A stretch of DNA of 64,000 nt from Clostridia bacterium (lineage in GTDB: Bacteria > Bacillota > Clostridia > Oscillospirales > Acutalibacteraceae), in assembly GCA_017439585.1 (NCBI GenBank), contig JAFSIV010000004.1:186001-250000 (forward strand). Direction: 5' to 3'. Positions within the stretch are counted from its first letter, which is position 1, and each line of letters starts with the position of its first letter. Shown piece by piece: positions 1-64,000 of this stretch. The position numbers and the translations under genes were made by a program. The notes under the pieces are model-generated. The model ran no database searches and was not told the DNA's origin. It saw nothing but the letters and a program-made list of their open reading frames with translations.

Positions 1-1206
1 ATTAGAACCGTTAACAGTATGATTCCAATCTGGAAAAAGGCGAAAACGGATTTAAAAGAAGAGGATTACAACAGCTTTTATAAAGAAAAGTTTTATGATT
101 ATAACGACCCTGTTAGAACAATACATTATAAAACCGAAGGTCAGGCAACATATTCTGCTTTGCTTTATATCCCGAAGCAACCGCCTTTTGATTACTATAC
201 CAAGGAATTTGAAAAGGGCTTGCAGTTATATTCAAAAGGCGTTTTAATTATGGATAAATGCGCCGACCTTTTGCCTGATTATTTCAGTTTTGTTAAAGGA
301 TTGGTTGATAGTGAGGATTTATCCTTAAATATTTCTCGTGAAACCTTGCAGCATGACGGGCAGTTAAAGCTAATTGCAAAAACCCTTGAAAAGAAAATTA
401 AGTCTGAGCTTGAAAAGCTTTTGAAAGAGGATAGAGAGGCTTACGAGGAGTTTTTCAAGGCTTTTGGTATCGGTCTTAAATTCGGTATTTACAATGATTA
501 TGGCTTGCATAAAGATGTTTTAAAGGATTTAATTCTGTTTAAGAGTTCAGCAGAAAAGAAGTATGTTACTTTAAAGGAATATACCGAAAAAATGCCTGAG
601 AGCCAGACTGCGATTTATTATGCCGCAGGTGAAAATCCCGAAAAAATAGATATGCTTCCGCAAGCAGATGCCGTTAAGGATAAGGGCTATGATATTTTAT
701 ATCTAACCGAAAATGTTGATGAATTCTCGCTTATGATGTTAGGCGAGTATAACGGCAAGAAATTTATGAATATCTGCGATGATAAGTTGGAGCTTGATTC
801 TGAGGATGAAAAGAAAGCCTTAGAAGAGGAAAATAAATCTTTTGCGGATATGTTTGCTAGTATGAAAGAGAGCATTGGTGATAAAATTAATGCAGTTAGA
901 TTTACTAATAAGCTTAAAAAACATCCTGTATGCTTAACCAGTGAGGGCGGTATTTCATTGGAAATGGAAAAGACTTTAAATTCTATGCCCGGCGCTCAAA
1001 ATGATAAGGTTAAAGCTCAGCTTGTTTTGGAAATTAATGCAAATCATCCTGTTTCAGAAAAGCTAAAAGCATTATATAATGAGGATAAGGAAACCTTATC
1101 TAAATATGCTAAGCTTCTTTACGGCGAAGCTTGTTTAATTAACGGTGCCAGTGTGCCGGACCCTGTTGAGCATAGTAATTTAGTTTGCGAGCTTATGACA
1201 AAATAA
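1..1206 (+). CDS. htpG: Molecular chaperone HtpG (Hsp90 family), 3' part only
   Basis: Hsp90-type chaperone that folds client proteins in the cytoplasm using ATP. The reading frame is open from base 1, so the gene starts upstream and the N-terminal ATPase (GHKL) domain is missing from the window. The visible 401 residues cover the middle and C-terminal dimerisation domains. Family marks near the start are the NSMIPIW segment, YIPKQPPFD, GVLIMDKCADLLPDYF and the strongly conserved SLNISRETLQHD. It ends in a strong hairpin terminator at about 1212-1240. The internal ATG at 19 is not a real start, because homology continues upstream of it. The identification is secure. Confidence 0.95.
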   Translation: MRTVNSMIPIWKKAKTDLKEEDYNSFYKEKFYDYNDPVRTIHYKTEGQATYSALLYIPKQPPFDYYTKEFEKGLQLYSKGVLIMDKCADLLPDYFSFVKGLVDSEDLSLNISRETLQHDGQLKLIAKTLEKKIKSELEKLLKEDREAYEEFFKAFGIGLKFGIYNDYGLHKDVLKDLILFKSSAEKKYVTLKEYTEKMPESQTAIYYAAGENPEKIDMLPQADAVKDKGYDILYLTENVDEFSLMMLGEYNGKKFMNICDDKLELDSEDEKKALEEENKSFADMFASMKESIGDKINAVRFTNKLKKHPVCLTSEGGISLEMEKTLNSMPGAQNDKVKAQLVLEINANHPVSEKLKALYNEDKETLSKYAKLLYGEACLINGASVPDPVEHSNLVCELMTK

Positions 1207-1211
1207 AATTT

Positions 1212-1240
1212 AATCCCCCTCGTTCGAGGGGGATTTTTTC
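1212..1240 (+). terminator. Intrinsic terminator of htpG
   Basis: A perfect 11-bp stem (arms 1212-1222 and 1225-1235) with a 2-base loop is followed by TTTTC. It sits directly after the htpG stop codon. On the minus strand the same hairpin is followed by an A/T-rich run, so it may also terminate the convergent asparagine-synthetase-like gene, whose stop codon lies at 1239. Confidence 0.85.
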
Positions 1241-2777
1241 ACCTTTTAATAAAATATTCTTCATACCAGACAAGAAAGGTATAAATAGTCCAAACCTTGC
1301 GCCAGTTATCTGAATTTCCGTTTATATATTCATTGAAAATAGCGTTTATTTCGTCAATATTAAAAAACTTTTCGGCGGTTTCGCTATTGAATTTTTCGCG
1401 AACATCCTTATTATAATTCTCGTTTGCCATCCATTTTCTGATAGGAACAACGAAGCCCAACTTTTTCCTGAAAGCGATTTCCTCAGGCAAAACCTTTAAG
1501 GCGGCGGTTCTAAGAGCTAATTTATTATTGATTTCATCAATTTTGCAGTTTGAAGGCATACGGGATGCAATATCGAAAATTCTTAAATCGGTTAAAGGCA
1601 TACGAACTTCAAGCCCTGCGGCGCGGCTCATCTTATCAACATTAAGATAAATATCACCTTCAAGCCAAACCTGAATATCAACGTCCGACATTTTAGATAA
1701 TGGGTCTAGGTTTTCGTTTTCTTTGTAAATATCTTTTACTAAATCTATCGGTTCAAAATTTTCGAAATAGGTTTTAAGAATTTTACGTTTTTCGTCCTCT
1801 TTCATTATATTGGTGTTGCCAACATAAAAGGTTTTGAGGTTATCGCCATAGCGTTCGGCGTTTCGATACATATTATATCCGCCGAAAAACTCGTCTGCAC
1901 CCTCGCCTGAATAACAGATTTTAGTATGCTTAGCGGTTGAAATGCAACCTAGCGCAAAGGCTATTGCAGAAGCATCGCCGAGGGGCTGTTCCATATTATA
2001 CATAACATATGGAATAATATTAAAATATTCTTCGGGGGTTATAAGACATCTATTGAATTTTCTGCCTAATATTTCGGCGGTTTTTTGGGCTAGCTTTGAT
2101 TCATCAAGCGCATCGTCCTCATAACCGCAGGAGTTGCAAGCATTTGCATCGGATAAGGCCAAAACATAGGAGGAATCAACACCGCCTGATAAAAAGCTTT
2201 CTGTATATTCGTCCTCGGTTTTAACCTCGGTCATAATATGCTCTAAGGTTTTGTGAAGCTCGTCTGCCCAATCGTTAATACTTTTTGAATTATCAGGATT
2301 AAACTCAGGTTTAAAATAGCGGGTTATCTTAATTTCGCCGTTTTTAAATTCGAGGTATCTTCCGGGCATTAGCTTTTTAACGCCATTGAAAAAGGTTTCA
2401 TCACCTGTGGTATAGGTCATAGTTAAATAAATTTGAAGCATTTTCAAATTCAGTTCTTTTTTAAAGCCCGCATTATCCATTATTTCGCGGATGGTTGTGC
2501 CGAAAAGCAATTCGCCGTTTTCGGTTTGGTAATAGTAAAAAGGCTTTGTGCCGAATTGGTCTCGCATACAAAACAAAGTATCTTTATCGCTGTCAAAAAG
2601 AGCAAAGCTAAACATACCGTATATATGTTTAGCCATATTTCCGCCCCATTTTTTATATGCGGATATTATAATCTCTTTCTCCATATCTTCGCGAGAAAGC
2701 AGGGGATTAATATTTAATTCCTTGCAAAGCTTTTTCCAGTTTCTGATGTGTCCTATATAAGTTTTGATTTCTATCAT
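1239..2777 (-). CDS. Asparagine synthetase-like protein with truncated glutaminase domain
   Basis: Class-B asparagine synthetases amidate aspartate using ATP and ammonia released from glutamine. The C-terminal synthetase domain is intact, with the PP-loop motif SGGVDSS and the GEGADEFFGGY segment. The N-terminal glutamine amidotransferase domain is unusual: family members begin Met-Cys-Gly-Ile, with the processed Cys as nucleophile. This protein begins MIEIKTYIGH and joins the family only at the segment before YGMFSFALFD. About 70 residues, including Cys1, are absent, and an in-frame stop lies eight codons upstream of the start. It probably uses free ammonia, or has a different substrate as in beta-lactam-synthetase-like enzymes; this is inference. 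The stop abuts the htpG terminator. A frameshifted N-terminus was not evident upstream. Confidence 0.85.
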   Translation of the reverse strand: MIEIKTYIGHIRNWKKLCKELNINPLLSREDMEKEIIISAYKKWGGNMAKHIYGMFSFALFDSDKDTLFCMRDQFGTKPFYYYQTENGELLFGTTIREIMDNAGFKKELNLKMLQIYLTMTYTTGDETFFNGVKKLMPGRYLEFKNGEIKITRYFKPEFNPDNSKSINDWADELHKTLEHIMTEVKTEDEYTESFLSGGVDSSYVLALSDANACNSCGYEDDALDESKLAQKTAEILGRKFNRCLITPEEYFNIIPYVMYNMEQPLGDASAIAFALGCISTAKHTKICYSGEGADEFFGGYNMYRNAERYGDNLKTFYVGNTNIMKEDEKRKILKTYFENFEPIDLVKDIYKENENLDPLSKMSDVDIQVWLEGDIYLNVDKMSRAAGLEVRMPLTDLRIFDIASRMPSNCKIDEINNKLALRTAALKVLPEEIAFRKKLGFVVPIRKWMANENYNKDVREKFNSETAEKFFNIDEINAIFNEYINGNSDNWRKVWTIYTFLVWYEEYFIKR

Positions 2778-2811
2778 TTTAAGCCTTCTAAAAGTTTTTT
2801 ATTTTAAAATT

Positions 2812-2840
2812 ATATTATCATAATTTTTTTAACAATTCAA
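2812..2840 (-). promoter_or_regulatory. Candidate sigma-A promoter of the asparagine-synthetase-like gene
   Basis: On the minus strand TTGAAT (2835-2840) is followed after 17 bases by TAATAT (2812-2817), about 35 bases upstream of the start codon. The surroundings are very AT-rich, so chance matches are likely. An overlapping alternative is TTGTTA with TATAAT at 15-base spacing. Confidence 0.45.
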
Positions 2841-2898
2841 CAAAATATTGCAATATTCGACTATTAAAAAACATTTTTTAATAAAATGAAACTTTTTG

Positions 2899-2928
2899 TT
2901 GACATTATGCTATGTTTTGAGGTATAAT
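2899..2928 (+). promoter_or_regulatory. Promoter of rpmH operon
   Basis: TTGACA (2899-2904) and TATAAT (2923-2928) are both perfect consensus, with an 18-base spacer. They lie about 70 bases upstream of rpmH. This is one of the strongest promoters in the window, as expected for a ribosomal protein gene. Confidence 0.85.
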
Positions 2929-2999
2929 CTATATTCGTAAGGTTATGTCCTATTTTGAATTGACTAACCGCTAAACACGATTATTAAGGAGGGTTATCA

Positions 3000-3134
3000 G
3001 TGAAAAGAACATATCAGCCCAAAAAGCTTCATCGCAAAAAAGAACATGGCTTTTTAAAGAGAATGGCAACTGCTAACGGCCGCAAGGTGCTTGCCCGTCG
3101 CAGAGCAAAGGGAAGAAAGCAGCTCACATATTAA
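3000..3134 (+). CDS. rpmH: 50S ribosomal protein L34
   Basis: This 44-residue, very basic protein is a structural component of the large ribosomal subunit. It reads V(M)[17 protein letters not shown] and ends KGRKQLTY, matching L34 along its full length. The start is GTG, preceded by AAGGAGGG at 2986-2993. The gene is first in the conserved order rpmH-rnpA-yidD-yidC-jag. In many bacteria dnaA and oriC lie just upstream. Here the upstream neighbour is an asparagine-synthetase-like gene instead, and I see no DnaA-box cluster in the gap. Confidence 0.97.
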
Positions 3135-3213
3135 AGCCACAAATTGTGGCTTTTACTTTTTATATAATAAATGTAAGAAGTAAGATGTCATATTTGTTTT
3201 AGTGAGTGAAATT

Positions 3214-3546
3214 ATGAATAGTATAGTTAAAATTAAAGAAAACTATGAATTTAGAAGGGCCTATAAAAAGGGAGAGGCATTGGTGTCTCCGTATTTCGTG
3301 GTTTACTATATGAAAAACCGCAGAGGTAATATAAGGCTCGGTATTACTGTAAGCAAAAAGATAGGCGGCGCGGTAGCTCGCAACCGCGCTAAAAGGCTTA
3401 TAACCGCTGCATTTCGCGGATGTCTTCCTGAAATTTCAGGCGGCTATGATTTTATTATTGTTGCGAGAAACCGTATTTTATCTGTTAAGAGTACCGTTGT
3501 TGAAGAGCAGTTAAGGAAGCTTTTCAAAACTAACGGTATCGTTTAA
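3214..3546 (+). CDS. rnpA: Ribonuclease P protein component
   Basis: Protein subunit of RNase P, which helps the catalytic RNA cleave 5' leaders from pre-tRNAs. Family signatures are [11 protein letters not shown] near the N-terminus and the RNR-type motif VARNRAKRL in the RNA-binding helix. The ATG at 3214 gives 110 residues and matches the usual family N-terminus. A GTG at 3202 would add four residues and has no better ribosome site, so the start is slightly uncertain. It follows rpmH by about 80 bases and precedes yidD by 4 bases. Confidence 0.94.
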
Positions 3547-3550
3547 AGCT

Positions 3551-3784
3551 TTGAAAATGAAAACAATATTGATTAAGCTTATTCGCCTTTATCAGAAAGG
3601 CATTTCGCCCTATAAAATACCCTGTTGCCGTTTTACTCCTACCTGCTCGCAATACGCGATTGATGCAATCCGTATTCACGGCGTTTTTAAAGGGTTGGGG
3701 CTGGCGTTTTGGCGGATTTTAAGATGTAATCCGTTTTGCCGCGGGGGATATGACCCTGTTCCTGAAAAACGCTCTAAGAACTAG
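3551..3784 (+). CDS. yidD: Membrane protein insertion efficiency factor YidD
   Basis: Small membrane-associated protein thought to assist YidC-dependent insertion of membrane proteins. The 77 residues contain the hallmark segments [19 protein letters not shown] and the C-terminal [12 protein letters not shown], with the conserved cysteines present. The first possible start is TTG at 3551; ATG at 3557 is equally possible and shortens the protein by two residues. It is packed between rnpA and yidC as in most bacteria. Confidence 0.94.
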
Positions 3785-3805
3785 ATTTGAATGGATGGTG
3801 CTTGA

Positions 3806-4861
3806 ATGCAAGCCTTGTTTAATATTATTAATGTGCCATTAGGATGGGTGCTTGAAAATCTTGCGAATATTTTCGGCGGTAGCTTTGCCGCAGCGGTATT
3901 TGTTTTTACTCTTTTAATTAATGTAGTATTGATACCGCTTAATATTAAAAGTCAAAAATCTTCTGTTCAGCAGACCCGCATTAAGCCTAAGTTAGACGAA
4001 ATTAAAAAAGAATGCGGCGATGACAGACAAAAATATAGCCAAGAAACGCAAAAGCTATACCAAGAGGAAGGCGTTTCAATGGGTGGCGGATGTTTGCCAC
4101 TTATTTTAAGAATGGTTTTAATGCTTAGTATTTATTGGCTTATCTTATCTCCGCTAACCTATATGACTGGTGTTGATAAGACTAAGCTTGAAAATGTAAC
4201 CAATACCATTTCAACTTCAATGACCGATATGAAGAAGAATGATAAGGATAAATATGAGAACTTTAAAAAGGAACTCAGCTGGCGAGATGGCGGAAGCTAT
4301 AACGAGCTTAATGTTGTAAACATCATTCGTAACAATAAAGAAGAACTTCTTGAAAAATATATCGGCGAAAAGAAATTTAACAAAATAGAAAAAGATTTAG
4401 CTTATGTTGCTAAAAAGGATACAGAGGTTGGTATTGATTATTCATTTATAACTAAAAAAATCAATTTAACCGAAACTCCTAAGTTTTCTATGAATATTTT
4501 CAGAGACGCTAAATGGATTTGGACTATGCCTGTTTTGGCATTTTTATCTCAAATGCTTTCCAGTGTGCTTTCGATGAAGATGCAAAAGAAAATAAACCCC
4601 GATGCGCCAAGTATGGCAGGTATGATGCTTATGATGCCTTTGATGACCTTATTTATCGGCTTTGGTATGCCCGGCGGCGTTGCTTTCTATTGGGCTTGCT
4701 CGTCTCTTATTGGCGGATTTATTCAGCTTGGTGTTCAATATTTCTACGGTCCTCACAAAATGCTTGCTCGCGAGAGAGCAAAAGAGCTTTCGGCTCGTTG
4801 CAAGTTTGAGGAAGGTCAAATTAAAAAAATATCTGCTAAAACTCAAAGTGAAGCAGAATAA
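3806..4861 (+). CDS. yidC: Membrane protein insertase YidC/SpoIIIJ
   Basis: Oxa1/YidC/Alb3 family insertase that moves proteins into the cytoplasmic membrane alone or with Sec. It has 351 residues. A first hydrophobic segment (about residues 22-50) is followed by a charged cytoplasmic loop, then several transmembrane helices. The last ones lie in the Met-rich stretch around residues 270-315, containing FGMPGGVAFYW, typical of the family. It lacks the large periplasmic domain of proteobacterial YidC, as expected for a Gram-positive. A soluble insertion of about 90 residues between helices (about 125-220) is longer than in Bacillus SpoIIIJ. The next gene, jag, is its usual partner. Confidence 0.93.
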   Translation: MQALFNIINVPLGWVLENLANIFGGSFAAAVFVFTLLINVVLIPLNIKSQKSSVQQTRIKPKLDEIKKECGDDRQKYSQETQKLYQEEGVSMGGGCLPLILRMVLMLSIYWLILSPLTYMTGVDKTKLENVTNTISTSMTDMKKNDKDKYENFKKELSWRDGGSYNELNVVNIIRNNKEELLEKYIGEKKFNKIEKDLAYVAKKDTEVGIDYSFITKKINLTETPKFSMNIFRDAKWIWTMPVLAFLSQMLSSVLSMKMQKKINPDAPSMAGMMLMMPLMTLFIGFGMPGGVAFYWACSSLIGGFIQLGVQYFYGPHKMLARERAKELSARCKFEEGQIKKISAKTQSEAE

Positions 4862-4890
4862 TCTATATTCGTTTTAAAGGAGGTTTTACC

Positions 4891-5889
4891 TTGATTAAGG
4901 AAGCTATGGGCTTCGGTGCAACTGTAGTTGAAGCCAAAGAAGATGCTATTGCAAAGCTTGGCGCTTCTGAGTTTGACGATGTGCAAATCGAAGTTATTGC
5001 AAGAGAAAAGAAAAAGGTTTTAGGTTTGTTCGGCGGTAGTGATGCTCAGGTAAGAGCTTATATCGAAGTTGCTGATAAAAAAGAAAAAGCTAATAAAAAA
5101 TCAGCTTCAAAGACCAATAAAGAAAAGACTGTTAATAAAGAAAAAACAGTTAATAGCGAGAAAAAGGTTAAGAAAGAGGCGAAGGTTTCAAAAAGTGAAC
5201 CTGAGATTTCGAAAGAAGAAGCCAAGAAAACCGCTTCTCGCGAATTGCCTGAGTATAGCGAGCCGGTTGACCGCTCTAAGATAGACGCAAATAGCCCCGC
5301 AGGCAAAGCTGTGGCTTATATCGAAACGGTATTGAAGGCTGCTTGCTGCGAAAATACTGATATTAAGGTTGCAAGCCGAGACGGTGGTTCTCTCGTATTG
5401 TTAAACGGCGAGGATTTAAGTGTTATAATCGGTCGCAGAGGCGAAACTCTCGATGCATTGCAGTATCTTGCAAGCTTGGCTGCTAATAATGGCGGTGGTC
5501 ATTATAGAATTTCTATAAATATTGGAGACTATCGTGAGAGAAGAGAAGAAACCCTTAAAATTTTGGCTAAGCGCATTTCAAATCAGGTTTTAAAAACAGG
5601 CAAAAGTAGATCATTAGAGCCTATGAATCCTTACGAGCGCAGAATTATCCATACCGCAGTTCAGGGTATAGACGGTGTTGTTTCAAATTCTTTCGGCGAT
5701 GGCGTTGAAAGAAGAGTTGTAATTTCTCCTGAGGGTGTTGAAGTTCGTCCTCCAAGACTAAACGACCGCCGCAGAAGAAACGGATATAACCGAAATAAAT
5801 CCTCAAAATCTTCTGTCGTTAAAGCTCCCGTTGAAAACCGCGAGCCTAAGAAGGATAGCGATGTTCCGTTATACGGAAAAATCGGTTAA
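4891..5889 (+). CDS. jag: RNA-binding protein Jag (SpoIIIJ-associated, KH-R3H)
   Basis: Jag/KhpB RNA-binding protein linked to cell-wall growth and division in Gram-positives. Domains in order: Jag-N (about 1-55, ending LGLFGG), a Lys/Glu-rich low-complexity linker (about 60-135), a KH domain with the GRRGETLDALQYLASL segment, and an R3H domain with the ERRIIHTAV motif. The start is TTG with a near-perfect ribosome site (AAAGGAGGT, 4876-4884). It ends at a strong terminator. The mnmE, mnmG and rsmG genes that often follow are absent; mraZ follows instead. Confidence 0.95.
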   Translation: MIKEAMGFGATVVEAKEDAIAKLGASEFDDVQIEVIAREKKKVLGLFGGSDAQVRAYIEVADKKEKANKKSASKTNKEKTVNKEKTVNSEKKVKKEAKVSKSEPEISKEEAKKTASRELPEYSEPVDRSKIDANSPAGKAVAYIETVLKAACCENTDIKVASRDGGSLVLLNGEDLSVIIGRRGETLDALQYLASLAANNGGGHYRISINIGDYRERREETLKILAKRISNQVLKTGKSRSLEPMNPYERRIIHTAVQGIDGVVSNSFGDGVERRVVISPEGVEVRPPRLNDRRRRNGYNRNKSSKSSVVKAPVENREPKKDSDVPLYGKIG

Positions 5890-5914
5890 TTAAGCTTAAT
5901 AAGTAATGGTTTTA

Positions 5915-5947
5915 GACCGCACTTTTTTGAAAGTGCGGTCTTTTTTT
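5915..5947 (+). terminator. Intrinsic terminator after jag
   Basis: An 11-bp perfect stem (5915-5925 with 5930-5940) is followed by seven T residues. It ends the rpmH-jag transcription unit and separates it from the division cluster. Confidence 0.92.
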
Positions 5948-5986
5948 ATGTCTTTTTAAAAAATATTAAAAAACGTAAAAAAACAC

Positions 5987-6015
5987 TTGATTTTTCAAAA
6001 AAGTGGGTGTATAAT
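5987..6015 (+). promoter_or_regulatory. Promoter of the division and cell-wall cluster
   Basis: TTGATT (5987-5992) and TATAAT (6010-6015) are spaced 17 bases, about 75 bases upstream of mraZ. The first MraZ-type repeat (6001-6006) lies inside the spacer, so MraZ binding would block RNA polymerase. Confidence 0.75.
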
Positions 6016-6068
6016 ACAAATAAGTGGTGAAAAGTGTGGTAAAATACCATTAAAATGTTTTAAAGTGG
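6001..6068 (+). promoter_or_regulatory. MraZ-box-like direct repeats (candidate operator)
   Basis: Four AAGTG[GT] repeats start at 6001, 6022, 6032 and 6063. Intervals are 21, 10 and 31 bases, close to one, two and three helical turns, so all face one side of the DNA. MraZ is known to repress its own operon by binding GTGG-containing direct repeats upstream of mraZ. The role here is inferred from sequence and position. Confidence 0.65.
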
Positions 6069-6089
6069 TGAATTTGGAGGTGAAAATCT

Positions 6090-6515
6090 ATGCTTTTCGG
6101 CGGTTTCGACCATAAAATTGATAAAAAGGGCAGGGTTTTCATTCCGTCCGCTTTCAGAGAAGAATTAGGCGAAAGCTTTATTATATGTCGCGGTATTTAT
6201 GGCAAGCGTTGTTTAACCGTTTATTCAAAAAAGCAATGGGATATGCTGGTTGAAAAAATCGGAACCTTGCCAAATGCTAAATCAAGTGATGTTAAGCGTT
6301 TTTTGTATGACGGCGCTTTCAATGTTGAATTTGATAGTCAGGGAAGAATTTTAGTACCTCCAACACTTCGAGAATATGCCAAGTTTGATACCGAGGTTCA
6401 TATCATAGGTATGGATACAAACCTTGAAATCTGGGATAACGCTCTCTGGCAAACCGAGAATGAGAGTAATACTCTTGAAAACATTTCCGCTATTATGGAC
6501 GAGCTTAATTTCTAG
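6090..6515 (+). CDS. mraZ: Transcriptional regulator MraZ
   Basis: AbrB-fold DNA-binding protein that autoregulates the dcw cluster. The 141 residues carry two MraZ/SpoVT-AbrB repeats. The first contains DKKGRVFIPSAFRE; the second contains DSQGRILVPPTLREYA. The start ATG follows a strong site, GGAGGTG at 6076-6082. It is first in the cluster, with matching repeats over its promoter. The next gene begins two bases after its stop. Confidence 0.96.
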   Translation: MLFGGFDHKIDKKGRVFIPSAFREELGESFIICRGIYGKRCLTVYSKKQWDMLVEKIGTLPNAKSSDVKRFLYDGAFNVEFDSQGRILVPPTLREYAKFDTEVHIIGMDTNLEIWDNALWQTENESNTLENISAIMDELNF

Positions 6516-6517
6516 TT

Positions 6518-7438
6518 ATGGAATTTAAACATAAATCAGTTTTGCTTACTGAGACAATAGATGCCTTAAACATAAAACCTGACGGTATTTATGTTGATGG
6601 CACTGCCGGCGGTGCGGGACATTCGTCGGAAATAGCAAAAAGACTTAAAAGCGGCAAGCTTTATGCCTTTGACCGCGACCCTGACGCCGTCAGTATTGCA
6701 ACCGAGAGACTTAAAGGATTAAGTGCTGAGGTTGTAAACAGTAATTTCAGTGAAATGAAGTCGGTGTTAAATTCAAAGGGAATAGAAAAGGTTGACGGTA
6801 TACTTCTTGATTTAGGAGTTTCGTCTTACCAGTTAGATACCGCAGAAAGAGGCTTTTCTTATCATAAGGAAGCTCCTCTTGATATGAGAATGAGCAAAAG
6901 CGGTATGACGGCAGAATATCTTGTAAATAATTTTACGGCAGGAGAGCTTTTAGATATTTTCAAACGCTTCGGCGAGGAAAAGTTTAGTTACAGAATTGCC
7001 GAAAAAATCGTGGCTCACAGAGAAAAAGAACCTATTAAAACAACCGTTCAATTAGCTGAAATAATTTCAAACTCAGTACCTGCCTCCGCAAGAAGAGACG
7101 GTCATCCCGCAAGAAAATGCTTTCAGGCGTTAAGAATTGCGGTGAACGGAGAGCTGGATGCCTTAAACAAAGCCTTAGAGGACTGTTTCGAGCTTTTGAA
7201 CAAGGACGGCGTTTTGGCAATTATAACTTTCCATTCGCTTGAAGACCGAATGGTTAAGCAATGCTTTAAAGAGTATTGTACAGGATGTACCTGTCCACCT
7301 GATTTTCCTGTTTGCGTATGCGGAAAAACACCGAGAGGCAGACTATATACTAGAAAACCTATTGAGGCAGGAAAAGAAGAATTAAATGAAAATCCCCGCA
7401 GCAGAAGTGCAAAGCTCAGGGTAATTATAAAAAATTAA
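6518..7438 (+). CDS. rsmH: 16S rRNA (cytosine(1402)-N(4))-methyltransferase
   Basis: RsmH (MraW) methylates N4 of C1402 in 16S rRNA using SAM, tuning the ribosomal P site. The 306-residue protein matches the family throughout. It opens with HKSVLLTETIDAL, has the SAM-binding DGTAGGAGHS loop, LDLGVSSYQLD, and a late AIITFHSLEDRMVK segment. The C-terminal PRSRSAKLRV is also typical. It is translationally close to mraZ (2-base gap) and second in the cluster, the usual place. Confidence 0.97.
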   Translation: MEFKHKSVLLTETIDALNIKPDGIYVDGTAGGAGHSSEIAKRLKSGKLYAFDRDPDAVSIATERLKGLSAEVVNSNFSEMKSVLNSKGIEKVDGILLDLGVSSYQLDTAERGFSYHKEAPLDMRMSKSGMTAEYLVNNFTAGELLDIFKRFGEEKFSYRIAEKIVAHREKEPIKTTVQLAEIISNSVPASARRDGHPARKCFQALRIAVNGELDALNKALEDCFELLNKDGVLAIITFHSLEDRMVKQCFKEYCTGCTCPPDFPVCVCGKTPRGRLYTRKPIEAGKEELNENPRSRSAKLRVIIKN

Positions 7439-7454
7439 GATTTGAGGAGTAGAA

Positions 7455-7925
7455 ATGAACAATTTAAAATATTATAATGATAGCTTAGCCTATGATTTTG
7501 ATATGTTTGCGCCTAAAAAGGCACCGTCGGGCAGTTCTTATGATAATATTGTTGTTATGCCTAAAAAGGCAAATCAGTCGCAAAAGCGCAGAGCGGCGGC
7601 AACTAAGCGTCTTTCCGCTCCTGTAACACTAGTGCTATGCGCAGTAATGGTATTATCTGCCCTTTGCGGAAACATTGCTTTAAGACTTCAAATTAACGAG
7701 GTTAACTCCGAAATAAACGATATGCGCGCGGTTATTTCCGAACTTGATAGCGAAAAGACAAGTTTAGAGGTTGAAATGCAACGCAGAACCTCTTACGGAA
7801 ACTTAGAGCTTGAAGCGATAGGCCTGGGAATGAAGAAGCCCGAAAAGGAAGATGTTACTTATATCAGAGTAAATGATACAAATGCTGCTACAACACAAAA
7901 CGGAGATTTTGTTAGCGAACAGTAA
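7455..7925 (+). CDS. FtsL/DivIC-like division protein
   Basis: Bitopic septal protein expected to act with DivIB and DivIC-type partners to activate the FtsW-PBP synthase. The 156 residues form an N-terminal cytoplasmic part (1-55), one transmembrane helix (about 57-78, APVTLVLCAVMVLSALCGN), a short coiled coil (about 80-110) and a tail ending in a polar region. Sequence similarity to named families is weak, as is normal for FtsL; the call rests on topology and position between rsmH and the penicillin-binding protein. The start follows GAGGAG. Confidence 0.75.
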   Translation: MNNLKYYNDSLAYDFDMFAPKKAPSGSSYDNIVVMPKKANQSQKRRAAATKRLSAPVTLVLCAVMVLSALCGNIALRLQINEVNSEINDMRAVISELDSEKTSLEVEMQRRTSYGNLELEAIGLGMKKPEKEDVTYIRVNDTNAATTQNGDFVSEQ

Positions 7926-7991
7926 TATTTTTAAAAATAAAAATAATATAATAATTTAGTGCAATTTAGCGCGGATTATGGTAAAATAGTA

Positions 7992-8021
7992 TACGAGAGT
8001 TGAATTTTTTCGACTCTCGTA
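7992..8021 (+). promoter_or_regulatory. Hairpin in the leader of the penicillin-binding protein gene
   Basis: An 11-bp stem with one G-T pair (7992-8002 with 8011-8021) has an 8-base T-rich loop and lies about 47 bases before the start codon. No T run follows, so it is not a standard terminator. It may slow or partially end transcription from ftsL, or stabilise a processed 5' end. The 136-base gap is unusually long for this compact cluster. Confidence 0.45.
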
Positions 8022-8067
8022 TTCGGGCATTATAATATATTATATTTTTGCTGGGTGGTGTGTGCTT

Positions 8068-10314
8068 ATGGCTTTAAAGCCTGATAAAAAGATGATAACC
8101 AGAACGGTTGCAGTAATGTTGATTTTAGTGCTTGCAATGTCGGTTGTTTCTAGTTACAGATTAGTTAACATTATGATTATCAATGGCGAAAAGTATCAAA
8201 GCGCTGCCGCAGAACAACAGTTATACGATAGCTTGATTTCTGCTCCTCGCGGTGATATTTACGACCGCAATATGCAGATTTTAGCTCAAAGTACAACCGC
8301 TTGGACGGTTTACATAACACCAAACGGAATTAAAAAGCTTGAAAAGGATGAACAAGAGACTGTAAGAAAAACAATAGCAGAGAATTTAGCCCGTATTTTA
8401 GAGCTTGAATATGATAAGGTTTATGAGCAAACAGGCGGAAATTCTTATTATGTTGTTGTTAAAAAGAAGATAGAAAAATCGGTTGTTGATAAAATTCGCG
8501 AATTTTTAGCGGATGAAAAATATAAAAAGTTAAAGCTTGGCAAATATGTGGGACTAGATGAAACAACCAAGCGTTATTATCCTAATGATAGCTTAGCTTC
8601 GGTCGTTTTAGGCTTTGTGGGTTCTGATGACCAAGGCTTATCGGGTATTGAAAGCTATTATGATAACGAGCTTACAGGTATTGCAGGCAGAGTTGTTGCT
8701 GCTAAAAATGCCGCAGGCACCGATATGCCTCTGACTTATGAGAGGGTAGAGGATGCAACCAAGGGAAAGTCCTTAGTTTTAACCCTTGATAGTTATATTC
8801 AGTATACCGCAGAGAAATATCTCGAAGCTGCAATAGAGGAATTTCAAATTGCAGAGCGCGGCGCGGCAGTTGTTATGAATGTTAAAACAGGTGCGGTGCT
8901 TGCTATGGCGGTAAAGGGCGATTTTAACCCTAACGAGCCTTTTAAACTTTCGCAAGAGGATGCAAGATTAGTTGAAGCTATAACTAATGAAGAAGAAAAA
9001 TCAAAGCTGAATTCTGAGCTTTTAAACCGTCAATGGCGAAACAAAGCGGTTTCTGATGCTTATGAACCCGGCTCGGTATTCAAGCTTGTAACCGCTGCGG
9101 CGGCATTGGAAGAAAATTTGATAAATAACAACAGTACCTATTATTGCAGTGGCCATACTACCGTTGCAGGTTGGGGATATCATTGCCATAAAAAGACAGG
9201 GCACGGTTCTCAATCCTTGCAAGAAGCGGTTTCAAACTCTTGTAACCCCGCTTTTATAACGATAGGTCAACAGTTAGGAATAAGCTCGTTCAGAAAATAT
9301 TTCAAGGCATTCGGTTTTGCTGAAAAGACCGGTATTGATTTACCTGGTGAAGCAATGTCTACCTATCATGCCGAGGAAAAGATGGGCCCTATTGAGCTTT
9401 CTTCAAGCTCTTTCGGTCAGTCTTTTACCGTAACTCCCGTTCAAATGCTTGCGGCAGTTTCCGCTTGTGTTAACGGCGGATATTTGGTTAAACCTCATTT
9501 GCTTGATAAAATGCTTGATGATAATAATAAGGTTGTTTCGTCGGTTAATACAGGATATAAGCGTCAGGTTATTTCTGAGGCAACCTCCGAGACTATGAGA
9601 AGCTTAATGAAATTTGTTTCTGAAAACGGAGCTAAAAACTCGCTTGTGCCAGGTTATGATATAGGCGCTAAGACGGGTACATCTCAAAAGCTCTCTAAAA
9701 TTCAAGAAACAGGCGATAGCTATTTATATATCGGCTCTTGCATAACAGTAGCTCCCGCAGATGACCCTGAAATTGCAGTTCTTGTTATGCTTGATGAGCC
9801 TAAGGGTGATAAGTATTATGGCGGTTTAATATCAGCACCGGTCAACTCGAAAATTATGGCTGATGCATTACCGTATCTCGGCTATGAAGCAAGTTATACC
9901 GAGGAAGAATATAAGAATTTAACCGTTACAGTTCCTGATACCGCTAATAATACTCTTGAAGATGCTAAGAATAAAATTAAAGCCGCAAAGCTTGAATATC
10001 AGATAGTAGGAAACGGAGACAAGGTAACAAGGCAATTACCCGAAGCCGGCAACAAGGTGCTTACGGGCGGTGTTGTGATACTTTATACTGAGGATAGCGG
10101 TGAAAAAACGGCTACTGTTCCTGAGTTTGTAGGTTTAACCGCAACAGAGGTTAACCGATTGGCCGCAAAATCAGGTATAAATATTGAATTTTCAGGTAAT
10201 ATAAGCTCGGCAGGGCTTAAAGCATATAAGCAAAGCATTAATGCAGGATCGTCGGTTGAGGCGGGAACGATAGTTACTGTATACTTTATTGACGATACTG
10301 TGGTTGATGGATAA
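8068..10314 (+). CDS. Division penicillin-binding protein (FtsI/SpoVD type) with two PASTA domains
   Basis: Class-B transpeptidase that cross-links septal peptidoglycan with FtsW. Layout: N-terminal transmembrane anchor (about 12-35), dimerisation domain starting SAPRGDIYDRN, transpeptidase domain with the SxxK serine at Ser336 (SVFK), SxN at Ser389-Asn390, and KTGT from Lys535, then two C-terminal PASTA domains (about 628-690 and 690-748). PASTA domains are known to bind peptidoglycan fragments. It could be the vegetative PBP or the sporulation SpoVD; position after ftsL favours a general septal role. The start is ATG 8068; an in-frame GTG at 8062 is also possible. murE follows. Confidence 0.92.
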   Translation: MALKPDKKMITRTVAVMLILVLAMSVVSSYRLVNIMIINGEKYQSAAAEQQLYDSLISAPRGDIYDRNMQILAQSTTAWTVYITPNGIKKLEKDEQETVRKTIAENLARILELEYDKVYEQTGGNSYYVVVKKKIEKSVVDKIREFLADEKYKKLKLGKYVGLDETTKRYYPNDSLASVVLGFVGSDDQGLSGIESYYDNELTGIAGRVVAAKNAAGTDMPLTYERVEDATKGKSLVLTLDSYIQYTAEKYLEAAIEEFQIAERGAAVVMNVKTGAVLAMAVKGDFNPNEPFKLSQEDARLVEAITNEEEKSKLNSELLNRQWRNKAVSDAYEPGSVFKLVTAAAALEENLINNNSTYYCSGHTTVAGWGYHCHKKTGHGSQSLQEAVSNSCNPAFITIGQQLGISSFRKYFKAFGFAEKTGIDLPGEAMSTYHAEEKMGPIELSSSSFGQSFTVTPVQMLAAVSACVNGGYLVKPHLLDKMLDDNNKVVSSVNTGYKRQVISEATSETMRSLMKFVSENGAKNSLVPGYDIGAKTGTSQKLSKIQETGDSYLYIGSCITVAPADDPEIAVLVMLDEPKGDKYYGGLISAPVNSKIMADALPYLGYEASYTEEEYKNLTVTVPDTANNTLEDAKNKIKAAKLEYQIVGNGDKVTRQLPEAGNKVLTGGVVILYTEDSGEKTATVPEFVGLTATEVNRLAAKSGINIEFSGNISSAGLKAYKQSINAGSSVEAGTIVTVYFIDDTVVDG

Positions 10315-10327
10315 TTAAGGAGAAAAA

Positions 10328-11752
10328 ATGAAACTTAAAGATTTGATTTTTACCGAAAATAAGCTTGGTGATTTAGAAATTAGCGGTGTAACCTGTGATT
10401 CCCGCGAGGTTAAAGATGGTTATGCTTTTGTTTGTATCGTTGGCGCGAAGTCAGACGGACACGATTACTATAAAAATGCTCTCGAATCGGGTGCATCGGT
10501 TATCGTAACTGAGCGCGATTTAAACATTGATAATCAGATTATCGTTGAGGATACCCATGCGGCATATTCTTTAATGTGTGCTAATTGGTTTTCTAATCCT
10601 GCGGATAAATTAAAGCTTATCGGTGTTACAGGCACTAACGGTAAAACATCAGTTACCTATATGCTTAAAACTATTTTAGAGGCGAATGGTGAAAAGGTTG
10701 GTCTTATAGGCACTATTCAAAACATTATAAACGACGAGGTTTTTGAAGCTAAAAACACAACCCCTGATGCTTTTGAGCTTAACCGAATGTTCTCAGAGAT
10801 GGTTGAATGTGGCACTACCTGCGCGGTTATGGAGGTTTCCTCTCATGCGTTAGAACAATGCAGAGTTTATAATTTGAACTTTGAGGCGGCAATTTTTACA
10901 AATCTCACTCAGGACCATTTAGATTACCATTTAACAATGGAAAACTACCTTGAAGCCAAGAAAAAGCTGTTTAAAATGTGTAAAATAGCCATTTTAAACA
11001 GTGATGACGAATATCATAAGGAAATCGCAGAAGGTTTAGACTGTAAGGTTGTAACCTATTCAGCAGGCGACCAATCGACTTATAGCGCAAAAGCTATTAA
11101 ATATAAGCCTTCATCGGTTGATTATGAATTTGTGAGTGATACTCAAATTAATCATGTTAAGGTAAATACAGGCGGTAAATTCACCGTTTATAATTCGATT
11201 TCTGCGCTTGTTTGCGCAGTGGAACTCGGATATCCTCTTGATAAATCTGCTTTATCTCTTTTGCAGTTAGAGGGTGTTAAGGGTAGAGCAGAAGTGGTCG
11301 ATTGCGGTAAAGATTTTACTGTTATAATAGATTATGCGCATACTCCTGACGGTCTTAAAAATATCCTGAAAACTTTCAGAGATTGCGACCATAACCGATT
11401 AACCGTTCTTTTTGGCTGCGGTGGAGATCGCGATAAAACAAAAAGACCTATTATGGGAAGCATTGCGGCAAGATATGCTGATTTTGTTATTGTTACAAGC
11501 GATAATCCTAGAAGTGAAAATCCGTCTGAAATCATAAAAGATATTATGGTTGGTATGGATGGAAGTCCAACTCCGTATAAAATAATTGAAAACAGAGTTG
11601 AGGCAATAAAATATGCAATTGCAACTGCTATGAAAGATGATATAATAGTTTTAGCAGGTAAGGGTCACGAAACCTATCAAATACTTTCAACCGGCAAAAT
11701 CCACCTTGATGAACGCGAGGTTATTGCCGAGGCTTTAAGTGAAATAAATTAA
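10328..11752 (+). CDS. murE: UDP-MurNAc-tripeptide synthetase MurE
   Basis: Cytoplasmic Mur ligase that adds the third stem-peptide residue to UDP-MurNAc-Ala-Glu using ATP. The P-loop GVTGTNGKTS spans about residues 99-108 (Lys106). The DNPR motif at 392-395 is the known meso-diaminopimelate recognition motif, so the peptidoglycan is predicted to be of the meso-DAP type. It has 474 residues, normal for the family. The ribosome site is AAGGAG. murF, which usually follows, is missing; mraY is next. Confidence 0.95.
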   Translation: MKLKDLIFTENKLGDLEISGVTCDSREVKDGYAFVCIVGAKSDGHDYYKNALESGASVIVTERDLNIDNQIIVEDTHAAYSLMCANWFSNPADKLKLIGVTGTNGKTSVTYMLKTILEANGEKVGLIGTIQNIINDEVFEAKNTTPDAFELNRMFSEMVECGTTCAVMEVSSHALEQCRVYNLNFEAAIFTNLTQDHLDYHLTMENYLEAKKKLFKMCKIAILNSDDEYHKEIAEGLDCKVVTYSAGDQSTYSAKAIKYKPSSVDYEFVSDTQINHVKVNTGGKFTVYNSISALVCAVELGYPLDKSALSLLQLEGVKGRAEVVDCGKDFTVIIDYAHTPDGLKNILKTFRDCDHNRLTVLFGCGGDRDKTKRPIMGSIAARYADFVIVTSDNPRSENPSEIIKDIMVGMDGSPTPYKIIENRVEAIKYAIATAMKDDIIVLAGKGHETYQILSTGKIHLDEREVIAEALSEIN

Positions 11753-11766
11753 AGGGACTTGATAAA

Positions 11767-12798
11767 ATGAAAGAATTAACTACTATTATTGCGGCTGCGG
11801 TAGCTTTTATAGTAACGGCGGTATTGGGATATGGAGTTATTCCTTATTTAAGAAAACTAAAATTTGGGCAGACTATTTTAGAAGAAGGTCCGAATTGGCA
11901 TAAAACCAAGCAAGGCACTCCAACAATGGGCGGAATTATGATGGTTATAGGCTTCATTTTAAGCCTTTGCATAGCTTTCGCTTATGCAGGAATAACTAAA
12001 AATTCTTTTTATAAGGAACTTTTAGAAAACAGAAGCCTTGTAACCTTTTTGGCAGGTATATGCTTAGCTCTTTTTATGGGTCTTATAGGGTTTGCAGATG
12101 ATTATATTAAGGTTGTTAAAAAGCGCAATTTAGGGCTTACAGCAAAGCAAAAAACTTTTTTGCAGTTGTTTGTTTCGGCAATGTATTTGTTAACCTTATG
12201 GCTTAGCGGTATGGATGAAACCTACATACCATTTGTTGGAAATGTTCCGATAACTTATGGATTTGGTTTGCTCTTTTGGCCTATCGCTTTGATGTTTATT
12301 TACGGATTTACCAATGCTGTTAATTTAACCGACGGTATTGATGGCTTGGCTTCAAGTGTAACTTTGGTAGTTTCATGTGCATTTATGCTTATGACAGGGT
12401 TGCTCGGCAATATATCAACCAATGTTTTATCTGCTGCTTTGGCAGGAGCCAGCATAGGCTTTATATGTTGGAATTCTCATCCCGCAAAGGTGTTTATGGG
12501 TGATACAGGCTCGATGTTCTTAGGCGGTATGGTGGTTGCCTTAGCTTTTGGCTCAGGCAGACCAGTTTTACTCATTTTAATTGGTATTGTTTATCTATTA
12601 GAGGCATTATCTGATATTATTCAGGTGGCATACTATAAGAAAACCAAAAAAAGAATTTTCAAAATGGCACCTTTGCATCATCATTTTGAAATGTGCGGTT
12701 GGTCGGAAGAGAAAATAGTTTTTGTTTTTTCGGCTATAACCTTTTTAGGAAGTTTAATTGCATTAATTCCTATAATTTTAACAACAATTTCTAAGTAA
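11767..12798 (+). CDS. mraY: Phospho-N-acetylmuramoyl-pentapeptide-transferase MraY
   Basis: Integral membrane enzyme that transfers phospho-MurNAc-pentapeptide to undecaprenyl phosphate, making lipid I. The 343 residues form about ten helices. Signature segments are GTPTMGGIM near residue 53, GFADDYIKV in the first Asp-rich loop, NAVNLTDGIDGLA and FMGDTGSMFLGG. The final cytoplasmic loop has APLHHHFEMCGW. These cover the catalytic Asp and His residues known for the family. It is in its usual place before ftsW, although murD is missing between them. Confidence 0.97.
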   Translation: MKELTTIIAAAVAFIVTAVLGYGVIPYLRKLKFGQTILEEGPNWHKTKQGTPTMGGIMMVIGFILSLCIAFAYAGITKNSFYKELLENRSLVTFLAGICLALFMGLIGFADDYIKVVKKRNLGLTAKQKTFLQLFVSAMYLLTLWLSGMDETYIPFVGNVPITYGFGLLFWPIALMFIYGFTNAVNLTDGIDGLASSVTLVVSCAFMLMTGLLGNISTNVLSAALAGASIGFICWNSHPAKVFMGDTGSMFLGGMVVALAFGSGRPVLLILIGIVYLLEALSDIIQVAYYKKTKKRIFKMAPLHHHFEMCGWSEEKIVFVFSAITFLGSLIALIPIILTTISK

Positions 12799-12813
12799 AC
12801 GGAGGAATGAAAA

Positions 12814-13953
12814 GTGGCTTCGAAAGCATTAAAGCGTGAAAAACGCGCAAGGCTTGGCAAAATGGATATAACATTTTTATCTTTTGTGCTAATACTTTTA
12901 ACAACAGGCCTTGTTATGCTTTTTTCTGCAAGCTATGTTTATTCCCTCGAATATTACGATAACAGTTATCATTTTATATCACGTCAGGCAATTTTCGGTT
13001 TAGCCGGTGTTGGTATAATGTTAGTTGTATCAAGGATTGACTATCATATTTGGCGAAAATTCGCTTGGGTTTTCTTTGGAATTATAATTCTGATATTATT
13101 TATTTTGCTTATTATTCCACCAATGGTTCAAAATATGGATGTTAAGAGATGGTTGGTTATTGGTCCTATCAACTTCCAACCCTCAGAGCTTGCAAAGTTT
13201 GCTATTATTTTGCTTTTCTCTTCTCTTATTGCGGCAAATTATAAGCAAATGAAAAGTATCGGATTTATTGCATTGTTGGTAGCAATTTTGGGTATAACTT
13301 GTGTGCTTATTGTTTTAGAGCCTCATTTATCAGCAACTGTTCTTGTGTTTTCGATAGGTATGGTGTTGCTGATTGTTGGCGGTTTGCCTAAAATTTATAT
13401 GGTTATAGGTGGTATTGCAACAGCAGTTGGCGGTGTTATTTTCGCATTATCGGGTGCTATCAGTTATGTTAGCGACCGTTTGGCATATTGGATAGACCCT
13501 TGGTCTGATGCAACAGGCAAAGGATTTCAGACTATACAGTCGCTTTTGGCTATCGGCTCTGGAAATATTTTAGGCAGAGGAATCGGTCAGTCAAGGCAAA
13601 AGCATTTGTGGGTGCCTGAGCCTCATAATGACTTTATTTTCTCGATAGTATGCGAGGAATTAGGGCTTATAGGCGCGGTTATAATTGTTTTGCTGTTTTG
13701 CCTGCTTATCTGGCGTGGTTTTACTATTGCAATGCACGCTCCCGATAAATTCGGTTCGCTTTTGGCTTTGGGTTTAACCTTTCAGGTTGGGCTTCAAGCT
13801 ATGCTTAATATCTGGGTTGTAACTAATACCATTCCGAATACCGGTATCAGTCTTCCGTTTTTTAGCTACGGCGGTACATCGCTGCTTATACTTTTAGCTG
13901 AAATGGGAATTGTGCTTTCGGTATCCAGAGGTTCCGGTTTAGATGGAGGATAA
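12814..13953 (+). CDS. ftsW: Septal peptidoglycan polymerase FtsW
   Basis: SEDS-family glycosyltransferase that polymerises lipid II at the septum with its partner PBP. The 379 residues have about ten transmembrane segments. Conserved family parts are RWLVIGPINFQPSELAKFA, GQSRQKHLWVPEPHNDFIF and NTGISLPFFSYGGTS. The start is GTG with GGAGG 8 bases upstream; a nearby ATG is out of frame. It lies three bases before murG. A rod-type RodA cannot be excluded from sequence alone, but dcw location supports FtsW. Confidence 0.95.
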   Translation: MASKALKREKRARLGKMDITFLSFVLILLTTGLVMLFSASYVYSLEYYDNSYHFISRQAIFGLAGVGIMLVVSRIDYHIWRKFAWVFFGIIILILFILLIIPPMVQNMDVKRWLVIGPINFQPSELAKFAIILLFSSLIAANYKQMKSIGFIALLVAILGITCVLIVLEPHLSATVLVFSIGMVLLIVGGLPKIYMVIGGIATAVGGVIFALSGAISYVSDRLAYWIDPWSDATGKGFQTIQSLLAIGSGNILGRGIGQSRQKHLWVPEPHNDFIFSIVCEELGLIGAVIIVLLFCLLIWRGFTIAMHAPDKFGSLLALGLTFQVGLQAMLNIWVVTNTIPNTGISLPFFSYGGTSLLILLAEMGIVLSVSRGSGLDGG

Positions 13954-13956
13954 TTT

Positions 13957-15069
13957 ATGCGTATACTTTTTGCTGGCGGCGGTACTGCCGGTCATATTAA
14001 TCCGGCTTTGGCTATTGCCGATTATATTAAAGAACGTCATCCCGACGCTGAGATAAGCTATATAGGAACAGCTAACAAGCTTGAAGCTAAGCTTGTTCCT
14101 CAAAAAGGATATGATTTTTATACCATTGATGTTGCAGGTTTCAGCAGAAGCTTATCTCCGTCAGGTATAATTAAAAATATTTCTGCTGTAAAAAAAGCGG
14201 CGGTCGCTACTAAAAAATGCAAGACTTTAATAAATAAAATTAAACCTGATATTGTTATTGGCACAGGCGGATATGTTAGCGGGCCTGTGGTTAAGCAGGC
14301 TCAAAAAATGGGTATAAAAACTGCTATTCACGAGCAAAATGCCTATCCGGGAGTTACAACTAAAATGCTTGCTAAAAATGCTGATGTTGTTATGCTCGCT
14401 ATGCCTGAGGCAGCACCGCTTTTGAAATTAAATAAACCTCATGAGGTCACAGGTAATCCCATAAGAAGCGAGCTTTTAAGAATAAGCCGCGAAGAAGCGA
14501 GAAAAAAGCTCGGTATTGATGAGAAACCGCTTATTTTATCCTTTGGCGGTTCTTTGGGTGCTATGAGGGTTAATCAAGCAGTAACCGAGCTAATTAAATG
14601 GCATAACGGCTCGGATAAGTTTAATCATATTCATGCAACCGGAAAATCGGGTAATGCGGATATGATGGAAGCTTTAAAAGATATTAAATTATCTCAAAGA
14701 ATTGATGTTAGAGAATATATAAACGATATGGATGTTTGTATGGCGGCGGCAGATTTGGTTATTTGCCGAGCAGGAGCTATAACTTTAAGTGAGCTTTCTG
14801 CTTGCTCAAAAGCTGCTATACTTATTCCGTCTCCTTATGTTGCGGAAAATCATCAGTTTCATAATGCAATGACGCTAAAAAAGAAAGGCGCTGCCGAGAT
14901 AATCGAAGAGGCTGACCTTTCGGGTGATAGTCTTATTAAAATGGTTGAGAGTTTGATGAAGGATAATGAAACTCTTATAAAGATGAGTAATGCCGCAAAT
15001 AAGGCTGCAATTTCTGATGCAAATGAGCGCATTTATAAAATATTAATGAAATTGTATAAAAATATGTAA
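13957..15069 (+). CDS. murG: Lipid II synthase MurG (UDP-GlcNAc transferase)
   Basis: Peripheral GT28 glycosyltransferase that adds GlcNAc to lipid I on the cytoplasmic face. The Gly-rich loop GGGTAGHINPALAIA lies at residues 6-20. A second signature, FGGSLGAMRVN, is near the domain junction. A conserved CRAGAITLSEL and a PYVAENHQFHNA segment bind the UDP-sugar. It has 370 residues, a normal size. The ribosome site GGAGG lies at the end of ftsW. An 88-base gap to murA follows. Confidence 0.97.
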   Translation: MRILFAGGGTAGHINPALAIADYIKERHPDAEISYIGTANKLEAKLVPQKGYDFYTIDVAGFSRSLSPSGIIKNISAVKKAAVATKKCKTLINKIKPDIVIGTGGYVSGPVVKQAQKMGIKTAIHEQNAYPGVTTKMLAKNADVVMLAMPEAAPLLKLNKPHEVTGNPIRSELLRISREEARKKLGIDEKPLILSFGGSLGAMRVNQAVTELIKWHNGSDKFNHIHATGKSGNADMMEALKDIKLSQRIDVREYINDMDVCMAAADLVICRAGAITLSELSACSKAAILIPSPYVAENHQFHNAMTLKKKGAAEIIEEADLSGDSLIKMVESLMKDNETLIKMSNAANKAAISDANERIYKILMKLYKNM

Positions 15070-15157
15070 ATTTAATGTTGCATATTAGGCTTTTGTAACT
15101 CTAAATGCATTTTCGCATAGTATAAATTGTGAATAGTACTATGAGAAGGTGCGATAA

Positions 15158-16417
15158 ATGTCTGAAATAGTTATAGATGGCAAACGAAAGCTTTTTGGAG
15201 AATTAGAAGTGCAGGGAGCAAAAAACAGTGTTTTACCGGTGCTTGCCGCAACTATTCTTTGCGAAAAGGAATGTGTGATACATAATTGTCCTAAAATTTC
15301 GGATGTTGAAACCTCGCTTAAAATCTTAAAGGATTTAGGGGTTAAATGTAAGGCAGAGGGTAATACTGTAACGGTTGATAGCAGTGTTGTCAACGACTAT
15401 AAAATCTCTGAAAGCTTAATGAGAGAAATGCGTTCTTCGGTTATGTTTTTAGGCGCAATTTTAGGCAGAACAAAAAATGCGGTTATAAGCAGTCCCGGTG
15501 GTTGCGAATTAGGTCCCAGACCTATTGATTTGCATTTAAGTTCTCTCAAAAAAATGGGTGCGGTTATTACTGAGGAACACGGATTTATTAATTGTTTGGC
15601 GCCAAACGGACTTAAAGGAACTGAAATCTATTTAAGCTTTCCTAGTGTTGGGGCTACCGAGAACATTATTTTAGCGGCGGCAACTGCTAAGGGTTTAACC
15701 GTTATTCATAATGCCGCAAAAGAGCCTGAAATCAGCGACCTTGCAGATTTTTTAAATAGCGCAGGCGCGAGAATTTATGGCGGAGGCTCGGATACCGTTT
15801 ATATTCACGGAGTTGAGCATTTGGGTGGATGCGAGCATATTATTATACCTGACCGCATTGTTGCGGCAACCTATATGGCTTGCGCGGCAATAACGGGAGG
15901 AAAAATCAAGCTTAATTCGGTTATGCCATCGCATATTGTGGCAATTCTTTCGGTTTTTAAGGAAGCGGATTGCGATATTAAGGTTTCCAGTAAATCTATA
16001 ACCCTTTCTGCTTCGCATAAACTAAAAAGAGTTGAAAAAATCAGTACGGCGGTTTATCCCGCCTTTCCAACCGATGCAGGACCGCTGGTTCTTTCTATGC
16101 TATGTGTTGCAAACGGAACTTCTGTTTTTAAGGAAAATATATTTGAAAATAGATTTCGTTATATCGATGAGCTTAAAAGACTTGGAGCTAAAATTAAAAC
16201 CGAGGGTAATATCGCCTTGATTGAAGGTGTTGATAAGCTAACTGGTGCAGGTTGCAAGGCTACCGATTTAAGAGGCGGCGCGGCGCTCGTTTGTGCAGGT
16301 CTTTCGGCGTTTGGTAAAACAACCATTGGTGAAATTCAGCATATCGAACGCGGATATGAGGATATAGTAGGAAATTTATCGCATTTAGGTGCGGATATTA
16401 AATACATTAAAGGATGA
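15158..16417 (+). CDS. murA: UDP-N-acetylglucosamine 1-carboxyvinyltransferase
   Basis: First committed enzyme of peptidoglycan synthesis; adds enolpyruvate from PEP to UDP-GlcNAc. Sequence matches from GELEVQGAKNSVLPVLAA at the N-terminus to DLRGGAALVCAGL near the C-terminus. The catalytic loop is SPGGCELGPRPIDLHL, with active-site Cys116. A Cys here predicts normal fosfomycin sensitivity at the target level. The 419 residues match the family. Position in the dcw cluster is typical of Gram-positives. The next gene starts five bases after its stop. Confidence 0.97.
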   Translation: MSEIVIDGKRKLFGELEVQGAKNSVLPVLAATILCEKECVIHNCPKISDVETSLKILKDLGVKCKAEGNTVTVDSSVVNDYKISESLMREMRSSVMFLGAILGRTKNAVISSPGGCELGPRPIDLHLSSLKKMGAVITEEHGFINCLAPNGLKGTEIYLSFPSVGATENIILAAATAKGLTVIHNAAKEPEISDLADFLNSAGARIYGGGSDTVYIHGVEHLGGCEHIIIPDRIVAATYMACAAITGGKIKLNSVMPSHIVAILSVFKEADCDIKVSSKSITLSASHKLKRVEKISTAVYPAFPTDAGPLVLSMLCVANGTSVFKENIFENRFRYIDELKRLGAKIKTEGNIALIEGVDKLTGAGCKATDLRGGAALVCAGLSAFGKTTIGEIQHIERGYEDIVGNLSHLGADIKYIKG

Positions 16418-16421
16418 TATT

Positions 16422-17219
16422 TTGAGTAATACAAGGGATAGAGATGAATTTTTGCGCAAGCGCGCTATAAGACAGCGAAAACAAAAAAGACGCCGTTTGA
16501 TAACTTCATTTTTTGTTTTTATAATAACCGCGATATGTGTTTTAATTACCCTTTGTTTGACTGTGTTTTTCCCGATTGAAAATCTTACGGCTACGGGCAG
16601 TAAGGTTTACACTAACGAGGAAATTATAAAGGTTAGCGGTATTAAAAAAGGGGATAACCTTTTTGCGATTAACAGAAGCGATGTTTTAAATAAACTAAAA
16701 CAGAAGCTTCCTTATATTGAAACGGTTAAATTTGACCGAGACTTTCCCGATAGTCTTAAAATAAAGGTTACCGATGCGGATGAATACGCGGTTTATAATT
16801 TAAACGGTAAGTTTTATACGGTAAGCCGAAGCGGTTGGGTTTTAGAAGAAAATTCTGAAAAACCTAATAAAATTTTCGAAATTCGCGGTGTTAAGGCTAA
16901 ATGCAAGGTGGGTGCCGCTATCGAATTTAAGGATGAAAAGCAAAATGAATTAATAGAAAGAATTTATAATGCTTTAAAACAAAATAGTTTAAATATTGAT
17001 TATATAGATATAACTAATGAGCTTGAATTAGAGGTTGGAGTATCTAAAAGATTTGATGTTGATTTAGGAACATCAAACAATATTGAAGAGAAAGTAAAAC
17101 ATCTTGAAAAAATGATAGAAAACCTTGATAAAAATGCCGAGGGTAGCATTAATTTAAGTATGTGGACTATTGACAATCCAAAGGCGGCTTTTGTTAAAAA
17201 AAAGAGTGAAAATCAATAA
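16422..17219 (+). CDS. Cell division protein FtsQ/DivIB
   Basis: Bitopic septal protein scaffolding FtsL and DivIC. Layout: a short, strongly basic cytoplasmic tail, a transmembrane helix (about 29-52), a POTRA domain with ENLTATGSKVYTNEEIIKVSG, and a C-terminal FtsQ beta domain. The start chosen is TTG 16422, because AAAGGA sits 7-8 bases upstream, overlapping the murA stop. An ATG at 16389 would lie inside murA, has no ribosome site and would add 11 residues unlike the family. The length is then 265 residues, normal for DivIB. Confidence 0.88.
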   Translation: MSNTRDRDEFLRKRAIRQRKQKRRRLITSFFVFIITAICVLITLCLTVFFPIENLTATGSKVYTNEEIIKVSGIKKGDNLFAINRSDVLNKLKQKLPYIETVKFDRDFPDSLKIKVTDADEYAVYNLNGKFYTVSRSGWVLEENSEKPNKIFEIRGVKAKCKVGAAIEFKDEKQNELIERIYNALKQNSLNIDYIDITNELELEVGVSKRFDVDLGTSNNIEEKVKHLEKMIENLDKNAEGSINLSMWTIDNPKAAFVKKKSENQ

Positions 17220-17254
17220 TATTTGAAAAAATTACATTTTTGTAATAAAAAGTA

Positions 17255-17283
17255 TTGAAATTTTAAAAAAGATGTGTTAATAT
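17255..17283 (+). promoter_or_regulatory. Candidate promoter of ftsZ
   Basis: TTGAAA (17255-17260) and TAATAT (17278-17283) are spaced 17 bases in the 120-base gap before ftsZ. It would give a leader of about 50 bases. An extra ftsZ promoter at this point of the cluster is common. Confidence 0.6.
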
Positions 17284-17339
17284 CATATTGTATGAGAGTA
17301 TATAAAAAAGAAATTTACATAAATACGGAGGAATTAGAA

Positions 17340-18398
17340 ATGCCATTTGAAGTTGCAGATATGGAAACAAATGTTGTTCAAATTAAAGTTGTAGGTGTAG
17401 GCGGCGGCGGCGGAAACGCTATCAACCGAATGGTTGATGCAGGCGTTCGCGGCGTTGAATTTGTTGCCGTTAATACTGATAAAGCAGCCCTTATTAAATC
17501 TAAGGCAAATAAAAAAATCCAAATCGGCGATAAAACTACTGCCGGTATGGGTGCAGGCGGCAACCCCGATAACGGTCGTGCCGCAGCAGAAGAATCCCGT
17601 GATGAAATTGCTGCCGCTATTCGCGATGCAGATATGATTTTTATTACCGCAGGTATGGGCGGCGGTACCGGTACAGGTGCAGCTCCTATCGTTGCAGCTA
17701 TTGCTAGAGAATTAGGAATTTTAACCGTTGGTATTGTTACTAAACCTTTCGGTTTTGAAGGCAAAAAGCGTATGACTCAGGCTGAGTCAGGTATTGCTGC
17801 TTTGCGTGAGCATGTTGATAGCCTTGTTGTTATTCCTAATGAGAGACTTAAATTTGTTTCTGAGCAGAAGATTACCTTTAAGAACGCATTTGATATTGCT
17901 GATGATGTATTGCGTCAGGGCGTTCAGAGTATCTCTGAGCTTATCAATGTTACTGCCCTTGTTAACCTTGACTTTGCTGATGTTAAGTCTATTATGTCTG
18001 ATGCAGGCTATGCTCATATGGGTGTTGGCGTTGCAACAGGTCGCGATAAGGCTGAGCAGGCTGCAAGAGCCGCTATTAACAGTCCTCTTATCGAAACCTC
18101 TATGGATAATGCTCGTGGCGTAATCATAAGCATTACCGGTTCTGAGGATATCGGTCTTGAAGAGGTTGAACTTGCTTCTTCTATCATTTCTGAAACTGCT
18201 CATCAAGATGCCACAATCATTTGGGGTGCTCAGCTTGATGACACTATTGAAGATACCATCCGCGTTACTGTTGTTGCTACCGGTTTGGGTGATGAAAAGA
18301 AAGAGGATGCTAGTGATTTAGCTTCTTTCCTTAACAACAATTCTGCTGACGATGACGAGCTTTTTATGGACACTTTGAGCTTCTTTAAGAAGGACTAA
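17340..18398 (+). CDS. ftsZ: Cell division GTPase FtsZ
   Basis: Tubulin-like GTPase that forms the cytokinetic ring. The nucleotide-binding region begins [15 protein letters not shown]; the tubulin signature GGGTGTG lies at about residues 107-113 and is followed by AAP. The T7-loop segment with NLDFADV is also present. The C-terminal end is short and ends in [12 protein letters not shown]. The start ATG 17340 is set by GGAGG eight bases upstream. An upstream in-frame ATG (17274) lies within the promoter and is rejected. It is followed by a terminator. ftsA is not in the cluster. Confidence 0.98.
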
Positions 18399-18421
18399 TT
18401 TATAAATTTAATTCAAATTTT

Positions 18422-18463
18422 ATCGGCTTAAAACCTAAACTTTGGTTTTAAGCCGATTTTTTT
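18422..18463 (+). terminator. Intrinsic terminator of the division cluster
   Basis: A perfect 14-bp stem (18422-18435 with 18444-18457) with an 8-base loop is followed by six T residues. It ends the transcript that begins before mraZ. Confidence 0.93.
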
Positions 18464-18495
18464 AACTTTTTGAGTCTTAAAACAGCAATTTTTAG

Positions 18496-18524
18496 TTGAT
18501 AATATTAATAAAATATGGTATTAT
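18496..18524 (+). promoter_or_regulatory. Promoter of murI
   Basis: TTGATA (18496-18501) and TATTAT (18519-18524) are spaced 17 bases. Transcription would begin near 18531, downstream of the first in-frame ATG. This supports the TTG start at 18562 for murI. Confidence 0.7.
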
Positions 18525-18561
18525 GAAATGTATTAAAATGCTTCCGAGAGGAGAGATTTGT

Positions 18562-19380
18562 TTGGCAGAAAATAGAGCTATCGGTGTTTTTGATTCAGGG
18601 CTTGGCGGTTTAACTGTTGTGAGTGAGCTTTCCCGTTATTTACCAAATGAGGATATTGTTTATTTTGGTGATACAGGAAGGGTGCCTTACGGTACCAGAA
18701 GCAAAGAAACAATTCGTAAATATGCCTTGGAAGACGAAGCATTTTTAATAGAAAAGGATGTTAAGCTTATAATTGCCGCTTGCGGTACTGTTTCGAGTGT
18801 TGCTTATGATACTGCCGAAACCTTGCCCGTTCCTTTTTTCGAGGTTGTTTCCCATGCGGCTTTTGATGCGGCAAGAACAACCAAAAACGGAAAGATTGGT
18901 GTTTTAGGAACTGCGGCAACCGTAAATAGCGGTATGCACGAAAAGTTTATAAAAGAGGTTTTGCCTGAGGCTGAGGTTACCGCTCGCGCTTGTTCAATGT
19001 TTGTTTCATTGGTTGAAGAGGGTTGGCTTGCGGATGACGATATAGTGGTGCTTGAAACAGCGCGCAGATATTTAAAGCCTATAATTGAAGCAAAATGCGA
19101 TACCGTTATTTTGGGTTGCACTCATTTTCCGGTTTTAAAGGGCGCTATAAAATCTATATTGGGTGATAAGGTTACCTTGATTGATGCAGGAACGGCAACC
19201 GCAAAAGCGGTTAAAGAATTTTTAGTTAAAAATGGTTTAAATGCTGATTCTGAAAAGGTGGCAATGAATAAGTATTATGTTAGCGATAAGGCCTATTCCT
19301 TTAAGAAAACTGCAACAGTGTTGCTCGGCAAAAAAATAGAGGATGAAGATATTAAGCAGGTGAATTTAAACAGTTTATGA
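18562..19380 (+). CDS. murI: Glutamate racemase MurI
   Basis: Cofactor-independent racemase that supplies D-glutamate for peptidoglycan. The N-terminus has FDSGLGGLTV, and the two catalytic cysteines are Cys74 and Cys186 (in ILGCTHFPVL). The first cysteine motif reads ACGTVSS instead of the common ACNTAS, a change that may be lineage-specific. The start TTG 18562 has AGAGGAGA about eight bases upstream; longer starts lie in the promoter. The length is 272 residues. The stop overlaps the next start (ATGA), implying coupled translation. Confidence 0.93.
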   Translation: MAENRAIGVFDSGLGGLTVVSELSRYLPNEDIVYFGDTGRVPYGTRSKETIRKYALEDEAFLIEKDVKLIIAACGTVSSVAYDTAETLPVPFFEVVSHAAFDAARTTKNGKIGVLGTAATVNSGMHEKFIKEVLPEAEVTARACSMFVSLVEEGWLADDDIVVLETARRYLKPIIEAKCDTVILGCTHFPVLKGAIKSILGDKVTLIDAGTATAKAVKEFLVKNGLNADSEKVAMNKYYVSDKAYSFKKTATVLLGKKIEDEDIKQVNLNSL

Positions 19381-19805
19381 TTAAGGATGCAATAATCAGT
19401 ATAAAGGGTGTTCAAGGTATAGATGGTGATACCGATACCATTGAATTTATAACCGACGGTCGATTCGGCATAAAAGATGGCTCTTTTTTCATTTCTTATG
19501 ATGAAAGCGGAATGCTTGATAGCGGCGAAGAGGTTAAAACAAAAATATATATTAAAAATGAAAATTCGGTAGTTTTGCAGAGAACAGGTGCTATTAAAAG
19601 CCGAATTGTAATTGAACTTCAAAACCGAAACGCCAGTTTTTACAGTACGCCTCACGGTGATTTATCAATCGGGGTTTTCGGTGATGTTATTGAAAATAAT
19701 TTAACCGATAACGGCGGCGAAATAAAACTTAAATATACAATAGATTCAAATTTATCGGTTATAAGCAAAAACGAAGTTAATATTTCTGTCAGAGAGGTTA
19801 AATAA
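19377..19805 (+). CDS. DUF1934 (YwiB-like) protein
   Basis: Small beta-barrel (calycin-like) protein of the DUF1934/YwiB family, function unknown. The 142 residues contain SFFISYDESGMLD, an RTGAIKSR-like strand and PHGDLSIGVF, typical of the family. It overlaps murI by four bases and lies one base before argS. The ywiB-argS pairing is also known from Bacillus subtilis, which supports the family call. The reason for the link with argS is unknown. Confidence 0.85.
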   Translation: MIKDAIISIKGVQGIDGDTDTIEFITDGRFGIKDGSFFISYDESGMLDSGEEVKTKIYIKNENSVVLQRTGAIKSRIVIELQNRNASFYSTPHGDLSIGVFGDVIENNLTDNGGEIKLKYTIDSNLSVISKNEVNISVREVK

Positions 19806-19806
19806 A

Positions 19807-21495
19807 ATGTCTTTAATAGTAAGCAAAGCAAAGGAACAAATAAATAATATTATTATAAACGCGGCAAATTCTGCTATGCAAAAAGGCGAGCTTGAAAAGG
19901 GAGAGCTAACAAGCTTTACGATAGAAGTTCCCGCAAATCGCGACCATGGAGATTATGCTGTTAATGCGGCTATGGTTTGGGCTAGACTTTTTCATAAAGC
20001 TCCTCGCCAAATCGCCGAAATTTTATCTCAAAACTTTGATTTCGAGGGCAGTTATATCAAGTCTTTCGAAATAGCAGGTCCCGGTTTTATAAACTTCTTT
20101 TTAAGTGATAATTATTATGCCGATATAGTTACTGATGTTATAGAAAAGAACGAGGATTACGGTAAAAGTAATTACGGCGAGGGCAAAAAGATTTTGGTTG
20201 AGTTTGTATCTGCAAATCCAACCGGCCCTATGCATATCGGTAATGCAAGAGGCGGCGCTTTGGGAGACTGCTTAGCGGCAGTATTGGAAAACGCAGGCTA
20301 TTATACCGAGCGCGAGTTTTATATAAACGATGCAGGCAACCAAATTAATAAATTCGGTTTATCCCTTGATTTGAGATATTTGCAGCTTTATAAACAGGGC
20401 ATTGAAATGCCTGAGGACTCTTATCATGGCGAGGATATTATAAATCATGCAAAGGCTTTTGCTGAAATTAGCGGTGATAGCTTTGTTGAAAAGTCTGAGG
20501 AAGAGCGCAGAAAGGCTTTGGTTGAGTTTGCGCTTCCTAAAAATATTGCAGGCTTAGAGGAAGATTTAGCAAAATACCGCATTAAATATGATACTTGGTT
20601 TAAGGAAAGCAGTCTTCATAACGGCGGTGAAACCGCAAGAATTATCGAGCTATTAAAAGAAAGCGGATATACTTATGAGCTTGAAGGTGCTTTATGGTTT
20701 AAAGCTACTGATTTCGGTTGTGATAAGGATTTCGTTTTGGTAAGGGCTAACGGAGTGCCTACCTATGTCGTTCCTGATATTGCTTATCACTATAATAAGT
20801 TAGAGGTTAGAAAATTTGATAAGGCTATTGATGTTTTAGGTGCAGACCACCATGGATATGTGCCTCGTCTTAAAGCCGCTTTAACCGCTTTGGGTGTTGA
20901 CGCTAACCGCTTGGATGTTGTTTTAATGCAGATGGTAAGACTTGTTAGAGACGGTGAGGTTATTAAAGCCTCAAAGCGTTCGGGTAAAGCAATTACTCTT
21001 GTTACTCTTTTAGACGAAGTTCCGATAGATGCTGCAAGATTTTTCTTTAACCTAAGAGAGCCTAATTCTCATTTTGATTTTGATTTGGATTTGGCGGTTA
21101 ACGAGTCAAACAGCAATCCTGTTTATTATGTTCAGTATGCTTATGCCAGAATTTGCAGTATTATAAGAAACTTAGAGCTTGAAAATATCAAGCTTCGCAA
21201 AGCTTCTTCGGACGAGCTTGTTAAGTTAAATGCACCTGAGGAGCGCGAGCTTATAATTCATATTGCAGGCTTAACTGACGAAATTATAGCTTCCGCAAAG
21301 GCTTATGACCCCGCTAAGATTACTCATTATGTTGAGGAATTGGCTACTAAATTCCATAAATTCTATTCTGCTTGCAGAGTAAAGGGCGAGGACGAGGAAT
21401 TAATGCAAGCGAGATTAAATCTTTGCAAAGCCGCCTCGATTGCAATTAAAAATGTTTTAACTATGCTTAAAATAGATGCACCTGAAAAGATGTAA
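19807..21495 (+). CDS. argS: Arginine-tRNA ligase
   Basis: Class-I aminoacyl-tRNA synthetase that charges tRNA-Arg. An N-terminal Arg-tRNA-synthetase domain (about 1-110) precedes the catalytic core, whose HIGH motif appears as HIGNARGG within ANPTGPMHIGNARGG. The C-terminal DALR anticodon-binding domain begins around residue 440. The KMSK loop is degenerate (KASKRSG), normal for many ArgRS. The 562 residues agree with the family. pncB follows after 16 bases. Confidence 0.97.
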   Translation: MSLIVSKAKEQINNIIINAANSAMQKGELEKGELTSFTIEVPANRDHGDYAVNAAMVWARLFHKAPRQIAEILSQNFDFEGSYIKSFEIAGPGFINFFLSDNYYADIVTDVIEKNEDYGKSNYGEGKKILVEFVSANPTGPMHIGNARGGALGDCLAAVLENAGYYTEREFYINDAGNQINKFGLSLDLRYLQLYKQGIEMPEDSYHGEDIINHAKAFAEISGDSFVEKSEEERRKALVEFALPKNIAGLEEDLAKYRIKYDTWFKESSLHNGGETARIIELLKESGYTYELEGALWFKATDFGCDKDFVLVRANGVPTYVVPDIAYHYNKLEVRKFDKAIDVLGADHHGYVPRLKAALTALGVDANRLDVVLMQMVRLVRDGEVIKASKRSGKAITLVTLLDEVPIDAARFFFNLREPNSHFDFDLDLAVNESNSNPVYYVQYAYARICSIIRNLELENIKLRKASSDELVKLNAPEERELIIHIAGLTDEIIASAKAYDPAKITHYVEELATKFHKFYSACRVKGEDEELMQARLNLCKAASIAIKNVLTMLKIDAPEKM

Positions 21496-21511
21496 TAAAG
21501 GAGTTTTTGTT

Positions 21512-22960
21512 ATGGAAAATAAAAGTTTGAATTTAACAATGGTTATGGACCTTTATGAGCTTACAATGTCTAACGGTGTTTTTGATAGTGATATGAAAGA
21601 TACGGTGGCTTATTTCGATATGTTTTTCAGGCGTGTTCCCGATAATGGCGGATATGCTATTATGGCAGGCATTGAGCAGCTTATAGATTATCTTAATAAT
21701 CTTAAATTTACGGATGAGGATATTGTTTATTTAAGGTCTCTAAATTTGTTTGAAAATGAGTTTATCGAGTATCTTAAAAACTTCAAATTCAGTTGCGATG
21801 TTTGGGCAGTTCCTGAGGGAACAGTTATTTTTCCGCACGAGCCGATTGTTACTGTTCGAGGTCCGATTATTCAGGCACTTATGGTTGAAACAATGCTTTT
21901 ACTTACCATTAACCATCAATCTCTAATTGCAACAAAGGCAAACAGAATAGTTCGCGCCGCCGCAGGCAGACCTGTTATGGAGTTTGGAGCTAGAAGAGCT
22001 CACGGCTCGGGTGCAGCATATTATGGCGCAAGAGCTGCAATTATTGGCGGATGCAGCGGAACTTCTTGTCTATTAACCGCAAAGGATTTTGGTGTTAAAG
22101 CATCGGGCACTATGGCGCATAGCTGGGTGCAGTTATTTGATGATGAATATACTGCTTTTAAGACCTATGCTGAGAAATATCCTGATAGCTGTATGCTTCT
22201 TGTCGATACCTATAATGTTTTAAAATCGGGTATACCTAATGCAATTAAGGTTTTTGACGAGGTCTTAAAGCCTCTCGGTAAAAGACCTGTTGGAATCAGA
22301 ATAGATAGCGGTGATATTACATATATTACTAAAAAAGCTCGTAAAATGTTAGACGATGCAGGCTATCCTGATTGTAAAATTTGCGTTTCAAATTCTTTGG
22401 ATGAATATCTTATCCGCGATATGATTTTGCAGGGTGCTAAAACCGATACCTACGGTGTTGGCGAGCGCTTGATTACCGCTTCTAGTGAGGCGGTTTTCGG
22501 CGGAGTTTATAAGCTTTCGGCAGTTGAAAAGAACGGGGAGATTATTCCAAAAATCAAGATAAGCGAAAATGTTGCTAAGATAACTATTCCGGGTGTTAAA
22601 ATTCCGTGGAGACTTTATGACCGCGAAACAGGTAAAGCTATCGCCGATGTTATAACCCTTGGCAACGAGAGAATTGACGATACCGAGCCTTATGAGATTT
22701 TTGACCCTAACCATACTTGGAAGCGCAAAATAGTTACTGATTTTAAGGCTATAAAATTGCAGGTTAAGATTTTCGAAAAGGGAAAACAGGTTTATGACTG
22801 TCCTAAGGTTTCCGAAATTGCTTCATATTGCAAAAAACAGGTAGACTCTTTGTGGGATGAGGTAACAAGATTTGAAAATCCGCATACCTATTATATTGAT
22901 TTATCTGAAAAGCTTTGGAATTTAAGACATGATTTATTGAATAAATTAAGGAGTAAATAA
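21512..22960 (+). CDS. pncB: Nicotinate phosphoribosyltransferase
   Basis: Salvages nicotinate into NAD by making nicotinate mononucleotide from PRPP. The N-terminus has MVMDLYELTMSNG and the core has EFGARRAHG and GIRIDSGDITY, the phosphoribosyl-binding parts of the family. The length is 482 residues. The start ATG 21512 follows AAAGGAG; an in-frame ATG at 21476 inside argS is rejected. The stop codon overlaps the next start by one base, so the lipoprotein gene is in the same unit. Confidence 0.95.
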   Translation: MENKSLNLTMVMDLYELTMSNGVFDSDMKDTVAYFDMFFRRVPDNGGYAIMAGIEQLIDYLNNLKFTDEDIVYLRSLNLFENEFIEYLKNFKFSCDVWAVPEGTVIFPHEPIVTVRGPIIQALMVETMLLLTINHQSLIATKANRIVRAAAGRPVMEFGARRAHGSGAAYYGARAAIIGGCSGTSCLLTAKDFGVKASGTMAHSWVQLFDDEYTAFKTYAEKYPDSCMLLVDTYNVLKSGIPNAIKVFDEVLKPLGKRPVGIRIDSGDITYITKKARKMLDDAGYPDCKICVSNSLDEYLIRDMILQGAKTDTYGVGERLITASSEAVFGGVYKLSAVEKNGEIIPKIKISENVAKITIPGVKIPWRLYDRETGKAIADVITLGNERIDDTEPYEIFDPNHTWKRKIVTDFKAIKLQVKIFEKGKQVYDCPKVSEIASYCKKQVDSLWDEVTRFENPHTYYIDLSEKLWNLRHDLLNKLRSK

Positions 22961-23520
22961 TGAAAAAGATAATAAGTCTTTTATTGGTTTTAGTGTTTAT
23001 GTTTTCCTTAACCGCTTGCGGTGAAAAGAAAGAAAAAAACGAGGGTGAAATTGACCTTGAATATTATGCAAATTTAGGTCAAATGCCCGAATGCAAATAT
23101 AAATTAGGTGCAAATGCTGATGAAGTTCATGATGCGCTTTATGATTATGCCCAAAATGCCGATAGCGAAGAGCTTATGTTTAATGAGTATGAAAAAGACG
23201 GTGTTTCAGGTGTTGAAGACGGTGTTTTCAGCTACTTTTATGAGGACGATAAAAAGTCTGACGGTATCGCTTATATTGTGAGTTATAATAAGGCTTACGG
23301 TTTTGAATTAGGTGAGATTATATTAACTATCAAAGAGAAAATCGGCGATGTTGAATATACCGAAGAAGAATTGACTAAGGAAAATGCATTCTTCCTTTAC
23401 GGTGTGCCCGAGGGTACTGCGCTAAAATATAAATTCAAGGAAAATACTGTTATGTTTATTTTTCAGGACAGTGCTCTTTTCGCAACCGCGATTTATAGAA
23501 ATGATTTTAAAACTAAATAA
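22960..23520 (+). CDS. Small secreted lipoprotein, function unknown
   Basis: I do not recognise a family. The 186-residue product starts with a lipoprotein signal (basic MKK, hydrophobic core, lipobox LTAC with Cys20), so it should be attached to the outer face of the membrane. The mature part is acidic and mixed alpha/beta, with no visible catalytic motif. Its start overlaps the pncB stop (TAATG). Its TAA stop is also the first triplet of the 276-bp inverted-repeat element that follows, so that insertion may have trimmed its C-terminus. Confidence 0.75.
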   Translation: MKKIISLLLVLVFMFSLTACGEKKEKNEGEIDLEYYANLGQMPECKYKLGANADEVHDALYDYAQNADSEELMFNEYEKDGVSGVEDGVFSYFYEDDKKSDGIAYIVSYNKAYGFELGEIILTIKEKIGDVEYTEEELTKENAFFLYGVPEGTALKYKFKENTVMFIFQDSALFATAIYRNDFKTK

Positions 23521-23793
23521 GCAAATACGAATAATCCGAATCTGCCTAAAACGGCATAATTTCGGCACTTTTCGGTTTGTCATCTTTCGTAGGCATTAGC
23601 CTTACGAACTCTTTCGCACCAAAAATCACACGAAATTCTGCTCGTTTTAGGTCGCAGAATTTTATAGGTAAAGGATTTTTGGCTTAGCGAGGAACAAAAC
23701 GCAGTTAATCCTGACGGATTAACGAGTATTTTAACAATGCAAAGGCGAAAATCCTACCTCTAAAATCAGGTTTGGATTATTCGTGTTTGCTTA
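23518..23793. repeat. Structured 276-bp element with terminal inverted repeats (MITE-like)
   Basis: Imperfect 23-base terminal inverted repeats, 23518-23540 and 23771-23793, match at 21 of 23 positions. The interior has no gene but holds at least two clear hairpins: AAATTCTGC with GCAGAATTT around 23631-23662, and GTTAATCC with GGATTAAC around 23704-23723. A third, less perfect one lies near 23587-23611. The element fills exactly the space between the lipoprotein stop and the lon ribosome site. No clear target-site duplication is seen. It may be a non-autonomous transposable element or a structured RNA. Confidence 0.7.
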
Positions 23794-23802
23794 GGAGAAA
23801 AA

Positions 23803-26214
23803 ATGATACCAAATAATGAAATGGCGGTCAGAATGCCGCTTTTAGCGCTTAGAGGACTTGTGGTTTTTCCTAAAACCGTGGCTTCTTTTGATGTTGCAAG
23901 AATAAAATCTGCAAATGCTCTTTCGGCAGCGATGGAGTCTGACCGAAAACTTTTAGTTGTTACCCAAAAGGATTTATATGCTGAGGAAGCAAACGAAAAA
24001 AATCTTTACAGTTTGGGTACAGTTGTTAGAGTTAAGCAGGTTTTAAAGGTTTCGGATAATCATATTAAGGTTTTGGTTGAAGGTCTTTATAGAGCTGAAT
24101 ATAAAAATTTTAATAACGGTAAAAAGTTTTATACTGCAGAGGTTTTAAGGAAAGAAGATTCCGCTATTACCAACCGCGCAGTTTATATAGAAACATTAAT
24201 GCGCCGAATTAAGACCGAGTTTAAAAGATACATATCGGTTTTAGGCGGTATTGCACCTGATATTCCCGAAACGGTTGATAAAATCGAGGATTTGAGCTTT
24301 ATTTCGGATTATATTGCTTTTAATGTGCCGGCTCCCTTTGATGATAAGCAGTATGTTTTAGAGCAAATTTCACCTGTGAAACGAGCTAAAATTCTAATCG
24401 AGCTTTTGGATAAGGAACGTCAAATTTCTGAAATTGACCGCAGAATTAATGAAAAAACGAGGGTTAATATTGACGAAAATCAGCGTGAATATTATCTTAG
24501 AGAACAGATAAAGGTTATTAGCTCTGAGCTTTATGGTGATGAGACTGCTGATGAAATTGATAATTATTATTCTAAGATAGCTGAGCTTAGGGCAAATGAA
24601 ACGGTTAAAGAACAGCTTAGAACTCATGTCAGTAAGCTTTCAAAAATGCCCTCGGGTTCGCACGAGGGAACGGTTGAGCGAGGTTTCCTCGATACCTGTT
24701 TAGAGCTTCCTTGGAATTACAAAACCGATACTAATAGAGATATAAAACGCGCCGAAAAGATTTTAAACCGAGATATATACGGTATGGACAAGGTGAAAGA
24801 AAGAATTTTAGAGCTTTTATCGGTATATTCCTTGTCGCCTGATATTAAAGGGCAGATTATATGCTTGGCAGGTCCTCCTGGTGTTGGTAAAACCTCTATC
24901 GGTAAAACGGTTGCCGAATGTATGGGAAGAAATTTTGCAAGAATTTCTCTCGGCGGTATTCACGATGAATCAGAAATCAGAGGTCATAGAAAAACCTATA
25001 TCGGTTCAATGCCCGGTAAAATTATCACCGCATTGAAGCAAGCTAAAAGCAGTAATCCGCTTATACTTCTTGATGAAATAGATAAGCTTTCAAATGATTA
25101 TAAGGGAGATCCGTCCTCTGCTTTGTTAGAGGTTTTAGACCCTGAGCAAAACAATACCTTTGTTGACCATTTTATCGAAATCCCTTATGATTTAAGCAGT
25201 ACTGTATTTATTGCAACTGCAAATAATTTAGATACTATTCCGGCGCCTCTTCGCGATAGAATGGAAATAATCGAGCTTACTTCGTATACCAGAGAAGAAA
25301 AGTTTAATATTGCTAAAAGGCATTTGGTTGCAAAGCAAATAGAACGCCATGGTCTTAAAAAGACCCAAATTCGTATATCAGATGAGGCATTATATTGCTT
25401 GATAGATGGATATACTCGCGAGGCGGGTGTTAGAAAATTAGAGCGCGCGATTGCTTCTCTTTGCAGAAAATCTGCTAAGCTTATTGCGTCAGGCGAGAGC
25501 AAAAAGGTTAACATAAAACCTTGTGATGTTGAAAAAATGTTAGGTCAAAAACGGTATAAGCCTGAAACCATTTTAGAAACAGATGAGGTTGGTGTTATAA
25601 ACGGTCTTGCATGGACTCAGGTTGGCGGAACCCTTATGCAGCTTGAAGTTGCGGTTATGCAGGGAACAGGCAAGGTTGAGCTTACAGGCTCGCTTGGAGA
25701 TGTTATGAAGGAATCAGCAAGGGCGGCTATAAGCTTTGTTAGAGCAAATGCTGATAAATATGATATAGACCCCAATTTTTATAAGGATAAGGATATTCAT
25801 ATTCATGCTACTGAGGCTGCCGTTCAAAAGGACGGTCCTTCGGCGGGTGTTACTATAACAACTGCGCTTATTTCTGCTTTAACTAACCGTCCGATAGCTC
25901 GCGATATTGCGATGACAGGTGAGGTTACTATCAGAGGCAGAGTTATGGCGATAGGCGGTTTAAAAGAAAAAACAATGGCAGCTTATACTGCGGGAGTTAA
26001 AACCGTCTTTATACCAAAGGATAATGAGTCTGATTTGCAGGATATAGAACCTATTGTTAGGGAAAATATTAATTTTATTGCTGTAAGCTATGTTGATGAG
26101 ATTATTGATAAGGCTTTAATTTCAGAAACTCAAAAGGCAGCGTATGATAACGAATGGAAAATGTCTGATAAAATTTTTGTAGGTTCCGGCAAAAATGAAG
26201 TTGTTAGGCAATAG
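23803..26214 (+). CDS. lon: ATP-dependent Lon protease
   Basis: Hexameric AAA+ serine protease that removes damaged and regulatory proteins in the cytoplasm. Domains: N-terminal LAN substrate domain (about 8-200), coiled region, AAA+ module with Walker A GPPGVGKTS (Lys363) and Walker B LILLDEIDKL, and a C-terminal protease domain with Ser680 (KDGPSAGV) and Lys723 (GGLKEK). The Ser-Lys dyad and its 43-residue spacing match known Lon. The 803 residues are normal length. Its ribosome site (AGGAG) abuts the upstream repeat element. engB follows, as in Bacillus. Confidence 0.98.
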   Translation: MIPNNEMAVRMPLLALRGLVVFPKTVASFDVARIKSANALSAAMESDRKLLVVTQKDLYAEEANEKNLYSLGTVVRVKQVLKVSDNHIKVLVEGLYRAEYKNFNNGKKFYTAEVLRKEDSAITNRAVYIETLMRRIKTEFKRYISVLGGIAPDIPETVDKIEDLSFISDYIAFNVPAPFDDKQYVLEQISPVKRAKILIELLDKERQISEIDRRINEKTRVNIDENQREYYLREQIKVISSELYGDETADEIDNYYSKIAELRANETVKEQLRTHVSKLSKMPSGSHEGTVERGFLDTCLELPWNYKTDTNRDIKRAEKILNRDIYGMDKVKERILELLSVYSLSPDIKGQIICLAGPPGVGKTSIGKTVAECMGRNFARISLGGIHDESEIRGHRKTYIGSMPGKIITALKQAKSSNPLILLDEIDKLSNDYKGDPSSALLEVLDPEQNNTFVDHFIEIPYDLSSTVFIATANNLDTIPAPLRDRMEIIELTSYTREEKFNIAKRHLVAKQIERHGLKKTQIRISDEALYCLIDGYTREAGVRKLERAIASLCRKSAKLIASGESKKVNIKPCDVEKMLGQKRYKPETILETDEVGVINGLAWTQVGGTLMQLEVAVMQGTGKVELTGSLGDVMKESARAAISFVRANADKYDIDPNFYKDKDIHIHATEAAVQKDGPSAGVTITTALISALTNRPIARDIAMTGEVTIRGRVMAIGGLKEKTMAAYTAGVKTVFIPKDNESDLQDIEPIVRENINFIAVSYVDEIIDKALISETQKAAYDNEWKMSDKIFVGSGKNEVVRQ

Positions 26215-26222
26215 GAGAAATT

Positions 26223-26810
26223 ATGAATTTCAATAATGCAGAATTTGAAAGAGCTTTTGGTGCGGCTTCGCAGTTAACCCAGTCCGATTTGCCCGAAATT
26301 TGTTTTTCGGGCAGATCTAATGTTGGCAAATCTTCACTTATTAATAAGATATTAGGAAGAAAAGCGATTGCAAGAGTAAGCTCAAAGCCCGGCAAAACGG
26401 TTACAATTAATTTTTACAAGCTAGACGGTTTGCGTTTGGTTGATTTGCCGGGTTACGGTTATGCTAAGGTGGCATATTCTGAAAAAGAGCGTTGGGCAGA
26501 CCTTATGGAAACCTATTTTGGTTCGGGCAGAAATATTAAAAGGGTTTTTCAGCTTATAGATATGCGCCATCCTGCGACCGATTTTGATTTATCTATGTTA
26601 GATTATTTAGCTCAAATGGGTATTCCTTTTTCGGTGATACTAACCAAGGCTGATAAATTAAATAAAACCGAAACTGAAAAGCGACTCAACTTAATTAAAG
26701 AGGAATTAGGTGAATTTGCAGAAAACACCGAAATAATACCTTTTTCTATTCAAAAATCTGAGCCTTGCGAGAGGGTTAGAGAGATTATAGAAAATTCTGT
26801 AAATGAATAA
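26223..26810 (+). CDS. engB: Ribosome biogenesis GTPase EngB/YsxC
   Basis: Essential P-loop GTPase that helps mature the 50S subunit. The G1 motif FSGRSNVGKSS is near residues 27-37, the G3 motif DLPGYG near 76, and the G4 motif TKADKL near 140. It has 195 residues, typical for the family. It lies eight bases after lon; the lon-engB pair is conserved in Firmicutes. It is followed directly by the metK promoter. Confidence 0.96.
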   Translation: MNFNNAEFERAFGAASQLTQSDLPEICFSGRSNVGKSSLINKILGRKAIARVSSKPGKTVTINFYKLDGLRLVDLPGYGYAKVAYSEKERWADLMETYFGSGRNIKRVFQLIDMRHPATDFDLSMLDYLAQMGIPFSVILTKADKLNKTETEKRLNLIKEELGEFAENTEIIPFSIQKSEPCERVREIIENSVNE

Positions 26811-26817
26811 AAAACTA

Positions 26818-26845
26818 TTGACAAATTTTATTTGTATGGTAAAAT
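26818..26845 (+). promoter_or_regulatory. Promoter of metK
   Basis: TTGACA (26818-26823) and TAAAAT (26840-26845) are spaced 16 bases, immediately upstream of the SAM riboswitch. The -35 box starts within eight bases of the engB stop. Confidence 0.8.
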
Positions 26846-26870
26846 AAGTGTTGTAAAAAAATTAATATGT

Positions 26871-27010
26871 CCTTATCAAGAGTGGTGGAGGGAACCGGCC
26901 CTTTGAAACCCGGCAACCTAAGGTTTAGCTTTAAGGTGCCAAATCCGGCGGATTATCCGAAAGATGAGGTTTTTATTTAACCGCTTCTTTTTGGAGCGGT
27001 TTTTATTTTA
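26871..27010 (+). promoter_or_regulatory. SAM-I riboswitch (S-box) with terminator, controls metK
   Basis: The aptamer lies at about 26871-26968. It contains the conserved SAM-I blocks CTTATCAAGAG, GGTGGAGGGA, GGCCC...TGAAACCC, GGCAACC, AAGGTGCCAAATCC and the closing GATGAG. A Rho-independent hairpin (7-bp stem 26979-26985 with 26995-27001, then a T-rich run) follows. In this class, high SAM favours the terminator and turns the gene off. The position ahead of SAM synthetase fits negative feedback exactly. Confidence 0.96.
26979..27010 (+). terminator. Expression-platform terminator of the SAM riboswitch
   Basis: AACCGCT pairs with AGCGGTT around a 9-base loop and is followed by TTTTATTTTA. 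The stem lies directly downstream of the aptamer's closing strand, the usual place for a SAM-I terminator. Confidence 0.85.
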
Positions 27011-27035
27011 TCAAAAAAAGAGAGGAAGTATAGAT

Positions 27036-28220
27036 ATGGCAAAATTTTTATTCACATCTGAATCTGTAACCGAGGGTCATCCCGATAAGGTTTGCGACCG
27101 TGTTTCTGATTCTGTTTTAGATGCTATTATCGCAAAAGACCCTAAGGCTCGTGTTGCTTGCGAAACTTTTTGCACAACAGGTGTTGTAACCGTTATGGGT
27201 GAGATAACAACAACTGCTCAGGTTGATATACCTGCTATTGTTCGCGATACTGTTTGCGAAATCGGATATAATAGCGCTGAGGCAGGATTTGACGGTAATA
27301 CCTGCGCGGTTATGACCGCTATTGATAAGCAGTCTCCTGATATTGCCTTGGGTGTTGATAACTCTATGGAATATAAGGAAGGGGAGAACGACCCTTATAA
27401 TCTTCACGGTGCGGGCGACCAGGGTATGATGTTCGGTTACGCTTGCGATGAAACCGAGGAGCTTATGCCTTTGGCTATATCACTAGCTCAAAAAATGGCT
27501 ATGAGATTAACCGAGGTTAGAAAATCAGGCGAGCTTTCTTATCTTAGACCTGACGGTAAAACTCAGGTTACTGTTGAATATGATGACGATAAACCGGTTA
27601 GAATTGATGCGGTTGTTGTATCTTCTCAGCATAGTGCGGATATAAGTTTAGAAACCTTGCGAGCTGATATTTTAGAAAAGGTTATCAAACCGATTATTCC
27701 CGCCGAGCTTTTTGATGAAAATACAAATATTTTCATTAACCCAACCGGCCGTGTTGTTGTTGGTGGTCCTCAGGGAGATACAGGTCTTACGGGTAGAAAG
27801 ATTATCGTTGATACCTATGGCGGCTATGCCCGTCATGGCGGCGGCGCTTTTTCGGGTAAAGATCCAACAAAGGTAGACCGCAGTGCTGCTTATGCCAGCC
27901 GCTATGTTGCTAAAAATATAGTTGCCGCAAAGCTCGCTCGTAAATGCGAAATTCAATTAGCTTATGCTATCGGTGTTGCAAAACCTGTTTCGGTAATGGT
28001 TGATACATTTGGTACAGGTGTTGTAACTGACGAAGAATTAGCAAATGCAGTTCAAAAGTTGTTTGACCTCAGACCTGCTGCTATTATTGATAATTTAGAG
28101 CTTAGAAATCCTATTTATAAGCAAACCTCTGCTTACGGTCATTTCGGCAGAACCGATATTTCTCTTCCATGGGAGAAAACCGATAAGGTATCTGAGCTTA
28201 AAGCAATTCTAGGTAAGTAA
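27036..28220 (+). CDS. metK: S-adenosylmethionine synthetase
   Basis: Makes S-adenosylmethionine from methionine and ATP. The N-terminus, [16 protein letters not shown], carries the ATP-binding His. The signature [12 protein letters not shown] and the phosphate loop [19 protein letters not shown] are intact. The length is 394 residues. The start ATG 27036 has AGAGGAAG upstream; the in-frame ATG at 26964 lies within the riboswitch and is rejected. Regulated by the SAM-I riboswitch ahead of it. Confidence 0.98.
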
Positions 28221-28234
28221 AATTTAATTAATAA

Positions 28235-28273
28235 AACAAAACGGAACGCTGAATTTCGGCGTTCCGTTTTGTT
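28235..28273. terminator. Bidirectional terminator between metK and the DUF378 gene
   Basis: A perfect 15-bp stem (28235-28249 with 28259-28273) joins two convergent genes. Arms begin with an A-rich and end with a T-rich run, so it can act on both strands. Confidence 0.85.
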
Positions 28274-28274
28274 A

Positions 28275-28478
28275 TTAATCGTTTGCAATAGCGCGGTCGC
28301 GAAATAAAAGGGAAATGCACCATATACCTGCCAAGGCTATGATTGTGTAAACTATTCGGCTTATAATTGCCGCGCTTCCTCCAAATGCCCATGCAACAAG
28401 GTCAAATTGGAAAAGACCTACAAGTCCCCAGTTTAAAGACCCGATAATCACAAGTATAAGACAAATTTTATCAAACAT
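28275..28478 (-). CDS. DUF378 (YuzA-like) small membrane protein
   Basis: A 67-residue protein with two predicted transmembrane helices, around 3-25 and 35-57. The segment GSLNWGLVGLFQFDLVA is the hallmark of the DUF378 family, whose function is unknown. The start at 28478 (MFDKIC) is set by AAAGGAG upstream on the minus strand; a longer frame to 28514 has no such site. It is convergent with metK and shares its terminator. Confidence 0.88.
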   Translation of the reverse strand: MFDKICLILVIIGSLNWGLVGLFQFDLVAWAFGGSAAIISRIVYTIIALAGIWCISLLFRDRAIAND

Positions 28479-28568
28479 TTTATCAACTCCTTTGTTTTTT
28501 AATATGATATGCATTTTTAATGATAATATGTATGTCGAATTTTGTAAAATTATAGAAAAAAAGTCTGG

Positions 28569-28597
28569 TTGACAAGCATTGGTTAAAATGTTATAAT
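28569..28597 (+). promoter_or_regulatory. Promoter of the CapD/PglF-like gene
   Basis: TTGACA (28569-28574) and TATAAT (28592-28597), both perfect consensus, are spaced 17 bases. They lie about 38 bases before the start codon. Confidence 0.85.
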
Positions 28598-28634
28598 TTA
28601 TAATGTGTATTAATATGAAAATTAGGGTGGATAT

Positions 28635-30497
28635 ATGAAAAATCGTATTTTAAATCTGGTTTTTTTCTTAGGTTTAGATATAGTTTTTGCTGAATTATCT
28701 TTAATAATTTCTTATTTATTGCTTAACGAAAAACTAACTTTTAGTTCGGGTTTAAGTATAGAAAATTTCACTTATTTGTCTTGGCCCTTTGCGGTTGTGT
28801 TTTCGCTTTATATTTTTAAGATTTATAATACTATTTGGCAGCATTATAATTTTATGTCGATTTTGCATTTTGTTCCGGCTTCGATTATGTCAATAGCCAT
28901 AACAATGATTGCGGAATATGCTCTTTATAGAAAGCATTTGGGATATAGATTTTTCATTTCAACTTTTTGTTTGATTAATGTCTTTTTAATCGCTTATCGT
29001 TTAATATATAAGGAAATTTATAACAGAATAAAAAGTAAATTATCTAATAAAAATACTGCTCAGATTAATATTGCTACCGGTAATGTAATGCTTATTGGTG
29101 CCGGCTCTGCGGGAGAAACGGTTATAAAAGAATTTGCCCGCAAGCGCGGTTATCAAAAAAGCAAAATTAAATGCGTTGTTGATGATAATCCTTCTTTGAA
29201 AGGTAATTATATATCAGGTGTAAAGGTTATTGGAGACCGTAATTCAATAATTTCTTATGCTGAAAAGTATGATATAAAAACAATTATATTTGCTATTCCT
29301 AATTGCCCTCAGGCAGAAAGAACAAAGATACTTAATATCTGTCAAAAAACCGATTGCGATTTAAAAATAGTGCCTTCGGTTTGTAAAATGTATTCCGAAT
29401 CGGAATTATCAAGTCTTTCTTCTGCAATAAGAAATGTTGAGATTGAAGACCTTTTAGGCAGAGATGTTATTGATGTTAATAGCGATACAAATTTAGAGTA
29501 TTTAGAGAATAAGGTTGTTTTGGTTACCGGCGGTGGCGGAACAATTGGTTCGGAGCTTTGCCGTCAAATTGCAACTCATAATCCGAAAAGTATTATCGTT
29601 TTGGATATTTATGAAAACTCTGCTTATGAAATTCAAAATGAGCTTAAATACAGTTTTCCTGATTTAAAGCTTCATACCTTGATAGGCTCGGTTAGAGATT
29701 CAAAGCGTTTGGATTATATTTTTAAAACATATAAACCGAATATTGTTTTCCATGCCGCAGCACATAAGCATGTGCCTTTAATGGAGGAAAGCCCTAACGA
29801 AACGGTTAAAAATAATATTTTTGGAACCTTGAAAACCGCAGAGTGTGCCGACCGATACGGCTGCGAGAAAATGGTTCTTATATCAACCGATAAGGCGGTT
29901 AATCCAACTAATATTATGGGTGCCAGCAAGCGTATTTGCGAAATGATAGTTCAAACCTATAATAATCGTTCAAAAACCGAGTTTGTTGCAGTTCGTTTCG
30001 GAAATGTTTTAGGCTCAAACGGAAGTGTTATTCCGCTGTTTAAGGAGCAGATTAAGCATGGCGGTCCGGTTACGGTTACAGACCCTAATATAATAAGATA
30101 TTTTATGACTATACCTGAGGCAGTTTCCTTGGTGCTTCAAGCAGGGGAAAATGCAAGGGGCGGCGAGATATTTGTTCTTGATATGGGAAATCCTGTGAAA
30201 ATTTTAGATCTTGCCGAAAATCTTATCAAGCTTTCAGGCTTTACGCCCTATAAGGATATAAATATCGTGTTTACAGGTTTAAGACCCGGTGAAAAGCTTT
30301 ATGAAGAGCTTCTTATGTCTGAGGAGGGCTTAACCGAAACGGATAATAGTTTAATTTATATTGGCAAGCCGATTGTAATCGAAGAGGACGAGCTATATAA
30401 AACGCTTGATAAAATGAAAGCAGCTATGTATGACGAGAGTGTTGATGTTAGAAAACTCGTTAAAGAGATTGTTCCTACATATTCGCCAAATTTATAA
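28635..30497 (+). CDS. Membrane UDP-GlcNAc 4,6-dehydratase-like enzyme (CapD/PglF/WbpM type)
   Basis: Nucleotide-sugar dehydratase expected to start synthesis of a modified surface sugar, such as UDP-bacillosamine-like or QuiNAc-type residues. Layout: four N-terminal transmembrane helices (about 5-125), a CoA-binding-like Rossmann domain (about 148-265), then an extended SDR domain with NAD loop TGGGGTIGSE at about 298-307. The active-site segment is STDKAVNPTNIMGASK. It carries the Thr418/Met428/Lys432 pattern in which the usual SDR tyrosine is replaced by Met, known for PglF/WbpM. The 620 residues are normal length. No other glycan-assembly genes are adjacent. The substrate is inferred. Confidence 0.88.
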   Translation: MKNRILNLVFFLGLDIVFAELSLIISYLLLNEKLTFSSGLSIENFTYLSWPFAVVFSLYIFKIYNTIWQHYNFMSILHFVPASIMSIAITMIAEYALYRKHLGYRFFISTFCLINVFLIAYRLIYKEIYNRIKSKLSNKNTAQINIATGNVMLIGAGSAGETVIKEFARKRGYQKSKIKCVVDDNPSLKGNYISGVKVIGDRNSIISYAEKYDIKTIIFAIPNCPQAERTKILNICQKTDCDLKIVPSVCKMYSESELSSLSSAIRNVEIEDLLGRDVIDVNSDTNLEYLENKVVLVTGGGGTIGSELCRQIATHNPKSIIVLDIYENSAYEIQNELKYSFPDLKLHTLIGSVRDSKRLDYIFKTYKPNIVFHAAAHKHVPLMEESPNETVKNNIFGTLKTAECADRYGCEKMVLISTDKAVNPTNIMGASKRICEMIVQTYNNRSKTEFVAVRFGNVLGSNGSVIPLFKEQIKHGGPVTVTDPNIIRYFMTIPEAVSLVLQAGENARGGEIFVLDMGNPVKILDLAENLIKLSGFTPYKDINIVFTGLRPGEKLYEELLMSEEGLTETDNSLIYIGKPIVIEEDELYKTLDKMKAAMYDESVDVRKLVKEIVPTYSPNL

Positions 30498-30530
30498 ATA
30501 TTAAAATATAACGTAAGGAGGTTTTGTGGT

Positions 30531-31214
30531 ATGAGCAGAAGATATAATTGTATTCTTATTGATTTAGACGATACTTTGCTAAGCTATTCAAGAGAAGAAA
30601 AAAATTGTATCCTTAAAGTGCTTGAAAACCACGAACTTCCTCACTCTGATGACGTTATAACTCTTTTTGATGAGATTAACGATTGGCATACTTTTGAATT
30701 AGGGCGCGAAATTACCTGTTATGATGTTATTGTTAACCATTTTGCGAGACTTTTAAAAATGCTCGAAGTTAAAGGCGAACAGCTTGACAGTTGTTTGAAA
30801 GAATTTTATGAGGGTATGCAAAAGAGTTCTAAACTGAATAAGGGTGCTCTTAAAACATTGAGATATTTAAAGGAAAAGGGTTATAGAATTTATATAGCCT
30901 CAAATGGATATCCCGACTTTCAGTATCCGCGTATTAAAAAGGCTCGCATTTCTAAGTTTTTTGATGGTTTCTTTATTTCGGAAGAAATAGGGCATAAAAA
31001 ACCGTCGCCCGCATTTTTTAACTATGCTTTTTCAAGAATACCTGAGAGCAATCGTTCTAAGGTTTTAGTGGTTGGTGACGCGCCAACGGCGGATATTTTA
31101 GGCGGTATAAATGCTAAGTTTGATACTGTTTGGTTGAGTAATGGTAAAGGTCGTTGCAAATATAAGTCTACATATACTATTAAAAATATAGACGAGCTTA
31201 TTAATATTTTATAA
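30531..31214 (+). CDS. HAD-superfamily hydrolase (YjjG-like nucleotidase)
   Basis: Haloacid-dehalogenase phosphatase. Motif I is LIDLDDTLL (nucleophile and acid Asp). Motif II is the IASNGYP segment, motif III the Lys in HKKPSPAFF, and motif IV VVGDAPTADILGG. The cap lies between motifs I and II. The 227-residue size and motif set fit YjjG-type pyrimidine 5'-nucleotidases, but substrate assignment in this superfamily is weak. The ribosome site is AAGGAGGT. It sits 33 bases after the dehydratase and may be co-transcribed with it. Confidence 0.8.
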   Translation: MSRRYNCILIDLDDTLLSYSREEKNCILKVLENHELPHSDDVITLFDEINDWHTFELGREITCYDVIVNHFARLLKMLEVKGEQLDSCLKEFYEGMQKSSKLNKGALKTLRYLKEKGYRIYIASNGYPDFQYPRIKKARISKFFDGFFISEEIGHKKPSPAFFNYAFSRIPESNRSKVLVVGDAPTADILGGINAKFDTVWLSNGKGRCKYKSTYTIKNIDELINIL

Positions 31215-31240
31215 AAAACTCAAAATTTTGAAAAAAAGTG

Positions 31241-31269
31241 TTGCATTTATAAATTATTTGTGATATTAT
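31241..31269 (+). promoter_or_regulatory. Promoter of rpsT
   Basis: TTGCAT (31241-31246) and TATTAT (31264-31269) are spaced 17 bases. This gives a leader of about 60 bases. The in-frame codons upstream of the S20 start lie within the promoter and leader, so they are not coding. Confidence 0.65.
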
Positions 31270-31334
31270 TAGTTGTACGCGATTTAAGTGATCAGAGTAT
31301 AGCTCTGCGGTACTATGTGTTGGGAGGTGTCAAG

Positions 31335-31598
31335 ATGCCGAATATTAAATCTGCTAAAAAGCGTGTGCTCGTGAGCAAAGCTAATTATGAACGCAATAAA
31401 GCTTACCGTTCTGCTTTAAGAACAGCTATCAAAAAGGCTGACGCTGCTATGGATGCTAAATCCGAGGATATGGCTGCTGTTGTTAATGCTGCAGTTAAAA
31501 ATATCGATCAGGCAGCTTCCAAGGGTATTATTCATAAGAACAATGCCGCTAGAAAGAAATCTGCTTTGGTAACTCGTTTCAATAAAGTAAACGCATAA
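31335..31598 (+). CDS. rpsT: 30S ribosomal protein S20
   Basis: An 87-residue basic helical protein of the small subunit. It begins MPNIKSAKKRV and includes NKAYRSALRTAIKKA and HKNNAARKKSAL, which match S20. The start ATG 31335 is preceded by GGGAGGTG. An upstream in-frame ATG at 31260 is rejected. It is followed by its own terminator. Confidence 0.97.
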   Translation: MPNIKSAKKRVLVSKANYERNKAYRSALRTAIKKADAAMDAKSEDMAAVVNAAVKNIDQAASKGIIHKNNAARKKSALVTRFNKVNA

Positions 31599-31602
31599 TT
31601 TT

Positions 31603-31633
31603 AAACCCCGATAATTTCGGGGTTTTATTTTTG
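31603..31633 (+). terminator. Intrinsic terminator of rpsT
   Basis: A 9-bp stem (31603-31611 with 31617-31625) with a 5-base loop is followed by TTTTATTTTT. Confidence 0.9.
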
Positions 31634-31652
31634 GAATTTGGCAAAAAGAGTA

Positions 31653-31680
31653 TTGACAAATTGTTTTTTTATGGTATAAT
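31653..31680 (+). promoter_or_regulatory. Promoter of tRNA-Pro
   Basis: TTGACA (31653-31658) and TATAAT (31675-31680), both perfect consensus, are spaced 16 bases. They lie 35 bases upstream of the tRNA. Confidence 0.85.
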
Positions 31681-31715
31681 AACTTTTGCGTGATAAAAAC
31701 GCTTTAAATTTATAT

Positions 31716-31791
31716 CCGGGTGTGGCGCAGCTGGTAGCGCGCTTGACTGGGGGTCAAGAGGCCGCAGGTTCAAGTCCTGTCACTCGGACCA
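31716..31791 (+). tRNA. tRNA-Pro (anticodon GGG)
   Basis: The 76 bases fold as a full cloverleaf: acceptor stem CCGGGTG with CACTCGG (one G-T pair), a 4-bp D stem, a 5-bp anticodon stem CTTGA/TCAAG around loop CTGGGGG, a 5-base variable loop, and a T arm with TTCAAGT. Discriminator A and the CCA end (31789-31791) are encoded. Loop positions 34-36 are GGG, reading Pro codons CCC and CCU. A mobile element lies just downstream on its 3' side. Confidence 0.95.
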
Positions 31792-31796
31792 TGCCT

Positions 31797-31837
31797 AATG
31801 TTCATAACGGACTTGACCGTTATGAACATTCTTTTTT
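31797..31837 (+). terminator. Intrinsic terminator after tRNA-Pro
   Basis: A perfect 14-bp stem (31797-31810 with 31817-31830) with a 6-base loop is followed by CTTTTTT. Confidence 0.92.
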
Positions 31838-31854
31838 ATGCACATTAGTGTTTG

Positions 31855-31879
31855 GAGCAGGTTTTGCCTGCTCATTTTT
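31855..31879 (+). terminator. Second hairpin near the left edge of the mobile element
   Basis: A 7-bp stem GAGCAGG with CCTGCTC (31855-31861, 31867-31873) is followed by ATTTTT. It is oriented for plus-strand termination and may shield the convergent recombinase gene from tRNA transcription. It lies two bases from the recombinase stop. Confidence 0.6.
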
Positions 31880-31880
31880 G

Positions 31881-33799
<1,919 letters not shown>

Positions 33800-33804
33800 T
33801 CAAA

Positions 33805-34632
33805 TCACCTCGCATCCTTTTGCTTATTGCGATAATTTTTCTCGCAAAGCTTTATAATTTCATCTTCCATTTGCTGAAGCGTATAAGATTTCGGGAAGAA
33901 CTTTCTAATCTTTTCGGTTTGAATATGAAGCCTTTCTCTTTGATTCGCTTTTAGTTCGCTTAAAATCTCAGATATGGATTCAGGGGTTAAACCTTCCTTT
34001 TGACTGATTTCTTTGAGTCTCATTGCCTGAGATAGATTAGGTGTTGCACCCACCACTTCCATAACTTCAAGCAAATCGTTTTGCTCAATATCATTGAGAA
34101 ACGACAATTCAACCGCAGGTGTGAATGCGATTTTACCCTCATCAACCATATCCAAAAGTTGTTTGTTGAGCTTTGTAAGACGGACATATCTTTTGATTTG
34201 CGATGCGCTTTCTGAAGCTCGTACCATTGCAATTTGATCTCCAAGTCCAACTTGGACCGAATCTTTATTTTGTCGTTTCAGCGCTTCATTTCTCATCTTG
34301 TATGCAAAGGCTTTCTCGCTCGGCAAGATGTTCTCTCGATTGAAGTTACTATCCACAACTGCGACGATTGCGGTGTCTTTATCCATAGAATAAATTAAGG
34401 CAGGAACTTCTGAAAGTCCTAACTTTTTAGCTGCGAATATCCTTCTGTGCCCGGATATGATTTCGTAATTTTCAGTGCCCTCAATCGGTCGCACCACAAC
34501 GGGATTGATGACACCGCTTTTTCGGATACTCTCAGTAAGCGCTACCATATCCCAATCATCCACCACCTTGAACGGATGGCCTTTGAATTCTTTCAAGTTT
34601 TCAATCTTTAAATTAGTAATCTTTTTATTCAT
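33805..34632 (-). CDS. ParB/Spo0J-like DNA-binding protein
   Basis: The N-terminal ParB nuclease-like domain contains VVVRPIEGTENYEIISGHRR and the GHRR box with AAKKLGL, which in ParB proteins binds CTP. A central helix-turn-helix region lies at about residues 110-200 and a charged C-terminal part follows. The 275-residue size fits element-borne ParB-domain proteins, which act in segregation or as transfer regulators. No ParA-like partner is visible. The ribosome site is AAGGAG, and it overlaps the upstream RHH gene by eight bases. Confidence 0.87.
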   Translation of the reverse strand: MNKKITNLKIENLKEFKGHPFKVVDDWDMVALTESIRKSGVINPVVVRPIEGTENYEIISGHRRIFAAKKLGLSEVPALIYSMDKDTAIVAVVDSNFNRENILPSEKAFAYKMRNEALKRQNKDSVQVGLGDQIAMVRASESASQIKRYVRLTKLNKQLLDMVDEGKIAFTPAVELSFLNDIEQNDLLEVMEVVGATPNLSQAMRLKEISQKEGLTPESISEILSELKANQRERLHIQTEKIRKFFPKSYTLQQMEDEIIKLCEKNYRNKQKDAR

Positions 34633-34789
34633 TTACATTCTCCTTTTCAATTTTTAAATCATTGATTACTACCAACTGTCTTAAATATTCGGACACGGTG
34701 AGGTTATTTTGTTTTGCACGATATTCCATTCGTTTCTTTTCATACTCACTTACCCGAAAGATAACAACTGTGTTTTTCTTTTTTGACAT
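34625..34789 (-). CDS. Ribbon-helix-helix protein (MobC-like relaxosome or repressor)
   Basis: A 54-residue basic protein with VVIFRVSEYEKKRMEYRAK followed by NNLTVSEYLRQLV, the strand-helix-helix pattern of RHH DNA-binding proteins and of MobC-like mobilisation accessories. The start at 34789 (MSKKKN) has an AAAGGA site upstream; the longer frame to 34831 begins in an inverted-repeat region. It is first in the four-gene minus-strand operon, so it may repress that operon or bind an adjacent oriT. It could be either; no relaxase is nearby. Confidence 0.75.
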   Translation of the reverse strand: MSKKKNTVVIFRVSEYEKKRMEYRAKQNNLTVSEYLRQLVVINDLKIEKENVNE

Positions 34790-34820
34790 TTTAACAAATC
34801 CTTTCATTCTTTTTGGGGTA

Positions 34821-34860
34821 TTAGGGGTCACCCCCTAACAAGGTGTTTTGTGTACACAAA
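34821..34860. repeat. Inverted repeats upstream of the RHH gene
   Basis: TTAGGGG pairs with CCCCTAA (34821-34838), followed after eight bases by the perfect 14-base palindrome TTTGTGTACACAAA (34847-34860). They lie directly upstream of the RHH/ParB/recombinase operon and could be its operator or part of a transfer origin. The role is inference. Confidence 0.55.
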
Positions 34861-35302
34861 GGCGACGCTTGCTGCGAAAGCACCAAGCAATATGCCGTGG
34901 GTATCCAAACGCGATGCTTGCGAGACCGATACCATCACGAAGTGATGCCGTCCCATCAAGGCGCCTTGAAAAAATTGATAAGAGTTGTTTAACACCTCCC
35001 TTAAACGATAGATTTATTTTTTTGCCGTTCTATCCGATAGTCGTTCCTATCCCGGAATTTCACCGCAATGTCGTTTCGCTCTCGTCGTCACAAACTTTGT
35101 ATCGCTCATTTCCGTGCAAAGCACGAAAAGTACGCTCACGCCGTTGTTCCTCCTCTCCCCAAAAAGTCTCCTGACTTTTCGGGGACCCCGACGGTCATCG
35201 CAAAATCATATCTCTATCGGACGGCTATTCAGTTGTAGAAAAAAATCCCTTCAAGTGGTAGGCATCGAAAAGGGTGATTTTTTCGGGTTTTTGTCAAAAA
35301 AT

Positions 35303-35519
35303 TTTCCCCTCGCTAATCAGTTGGGAAATTCTCAAGGCAAATCTGACAGTTTTTTGATTTTTTTATACCCCTCTACTTATTCCACTGGGAGAGGCCATTT
35401 TTAAATCCCCTTTTTTGAAAAAAATTGATAAATTTTCTATTTTTTACTCCCTCACTAATCATTTGGGAAATTTTTTTAAAAACAGCGAAAAAATTTTTTA
35501 CCTCTTAATAGGTGGGAAT
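35303..35519. repeat. Four spaced copies of a CCTC(n)CTAATCAnTTGGGAAA-like repeat
   Basis: Copies lie at about 35303-35328, 35366-35395, 35446-35470 and 35500-35519. Each has a CCCTC-type left part, a short A/T-rich core such as CTAATCA, and a TGGGA right part; copies 1 and 3 are most alike. Their GGGA boxes are 64, 78 and 49 bases apart. They resemble iterons or partition sites and lie upstream of a ParB-like gene. They are too divergent and irregular for CRISPR. Confidence 0.55.
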
Positions 35520-35581
35520 CTAAAATGGCTATTTTTTAAACTAAATTGAAAATTTTTAAAAGTTAGTAAAAACTGTATAAA

Positions 35582-35627
35582 CAAAAAAAGCCGCCGCACA
35601 ACATCTAAAAAGATGTTGCGTAGCGAC
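35582..35627 (-). terminator. Minus-strand terminator within the element
   Basis: On the minus strand a 17-bp stem with one mismatch and several G-T pairs (35590-35606 with 35611-35627) has a TTTT loop and is followed by seven T residues. It would stop transcription entering the element operon from the right. Confidence 0.65.
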
Positions 35628-35704
35628 TTTCGTCCCTCTAAAATATAACGAGACTTGTCTATACAAAGTATTATTGAAAATTCAAAATGTTTTTATAAAA
35701 AAAT

Positions 35705-35755
35705 AAAAGCCCCGTTAGGGATGCAGTAATTACTGCATCCCTAAGTGGGGCTTTT
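35705..35755. terminator. Large hairpin with a 30-base perfect palindrome
   Basis: The core 35715-35744 is a perfect palindrome with TTAGGG and CCCTAA ends. It is enclosed by AAAAGCCCC (35705-35713) and GGGGCTTTT (35747-35755). This gives a long stem with a small bulge, flanked by A and T runs, so it can terminate in both directions. Confidence 0.75.
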
Positions 35756-36012
35756 GTTATACTTTAAAATCGGTACATTCGACTTAGCGTTTGTATATAC
35801 TTAAAATTTCAGTGAAAATTTATAATAATACTTTTCGGATAAACTGAAAGCAAGGGTGGTACATTCTATACGGTAAATTATGCAAACTCTAAACAACTTA
35901 AAATTGTAAATGTTGCTAAATTGATATAATCGCAATTAAAATTTTGGAATCACCAAGCAGTTGAATGTGGTGATTATAAATATGTAGTATCCACCTACTA
36001 CCAAGGAGGAAT

Positions 36013-36486
36013 ATGACCAAGGAAATAAGTATAAAAATTAATGCCAAAGCGTGTAATAAATCAATGTCTACATATATTCGTGAAATAGCATTAAATTCAA
36101 ATGTAATAAATTTTGATTATCCTGAAATTGAGGCTCATACTCAGGAAATTAGGGCTAAAAGAGAAAATACAGACCGTATGATATATACTATTTTAAGAAC
36201 AGGTGAGTATGCGCCTGCTGATTTTGAATACATACTTAAACAAATCAAATATATTTATTACAACGAAAAAAGATTGGTTGAAAAACCTCCTATGATAAAA
36301 GAAGAAAAAAGTCAACAGTTTGCAACAGAAGCGAGAAAAATTGTTCGCAACTATATTTCCAAAAATCAGTGTATTGTATTAAAGGGGTTTTTTAGTGAAC
36401 GAAAATACAGCAAAAATCTAAAGGTCAGCGTTTTTGTCTTTGCTTTTTCCTTTTGCGGTTTTACTGTTTGTGGTAAAACAATATAA
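36013..36486 (+). pseudogene. Truncated MobC-like mobilisation protein gene
   Basis: The first 100 or so residues resemble the conserved part of MobC-type relaxosome proteins: NAKACNKSMSTYIREIALN, then a helical stretch. The usual N-terminal strand region is short or missing. From about residue 118 the reading frame runs into low-complexity Phe/Ser-rich sequence (KVSVFVFAFSFCGFTVCGK) unlike the family, suggesting a deletion that removed the real C-terminus and the relaxase that normally follows. A good ribosome site (AAGGAGG) remains. It ends at a terminator. Confidence 0.6.
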
Positions 36487-36492
36487 ATATGA

Positions 36493-36546
36493 CCTATATC
36501 AATGCAGATGGAAATAACTGTTCATTGATATAGGCCGTTTTTTATT
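36493..36546 (+). terminator. Terminator after the mob remnant
   Basis: A perfect 12-bp stem (36493-36504 with 36523-36534) is followed by a T-rich run (GTTTTTTATTTT). It may mark the right edge of the mobile element, just before the AraC gene. Confidence 0.75.
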
Positions 36547-36557
36547 TTAAAATTATC

Positions 36558-37391
36558 TTAACCTTTATGATGTTTATTACGGTATTCTTTTGGAGAAATA
36601 CCGTTGAATTTTTTAAAGGCGGTAGAGAAATGATGAGAGTCGGTAAAGGCAAGTTTGGTTGCAATTTCCTGAATTTGCATATTCGTATTGATTATCATTT
36701 CGTTTGCAAGTTTTATTTTTTGCTTTAAAAAGTAATCGTACGGGGTTTGTTTATAAGTTTCTCTGAATATGTGGATTAAGTGTGCACGAGATATGTGAAA
36801 GTGACGAGCAACATCATTAAGTCTTAACTGTGATTCTACATTCTTATCCAAAAATTCAGATATTGATTCGGCGAGAGTGCTGTTAACTATCGTTTCCTCC
36901 TTATCCGTAATAAGACTTATTAATGAAAGAAGATTGTGCGCAAAGGAAGAATCTTTTTTATTAGGCAGTGAAATTGTAGATAAAATGTTATCAAAAATGC
37001 CTTCTACATCAATATTTTTTATAAATACTTCTTCTTTATTTATATCGTATAAATCGAGCAATGAGGAAACGAGCGTTCCGCTGACATTAAACCACTTTTT
37101 CTTAAAAGGATTAAGGTTATCTGCATAGTAAAAGCAGTTTATACGGCGTGGCAAAAGATAAAAATCCCCTGCTTTTACCGTATAATGTTTGTTTTGATGG
37201 GATATGTGTCCCTTACCGCTACAGACATATTCAAATACATATGCGTCAGCCGCTTTGTATATTCTGTAACGATTATCGGGAAAGGTTATTCCTGCTAAAG
37301 AAACATTTAAAAGAGATGTCTGATATGAGCTATGAATGGAATACAATTTTTCTTTACCAATACAGTCTGTACCGAATTCTTGAAACAACAT
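36558..37391 (-). CDS. AraC-family transcriptional regulator
   Basis: A sugar-type regulator: N-terminal cupin sensor domain (about 1-150, with AGDFYLLPRRINCFYYAD) and a C-terminal pair of helix-turn-helix motifs (about 175-277), including LNDVARHFHISRAHLIHIF and the signature IATKLAFTDSHHFSTAFKKF. The start at 37391 follows GGAGGTTT on the minus strand; a longer frame to 37430 is rejected. It is divergent from the glycan locus and most likely activates it in response to a sugar. Confidence 0.93.
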   Translation of the reverse strand: MLFQEFGTDCIGKEKLYSIHSSYQTSLLNVSLAGITFPDNRYRIYKAADAYVFEYVCSGKGHISHQNKHYTVKAGDFYLLPRRINCFYYADNLNPFKKKWFNVSGTLVSSLLDLYDINKEEVFIKNIDVEGIFDNILSTISLPNKKDSSFAHNLLSLISLITDKEETIVNSTLAESISEFLDKNVESQLRLNDVARHFHISRAHLIHIFRETYKQTPYDYFLKQKIKLANEMIINTNMQIQEIATKLAFTDSHHFSTAFKKFNGISPKEYRNKHHKG

Positions 37392-37420
37392 ATTAAACCT
37401 CCAAAAAAATTTACATAATA

Positions 37421-37449
37421 ATAGTACCACTTAGTTTGAAAAAAATCAA
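37421..37449 (-). promoter_or_regulatory. Candidate promoter of the AraC gene
   Basis: On the minus strand TTGATT (37444-37449) and TACTAT (37421-37426) are spaced 17 bases. Its -35 box overlaps one copy of the AAATCAAT direct repeat, which fits autoregulation. Confidence 0.55.
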
Positions 37450-37468
37450 TTATTTAGTTGAAATCAAT
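37443..37468. promoter_or_regulatory. AAATCAAT direct repeats, candidate AraC operator
   Basis: AAATCAAT occurs at 37443-37450 and 37461-37468, an 18-base period, between the two divergent promoters. A second possible pair, GCACAAAAC and GAGCAAAAC, lies at about 37499 and 37533 next to the plus-strand promoter. AraC-family proteins bind such direct repeats; the assignment is inference. Confidence 0.4.
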
Positions 37469-37530
37469 AATATTATGAAAAAAACAAACGAATATTTTGC
37501 ACAAAACTAATAACATTTTGAATTTTATTC

Positions 37531-37558
37531 TTGAGCAAAACATTGTAAAATATATAGT
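37531..37558 (+). promoter_or_regulatory. Candidate promoter of the glycan locus
   Basis: TTGAGC (37531-37536) and TATAGT (37553-37558) are spaced 16 bases, about 35 bases before the first gene. The -35 box is imperfect, as expected for a promoter needing an activator. Confidence 0.5.
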
Positions 37559-37592
37559 GTAAAATTAGGAGATATTATGGAGGTAAGATATT

Positions 37593-39500
37593 GTGAAGAT
37601 GAGAGCTCCGGCAGTACCACTGATTAACTGCAATCCCAATTTTAATATATGGTCTAATGAGAACAGATTAAATGAGGGAATTACAAGACATTGGAGTGGA
37701 GTGCCACATCCAATGACGGGTGTATTTTCTGTAAATGGTAAAGACTATCTATTTATGGGCAATACATCTATTACTAAAATGGAACAAATTACTGTAGATA
37801 TTGATTTCTTTACTACTGAATATATTTTTAACTGTGATGAAGCAAAGCTTGCTGTAAGATTTACAACACCGCTTTTATTGAACCGGCTTAATGTTATGGC
37901 AAGACCTATTACATATATTGAATTTGAAGTTTTAGAAAATCGTGGCGGATATGATTGCTCTGTCAAATTTACCATAGATGATTGTATATGTCTGCAAAAA
38001 AAAGGTCAGGCAGAGGTTGTGTTTGAAGAATTTGAATCTCAGGAAATTGTCGGCGGTTTTATGGAGAACAAGGGTGCTAAACCTCTTCAGTATCACGGCG
38101 ACCGCTCCAGTATTGACTGGGGAAGAATTTGCCTTGCAAGCGCTGAATCAAATGCGCACATTTACTCTGAGAAGGACTGCGAAGGCAGAACTATGACATT
38201 AGAGTTTTCGGTGAACGATAAAGCGCTTATTGTAGCAGCTTATGATGAACTTTATGCTATTGAGTATTATCAGGAGTATATTGATTGCTATTGGAAAAAA
38301 GAAGCAGATACGATTGATGAGCTAATTAAAATTGCAATTAACGAGTATGATGATGTTATTAAACTTTGTAATGATTTTAAGGCTCCTCTTGAAGCTAAAG
38401 CGTTCGAGCTCGGTGGAGAAAAATATGTTGAGTTGTTAAAACTTGCATATCGTCAGACAATTGCGGCACATACACTTTGCGAAGATAAAAACGGCAACAT
38501 TTTATTTATTTCAAGAGAGTGCGGAAGCGGTGCGCATGCTGCGACAGTCGATGTTACATATCCGTCTATGCCACTTTTCTTACTTTATAACCCTGAACTT
38601 GTTGTGGGAATGATAAGACCGATATTTAGATACGCACTTCAAAAGCCGTGGAAAGGTCTTTATACATTTGCTCCGCACGATGCGGGATTTTTTCCAATAC
38701 TCAACGGACAAACATATCCGTTAGGTGACGGACTTAATGAAAGCACACAGATGCCGGTTGAGGAATGCGGAAATATGCTGTTGATTTGCGCAGCTATAGC
38801 TGTAGCTAAAGGTGGATTTGAATTCGGAGACGCCGAGTGGGAGCTACTCAAAAATTGGCGTGATTATCTTATAGAATATGGAGCAGACCCAGGTGAACAG
38901 CTTTGCACCGATGACTTTGCAGGACATTTAGCACATAACTGTAATCTTTCTGTAAAAGCAATAATGGGTATAGCCGCTTATGCGATACTTTGTAATATGC
39001 GTGGTAACTTTAAGGATGCTGAAACTTATATAGATATTGCACGTTCTATGGCAAAAGATTGGATTAAACGGGCAGATAATGGCGATGGTACTTACCGACT
39101 TGTGTTTGATAAAGAAGATACATTCAGTATGAAATATAACGCCATTTGGGATATGCTTTTTGGCACTAATATATTCCCGAAAGATACTTTCAAGAAAGAA
39201 TTAAAATCCTATGTAGAAAAGCGTATTAACAGATACGGTATGCCGCTTGATAACCGTAATGACTATACAAAGTCTGATTGGATACTTTGGGTGGCTACTA
39301 TGATGGAAAGTAAAGAGGATTTTGAAAAGATGATAGTTCCTCTTTGGAGAGCTTATGACGAAACAAGATTTCGTTGGGCAATGTGTGATTTATATTTCAC
39401 ATCAACTGCGGACCATAAGGAGTTTGAGAATAGGACTGTTCAAGGTGGATTATTTATGAAGCTTTTGGCAGACTCCGGAAAAATGAAATATGACTTTTAA
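37593..39500 (+). CDS. DUF4965/glutaminase-A-like protein, cytoplasmic
   Basis: A 635-residue protein matching the DUF5127-DUF4965-DUF1793 (glutaminase A-like) family, which has a beta-sandwich followed by an (alpha/alpha)6-type barrel. Recognisable segments are PLINCNPNFNIWS and TRHWSGVPHPMTG at the start, MPVEECGNMLLICAA, QLCTDDFAGHLAHN and MPLDNRNDYTKSDW. Many relatives are secreted; this one has no signal peptide, so it should act inside the cell on an imported molecule. The start GTG has GGAGGT upstream. It leads the operon that the AraC protein probably controls. The true activity is unknown: a glycosidase or amidase on a sugar conjugate is possible. Confidence 0.75.
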   Translation: MKMRAPAVPLINCNPNFNIWSNENRLNEGITRHWSGVPHPMTGVFSVNGKDYLFMGNTSITKMEQITVDIDFFTTEYIFNCDEAKLAVRFTTPLLLNRLNVMARPITYIEFEVLENRGGYDCSVKFTIDDCICLQKKGQAEVVFEEFESQEIVGGFMENKGAKPLQYHGDRSSIDWGRICLASAESNAHIYSEKDCEGRTMTLEFSVNDKALIVAAYDELYAIEYYQEYIDCYWKKEADTIDELIKIAINEYDDVIKLCNDFKAPLEAKAFELGGEKYVELLKLAYRQTIAAHTLCEDKNGNILFISRECGSGAHAATVDVTYPSMPLFLLYNPELVVGMIRPIFRYALQKPWKGLYTFAPHDAGFFPILNGQTYPLGDGLNESTQMPVEECGNMLLICAAIAVAKGGFEFGDAEWELLKNWRDYLIEYGADPGEQLCTDDFAGHLAHNCNLSVKAIMGIAAYAILCNMRGNFKDAETYIDIARSMAKDWIKRADNGDGTYRLVFDKEDTFSMKYNAIWDMLFGTNIFPKDTFKKELKSYVEKRINRYGMPLDNRNDYTKSDWILWVATMMESKEDFEKMIVPLWRAYDETRFRWAMCDLYFTSTADHKEFENRTVQGGLFMKLLADSGKMKYDF

Positions 39501-39534
39501 ACCAAACCAATTTATTAAGGAAAGGAGTTTGAAA

Positions 39535-42279
39535 ATGAAAAAATCAGTTTTTTCGTTTTTGTTAGTTTTTCTGTTAATACTTCCATCGGTTTTTGTTCCT
39601 GCTTCTGCAGAAGATGCAAGAGGTAACGAAGATTTAAGTACAATTACATTAACTGTAAATGATGCTTGTGTTTTTGAAGGTGTTGAGAAAACTGATGACG
39701 GAATAAAATTCACAGAGCAAGGTCGTGCTGTTTGGAAATTTGGTGTATCAAATGGTGGTGAATATACAGTTGATATTTACTATAAACAGGATACACAAAA
39801 GTATAGCAAAATAGTGTTTTCAATGCTTGTTGACGGAAATAAACCATTTACAGGTGCGGATAATTTAAAACTTGACCATTTGTGGCAGTATAAGTCAGAC
39901 AAAATTTATGATGTGCAAGGCAATGAAATAAGAAACGACCAAATAGCGTTAGAGAACATTTGCAAAAAACGACTTACAGTTAAGCAGGATTTTGAGGATA
40001 AAGATGTAGTTCTTAAATTAGATGCCGGTCAGCATGCAATAGAATTTTTAGCTATAGACGATGCTTTTACTGTCGAAAAGATTGTACTTTCTAAAAAAAC
40101 AGAGGTTTTATCTTATTCGGATTATCTTAAAGCGAACAGTACAAATGTTGATTCCAAAGAAAAGAAAGCAATAAAGCTTCAGGCAGAAGAAGCTGATGCA
40201 AAATCAGATAAGAGCATTCTTATTCAAAATGATAGAAGCTCGGTAAATGTAGAGCCTTACCATGCAATTGATATAAGATATAACTGTCTGGGTGGCGACA
40301 GTTGGTCTATGGTTGGCGATTTTATTGAGTGGGAAATAGATGTAAAGCACGCAGGTTTTTATAATCTTGATATTCGCTACAAGCAAAATCTTAAAACAAA
40401 CGATATATCTCATAGAACCCTTTATATAGATGGTGAACTTCCCTTTAAAGAAGCGAAGAATATTGAGTTTAAGTATGATTCTGGTTGGAATGTTTTAAGA
40501 ATAGGTGAAGATAAAAAGGAAGCCTTTAAATTCTATTTAATTAAGGGCAAACATACTTTAAGATTTACTGCCGATTCCGGTGATAGAACAGATTTGCTTA
40601 TTGAAGCCAATGATATTCTTAAAAGATTGAACGAAGACTATCTTTCAATACTTATGATTACCGGTGCTGATGCCGATGTTTACCGTGATTATAAATTTGA
40701 TTTAGCAATACCTGAAACTATTGCTGATATGAAGAAATTATCCAAGGAACTCAAGGATCTTGAAAAGAAATGCGAAAAATATAACGGCGGTGGAGCTAGT
40801 ACAGCGGTATTTAGCTTGCTTTACGATACTCTTGATGCAATGACAGAGGATACTGATAAGCTTGCAGAAAATATTAGCAACCTTGATAGTAATATTACTT
40901 CTTTAAGCACATGGATATTTGATGCACAAGCACAACCTGTGTTAATGGATTACATAACTTTATCACCTTTAAATACAGAAAAACCAAAGGCAGAGGGTAA
41001 TTTCTTCGAAATGCTTTGGCACCACTTGAAACAGTATATTTTATCATTTTCTTATGATTATGCAAATGTAGGAAATACTAAAGAGAAAACAAAGGAATCC
41101 ATTACAGTTTGGACATTTGTATCTCAAGAGCAGACAAATATTATTCAGCGACTGTCAACAAACTCTTTTGTTTCTGAAAAAAATATTCCTGTTAATGTAC
41201 AGCTTATAAATCAGACAGCTTTACTTCCTGCAATTCTTGCAGATATTGGACCCGATGTAGCGTTAGGCTTGCCGCAGAGCACACCTGTGAACTATGCGCT
41301 TCGTAATGCAATTATAGATTTGAATCAATTTAGTGATGTAGAAGAAGTGAAGAAGAACTTTGCAGACAGTGCGATAGTACCTTTCACTTTGAATGATGGT
41401 CTTTACGCTCTTCCCGAAACGCAGTCCTTTAATGTACTTTTCTATCGTAAAGACGTATTAGAGGAAATGAATATTCCCTTGTCTAAACTTGATACATGGG
41501 ATAGTCTTCTAACAGAGGTTATGCCTGAACTACAACTTAATCATTTGACCTTTGGTATTCCGCAGGGAATACAGTCATATCTAATGTTCCTTCATCAAAA
41601 GGATGGAAAACTTTATTCTGATGACCACTTAAGCACACTGCTTGATGAGGCAAAGGGTGTATCTGCTTTTAAAGATTATGTGAGTCTTTACAAAGAATAT
41701 AAGCTACCGTTATCATTTAGTTTTATCAACCGTTTCAGAACCGGACAAATGCCTATCGGTATTGCTGATTTTACAACATTTAATACTTTGGCAGTATCTG
41801 CTCCTGAAATCGATGGACTTTGGGGTATGTTACCGATTCCCGGTACAGTTGATGAAAATGGTAATGTCAATCGTAAAAGCTCAGCTATTGTAACCGGTTG
41901 CGCTATTTTAAAAGAAGAAAATAAGAAGGAAGCTTGGGAATTTATTAAATGGTGGACCAGCGAAGAAACACAGTTCTCGTTCTCGCAAGAGCTTGAAATT
42001 TTATTAGGTTCTGCTGCAAGAAATGCTACTGCAAATGTAAATGCCTTTAATAAGCTTTCTTGGAACAAAGAAATGCTTAAGGCTATAAATACTCAAAGAA
42101 ACAGTACAGTTGGTTTTGAGGAAATTGCCGGTGGCTATTTCACAGATAGGTATTTCGGATTTGCCTTTGCCGATGTTATTTATGAGAACAAGGACATAAT
42201 CGAAACACTTGGTTCCGCAGCTAAAAATATAAATACTGAGATAGAAATTAAAACAGAAGAATTATTGTTGAACAAGTAG
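39535..42279 (+). CDS. Secreted solute-binding protein fused to two carbohydrate-binding-like domains
   Basis: Signal peptide ends ASA (residues 23-25), a signal-peptidase-I site, with no lipobox Cys. Two beta-sandwich domains resembling CBM35/jelly-roll folds follow (about 33-185 and 215-365), each with a G-[EF]-Y-[TN]-[VL]-D-I-[YR]-Y-K-Q strand. A helical linker (about 375-515) leads to an extracellular solute-binding family-1 domain (about 517-890) with DVALGLPQSTPVNYALRN and the WEFIKWWTSEETQ end. It has 914 residues, about twice normal. The two permease genes directly downstream are its likely partners. How it stays near the cell without a lipid anchor is unclear. The ribosome site is AAAGGAG. 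Confidence 0.85.
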   Translation: MKKSVFSFLLVFLLILPSVFVPASAEDARGNEDLSTITLTVNDACVFEGVEKTDDGIKFTEQGRAVWKFGVSNGGEYTVDIYYKQDTQKYSKIVFSMLVDGNKPFTGADNLKLDHLWQYKSDKIYDVQGNEIRNDQIALENICKKRLTVKQDFEDKDVVLKLDAGQHAIEFLAIDDAFTVEKIVLSKKTEVLSYSDYLKANSTNVDSKEKKAIKLQAEEADAKSDKSILIQNDRSSVNVEPYHAIDIRYNCLGGDSWSMVGDFIEWEIDVKHAGFYNLDIRYKQNLKTNDISHRTLYIDGELPFKEAKNIEFKYDSGWNVLRIGEDKKEAFKFYLIKGKHTLRFTADSGDRTDLLIEANDILKRLNEDYLSILMITGADADVYRDYKFDLAIPETIADMKKLSKELKDLEKKCEKYNGGGASTAVFSLLYDTLDAMTEDTDKLAENISNLDSNITSLSTWIFDAQAQPVLMDYITLSPLNTEKPKAEGNFFEMLWHHLKQYILSFSYDYANVGNTKEKTKESITVWTFVSQEQTNIIQRLSTNSFVSEKNIPVNVQLINQTALLPAILADIGPDVALGLPQSTPVNYALRNAIIDLNQFSDVEEVKKNFADSAIVPFTLNDGLYALPETQSFNVLFYRKDVLEEMNIPLSKLDTWDSLLTEVMPELQLNHLTFGIPQGIQSYLMFLHQKDGKLYSDDHLSTLLDEAKGVSAFKDYVSLYKEYKLPLSFSFINRFRTGQMPIGIADFTTFNTLAVSAPEIDGLWGMLPIPGTVDENGNVNRKSSAIVTGCAILKEENKKEAWEFIKWWTSEETQFSFSQELEILLGSAARNATANVNAFNKLSWNKEMLKAINTQRNSTVGFEEIAGGYFTDRYFGFAFADVIYENKDIIETLGSAAKNINTEIEIKTEELLLNK

Positions 42280-42292
42280 AGGAGGAAGTAAA

Positions 42293-43189
42293 ATGAGCAA
42301 ATTAAAGAAAAAATCTATTTTTAAATATGCTACAAATTATGCGTTTGTTTTGCCATATCTTACAATATTCTTTTTGTTTACAGTATTGCCTGTTTTGATT
42401 TCGATATTTTTAAGTTTTACATATTATAATGTAATCGAAACACCCGTTTTTAATGGACTTGCAAACTATCAAAGACTATTTTTCAGTGATGATTTGTTTA
42501 CAAAAGCACTTTCTAATACCATGGTATTAGCACTTATTATCGGACCTGGCGGGTATGTACTTTCATTTGGATTTGCATGGATACTAAATGAGTTCAAGCC
42601 TAAAATTCGTACTTTTCTTACATTCTTTTTATATGCGCCATCTTTAAGTGGCGGTGCGTTTGCGATTTGGGCAATTATTTATAGTGGCGACCGTTATGGT
42701 TGGCTTAACAGTATTCTATTGAGTTTAAATATTATTAGTGAACCTATTCAGTGGCTTACAGATACGAACTATATGCTACCGTGTGCGGCTGTTTCAATAT
42801 TGTGGATGAGCCTTGGTACTAGCTTCTTATCATTTATTGCTGGATTCCAAACAGTTGATGGAAGTCTTTATGAAGCAGCAAGTGTCGATGGAATAACAAA
42901 TCGTTGGCAAGAACTTTGGTATATAACAATCCCGTCAATGCTTCCGCAAATGATGTTTGGTGCTGTTATGAGTATTACGGCTTCCTTTGGTGTAGGCCCG
43001 CAGATTACCGCTCTTTTCGGTAATCCAAGTACCAACTATGAGCTTTATACTGTTGTGCATCAGTTAGAAGATTATGGTAGTACAAGATTTGAGATGGGCT
43101 ATGCATCAGCTATTGCAACTGTTTTATTTGTAATAATGTTTGTTTCTAATGAAGTTGTTAAAAAATTACTTGCAAAGGTGGGACATTGA
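42293..43189 (+). CDS. Sugar ABC transporter permease (MalF/UgpA type)
   Basis: Six-helix membrane permease of the carbohydrate uptake CUT1 class. The 298 residues contain the EAA loop LYEAASVDGITNRWQELWY, which contacts the ATPase. It begins with a cytoplasmic basic tail, then ALPYLTIFFLFTVLPVLISI-like helix 1. It lies 13 bases after the binding protein and overlaps the next permease, so the two form a pair. No ATPase gene is present in the locus; a shared MsmK-type ATPase elsewhere is probable. Confidence 0.93.
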   Translation: MSKLKKKSIFKYATNYAFVLPYLTIFFLFTVLPVLISIFLSFTYYNVIETPVFNGLANYQRLFFSDDLFTKALSNTMVLALIIGPGGYVLSFGFAWILNEFKPKIRTFLTFFLYAPSLSGGAFAIWAIIYSGDRYGWLNSILLSLNIISEPIQWLTDTNYMLPCAAVSILWMSLGTSFLSFIAGFQTVDGSLYEAASVDGITNRWQELWYITIPSMLPQMMFGAVMSITASFGVGPQITALFGNPSTNYELYTVVHQLEDYGSTRFEMGYASAIATVLFVIMFVSNEVVKKLLAKVGH

Positions 43190-44055
43190 TGAAATTAAAA
43201 AGTCTTGTGAATCAAAGAAAAAATCGCTCCCTTTCAGGTACAATTGCATTAATGGTATTTATTCTAGCGGTTGCGGCATTTATGGTATTTCCGCTAATAC
43301 TCATATTGGGTAATGCTTTTAAGCCACTAAGTGAGTTGTGGCTCTTTCCACCGAGGCTTTTACCTATAAGAGCGACTACAGATAACTTTACAGATTTGTT
43401 TAGTTTGGCTTTTGGTAGTACAGTGCCACTTACAAGGTATTTATCAAACACCATAGTTATTACTGTCGCAGGAACGGCAGGGCATATATTCCTTTCATCA
43501 ATGTGTGCTTTCCAGTTTGCAAAGCGCAAATTCCCAGGTAGTAAAGTGCTTTTCACAATTATTGTATTGTCGCTTATGTTTAATGCAACAGTTACGAGCA
43601 TACCAAACTATCTTGTAATGGCAAAATTGGGTTTAATAGATACATTATGGGCTATTATTATTCCTACTATGGGTACTCCGCTTGGTCTTTACCTTATGAA
43701 AAACTTTATGGAAACATCTATACCTGATGCAATTATAGAGGCAGCAACTGTGGATGGAGCCAATGAATGGGTGATTTATAAGCGAATAGTAATGCCTAAT
43801 ACCAAGCCTGCTTGGATGACTTTAATACTTTTGCAGGTACAAACTCTTTGGGCAACTGGAAATAACGGTTTTATATTTAGCGAAGAAAAGAAAACCTTAG
43901 CTTATGCACTTTCGCAGATTGGTGCAGCAGGCCTAGAGCGTGCGGGTATAGCCGCAGCAGTTTCGGTAATAATGCTTATCGTGCCATTTTCAATATTTAT
44001 ATTTACTCAGTCAAACGTTATGCAAACTATGTCAACTTCTGGTATGAAGGATTAG
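43189..44055 (+). CDS. Sugar ABC transporter permease (MalG/UgpE type)
   Basis: Second CUT1 permease, six helices, 288 residues. The EAA loop is IIEAATVDGANEWVIYKRIVMP. The ATG at 43189 overlaps the previous stop (TGATG); a TTG one codon earlier is possible. It pairs with the permease upstream to form the translocation pore for the binding protein at 39535. The next gene follows after 23 bases. Confidence 0.93.
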   Translation: MKLKSLVNQRKNRSLSGTIALMVFILAVAAFMVFPLILILGNAFKPLSELWLFPPRLLPIRATTDNFTDLFSLAFGSTVPLTRYLSNTIVITVAGTAGHIFLSSMCAFQFAKRKFPGSKVLFTIIVLSLMFNATVTSIPNYLVMAKLGLIDTLWAIIIPTMGTPLGLYLMKNFMETSIPDAIIEAATVDGANEWVIYKRIVMPNTKPAWMTLILLQVQTLWATGNNGFIFSEEKKTLAYALSQIGAAGLERAGIAAAVSVIMLIVPFSIFIFTQSNVMQTMSTSGMKD

Positions 44056-44078
44056 TACAATTGAAAATGGAGGTTAAT

Positions 44079-46148
44079 ATGTTAAAGAAGATAATAGCTA
44101 TACTATTCTCTTTGATTGTTGCCTTTTCATCGTTGGTGGTCAGTGCAGCAACCTCAGATGGTAGTCTTACCTATAAAACATACACATACAATAACTCAAA
44201 AACCCCATACACAATACCTGCAGCATATACCTTTGAAAAAACTGTGGACGGTAGAAGTATTGGAGTAGGTGGGTTTTCAGGTGTTTCCGATGTATCTTAC
44301 AGCGATGAAACAGAAAGTTTTTACATTGCAGATAGTGAAAATAATCGCATTGTAGTAACTGATAAAGATTTTACTCATAAAAAAACTATAACAGGTTTTA
44401 CGAATGGTAAAAAAGCCGAAAAATTCTCAAAACCCGGTAATGCTTTTTTTCACGATGGAAAACTATATATTACAGACACGGGTAATGGTAGAATTGTTTG
44501 TTTAAATGAACAAACAAATAAGCTTGTGTCAGTATATACAAAACCTAAAATATCAGCACTCGGTGATTATTCTTATTCACCTCTAAAGGTTACGGTTGAT
44601 GATGCGGGCAGAATGTATGTAATAGCCCGTGATATTACTGACGGTATACTTTTGCTTGATGAAAATGGTCAGTTTAAATCGTTTTTCGGGGCTCCAAAGG
44701 TTGAGGTTAATGCCTTTGATGAATTTCGTAAGCGTTTTATGACAAAGGAACAGCGAGAAAAGCTTTATAAATCAATTCCTACTGAGTTTAACTCAATGGC
44801 AATAGATGAGAAAGGCTTCTTGTATGTTACAACTCAAAGTTCAAATGTTCAGCCCATATCTCGTCTTAATTATGAGGGTGTAGATGTACTTACATATACA
44901 GATAAATATCCAATGGGAGATGAAGTGTATTCTGCAACTCCGTCAGCCTTTGTTGATATAACTGTGGATGAAAGCGGTTGTTATTATGCGCTTGATTCAC
45001 GTAAGGGTAGAGTATTCTGCTTTGATAAAAATGGAGAACTGCTCTTTGTTTTTGGCGGTGCAGGCACACAGGAGGGAACTTTTATATCCCCAATTTCAAT
45101 AGAGAGTGTTGGCAACCGTATAATAATAGCCGATATTACAAAAAACACAATAGAAATATTTAAACGTACTGCTTTTTGCGACTCACTTTTCAGTGGTATA
45201 AGCCTTATATCAGAAGGTGAATATGATAAAGCAAAAGTTCATTTTGATGAGCTTCTTAGAAATTGTTCTACATATATTCCGGCACATCTAAATCTTGGCA
45301 GAATTGCTTTTCAAAAAGGTGATTTTCTCACAGCCATGAAAGAATACGAGTACGCAGGAAATGATGATTATTATTCGGTAGCTTTTAAGGAGTATCGCAA
45401 GCAACTTATGAACGATAATCTAGTTTGGTTAATTGTAGTAGTAGGTGTAATTGCGGTAGCGTTAATAGTTTTATCTATACTTAAAAAACGAGGAATTTTA
45501 AAAGAACTTTTTGCCGAAAAAAAGTGGAAGCAAGATTGGAAATATGTCACACACTGTTGTTTCCATCCTTTTGATGGTTTTTGGTGTGTAAGAAGAGAAG
45601 GAAAAGGAAATTTAAAAGTAGCAAACATAATACTTGTTTTGTTTATGATTTTCTTTACTGTCAGAACACAATTTAGTGGTTATTTATTTAATAAAGTTGG
45701 CGACGGAGACAATAACGATGCACTTTTACAACTTATAGGTGTAGTAGTACCGCTTATGCTTTGGGTTGTTGCAAACTGGTGTCTTTCCACATTGTTTAAT
45801 GGCGAAGCGAGACTTAAAGATGTATATATAACGGTTTGCTATTCCTTAAAGCCATATCTGTTATTAAGTATTCCGCTTTATGTAATGACCTTCTTCCTTT
45901 CTATTGATGAAGCATTCCTTTATACTGCGCTCAACAGTATTTGCTGGATATGGATTTTAGCACTTATATTCTTCGGTACGCTCACAGTACAAGATTTTTC
46001 ACTTATAAAGGGTATTGTTTCTACAATATTTACACTTGTTGGAATAGCACTTATAATCTTTATTGCTTTGATTGTTGTTAATATTGTCCAAGAAATTATT
46101 ACTTATGTCGGTGACAGATATACCGAGATTATTTATAGATTACGATAG
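44079..46148 (+). CDS. NHL beta-propeller, TPR and Yip1 membrane protein
   Basis: A 689-residue multi-domain membrane protein. Layout: signal peptide or anchor (1-25), an extracellular six-bladed NHL-type propeller (about 50-365) with repeated GxFYIADSENNRI and YITDTGNGRIV blade motifs, a short TPR-like helical repeat (about 375-430, EYDKAKVHFDELLRNC), a transmembrane helix (about 448-468), and a C-terminal Yip1-type domain with about five helices (about 490-680). The propeller faces outside. The start is ATG 44079 with TGGAGG upstream. Its role is unknown; it could be a sensor or an assembly factor for the transporter. NHL-Yip1 proteins next to sugar transporters are a recurrent, uncharacterised arrangement as far as I know. 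Confidence 0.75.
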   Translation: MLKKIIAILFSLIVAFSSLVVSAATSDGSLTYKTYTYNNSKTPYTIPAAYTFEKTVDGRSIGVGGFSGVSDVSYSDETESFYIADSENNRIVVTDKDFTHKKTITGFTNGKKAEKFSKPGNAFFHDGKLYITDTGNGRIVCLNEQTNKLVSVYTKPKISALGDYSYSPLKVTVDDAGRMYVIARDITDGILLLDENGQFKSFFGAPKVEVNAFDEFRKRFMTKEQREKLYKSIPTEFNSMAIDEKGFLYVTTQSSNVQPISRLNYEGVDVLTYTDKYPMGDEVYSATPSAFVDITVDESGCYYALDSRKGRVFCFDKNGELLFVFGGAGTQEGTFISPISIESVGNRIIIADITKNTIEIFKRTAFCDSLFSGISLISEGEYDKAKVHFDELLRNCSTYIPAHLNLGRIAFQKGDFLTAMKEYEYAGNDDYYSVAFKEYRKQLMNDNLVWLIVVVGVIAVALIVLSILKKRGILKELFAEKKWKQDWKYVTHCCFHPFDGFWCVRREGKGNLKVANIILVLFMIFFTVRTQFSGYLFNKVGDGDNNDALLQLIGVVVPLMLWVVANWCLSTLFNGEARLKDVYITVCYSLKPYLLLSIPLYVMTFFLSIDEAFLYTALNSICWIWILALIFFGTLTVQDFSLIKGIVSTIFTLVGIALIIFIALIVVNIVQEIITYVGDRYTEIIYRLR

Positions 46149-46159
46149 GAGGGCTAAAT

Positions 46160-48694
46160 ATGAAAAAAATAGTTTTGTTAATTTTATGTATAGCTCTCTT
46201 GCTTACAAATTTATCTGCTTGTACCGATAAGGCAATTACATCAGATATTGAAGAGTACAGAAAAAATCCTGCAGATAAAACCAAATGGAGTGTAGCTTCG
46301 GAAGATGTTCTGCTCGAAAATGACTCTTACTCCTTTAATTTGTCAGCAAAGGATGGCCATTTTAGCCTTATCGATAAGAAAAACGGTAACAAGTGGATAT
46401 CATACAGTAAAAAAGCTCCTGAAAATAATGGACTTGCTGAAATAGAGGTAAACTACTTTGATGCGCAAAGTCAGGTTTATACTATGGATTCCTATAACAA
46501 TGCAGCAGTTTTCGGTTCTTTTGAGGTATATAGTGCCGAAAATAAAGTAAAGTTAAGCTATACATTAAAAACTGCCGAAAAGGAAATACTTGTTCCACAG
46601 GTAATTTCAGCAGAACGAATGGAAAAAATAAAGAGCAATATTGAGGCAAAGGAATATAGACAAATTTTACTCTATTACACAAAGTATTCTTCAGCAGATA
46701 CCGATGCTAAAACAGAGGCTGCGAAAAATGAGTATCCGTATCTTAAAGAACACGATATTTATATTGTATCGCAAGGTCTCACCGACAGAGTTAAACAGGA
46801 TTTAAGTGATGACCTGTATGCGGCTGGGTATTCGTTTGAAGAATATCTTAAGGACCTTGAAGTAATGGGAATTGATGAAAGCGATATCGAGCTTCCGCCA
46901 CAGTTTAAGGTTTCTGTAGTTTATGCACTTACTGAAGATGGAGTTAAAGCAACAATTCCAGTGGAAGACATAAAGAACGAAGCGGCCTCGTATGTTCTTC
47001 AAAGCATCTCGCTATTACCTTATTTCAGTTTTGATGGTGAAACAGAAAACGAGTATTATTATGTGCCTGACGGTAGCGGTGCTGTTATAAGTCTTGCTGA
47101 TAAACCAAACCAGATTTATAAAAGTGCTTACTTTGGAGCTAATTTAACGGTTGATAGTGAATGGTCTTCACAACTTGTTCAAAATAATACATTACCCGCA
47201 TACGGATATTATTCTTCAACAGCAAGCTTTATGTCTGTTGTAACGGGCGGTGCAGCAGAAAGTATTTTAACTGCTCGTGTCAAGGGTAGCGAGATTTTGG
47301 CAGGAGGAATATATTCAAGCTTTAATCTTTACGCCTACGACAGTATTTCTATAAGACCGGGTAGTAAACTCTCGGATGTCAACTACTATTCAAAATACAA
47401 AATCAGTGAAAATCCAGAGGTACTTATTAAACCTTTGGGTGGTTCACAAAATGTAAATGTAATTTCCTCGGCCTTAAGAGATTATCTTATTAAACAAGGC
47501 AATCTTGAAGAAAAGGAAAAAGTAAAAGCTAATACTTATCTTGAATTTACGGGTTATACAACTGTATCTAAATCTTTTATGGGTGTCTCGTATGATGAAA
47601 AAATTGTTCTTTCAACCATTAAAGATATAACTGCTGTGATTGAACATTTGCACAAAAACGGAGTTAAAAATCTTATTGTTCGACTTAAAGATATTGGCAA
47701 TGGTGGTATGAATCACAATGCCGGCAACAATTTCGATATTTATAGTGGCGTCGGCACAAAGGATGAGGTTTTAAAGCTGGCTGAAGTGCTAGAGAAAAAT
47801 GGCGGCGAGTTATTTATAGAAAATGATATAACCGTTTCATATAGAGATGAATTTTTTGATGGTTTTTCTGTATCTGACGACACCATAAAGCAGCTTGATG
47901 GCTCATACGGTTATTTGCAAGATTTCGATTTAGCAGAGCTTGATTATAAACGTACTCACAACCCAAGATATTTAATCTCGCCAAAGTCTTATAAGTCTTT
48001 TGCAGAGGGATTTTTAGCAGATTTAACGAAATTGATTGGCAAAAACAAAGTAGGTATTTCTTGGGGCAGTGCGGGCAAGTATTTGTTCTCTGATTATAAT
48101 GCTGATTCTGAAATTGACCGTGTTATGTCAGCTAAAATGACAGCAGATGTTTTAAAGTATTTAAATGATAACGGTTCAGTAATGACAGATGTCGGTAATT
48201 TTTATACATTGGAGTATACAAATCATATTTTAGGAGCACCGCTTTACTGCTCACTGCTTTCATCTGAAAGTGACCGTGTGTCTGTACTTTTCGAAGCGCT
48301 TCATGGTTGTGTAAACTATGCAGGTGAGAGTCTTACAACAGCAATTTATCCTGATGATACGGTACTTCGAAGTGTTGAGTGCGGTGCAAGTCTTTTCTAC
48401 TCTTTGATAACCGAAAAAGATGCTTTTCGTGATGTGGACAATAAAATGTCAATATTACCACCTGCAGCAGAGTATTTTCTTGATACCATTATAAAAAATC
48501 ATAAAGAACTCAATGGTTTTTATGAGAATACTATAAAAGCGCAGTTGGTATCTAACAAACAGCTTACAGAAAATGTTTACCGCACTGATTATTCCAATGG
48601 CGCATATAGTATTGTGAATTACGGTGATACTGATTATACTGCCGATGCAATTACTGTAAAGGCAAATTCTTATTTCTTGAAGGAGGGCGAATAA
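46160..48694 (+). CDS. DUF5696 lipoprotein, possible glycoside hydrolase
   Basis: An 844-residue lipoprotein with lipobox LSAC (Cys21). The first part (about 45-300) is beta-rich. A central DUF5696 region (from about 300) includes YYVPDGSGAVISLADK, and a likely TIM-barrel part has ITAVIEHLHKNGVKNLIVRL, GELFIENDITVSYRDEF and KNKVGISWGSAGKYLFSDYN. The strand-then-acidic-residue pattern is reminiscent of retaining glycosidases, but I cannot assign catalytic residues. It sits between the two permease pairs, so it is likely a surface enzyme or capture protein for the same glycan. Confidence 0.7.
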   Translation: MKKIVLLILCIALLLTNLSACTDKAITSDIEEYRKNPADKTKWSVASEDVLLENDSYSFNLSAKDGHFSLIDKKNGNKWISYSKKAPENNGLAEIEVNYFDAQSQVYTMDSYNNAAVFGSFEVYSAENKVKLSYTLKTAEKEILVPQVISAERMEKIKSNIEAKEYRQILLYYTKYSSADTDAKTEAAKNEYPYLKEHDIYIVSQGLTDRVKQDLSDDLYAAGYSFEEYLKDLEVMGIDESDIELPPQFKVSVVYALTEDGVKATIPVEDIKNEAASYVLQSISLLPYFSFDGETENEYYYVPDGSGAVISLADKPNQIYKSAYFGANLTVDSEWSSQLVQNNTLPAYGYYSSTASFMSVVTGGAAESILTARVKGSEILAGGIYSSFNLYAYDSISIRPGSKLSDVNYYSKYKISENPEVLIKPLGGSQNVNVISSALRDYLIKQGNLEEKEKVKANTYLEFTGYTTVSKSFMGVSYDEKIVLSTIKDITAVIEHLHKNGVKNLIVRLKDIGNGGMNHNAGNNFDIYSGVGTKDEVLKLAEVLEKNGGELFIENDITVSYRDEFFDGFSVSDDTIKQLDGSYGYLQDFDLAELDYKRTHNPRYLISPKSYKSFAEGFLADLTKLIGKNKVGISWGSAGKYLFSDYNADSEIDRVMSAKMTADVLKYLNDNGSVMTDVGNFYTLEYTNHILGAPLYCSLLSSESDRVSVLFEALHGCVNYAGESLTTAIYPDDTVLRSVECGASLFYSLITEKDAFRDVDNKMSILPPAAEYFLDTIIKNHKELNGFYENTIKAQLVSNKQLTENVYRTDYSNGAYSIVNYGDTDYTADAITVKANSYFLKEGE

Positions 48695-48695
48695 T

Positions 48696-49607
48696 ATGAA
48701 AAAAAAGCATGGCACAAAAAAAATTCGCCTTCCTTTGGAAAAACAGCAAAGACTATCAGGTTATATTTTTTGTTTACCACTTATAATTGGTATTCTGTGC
48801 TTGTTTATACCAAATGTTGTTCGTACAGTATGGTTTTCACTCAATGATATTTCTGTAACAGCTGACGGTTATACGCTTGATTGGGCAGGCATTGAATTTT
48901 ATAAAGAAGCTTTACTTAAAGATGTTAATTTCAACACGTATTCAATTTCTGCTTTAAAGGATATGCTTATTGAGTTGCCGGTAATTTTAGTGTTTAGTTT
49001 GTTTATAGCATCAATACTAAATCAAAAGTTTAAGGGCAGAAGTTTTGTTCGTAGTGTGTTTTTCTTACCTATAATTTTATCAACAGGTATTGTTAGCACA
49101 ATTATGGCAGATACAACTGTTTCGGGGCTTATGACAACGGGCATTACAAACGATATTATGGCAACTAATGAGCTTTCAGCATTTTCTATGTTACTTAAAT
49201 CGCTAAATCTTGGCGAAGGTTTAATGGATATTATTATATCTGCTGCAAACTCGGTTACTAATATTATAAATTCATCCGGTATGCAGATACTTATCTTCAT
49301 AACCGCTTTCCAAGAGATACCCGATAGCCTTTATGAGGCGGCAAGTGTTGAAGGTTGCAGTAAATGGGAGCTTTTCTGGAAAATAACAATTCCAATGGTT
49401 TCCCCGCAGATAGCAATAAATGCAATATATACAGTTGCTGACTCGTTTGTGGATAATAAAGTATTTACTTATTCACACGATTTGGCATTCAGTGGTAACC
49501 AATATTCCTTGGCAACCTCAATGAATGTTCTATATTTATTGGCGTTGGGTTTGGTAATGGGTATTATAGCTTGGCTTATGGTTAAGCTTGTTAAAGCAAG
49601 TAGGTAG
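48696..49607 (+). CDS. Sugar ABC transporter permease, second pair (MalF type)
   Basis: CUT1 permease of 303 residues. The EAA loop is LYEAASVEGCSKWELFWKITIP. Its ATG follows the previous stop by one base, with GGAGGGCG just upstream. Residues 125-165 hold a polar insertion (around TDTTVSGLMTTGITN) between helices 2 and 3, longer than in the first pair. It forms a second pore with the next gene. The solute-binding protein at 63250 may serve this pair. Confidence 0.9.
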   Translation: MKKKHGTKKIRLPLEKQQRLSGYIFCLPLIIGILCLFIPNVVRTVWFSLNDISVTADGYTLDWAGIEFYKEALLKDVNFNTYSISALKDMLIELPVILVFSLFIASILNQKFKGRSFVRSVFFLPIILSTGIVSTIMADTTVSGLMTTGITNDIMATNELSAFSMLLKSLNLGEGLMDIIISAANSVTNIINSSGMQILIFITAFQEIPDSLYEAASVEGCSKWELFWKITIPMVSPQIAINAIYTVADSFVDNKVFTYSHDLAFSGNQYSLATSMNVLYLLALGLVMGIIAWLMVKLVKASR

Positions 49608-49617
49608 GAGGGCAAAA

Positions 49618-50511
49618 ATGAAAGAAACAATTAAAAGAAAATCAAGTAAATTTTTGCTTTCATTTTTCAGGGCAATATTACTTATAGGTCTTTGTTACCT
49701 TATTTTAAGTCCCTTTATTGACGATGCAATTATGGGATTTATGTCACCAGGTGACCTACTTGATGTCAGAGTACAAAATATACCGCTTAATTTCAGTACA
49801 TATTATTGGAAACATGCTTGGAATGCACTTGATATAGGTGGAGCCGGACTGAATACCTTTATTACCTCATTTGTGTCTGCGTTGTTGCAGGTTATATGTT
49901 GCACACTTGTGGGGTATGGTTTAGGAAGAAGTCCTTTTAAGGCTGGAAAAATCCTTACCGCTGCATTAGCAGTAATAATGTTGGTACCATATTCTGTTTA
50001 TAGTGTTTCGCAGTACCTTCTTTTTAAAGATTTCCTTTTCTTTGGAAACCTAATAAACACATCATATCCGCTTTATATACTTTCATTTTTTGGTATGGGA
50101 CTTAAAGAAGCTTTTTATATATACCTTATGAAAGAATTTTTCAAAAGTTTGCCAAGTGAGCTTGAGCAGGCGGCTTATGTTGATGGTGCATCTATTTTCA
50201 AAACTTTTATTCTTGTTATGGTGCCGAATGTCCGTAATATTATGCTGACAATATTTATGCTTTCATTCTGTTGGCAGTGGACCGACGTTTCATTTACAAG
50301 CACCTTCTACAATAACCAAAACACACTTGCTACCAAAATCACATCAGCAGCTATGGAAACAAGTACTGTAGCTTCTACTCAGGATGTTTTGGGTACGGCG
50401 ATAGCACGGCATACAGCTATAATAATTGCAATAATTCCTCTTCTTCTTATGTATGCTTTCTGTCAGAAATCCTTGGTTCGCAGTATCGCACGTAGCGGTC
50501 TTGCAAATTGA
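49618..50511 (+). CDS. Sugar ABC transporter permease, second pair (MalG type)
   Basis: CUT1 permease of 297 residues; its loop reads ELEQAAYVDGASIFKTFILVMVP, with Gln in place of the usual Glu-Ala-Ala (EAA) pattern. The start ATG 49618 has GGAGGG upstream; an in-frame ATG at 49588 inside the previous gene is rejected. It ends the permease block and is followed by a 213-base gap with a nested hairpin. Confidence 0.9.
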   Translation: MKETIKRKSSKFLLSFFRAILLIGLCYLILSPFIDDAIMGFMSPGDLLDVRVQNIPLNFSTYYWKHAWNALDIGGAGLNTFITSFVSALLQVICCTLVGYGLGRSPFKAGKILTAALAVIMLVPYSVYSVSQYLLFKDFLFFGNLINTSYPLYILSFFGMGLKEAFYIYLMKEFFKSLPSELEQAAYVDGASIFKTFILVMVPNVRNIMLTIFMLSFCWQWTDVSFTSTFYNNQNTLATKITSAAMETSTVASTQDVLGTAIARHTAIIIAIIPLLLMYAFCQKSLVRSIARSGLAN

Positions 50512-50529
50512 TTTCGATATGTGTGCTTT

Positions 50530-50597
50530 TTTTGCAGCGTTTAGGTTGAGTATTTCGTTTGTGTCAACCTGAAAAAAGGGTTTGTGTCGCTGCAAAA
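50530..50597 (+). promoter_or_regulatory. Nested stem-loop in the gap before the dockerin gene
   Basis: TTTTGCAGCG (50530-50539) pairs with CGCTGCAAAA (50588-50597), enclosing a 7-bp stem AGGTTGA with TCAACCT (50543-50549, 50564-50570). The gap 50512-50724 has no clear gene; a strong GGAGGTG at 50619-50625 precedes only a six-codon frame. It may be a terminator, a processing site or a regulatory leader. Confidence 0.5.
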
Positions 50598-50724
50598 TTT
50601 CAACAATTTCTATTTTTCGGAGGTGAAAGCAGATATTACCTAAAAGTCTAATTTAGTACGGCAATAGGTAAAAAAAGAAAAAATGTTCCAAAGGCAAAAA
50701 ATTTATTTAGAAAGGAAAATTCTA

Positions 50725-52713
50725 ATGAAAACAATGTTCAAAAAAGCAATATCAATTCTGCTTGTAACAATGCTTGTTTGCAGTCTTTTTACTGTAACAC
50801 TGGTAACTAATGTCGGCGCAGAAGAAGCTGTTCCAACTTTTGACAGCACAACACAGTCGCAAATAGTTAATTGGTCAGGTAGCATTAATTCAAGCACCCC
50901 ATTTAACGCAGGCGAGCTTCCCGTTAAGGATAAATCAGCCGCCGCTTATGTTCAGTATGTTGTAACAACAAATGCTGATACAACAGCTTCCGAAACCACA
51001 CAGTGGGTAGCACCCAATATTAAAATTGCAAGTGTTACTTATAACGATGCTGAATATGCGCTTGTTCTTCGTATGATGAGTCAGCACGGTCACACTTTGG
51101 GTCTTTATCCCGAAAACGACTATAACGCTGACCCCGAATACGCATTTTGGGAAAATCAGGTATATCCCGAACAGGAATCCCAAAACTATAGTGGCAGTTA
51201 TACTATTACTGCTAAGGTAGAGGGTAATTCTGTTAACCTCTGGTGGGGTGAATTTGACGTTACCACAACCGATGCCTGGGATTTATCTGACCTTTCAAAT
51301 CTTGGTATGACAGTAAATGGTCTCAATGTTGGTGCAGGCTATAACTGGGGCGGTTATGATTTCACCCTTAATGCTACTGCTTGGACCGATACTTCTAACT
51401 ACAAGTATTTAAGACCTACCTTCGATTCTGCTACACAGACCCAAATAGTAAGTGGTACACACGTAACAGGTGATTACGCCGTAGACCCCACTACATGGTC
51501 GTTAGAAGATGTAAAAGATACAAACAAGGCTGTATATACTACATATCACGATAATGACGCAAATTATCAGACTGGTTGGCACGGTACAACCGTATATATG
51601 GCAGCAGCAGGTACTGATATATGGGCAGTTCGTTTAACCGAAGACTATGGTATTTGTATAGGAAGAATCTATGACGCCAACGGTCAGACTGATGGTCCTG
51701 TATCAAATGCTAATTATCCTAACGGTACACAGACAAAGACTCCATGTACTATTACCGTTAAGACCGAAAACGGAAAGATTACCGTTTGGGCACACGATGA
51801 TAACGCAACAGTAGTTCTTCTTAAGGATTACGAGTTAAGCGGAATGACCGCACCGGCAGTTGGAGTTGATACCTTCTCCGGTGGTGCAACAATAACCGCT
51901 ACAACTTGGGTTGATAACGACAACTACGCTTATCTTTTACCTGAATTTGATGAAGATGAGCAGATTAAAATTATAGACAATTACGTTTATCCGGCTTATA
52001 ATGAGGCTCCTGTTGAGCAAACTGCATATCTTGTAGATAATAGTGCTGCAGTATATACAAAGTATACTGCCATAAAGGGAGATAACGGTACAGGTTATTA
52101 TGGTTTCAGCTTTGGCTTTGCAAAGAATTCCGAAGGTAAAGTTTTGGGTATGCGTGCAACATACGACAATGGATACCTTGTAGGTTTTGTAAACGGTGCT
52201 GAAAATGATGGCTCTGTAAAGGGCTGGACTACCTATCCTGATACAGGTTCGGGAAGAATTGCAGATGAAGTTACAGTTGTTGTTAAGACCGAAAATAATA
52301 AGGTTACTGTTTGGTATAACGGCAATTTAATTCTTAAGAATTACGAATTTGCAGATATGGCAGCTCCATTTGTTGGTGTTTCTGCATTAGATGCAGGCAC
52401 GATATTTAACATTAAAACATGGACTGAAAACGAAAACTACGGAAGACTCGGCGACCTTAATGCTGACATGAAAATAGATGTTTTAGATCTTATTAGAATG
52501 AAGAAAATATCAATTGGCTATGAGGGCTCAGAGGCATTTAACGATGCTGTTAAGGCGTTTAATTCACAAGGAACAATTAGAGCTCTCGAAATTGCTCAGA
52601 TGAGAAGATATCTTTTAGGTCTTATTGACGAGCTTACTCCCACACCGGATGAGGATCCCGTAGAGGACACAACCTACGGTGAAGACACAGTAGATGCAGG
52701 CCAAATTGCTTAA
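50725..52713 (+). CDS. Secreted three-repeat lectin-like protein with a dockerin module
   Basis: A 662-residue secreted protein with signal peptide (1-33). Three related beta-sandwich units begin near residues 37, 231 and 406 with P-[TE]-F-D, and each closes with W-[VT]-[DE]-x-x-N-Y. A type-I-like dockerin follows (about 574-637): its first calcium loop is D577, N579, D581, D585, D588. Its second copy is degenerate (Ala, Asn, Gln, Arg, Glu at the ligand positions), but keeps the helix MRRYLLGL. The tail is acidic and Pro/Thr-rich. Dockerins normally plug enzymes into cohesin scaffolds; no enzyme domain or cohesin is visible here. It could bind a polysaccharide and attach it to a cell-surface complex. 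Confidence 0.8.
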   Translation: MKTMFKKAISILLVTMLVCSLFTVTLVTNVGAEEAVPTFDSTTQSQIVNWSGSINSSTPFNAGELPVKDKSAAAYVQYVVTTNADTTASETTQWVAPNIKIASVTYNDAEYALVLRMMSQHGHTLGLYPENDYNADPEYAFWENQVYPEQESQNYSGSYTITAKVEGNSVNLWWGEFDVTTTDAWDLSDLSNLGMTVNGLNVGAGYNWGGYDFTLNATAWTDTSNYKYLRPTFDSATQTQIVSGTHVTGDYAVDPTTWSLEDVKDTNKAVYTTYHDNDANYQTGWHGTTVYMAAAGTDIWAVRLTEDYGICIGRIYDANGQTDGPVSNANYPNGTQTKTPCTITVKTENGKITVWAHDDNATVVLLKDYELSGMTAPAVGVDTFSGGATITATTWVDNDNYAYLLPEFDEDEQIKIIDNYVYPAYNEAPVEQTAYLVDNSAAVYTKYTAIKGDNGTGYYGFSFGFAKNSEGKVLGMRATYDNGYLVGFVNGAENDGSVKGWTTYPDTGSGRIADEVTVVVKTENNKVTVWYNGNLILKNYEFADMAAPFVGVSALDAGTIFNIKTWTENENYGRLGDLNADMKIDVLDLIRMKKISIGYEGSEAFNDAVKAFNSQGTIRALEIAQMRRYLLGLIDELTPTPDEDPVEDTTYGEDTVDAGQIA

Positions 52714-53075
52714 TAAACAATATAAGTTGGCTTATTAACCTACCTCTCTTTGCCATTAGGCAAAAAGCCTTACGGCGGGGCGTTATTGACCCCGCCGTAA
52801 GGCGAAAATAACATTTCACAATGTAATGATAATTTACCGATCTGACTAAAAGTGAAACGAATCACCACGCACCTTGCAAAACTCGTAGTGACAAATTGAT
52901 TTAGTTATATAGAAGACGGCCTTGATGAGACGAAGATATATAATCCAATGCTATTAAGAGCAACAAATATTCCTCACCTAAATAAAAGACGAATAAAAGT
53001 GTATAAACATTAGTTTATATGTTTTTATGTGTTTTTTAATACAACAAATGAAATTTATATAAAGGAGAATGATTT
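52714..53075 (+). other. 362-base gap with GC-rich hairpin between surface-protein genes
   Basis: A perfect 14-bp GC-rich stem (52767-52780 with 52790-52803) with a 9-base loop follows a smaller AGGC-GCCT hairpin. On the plus strand no T run follows, but on the minus strand TTTTT does. The rest of the gap is AT-rich with no clear promoter. A 37-codon frame (52900-53013) has no ribosome site. The next gene has AAAGGAG at its start. Confidence 0.6.
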
Positions 53076-56000
53076 ATGAAAACAACCTTTAAAAAATGGC
53101 TGGCCGTACTGGTTGCGGTTGTGTTACTAGCAACACCGCTTACGGTTATACAGCTTGTTTCGGCTGCTGATTTTGTTCCTACATATAATGCAGATAAGAA
53201 CATAGACCTTACCGAAACGCTGACCGTACAAAAAAGCGGTAGTTACGTAAACTATTCCGCTCCCGCAGTGTGGACTAATGGCTATACCGTGCAAAGCACT
53301 TCGTCCGAAATGACAAGTGAACGAGTAGCATTTTCTAATGTGCATATTGCTAATGACGGTACTGCATATTTCTCTGCTACTGTAAAAAGCGGTCTTATAT
53401 GCGGTGGTGTAAATGCACAGTGGGCAGGTCCTGCTATTTACCTCGGTAAGGTTGTAAGCGAAACCAAAGGAGAGGGCTACGTTACCGCTATGCTTACCAA
53501 AGAGCATCAGATGGATTTAAGATTAAAAGATACTTATAATAACGATTTGCTCTATCTTGGTAATCACGGAAATTATCCCGACAGTAATTCTGCAGTTCGT
53601 GGTGATATTGATTATACCATTACTGCCGCTGTTTCAAAGACATCAATGTCTATTTGGGTAAACGGAAAAAAATGGGTAGATGATTATAAGTTTGAAAGTA
53701 ACGGTTTAACTTATGATACCTTTGAATTTGGTATCGGTTTTGTTTGCTGTCAGGGTACAGTTTCAGGCGTAAAGGCTTGGTGTGCTAAAGACGAATATAA
53801 ACAGCCGGATATGACACCCGTTTATAACAGCGAAAAGCATACCGACATAAATTCACTTTTACAGATGGAAGTTGTAGGCAGCACTCCTACCGCTAAAAAA
53901 ACTGATGGTCTTTTCGGCGTAATCGGTAACGATATGACTACCTGTGATTATGTGAATTATGGTGATTTAAGTCAAATAATCGATGGTACTTTATACTATA
54001 ATGCTATTGTTAAAGAGGGTATTGCTCAAGACAATGCCGATAACAACGGCGGTGCAATTTTGCGTATTGCTAAAGCAAAGTTTGGCATAAATACGGGTAC
54101 ACTTGGTGTGTTGTTTAGTAAATCACTTGGTATAAGACTTGTTTTGCTTGATGACAATAATAAAATTTTAGCCTACATTACCGACCTTGATTATAGCGGT
54201 ACAAGCGCAAAAACAAGACCAAATACCGACCTTAATATAACTGCCGCTATTGACGAAAACGCAATTTCACTTTACATTAACGGCGTAACACTTTTGATTG
54301 AGCATAGCCTTGAGGATTTGGGCGTTACTATGATTGGTCATAGTTTTGGTTTAGGCTTTATTAATGCTAGCGGTGAAATTGCAAATGCTCGTGTTTACTG
54401 TAATACAGACAGCTACATAGAGCCTGTTAATATTTCAAATAAGGGTAGTTTTGTAAAAACAGAAATTTCGGGTGGCACACCCTCAGAAACCCCCGTTACA
54501 GCGGCTGACAGTTATGTGGCTGACAGTGATAGTAATGATAAGTCTGTTTTTGTAACTTCTGATATTTCGAAGCTTATAAATGAGGGCGCTACAGTTCTTA
54601 CAAAAACTGTTTTTGCTACCAGAACAGATTATCCCACTGATAATGGAGTTCAACTCGTAAGACTTGGTAGGGTAAACTATGAAGGTACACATTATTTTGC
54701 CGATTTAGAGCTTACAAAGGCAGACGGTATAAAGATTAGGCTTATATCATTTGATAATACTCAAACAAGTACAGTAATAGCTTCTGCTGATTATATTAAA
54801 GCAGACGGAACAAAAACAAAAGTGCGTTTTGATTTAAAGGACGACCAGACGATACTTACCGCAGTTAATAAATCGGGTATAGCGGCTTATATGAACGGTT
54901 ATATGGCGATAAAAGCTGTTTTTGATACCGATTTTGCCTTTGCAGCCCCCATTAGCGGCGCAGGTGTTAGAAATATGAAGACTTATCAGACAAGCTTCAT
55001 TAAGAGATATAACACAGGTGTAAAAGCATTTTCTGTTTACTGCTTTAAGGCGGAAAAATTCAGCAACGCACCGAAATATAATGCTGATACAGATACAAAC
55101 CTTAATACCTATGCCGAAACCGAAACAAAGGGAGGAAATATAGGTCTTATTTATCAGACGAAAAACGGTGGTAGCTTTAAAGCAGTAAGTGGCTCAACAG
55201 CTTCTTATAGCGATACTGCAATACTTAAAAACTATAACATTAAGGCAGACGGCACACTTTATTTTGCAGCAACCTTAAAGGGTGGTCTTGAAGCAGGTGG
55301 CGCAAATGCTGCGTGGTCAGGTCCAGTACTTCGTCTTGCTAATATCGAAAAAGACGGTGTACAAGGAGCCTTAGCAATTCGATTTACCTCTACACAGCAA
55401 ATTGAGCTTTATATGGACGGCGACAACACAAAGTATTTCGATACAAAATTCAATTACCCCGATACGCAGTCAGCAAATAGAGGTAATAAGGATTATAAAA
55501 TTGTAGCTGAGGTCAACAGCGAGCATATTTCATTTTGGATAAACGGTGAAACACTTATTGACAAGTATATGTTAACAGACAACGGCATTACATTTAAGTC
55601 ACTTTGCACTGAAATTAAATTTGTTGCTTGTAAAGGCACCGTAGACGATATATTCTTATGGTGTAAAAACGAGGATGCCACTGCTATTAAAATGCCTCCA
55701 GTATTTAATCCCGATACAGACTATATGTTGAGTGATACAATGCGTTCAGGCTCTACAAGTGATTTTACAACCAGTAAGGATGCGAACGGCTTTGATGTAA
55801 ACATTAAATCAGAGCAGATTGCTGTTAATTTCGGAGAAAAATATATTAAGGAAAACGGAACCTTTGCGTTTAGCTTAACTCACAAAGCAGGCGCCGAATC
55901 CTCAATAGCTTGGGGTGGTTTGGCAATTAGGCTTGGCGATGTTGTCAAAGACGGCAAAAAAGGTTATTTAGAACTTCGCTTTACTGATATGGCATCAGGC

Positions 56001-57761
56001 GGTATTTCTCTCCACGCTACTGACGAGGGAAGCTATGACTACTATATAAAAGCGTCAAATTACCCCGACAGTAAATCGCCGAACAGAAACAATAACAAAG
56101 ATTATAAGATAACGGGTCTTTATTCAAAGGAGGGTTTTTCACTTTGGGTAGATGACATAATTGTTATGGATAACGTAGCGCTTACCGTGCCGAGTGAAAA
56201 TTTTGAAGTTACAGGTATGGATTTCGGTCTTTTCGGTGTAAGAACAAAGGGTAAAATGGAGGATATTCAGCTTTGGTGCAATAAGGCTGATGTGGAATAT
56301 CCCGAGGCAGAGCCAAAATTTAATTCTTCAATTCACACAAACCTTACACCTATGTTAAAAGCTGGTCTTGCTGCAGGTATGACCGCAACCTACGATTCTA
56401 AAAACGGTACATACGATATCGTTGCAAAGCAACCTTATAAGCAATTAGAATTTTCAAATCTTGCAATGCGCTATACCGGCACTCTTTATACAAGGGCAGT
56501 ATTTAAAGCGGGTATTGAAACTAACATTGCTTGGGCGGGTCCGGAGCTTTTAGTTGCAAATGTAAGTAAAAACGGTGTAAATGGTTATATCGGCATCCGT
56601 CTTAATGAGGACGGCGGTGTTTCAACCCACGCAAGCGATAATGCATCGTTTGATGGTAACTGGGTGAACACCTTCTATCCCGACAGTTATTCAGGCAAAA
56701 GAAACGACAATATAGATTATGAGGTTGTTGTTCGCTCAACTCTTAATGATCTATCTGTTTGGGTAAACGATATGCTTATAATTGACCGTATGCCCTTAAA
56801 GTATGATGATATAACAGTAACATCACCATTTGCGGCTATTTATACCGCAAACTGTACAGCTACTATTCAGGATTATCAGGTGTGGTGCGAAAATAAGGAT
56901 GTTTTGAAAACCACTGTAAATCCAACCGTTACAAGCTCTCTTTATATTGGAAGCGGTGTACCTGCCAAGCCGGAAGGTAATATAAATTATGCTGACAGAC
57001 TTACCGATTTAACATTTATAACCGCAGGAACAAATTATGGCTTCTATTGGAATGAAGAAACTAATACCTTCTGGAACGACAGAGGTGATACCTATGCCAG
57101 AATGGAGTTTGGTAATTTTACCGATATGTCATCATCTGATACCTTTGCTATGAAGTTTAAGTATACCGTTAAGGATTATAAACCGAACGGCGCCGACCAA
57201 GGTTCAATGGGTCTGCGGTTACTGTTCAGAGGCTTTACAGGCTACAGTGTTGCAGGTGTTCACGCACGTGGAATTCAGTTTGCAGTACCCGGCGCTAATG
57301 AGTACGCAATGTGGTCTGACAACGCCTACCTTGGTGGTAATTACATTGATTACGGCTTTGAAGTGGGTAAGACCTACAATGTTGAAATTCTTTCGGGTCC
57401 TACCCAATTAGCACTTTGGATAGATGGTAAGCAGATTTTCTACTATTATGATCTTGCCGACTGTGAACCCTACTTCTATTTCGAGGTTTACCGTTCACTT
57501 CTTGAAATTGCAGATTTAGAAATATATAATATTGAACCTGAAACATATTCCAATGATGAAGAAAAAATGGCGGTAATGGTATCCAAAGAAGTTTCAAAAA
57601 ATAAGGAATACAAGCTTAACGCAATTTTAGAGCAAAAGAAAAACAATCTTGTTGCAGAAATCGTTAGTATATCTTCAGTGGGTGTTATATTTGCTGCTCT
57701 TGTATTGTTTACGGTATTCCTATTAAAGAATAATAAAAAGAAAGGCAGAGAAACTAAATGA
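53076..57761 (+). CDS. Giant membrane-anchored surface protein with seven lectin-like repeats
   Basis: 1561 residues: signal peptide (1-30), seven concanavalin/LamG-like units of about 205-213 residues starting near 35, 248, 453, 666, 875, 1080 and 1285, and a C-terminal transmembrane helix (about 1530-1552) followed by a basic NNKKKGRETK tail. Units 1, 2, 4, 5 and 6 start P-x-[YF]-N and end [WY]-C; most have W-[VI]-[ND]-[GD] and a YPDS motif. Units 3 and 7 are divergent. It has no LPXTG signal, so it is membrane-anchored with repeats outside. It probably binds a glycan; the family is not characterised to my knowledge. It overlaps the next gene by four bases. Confidence 0.8.
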   Translation: MKTTFKKWLAVLVAVVLLATPLTVIQLVSAADFVPTYNADKNIDLTETLTVQKSGSYVNYSAPAVWTNGYTVQSTSSEMTSERVAFSNVHIANDGTAYFSATVKSGLICGGVNAQWAGPAIYLGKVVSETKGEGYVTAMLTKEHQMDLRLKDTYNNDLLYLGNHGNYPDSNSAVRGDIDYTITAAVSKTSMSIWVNGKKWVDDYKFESNGLTYDTFEFGIGFVCCQGTVSGVKAWCAKDEYKQPDMTPVYNSEKHTDINSLLQMEVVGSTPTAKKTDGLFGVIGNDMTTCDYVNYGDLSQIIDGTLYYNAIVKEGIAQDNADNNGGAILRIAKAKFGINTGTLGVLFSKSLGIRLVLLDDNNKILAYITDLDYSGTSAKTRPNTDLNITAAIDENAISLYINGVTLLIEHSLEDLGVTMIGHSFGLGFINASGEIANARVYCNTDSYIEPVNISNKGSFVKTEISGGTPSETPVTAADSYVADSDSNDKSVFVTSDISKLINEGATVLTKTVFATRTDYPTDNGVQLVRLGRVNYEGTHYFADLELTKADGIKIRLISFDNTQTSTVIASADYIKADGTKTKVRFDLKDDQTILTAVNKSGIAAYMNGYMAIKAVFDTDFAFAAPISGAGVRNMKTYQTSFIKRYNTGVKAFSVYCFKAEKFSNAPKYNADTDTNLNTYAETETKGGNIGLIYQTKNGGSFKAVSGSTASYSDTAILKNYNIKADGTLYFAATLKGGLEAGGANAAWSGPVLRLANIEKDGVQGALAIRFTSTQQIELYMDGDNTKYFDTKFNYPDTQSANRGNKDYKIVAEVNSEHISFWINGETLIDKYMLTDNGITFKSLCTEIKFVACKGTVDDIFLWCKNEDATAIKMPPVFNPDTDYMLSDTMRSGSTSDFTTSKDANGFDVNIKSEQIAVNFGEKYIKENGTFAFSLTHKAGAESSIAWGGLAIRLGDVVKDGKKGYLELRFTDMASGGISLHATDEGSYDYYIKASNYPDSKSPNRNNNKDYKITGLYSKEGFSLWVDDIIVMDNVALTVPSENFEVTGMDFGLFGVRTKGKMEDIQLWCNKADVEYPEAEPKFNSSIHTNLTPMLKAGLAAGMTATYDSKNGTYDIVAKQPYKQLEFSNLAMRYTGTLYTRAVFKAGIETNIAWAGPELLVANVSKNGVNGYIGIRLNEDGGVSTHASDNASFDGNWVNTFYPDSYSGKRNDNIDYEVVVRSTLNDLSVWVNDMLIIDRMPLKYDDITVTSPFAAIYTANCTATIQDYQVWCENKDVLKTTVNPTVTSSLYIGSGVPAKPEGNINYADRLTDLTFITAGTNYGFYWNEETNTFWNDRGDTYARMEFGNFTDMSSSDTFAMKFKYTVKDYKPNGADQGSMGLRLLFRGFTGYSVAGVHARGIQFAVPGANEYAMWSDNAYLGGNYIDYGFEVGKTYNVEILSGPTQLALWIDGKQIFYYYDLADCEPYFYFEVYRSLLEIADLEIYNIEPETYSNDEEKMAVMVSKEVSKNKEYKLNAILEQKKNNLVAEIVSISSVGVIFAALVLFTVFLLKNNKKKGRETK

Positions 57762-58576
57762 AAATTAAAGCGTTAAAAGGTTTTGTATGCCTTCTTACGA
57801 TTGTTTTAATGCTGTGCGGTAGCTTTGCTGCCGCTGCAGCCCCTGCTTATAGCAGCAACACAAAGGATTACGCAACAAAAATCGTTGTAACCCGTGATGA
57901 TGAGCCGTATTCGGTTAAAGAAAAGGCGGTTAATATAACCGAAAGAGATTATATAGGAACACATACATATAAGCTTAATACCGAGCTTGCTCCTAACGCT
58001 AATTTTTATATTAGCGGTAAAATCAAGTTTACAAGAACTAATGCTATAAATGCTGCCCCTATATTCGGACTTAGGAATGGTGTAGTTGCTGCATTTAACG
58101 GCACGCAAATAAAAATCGGCAGTAACGGCGATGCATTCGATGATGCTGCTGTAGTTGACTTTGATTTTAAAGTTGGTAAGGAATACAATGTAGTTATCAA
58201 AAGTACGATGACAAGAGTTTCTATGTGGATAGATGGTAAGCGAGTAATAAACAATTATGCTTTGCCCTACACAAGCTGTGGAAAAACTCCTTTAGTAACG
58301 CTTAAATTCACAAAAAGCGCAGGATATTTTAAAAATGTTCATATATGGTCGTATGACGAGGTTGAAGAGCAGGGAACAACAAGCTTTTCTGATGATGTAA
58401 CCCCCGTAGATACATCAAAATCCGAAGCCTTAACAGAGGAAAAGGTATTACAGGTAAATTCACCGCAGGGTGAGAATAATATCTGGATTCCGATAGTTTG
58501 CGGTTGTGTTGCGGCAGTGGTTGTTACTCTTGTTATAGTTTATATTGTGTTAAAGCAAAGGAGGGCTTTAAAATGA
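57758..58576 (+). CDS. Small membrane-anchored single-repeat surface protein
   Basis: 272 residues: signal peptide (1-28), one lectin-like unit (about 40-200) with the WIDGKRVINNYALP strand like those of its giant neighbour, a Ser/Thr/Pro-rich linker, and a C-terminal transmembrane helix (about 243-266). Its topology copies the 1561-residue protein upstream with one unit only. ATGA overlaps exist on both sides (57758 and 58573), so the three genes are translationally coupled and likely work as one assembly at the membrane. Confidence 0.75.
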   Translation: MKIKALKGFVCLLTIVLMLCGSFAAAAAPAYSSNTKDYATKIVVTRDDEPYSVKEKAVNITERDYIGTHTYKLNTELAPNANFYISGKIKFTRTNAINAAPIFGLRNGVVAAFNGTQIKIGSNGDAFDDAAVVDFDFKVGKEYNVVIKSTMTRVSMWIDGKRVINNYALPYTSCGKTPLVTLKFTKSAGYFKNVHIWSYDEVEEQGTTSFSDDVTPVDTSKSEALTEEKVLQVNSPQGENNIWIPIVCGCVAAVVVTLVIVYIVLKQRRALK

Positions 58577-61500
58577 AAAATAAGGTATTAAAAATAACAG
58601 CCCTTGTATTGGCTTTTGTATTGGTAATAGCCTCAGGCAGTATGCTTGCAATTGCTATTAAAAACCGCTTGGAGGAAATTAAACTTGAAGAGGCTTTGAT
58701 TGCAGAGCGTTCGGTTGATAAAATTAAGGATGTATTCCACGACCAGGGCTATATTTATATGAGTCCTACAGAGCCTTCGGTTAAGGATACTGTTACAATA
58801 AGACTGAGCACCCTTAAATATAATGTCACAAGGGCGCAGTTGGTATATACAAGTGATGAGGGACAGAACTTTAAAAAAATAGATATGAAGTATGACGGTG
58901 TTTCTGAAGGTGAATATTATGACCTTTGGAAAGCAGAAATTCCTCCACAGGGTGAAAAGTACCGTTATTTCTTCATTATCGGAAATGAATCCAAGGACGA
59001 GGAGCAGTTTTATTCTGTTAAAGGCGTTACAGGCTATCAGCCGGGTACCGACCTTATGTTTACCGTAGACCCCGGATTTACAACTCCTGATTGGTCAAAG
59101 GGTACATATTGGTATGCTATGAACATAGGTAGCTTCTATAATGGCGACAGCACAAATGATGCTTTCGGTTATTTAGATGACCTGTCCCCCAATCAGGATG
59201 TAAGAGGTTCTAATTACCGTTCCTTCTACGGCGGTGACCTTAAGGGAGCTATGGAGAAAATAGATTATATTAAGTCACTCGGTGTAAAGGCGGTATACTT
59301 AAATCCCCTTTGGCCGTCCATTAACACTACAGGCTATGGAACAACCGATTATTATTCAACAAATCCGCAGTTTGGAACAGAGCAGGATTTAATGGATTTT
59401 GTAGCCCTATGTCACAAAAACGGCTTAAAGGTTATGCTTGACGCAGTGGCTTCCTATAATACCGATATGGGTAACTGGTACAATTCTTATGAAATTTTCC
59501 CGCTTGTGGGCGCTTCACAAAGTGAAAATAGTGCCTTCAAGGATATTTTCAAATTCTATGAATATCCGGATGTTATTCAAAAGGTGTTCTCCTCCTTTAC
59601 TACGGATTTCTCATCTGAAATCACCAAAAAGCTGTACTACACTACAAAGGACAGTCTTTTAACCAGATATCTTGATAACGAAACCTATAATATTGATGGT
59701 TGGCGCTTTGATGCCCAGGACTTTTTATGGGGCTCTGAGGGACTTACTTTTCAGGATATAGGTAGGGATATGAAAAAATATCTTAAATCCTATGGCGATG
59801 ATATACTTTATCTTGGTGAAATTTATACCGATGATATAGCAGAAGAAGGTATATGGGAAAGTCTGTGGAACAATAATCAGTGCACCAATTTTAGAAATCT
59901 AATGAGTGGCAAAATTACAGATTTCAGAGATACAAGTATGATAAAGGTTCATACACATCCCCGTCCGTTGGCGGAGTCAATGTATACCTACATTGACGGT
60001 CACGACTGGAGCAGAACATCAAATATAGCATCAAAACAGTATCAGATTGATACAGGTATGATAGCCCTTATGACATATATCGGCTCTCCCGCTGTTTGGT
60101 ACGGAGATGATACGGGTAGTGAAACTATTAACGGCGCTATGGATGCTTTTAATTGGGATGAATCCACCTGGAAATATGACAACCATTACTTGCATTTAGC
60201 ATTGGCCCAATTAAGAAATGATTACTCTTCTACTATGAAGCACGGTGTTATTAAGTGGGGAAAGGTAGAAGATACCAAACAATTTGGTGTTTATGCTCGT
60301 TTTGATGAAAATGCTACCTGCGTAGTCGCATTAAATAATAAGGGTACTACCGAATCACGTGCAATTGATGTAACTGTTTTTGATATTAAAGATGGTACTA
60401 TTCTCACCGACTATTTAACAGGTGTTGAATATGAGGTAACAAACGGCGTTATTGATGCCGACATCATACCCGGAGGGACTATATTTGTTACAGGCGACAA
60501 GGTATCCGATTACCGTAACGAATATAAAGTTTACTCCGACAGTAAGACAAAGAACAGTGTGAAATATCAGGTTTCTAGTGAAACACGCACAGCTATCACA
60601 GTAGAAGGTAAAGCAAGTATAGATGGTAAAAAGGATAGCGGTACATACACACTTACTCCCGTGTTTGATATGTTCGAAATTTCTGCTAAGGTTAATATAG
60701 ATAAAAAGAGCAGTGCGGCTATAACAGTTACCGACAGTGAAAATATTGGCGGAGAGCTTCGCTATTCTGCATTGTCAGACGGTAAAAACCTTAAGATATA
60801 TGCAAGAACTGAAAAGAACGCAGAAGCAAAGCTTATTTGTGAAGTGAAGGTTGAAAACGGTTCTGTTGTAAGTATTGTGCGCAATCAAAATAATGAGTTT
60901 TCAGTTTTGGTTGAGAAAAACGGAAAAACGGAGCTTATAAAAAAATCTACTATTTATATCCCTATGAAGCAAAAGGCTTATGCAGGTTTTGTTGGCGTTA
61001 AGGGAAGCACAATGTTCTCTCAAATATCTATTGAGAAAACCGAAATGTCTGAAAGCGCAGAAGCCTTTGAAACAAAAAATACAAACGTAGCCTTTAGCTT
61101 GGAGGGTAAGGCAGATATCAATAACGGCGTTTTATCTGTCACAAAGAAAAATAATGCAGAATTTTCCGCAATTATGCCACTTGATGACTTCACAGTTAAA
61201 ACTGTTATTAAATCAGGAGCAGAAGTTTCAGAAAAAGGCTATGCAGGTCTTTATGTAGGAAACCTTGACACAGATGCAGTATTTGCAGGTGTAGTCGGCA
61301 AAAAACTTGTATTTGCGAGAATTATAAACGGACAAATAGCAGTTTATGACGATACGAATGTTAAATCTGATATCACGGTTCAGTTACAGAAAACCGGTAA
61401 TTTATTCAGTGTTGTTTATAAGGTTGGCAATGGTGCTTGGAAACAACTCGGTACTAAACTTTTATCTGCATATTCAGCTGGTAAAGTTGGTATAGCCGCA

Positions 61501-63147
61501 AAAAATGCAAAGGCAAGTTTTGACTACATCACCTTTGGCGATGCTTTAAACGGTGGTGGACAGTTAAATACACCGGTTACAATTAAGGATTATCTTACCG
61601 ATGATAATTATTTAATAAATAATACTATCAGAGGTTATCGCAGTTGGAAAATTGACGGCGATAAGAGCAATTGGGATTATGCTGTAGGCGGTATAGCACA
61701 AAAATCAACAACAGGAAAGCATACTATGTATGAAAATAATGTACTTACTGATTTCAGAGCAGAAGGTACTATTGTGTTGGGCAAGGGCAAAGGCTTTGCA
61801 GGTATGTTTATCCGTGGAAACAAAAAGAACTTCTCAGAGAAAAACGGTTATGTAATTAAACTTAATGACAGCGGAGAACTTTCACTTTGCAAAAACAATA
61901 CTGTAATAGATAGCGTGAAGATTGACAACATACCCAAAACAGGTCTTCGTGTTGTAGTTGAAGCGGTAGATGATAAGATAATTGTATTCGCAGGTAATCC
62001 GTTAAAATTAGTCTTTAATGTAAGCAATGTAACCGAAAAAGAGGGATATTTCGGCTATTATACAAGCAATAAGGCAGTAACCTTTACAAACTATGCTTTA
62101 TATAGGCTTGATGTAAATTATGCTGAAAGAGGGGACTCTTATTTAGGTAGTCAGTGGTCTTACAATGCAGGTTATATTTCTGTGACAGCAGGTGAAACCG
62201 AGTATGTATCACTTTCTCGCAAGGGTAACGGTTTTACAGATGCTGCGGCATTTGTTCAAATTCATGCCGAGGAAAATGTAATGGATACCGAAGAAAAGCA
62301 GGTCGACAGTTATGCGGGTCTGGCTTTTGCGGGTGATGAAGGTATAACAATCGACGAAAAGGGCATTTTCTTCGGTGTAAGCACCGATGGCAAGATTGCT
62401 GTTTTTGAAAACGGCGAGAAGAAAGCCGAAGCCAATATCAAAAACTTTAACAAAAAAGTTAATAACCTTCTTGTCACCGTAAAGGATGGCGTTTACAAAG
62501 CCTATGTAAACAATACTTCCGTTGTTGCTATAACCTACGATTCTGCTAATTTAAATGGTGGTACAATTTCTCTTGCAGCAAATAATGCAAATGTTAAATT
62601 TTCACATTTCTATACAGAAGATTTAAGTGATGTTGATGGCATAAATTCTTCGGCCATAAAATTCAAAGCGGCTCGCTATATGGGAAGTGCCAAATTTGTT
62701 GAAAATGTTAAGGGTACAACCTACTATATTGCCAAAGTAAATCATCCGGCCGGTAAGACAACCATTACAAATGTACCAACCGGTAAATATAAGGATTTTA
62801 CAGCACAGTTTAGTATGGATTTAGACAATGTTAAAAGCGGAAGCGCCGGTATAACTTTTGCGGGTGGTTATACAGTTATGGTTTCTACTTCGGGCAGCGT
62901 AAGTATTTCTGCACCGCCGGAATGTACTGCAAAAACAATTTCAATAATAAGTGAAATTGTCGGCTTCTTCAGTACTGACGATATTCCTGTACTAAAACTT
63001 AAGCTTATAAAATCTGGCGATAATGTCAAGCTTTATATTGGCGGTAATTTAGCGCTTGAAGCAGAAATTGAATCTGCTGAGGGTGAAGTCGGTCTTTATT
63101 CATCAAATGCCAAGACCGAGTTTACAGCATTCACAATTACTCCGTAA
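58573..63147 (+). CDS. Membrane-anchored GH13 alpha-glucan-active enzyme with repeat tail
   Basis: 1524 residues. An N-terminal hydrophobic helix (about 9-30), probably uncleaved, anchors it outside. An N-terminal beta domain like that of neopullulanases (about 75-155) precedes a GH13 barrel (about 170-600). The nucleophile Asp380 is in GWRFDA, the acid/base Glu416 in YLGEIY, and His477-Asp478 in the fourth conserved region (GHDWS), where the usual Asn is Gly. A beta-rich C-domain and several lectin-like units fill the remaining 850 residues. Substrate is likely an alpha-glucan. The start ATG 58573 overlaps the preceding stop and has AAAGGAGGG upstream. Confidence 0.85.
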   Translation: MKNKVLKITALVLAFVLVIASGSMLAIAIKNRLEEIKLEEALIAERSVDKIKDVFHDQGYIYMSPTEPSVKDTVTIRLSTLKYNVTRAQLVYTSDEGQNFKKIDMKYDGVSEGEYYDLWKAEIPPQGEKYRYFFIIGNESKDEEQFYSVKGVTGYQPGTDLMFTVDPGFTTPDWSKGTYWYAMNIGSFYNGDSTNDAFGYLDDLSPNQDVRGSNYRSFYGGDLKGAMEKIDYIKSLGVKAVYLNPLWPSINTTGYGTTDYYSTNPQFGTEQDLMDFVALCHKNGLKVMLDAVASYNTDMGNWYNSYEIFPLVGASQSENSAFKDIFKFYEYPDVIQKVFSSFTTDFSSEITKKLYYTTKDSLLTRYLDNETYNIDGWRFDAQDFLWGSEGLTFQDIGRDMKKYLKSYGDDILYLGEIYTDDIAEEGIWESLWNNNQCTNFRNLMSGKITDFRDTSMIKVHTHPRPLAESMYTYIDGHDWSRTSNIASKQYQIDTGMIALMTYIGSPAVWYGDDTGSETINGAMDAFNWDESTWKYDNHYLHLALAQLRNDYSSTMKHGVIKWGKVEDTKQFGVYARFDENATCVVALNNKGTTESRAIDVTVFDIKDGTILTDYLTGVEYEVTNGVIDADIIPGGTIFVTGDKVSDYRNEYKVYSDSKTKNSVKYQVSSETRTAITVEGKASIDGKKDSGTYTLTPVFDMFEISAKVNIDKKSSAAITVTDSENIGGELRYSALSDGKNLKIYARTEKNAEAKLICEVKVENGSVVSIVRNQNNEFSVLVEKNGKTELIKKSTIYIPMKQKAYAGFVGVKGSTMFSQISIEKTEMSESAEAFETKNTNVAFSLEGKADINNGVLSVTKKNNAEFSAIMPLDDFTVKTVIKSGAEVSEKGYAGLYVGNLDTDAVFAGVVGKKLVFARIINGQIAVYDDTNVKSDITVQLQKTGNLFSVVYKVGNGAWKQLGTKLLSAYSAGKVGIAAKNAKASFDYITFGDALNGGGQLNTPVTIKDYLTDDNYLINNTIRGYRSWKIDGDKSNWDYAVGGIAQKSTTGKHTMYENNVLTDFRAEGTIVLGKGKGFAGMFIRGNKKNFSEKNGYVIKLNDSGELSLCKNNTVIDSVKIDNIPKTGLRVVVEAVDDKIIVFAGNPLKLVFNVSNVTEKEGYFGYYTSNKAVTFTNYALYRLDVNYAERGDSYLGSQWSYNAGYISVTAGETEYVSLSRKGNGFTDAAAFVQIHAEENVMDTEEKQVDSYAGLAFAGDEGITIDEKGIFFGVSTDGKIAVFENGEKKAEANIKNFNKKVNNLLVTVKDGVYKAYVNNTSVVAITYDSANLNGGTISLAANNANVKFSHFYTEDLSDVDGINSSAIKFKAARYMGSAKFVENVKGTTYYIAKVNHPAGKTTITNVPTGKYKDFTAQFSMDLDNVKSGSAGITFAGGYTVMVSTSGSVSISAPPECTAKTISIISEIVGFFSTDDIPVLKLKLIKSGDNVKLYIGGNLALEAEIESAEGEVGLYSSNAKTEFTAFTITP

Positions 63148-63159
63148 AGATTAGCATTT

Positions 63160-63197
63160 GTTGCCGTTTTGTAAAAAAAGACTTTCAAAACGGCAAC
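63160..63197 (+). promoter_or_regulatory. Hairpin between GH13 gene and solute-binding protein gene
   Basis: A perfect 12-bp stem GTTGCCGTTTTG with CAAAACGGCAAC (63160-63171 with 63186-63197) has a 14-base A-rich loop and no T run after it. It more likely stabilises or marks a processed mRNA end than terminates. Confidence 0.55.
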
Positions 63198-63249
63198 ACT
63201 TGATGACTTTACGTGTAATAAAAAATTTAAGCAAAGAGAGGACAAAAAG

Positions 63250-64000
63250 ATGAAACTCAAAAGAATTTTTGCTTTGTTAATGGCAGTATGTATGGTTTTA
63301 ACATTCTCTGCATGTAGCAAGGAAAAAGAAACTGGCAAGAAAGAAGTAGGCGGTTTTGAAGTGGTAGACCCCTATACAAATGACGAGGTTGTTGACCTTG
63401 ATGGGTACGAATTTACAATAGCTTCAGGATGGCTCGAAAATGATATGAAAATTAGCGAAGCCGGTCGCATCTTCAAAAAGCGTATTGAAGAGGTTGAAAA
63501 GGCATACAACTGTAAAATCAGCATTGTAGATGGTGGCGATATTACTACCCAGATACTTGCAGGTGAAAAGGTTGCTGACTGGATTGACACTTATACTTCT
63601 AGCGCTTGGAGTTCTATTGCAGGAGAATATTTCAGACCCTATGACACCATTGAGGGTATTGATGTTAAAGATAGTCGTTGGAATAAAGGCTATGTTGGTC
63701 TTACCCAGTATGAAGGACTTTCTTATGGTGTTAACTTTATGAAACCTGCTGAAGTACGTGCAGGTGTTTTCTTTAACAAAACCCTTATAAAGAAATATGG
63801 TATAAAAGATAATCTATATGATCTTGTACGCGATAAGAAGTGGAATTTTGATAAACTCCGTGAAATCGCAAAAGCTTGCACAAAGGATACCAACGGCGAC
63901 GGTAAGACTGATGTTTACGGCATACTCTTCTTCGATGAATACAATGCGGGTCAATCCTTTATCAACGCAAACGGTTCTACTTTGGCTAGTGTTGAGGGCG
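63250..64000 (+). CDS. Sugar ABC transporter solute-binding lipoprotein, 5' part
   Basis: The gene is cut by the window end; 250 codons are visible. A lipoprotein signal MKLKRIFALL... with lipobox FSAC (Cys22) is followed by an extracellular solute-binding family-1 domain. Segments AGEKVADWIDTYT and a CTKDTNGDGKTDVYGI loop are typical of CUT1 sugar-binding proteins. The start ATG has an AAAGAGAGG-type site upstream. It may serve the second permease pair at 48696-50511, or a pair beyond the edge. No ATPase is seen. Confidence 0.88.
   Translation, partial: MKLKRIFALLMAVCMVLTFSACSKEKETGKKEVGGFEVVDPYTNDEVVDLDGYEFTIASGWLENDMKISEAGRIFKKRIEEVEKAYNCKISIVDGGDITTQILAGEKVADWIDTYTSSAWSSIAGEYFRPYDTIEGIDVKDSRWNKGYVGLTQYEGLSYGVNFMKPAEVRAGVFFNKTLIKKYGIKDNLYDLVRDKKWNFDKLREIAKACTKDTNGDGKTDVYGILFFDEYNAGQSFINANGSTLASVEG

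Follow-up and report, generated by a model that had tools for sequence, protein, structure and literature searches.

A probable sugar-polymer uptake locus of a Clostridia bacterium built on a broadly conserved, apparently undescribed transporter cassette

The closest described relatives of the locus reported here are the gram-positive polysaccharide utilization loci (gpPULs) of Roseburia and Eubacterium and the MLG locus of Blautia producta. In the accessible part of their description, they have in common with it a regulator, a glycan-degrading enzyme at the surface, and ABC import without SusC or SusD, and the Blautia locus appears with one solute-binding protein (SBP) and one permease entry alongside its glycoside hydrolases (PMC10318527). 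The MsmX-dependent CUT1 importers of Bacillus subtilis (AraNPQ, YesOPQ, and YtcQP-YteP) each comprise an SBP and two BPD permeases, according to the accessible sections of PMC5730181. Three-gene importers of Paenibacillus JDR-2 are induced by beta-glucan, starch, and further sugars, in an account whose accessible part does not mention the cassette described below (PMC4765114). Likewise, a xanthan locus encodes two binding proteins and two permeases, and the accessible main text describing it contains no match to NHL, YIP1, or DUF (PMC12827396). We consider it quite probable that the present locus is a gram-positive-type PUL arranged around a conserved two-module import cassette, that this cassette represents an undescribed type of importer, and that it works in the manner proposed below.

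Layout of the locus

The window analyzed is a stretch of 64,000 nucleotides from Clostridia bacterium (assembly GCA_017439585.1, contig JAFSIV010000004.1, positions 186,001-250,000, forward strand), and the locus occupies its part 36558..64000 (Table 1). Every gene that an initial annotation of this DNA had listed is present. That annotation had also placed all of the genes in one direction, whereas the AraC gene sits divergently on the minus strand, so the locus is not wholly unidirectional. Intergenic distances from the GtaA gene through P4 range from -20 to +34 nt, and those after P4 are, in order, 171, 362, -4, -4, and 102 nt. Since the T tract of the hairpin that follows the dockerin gene lies on the minus strand only, the hairpin is a possible transcript boundary. 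Beyond the window, the locus continues with the rest of SBP2, two more GH13 genes, a GH78-like gene, a GH29 gene, and an L-fucose isomerase gene. The SBP2 protein completed in this way (L006:751-2166) matches SBP_bac_1 at 5.8e-14 and has a lipobox by eye.

Table 1. Features of the locus in window coordinates
Feature	Position	Strand	Evidence
AraC-family regulator, divergent from locus	36558..37430	-	HTH_18 2.5e-19, AraC_binding 2.1e-13 (Pfam)
GtaA six-hairpin/DUF4964/DUF5127 protein, probably cytoplasmic	37593..39500	+	PF16335 GtaA_6_Hairpin 1.1e-115
SBP1 (module B)	39490..42279, probable start ATG 39535	+	SBP_bac_8 1.8e-19
Permease P1 (module B)	42293..43189	+	BPD_transp_1 3.8e-10, over cut-off
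Permease P2 (module B)	43186..44055	+	BPD_transp_1 2.6e-10, over cut-off
NHL-TPR-Yip1 protein (module A)	44061..46148	+	NHL, Yip1 over cut-off (Pfam)
DUF5696 lipoprotein (module A)	46160..48694	+	PF18952 3.1e-105; lipobox LSAC by eye
Permease P3 (module A)	48696..49607	+	BPD_transp_1 1.1e-6, over cut-off
Permease P4 (module A)	49588..50511	+	BPD_transp_1 8.5e-13, over cut-off
Secreted protein, three repeat domains and weak C-terminal dockerin	50683..52713	+	Dockerin_1 19.2 bits
15-bp hairpin between dockerin gene and repeat gene	52767..52803	.	T tract, minus strand only
Large repeat protein, N-terminal hydrophobic segment and C-terminal membrane anchor	53076..57761	+	7 repeat matches
Small protein, one partial repeat match and C-terminal membrane anchor	57758..58576	+	Repeat profile
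GH13, neopullulanase/alpha-amylase-like, N-terminal membrane anchor	58498..63147, probable start ATG 58573	+	Alpha-amylase 9e-30
SBP2, lipoprotein solute-binding protein, 471 aa	63250..64000, continues beyond window	+	SBP_bac_1

The GtaA-like protein, whose PF16335 domain we take to be DUF4965 under a new name, shows neither a signal peptide nor a hydrophobic segment, and phmmer found no PDB relative for it at E<=0.001. Among the surface proteins, the dockerin assignment is weak, with a score below the Pfam cut-off of 22.9 bits, but a dockerin of a sister locus (L008:16150) exceeds that cut-off at 28.7 bits, and the source genome contains three cohesin matches over cut-off. A dockerin over cut-off in the locus, together with a cohesin in the genome, would mark a component of a cellulosome or amylosome. 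Anchoring is through hydrophobic segments, which are C-terminal in the two repeat proteins and N-terminal in the GH13, and no LPXTG-like motif occurs in the last 60 residues. A repeat profile of 154 positions gives seven matches in the large repeat protein (the last one partial) and three in the dockerin protein, as well as a partial match in the small protein and a clear one in a GH13 that lies outside the window. The kinship of this repeat to ConA-like lectin domains depends on weak or partial Pfam hits to 3keto-disac_hyd and to DUF6250 (3.1e-5 in the large repeat protein, below cut-off). The closest PDB relative of the GH13 is 1ji1 (4.8e-52).

A conserved core module and a separable second importer

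Core module A consists of NHL-Yip1, DUF5696, P3, and P4, usually together with an SBP2. In the window, NHL, TPR, and Yip1 regions form one protein (Yip1 37 bits against a cut-off of 28.6; TPR_2 below cut-off), and in many relatives they are divided between two adjoining genes; the NHL-Yip1 profile (A1) matches NHL and TPR structures in the PDB. Among 299 genomes sampled across the phylum, the source genome included, DUF5696 exceeds its cut-off in 26, and NHL-Yip1 exceeds 100 bits in 27. All 26 of the DUF5696 genomes also carry NHL-Yip1, and in the sole genome with NHL-Yip1 and no DUF5696 (G243) the best match covers profile positions 11-207 only. We then counted linkage in all 44 over-cut-off DUF5696 loci of the 25 other genomes. 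The Yip1 gene lies immediately upstream of DUF5696 in 38 of the 39 testable loci and at 303 nt in the 39th, P3 lies immediately downstream in 41 of 41, and an SBP2-like gene on the same strand is found in 36 of 44. The lack of synteny in other genomes that would have spoken against the genes belonging together is therefore not seen.

A second set consists of 80 named loci, the top-ranking ones among more than 566 DUF5696 relatives; most are from Paenibacillaceae, and 73 are well flanked. With unfiltered open reading frames and looser scores, 71 of these 73 contain all nine modules; the number was 63 of 73 in an earlier count, for which frames were overlap-filtered and scores were stricter. The order of the modules is identical in 70 named loci, and no further labeled gene stands among them. 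An SBP2-cluster gene, the cluster being represented by an SBP_bac_1 protein, is present in 74 of the 80 and lies directly upstream in 57, and in most named loci SBP2 is upstream of SBP1, away from P3-P4. The pairing of each SBP with its permeases is a putative one that follows gene order. In one of the source genome's own copies (C16), P4 and SBP2 lie together, apart from the remaining cassette genes, an arrangement that favors an SBP2-P4 pairing.

Module B, comprising CBM-SBP1, P1, and P2, is a second importer that is separable from core A. It is present in 19 of the 28 phylum-sample loci with full flanks and absent from 9, and the order of the two modules is swapped in three loci (L152, L159, and L160). 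The suggestion of a single glycan-capture system accordingly holds as regards conservation (71 of 73 named loci, 26 genomes) but not as regards indivisibility, and we dropped the one-system reading on finding module B missing or relocated in the phylum sample. The separability of the modules, the swapped orders, and the ability of P4 to leave the core in C16 are also what would be seen in an ordinary gpPUL, in which two unrelated ABC importers adjoin by chance and NHL-Yip1 and DUF5696 travel along by accident. For module A, this alternative is already disfavored by the adjacency of NHL-Yip1, DUF5696, and P3 and by the co-occurrence in 26 of 26 genomes, and we regard it as very improbable.

SBP1 has N-terminal CBM35-like domains and a helical region fused to its solute-binding domain. 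The solute-binding part of the fusion proposed earlier was confirmed, while its CBM part fails at the Pfam cut-off (CBM_35 17.1 against 28) and is CBM35-like by a profile of the N-terminal part. This profile, built from the window and 24 loci, matches at 1.5e-6 a stretch of 5x7g, a cycloisomaltooligosaccharide glucanotransferase, that is presumably its CBM35. The SBP1 of the window has no lipobox, and a lipobox-like motif occurs in only 2 of 74 SBP1 homologues. Window P1 shows 44-62% identity with its counterparts in the three sister cassettes but 23-25% with the P3 set.

Both permease pairs have the layout of MsmX-dependent CUT1 importers, in which an SBP and a permease pair come without an ATPase of their own and a UgpC/MsmX-type ATPase is encoded elsewhere. 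We found a single such ATPase in the source genome, a metagenome-assembled genome that is 87% complete, so further ATPases could be missing from it. This protein is the only one with a MalK-type OB (OB_MalK) match and scores 492 bits against the NCBIfam UgpC cut-off of 432; no cassette-like permease lies within about 5 kb of its gene. Permeases of this kind contact their ATPase through EAA-type loops. A strict EAA pattern matched P1 in only 11 of 78 cases and window P4 not at all, and it was replaced by a relaxed one, which matched 78 of 78 P1, 77 of 78 P2, 76 of 76 P3, and 78 of 78 P4 sequences.

The 1.49-Mb source genome carries four copies of the cassette, each with different neighbors, and these copies (core plus module B) account for 16 of its 28 BPD permease matches. 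Mean identity between the copies is 49% and 48% for P1 and P2, 35% and 32% for P3 and P4, 30% for the CBM part, 30% for NHL, and 24% for DUF5696. Since P3 and P4 diverge more than P1 and P2, the description of a conserved channel with a variable surface holds only in part. The enzymes, the dockerin, and the repeat proteins vary from copy to copy. The alpha-glucan assignment appears to fit the window copy but is limited to it, because the sister copies adjoin GH16, GH65, or adhesin-like genes. Among the named loci, 21 of 80 contain 25 GH10-cluster genes, compared with about 0.4 expected in equal flank length from the GH10 density of 10 host genomes (42 matches in about 70 Mb), a control based on 11 loci mostly picked for nearby GH10.

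Regulators are also frequent neighbors. An AraC-type cluster (response-regulator receiver plus AraC HTH in 4 of 5 members scanned) accompanies 43 of the 80 named loci, a LacI-type cluster accompanies 21, and histidine kinases are found near cassettes. Together with the membrane location of NHL-Yip1, whose propeller is presumably outside, these neighbors would suit a surface sensor made up of NHL-Yip1 and DUF5696, for which the P3-P4 importer would serve as checkpoint and which would report the presence of glycan to the neighboring regulator. We think this unlikely: the regulators differ in type (AraC, response regulator, LacI, GntR, or kinase) whereas the core is constant, and the core retains two permeases.

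DUF5696 and the proposed mechanism

DUF5696 is distantly GH129-like. Its profile (A9) matches 8rzg, 8rzk, and 5opq in the PDB at 2.6e-9 to 3.4e-9 and 5wzn and 5wzq at about 3e-5 (3.4e-5). The alignment to the GH129-type chains takes in an N-terminal segment plus the first part of the barrel and stops before the C-terminal barrel half. The GH129 family PF11308 is listed for none of the 34 members of the profile at E<=1; a search for this family in 199 genomes gave zero matches, controls included, and so says nothing about absence and yielded no alignment partner. Four acidic residues are nearly invariant among 123 distinct DUF5696 sequences (D304 in 118 of 123, D328 in 119 of 123, D645 in 111 of 123, and E740 in 120 of 122), and 102 of 119 sequences from outside the source genome keep all four.

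These features make an active glycosidase of a new GH129-related family, trimming captured glycan outside P3-P4 with NHL-Yip1 as a mere scaffold, a serious candidate, although one to which we give somewhat less than even weight. Residues Asp202 and Asp486 of DagB are required for activity, as stated in the accessible part of PMC5698469. By spacing, D304 or D328 and D645 could match these two residues, a mapping that is a guess. On the other side, each of the four source-genome copies lacks at least one of the conserved acids (D328N in the window; D304S in L008; E740G in L009; D304I and E740S in L010). The HLDGW stretch of NagBb, which we take to be its Ca site and which is changed in the second PDB chain of the alignment, aligns to non-acid consensus positions, and with a barrel-only profile the DagB-type match falls to E 0.004. 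A single catalytic specificity also fits poorly with xylan, beta-glucan, alpha-glucan, and mannan neighbors. A role for DUF5696 as a glycan trimmer is thus unproven; a plain loss of catalysis, as read from the source genome's own copies, was softened in view of the near-invariant acids across the 123 sequences.

Our preferred model builds on the observed gene content, linkage, and order, on the parallel divergence patterns of the four copies, and on the single UgpC/MsmX-type ATPase, from which we infer the steps that follow. Anchored in the membrane, the GH13 and the two repeat proteins would hold and cut an alpha-glucan at the surface. SBP1 would deliver products to P1-P2, and the lipoprotein SBP2 would deliver products differing in size or branching to P3-P4, with the one ATPase powering both importers. 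The constant partners of P3-P4, a membrane-bound NHL-TPR-Yip1 beta-propeller and the surface GH129-like DUF5696, may serve at its mouth as a station for docking and checking, or for a last trim. The GtaA-like protein and other cytoplasmic enzymes would complete the breakdown, and each cassette copy may be suited to another glycan through its own neighbors and diverged surface parts.

A bolder version, which we hold to be rather doubtful, is that NHL-Yip1, DUF5696, P3-P4, and SBP2, in many species together with CBM-SBP1-P1-P2, are physically assembled into a single machine at the surface. Its propeller and (pseudo)hydrolase would act as a platform from which long and branched oligosaccharides are threaded, or sorted, into two adjacent importers with one shared ATPase. 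If true, this machine would be a functional SusCD counterpart for cells that lack an outer membrane, duplicated and adapted to successive glycans.

In our judgment, the coupling of surface capture to import without an outer membrane is less understood than SusCD. Two function-unassigned proteins beside one permease pair offer a clear handle on the possible uptake of complex plant sugars in such bacteria. A near-constant four-gene core occurs in 26 of 299 sampled genomes of the phylum and has genes for different glycans as neighbors, so that DUF5696, NHL-Yip1, and the CBM-SBP fusion become a single system open to testing, for which culturable Paenibacillus can serve as models.

Comparison with known systems

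We found no mention of DUF5696 in the searched literature, and the cassette was not recognized in titles and abstracts on Yip1, NHL, gpPULs, or GH129/GH101, subscription journals and CAZy being outside the scope of both searches. With GH129 NagBb and the GH129-like DagB, DUF5696 shares a weak but significant whole-profile similarity (accessible parts of PMC5698469 and PMC8106489; the former proposes that DagB falls outside GH129). In contrast to these enzymes, DUF5696 is linked to an ABC importer and its residues are not matched to their catalytic ones.

Bacteroidota SusC/SusD PULs are alike in outline, since binding, cutting, and import are brought together in one place and a genome holds multiple copies for individual glycans. 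The source genome (87% complete), however, contains neither a TonB plug (PF07715; controls positive in 3 of 14) nor an Omp85 match (PF01103; controls positive in 7 of 14), and no SusD-like protein occurs among the locus proteins scanned. The locus is thus not a member of that group, and the idea of a gram-positive PUL equivalent without SusC/D is upheld. In the terms of the accessible part of the gpPUL account (PMC10318527), it has a regulator (AraC), polysaccharide-degrading enzymes (the GH13 and two downstream GH13, as predicted by family), and carbohydrate transport (two SBPs and four BPD permeases). Compared with the Blautia gpPUL, as far as the same account describes it, the window locus joins two importers, has NHL-Yip1 and DUF5696 as constant partners of one of them, and would capture glycan at the surface by repeat proteins and a CBM-fused SBP. 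The B. subtilis CUT1 importers and the window cassette are alike in having no ATPase in the locus and a shared UgpC/MsmX-type ATPase elsewhere; the accessible sections of PMC5730181 mention no NHL-Yip1 or DUF5696 partner, and SBP1 here differs in being non-lipidated and fused to a CBM.

Gene order in and beyond the window

Gene calling and Pfam searches recovered every gene that the initial annotation had listed for the locus. Its single direction holds for the plus-strand run but not for the AraC gene, which is divergent from that run. On the plus strand, the gene for a GtaA-type protein comes first. Next are SBP1, a solute-binding protein fused to a CBM, the permease pair P1 and P2, a membrane protein of NHL-TPR-Yip1 type, the DUF5696 (PF18952) lipoprotein and a second permease pair, P3 and P4; intergenic distances from the GtaA-type gene to P4 are -20 to +34 nt. 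After P4 the same strand encodes a repeat protein whose dockerin is weak, two more repeat proteins anchored in the membrane at their C-termini, an anchored GH13, and SBP2, which is a second binding lipoprotein. A 15-bp hairpin, which has a T tract for the minus strand only, separates the dockerin gene from the repeat genes.

To the right of the window, the run continues with the end of SBP2, a GH78-like enzyme and two further GH13 proteins, the second of which carries one copy of the window-type repeat domain. A sugar-isomerase-like gene, a GFO/IDH dehydrogenase, a GDSL esterase, GH29 and L-fucose isomerase are also present. Since the GH29 and L-fucose isomerase genes come after the GH13 genes, genes for using fucose may be part of the locus or adjoin it. 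To the left, a tRNA-Pro, a serine recombinase, a ParB-like protein and a NikA-like match resemble a mobile element, or what is left of one, that stops shortly before the AraC gene.

Features located in and around the window and in related loci (locations without a handle are window positions; L006 and L007 continue to its right)
Feature	Location	Strand	Remark
Possible mobile element	31716-36486
Large serine recombinase	31881-33608
ParB-like protein	33805-34632
NikA-like match	36013-36486		weak, below cut-off
Start of run	37593	+
Hairpin	52767-52803
Two downstream GH13 proteins	L006:4625-12729		1073 and 1622 aa
GH29, fucosidase-like	L006:18004-19239
L-fucose isomerase	L007:1141-2946
P4 and SBP2, contig C16 copy	L117:4259-6636; L010
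NHL-like match, genome G243	G243:C103:7907-8506		122 bits, profile positions 11-207 only
Response regulators with AraC HTH, Paenibacillus	L047:583-1359; L057:439-1230; L059:614-1471; L089:448-1203		upstream of cassettes

Core and partner modules in other genomes

The initial annotation would have abandoned the idea of a single system had its genes lacked both synteny elsewhere and co-regulation on any glycan. Synteny was found, both in a phylum sample of 299 genomes and in the best 80 of more than 566 DUF5696 relatives from named genomes (Paenibacillus, Cohnella, Bacillus, Lederbergia, Halalkalibacter, Lachnospiraceae and other Clostridia MAGs); the two sets partly overlap. Flanks were sufficient in 73 of the 80 named loci, and 71 of these hold CBM, SBP, P1, P2, NHL, Yip1, DUF5696, P3 and P4; in 70 of the 71 the order is exactly this one and no further gene is labelled. 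Under stricter scores and filtered ORFs the cassette is complete in 63/73, and by the labels of that analysis NHL and Yip1 form a single gene in 21 named loci and two genes in 53.

In the phylum sample, DUF5696 exceeds the cut-off in 26 genomes (our own counted) and the NHL-Yip1 profile exceeds 100 bits in 27. By hand tally, the two occur together in 26 genomes, and DUF5696 never occurs without NHL-Yip1 (Fisher p ~1e-36, relatedness ignored). Genome G243, which has no DUF5696 match, has one further NHL-Yip1-profile match besides that in the table.

We then considered all 44 over-cut-off DUF5696 matches outside our own genome; at most four candidates were scored per genome, so further matches may exist. 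DUF5696 has Yip1 immediately upstream in 38 of the 39 loci that allow the test (in the remaining one, L160, the distance is 303 nt) and P3 immediately downstream in 41/41; a same-strand SBP2-like gene is present in 36/44. CBM-SBP1 is found in only 19 of the 28 loci with full flanks, the module of CBM-SBP1, P1 and P2 follows P4 in L152, L159 and L160, and it is missing from two named loci (L046 and L105) that keep NHL-Yip1, DUF5696, P3 and P4. These four therefore form the core, usually with SBP2, and the CBM-SBP1 module is a frequent partner. The genes thus belong to a conserved system, but one that is not indivisible, as the partner module is separable.

Four copies and their possible substrates

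Our genome (1.49 Mb, 23 contigs, 87% complete) holds four cassette copies, on contigs C22 (which contains the window, at positions 186001-250000), C19, C4 and C16, accounting for 16 of its 28 BPD permease matches (2 of the 16 below cut-off). Between copies, identity is 42-62% for P1 and P2, 28-46% for P3 and P4, and 19-41% for the CBM part, NHL, Yip1 and DUF5696, with P4 of C16 left out. The nearest pairs are window/C4 and C19/C16 for every part compared in all four copies, the pattern that copying of whole cassettes would give. The C16 copy shows the sole core split observed, with P4 and SBP2 together, away from the rest. Its P4 ends ~8 kb upstream of SBP1, and the pair lies beyond large adhesin-like genes.

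For the window copy, the presence of three GH13 proteins points to an alpha-glucan substrate; the GH29, GH78-like and fucose-isomerase genes that lie further along could serve a different one. This assignment does not carry over to the other copies. C19 is beside a GH16 over cut-off and a dockerin protein whose GH16 match falls slightly short of it, C4 is beside GH65 and a HAD phosphatase, and C16 is beside large proteins that carry CBM4_9 domains and adhesive domains of pectate-lyase-like type, with no recognised hydrolase among the scanned proteins. Dockerin-bearing proteins occur in two of the cassettes (one below cut-off), and cohesin has three matches over cut-off in this ~1.5-Mb genome (L114, L115 and L116, on C1 and C13); together they may represent a small scaffoldin system.

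In a Pfam survey of 89 same-strand downstream genes (the first two per run, from 53/80 named loci), the 25 listed of 54 families include SBP_bac_1 (17), GH10 (10), GH43 (9), GH30_2 (4), GH26 (3) and GH38 (3). Ten individually scanned neighbours include GH29, GH95, GH43 with a xylosidase C-domain, LacI, and response regulators with AraC HTH. Given the upstream position of such response regulators, the Paenibacillus cassettes in the table may be under two-component control. Across all flanks, 25 genes of a cluster whose representative is confirmed as GH10 are spread over 21/80 named loci; ~0.4 would be expected in equal flank length from 42 matches in ~70 Mb of ten host genomes, mostly picked for having GH10. 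Because of this excess many named loci appear to target xylan, in keeping with a cassette not bound to one glycan.

DUF5696, proposed working and known systems

A 34-sequence DUF5696 profile matches 8rzg, 8rzk and 5opq (DagB) at 2.6e-9 to 3.4e-9 and NagBb 5wzn/5wzq at ~3e-5. The alignment covers a short segment at the N-terminus and the first part of the barrel, and no single stretch of the DagB-type match is below 0.001 by itself. When the profile is restricted to the barrel, NagBb keeps an E-value of 7e-6, 8rzg weakens to 0.004, 5opq is absent at E<=10, and the catalytic half does not align to PDB chains. Across 123 distinct sequences, D304 (118/123), D328 (119/123), D645 (111/123) and E740 (120/122), in window numbering, are near-invariant. 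All four are present in 102 of 119 sequences from elsewhere (one of the 17 incomplete merely by a contig-end gap) and in 0/4 own copies, suggesting a conserved site in most members that our lineage seems to have relaxed. Two of the acids are likewise missing in L162, from a relative of the same order, and the loss may thus be typical of the lineage. Judged from sequence, most members may be enzymes or may share a conserved binding site. PMC5698469 reports that Asp202, Asp486, Glu517 and Glu531 are required for DagB activity and proposes that DagB falls outside GH129; equating D304/D328 and D645 with Asp202 and Asp486, from spacing, is only a guess.

The window's surface proteins have hydrophobic anchor segments, and lipobox-like motifs occur in 31/80 DUF5696 proteins and just 2/74 SBP1 homologues. 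We envisage that the repeat proteins and CBM-SBP would hold a polymer that the anchored GH13 would cut. SBP1 would supply P1-P2 and SBP2 P3-P4, at whose mouth DUF5696 and the NHL propeller could form a docking, sorting or trimming platform, and cytoplasmic enzymes would finish the products. That the core and partner modules form a single machine, the counterpart of SusCD in role, we consider less likely than not.

The initial annotation's absence of SusC is borne out across the 87% complete genome, in which neither TonB-plug nor Omp85 has a match. OB_MalK matches there once, within a UgpC-type ATPase with no cassette-like permease within ~5 kb, and permeases of the named loci have EAA-type loops. 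We assume energising as in the MsmX-type importers covered in PMC5730181. Among the titles and abstracts listed by our literature search, we recognised no description of an NHL-Yip1/DUF5696 importer, which we file as an apparently undescribed variant within gpPUL-like systems. By family content, the cassette locus fits the gpPUL definition as worded in PMC10318527, and its parts would work as in a gpPUL.
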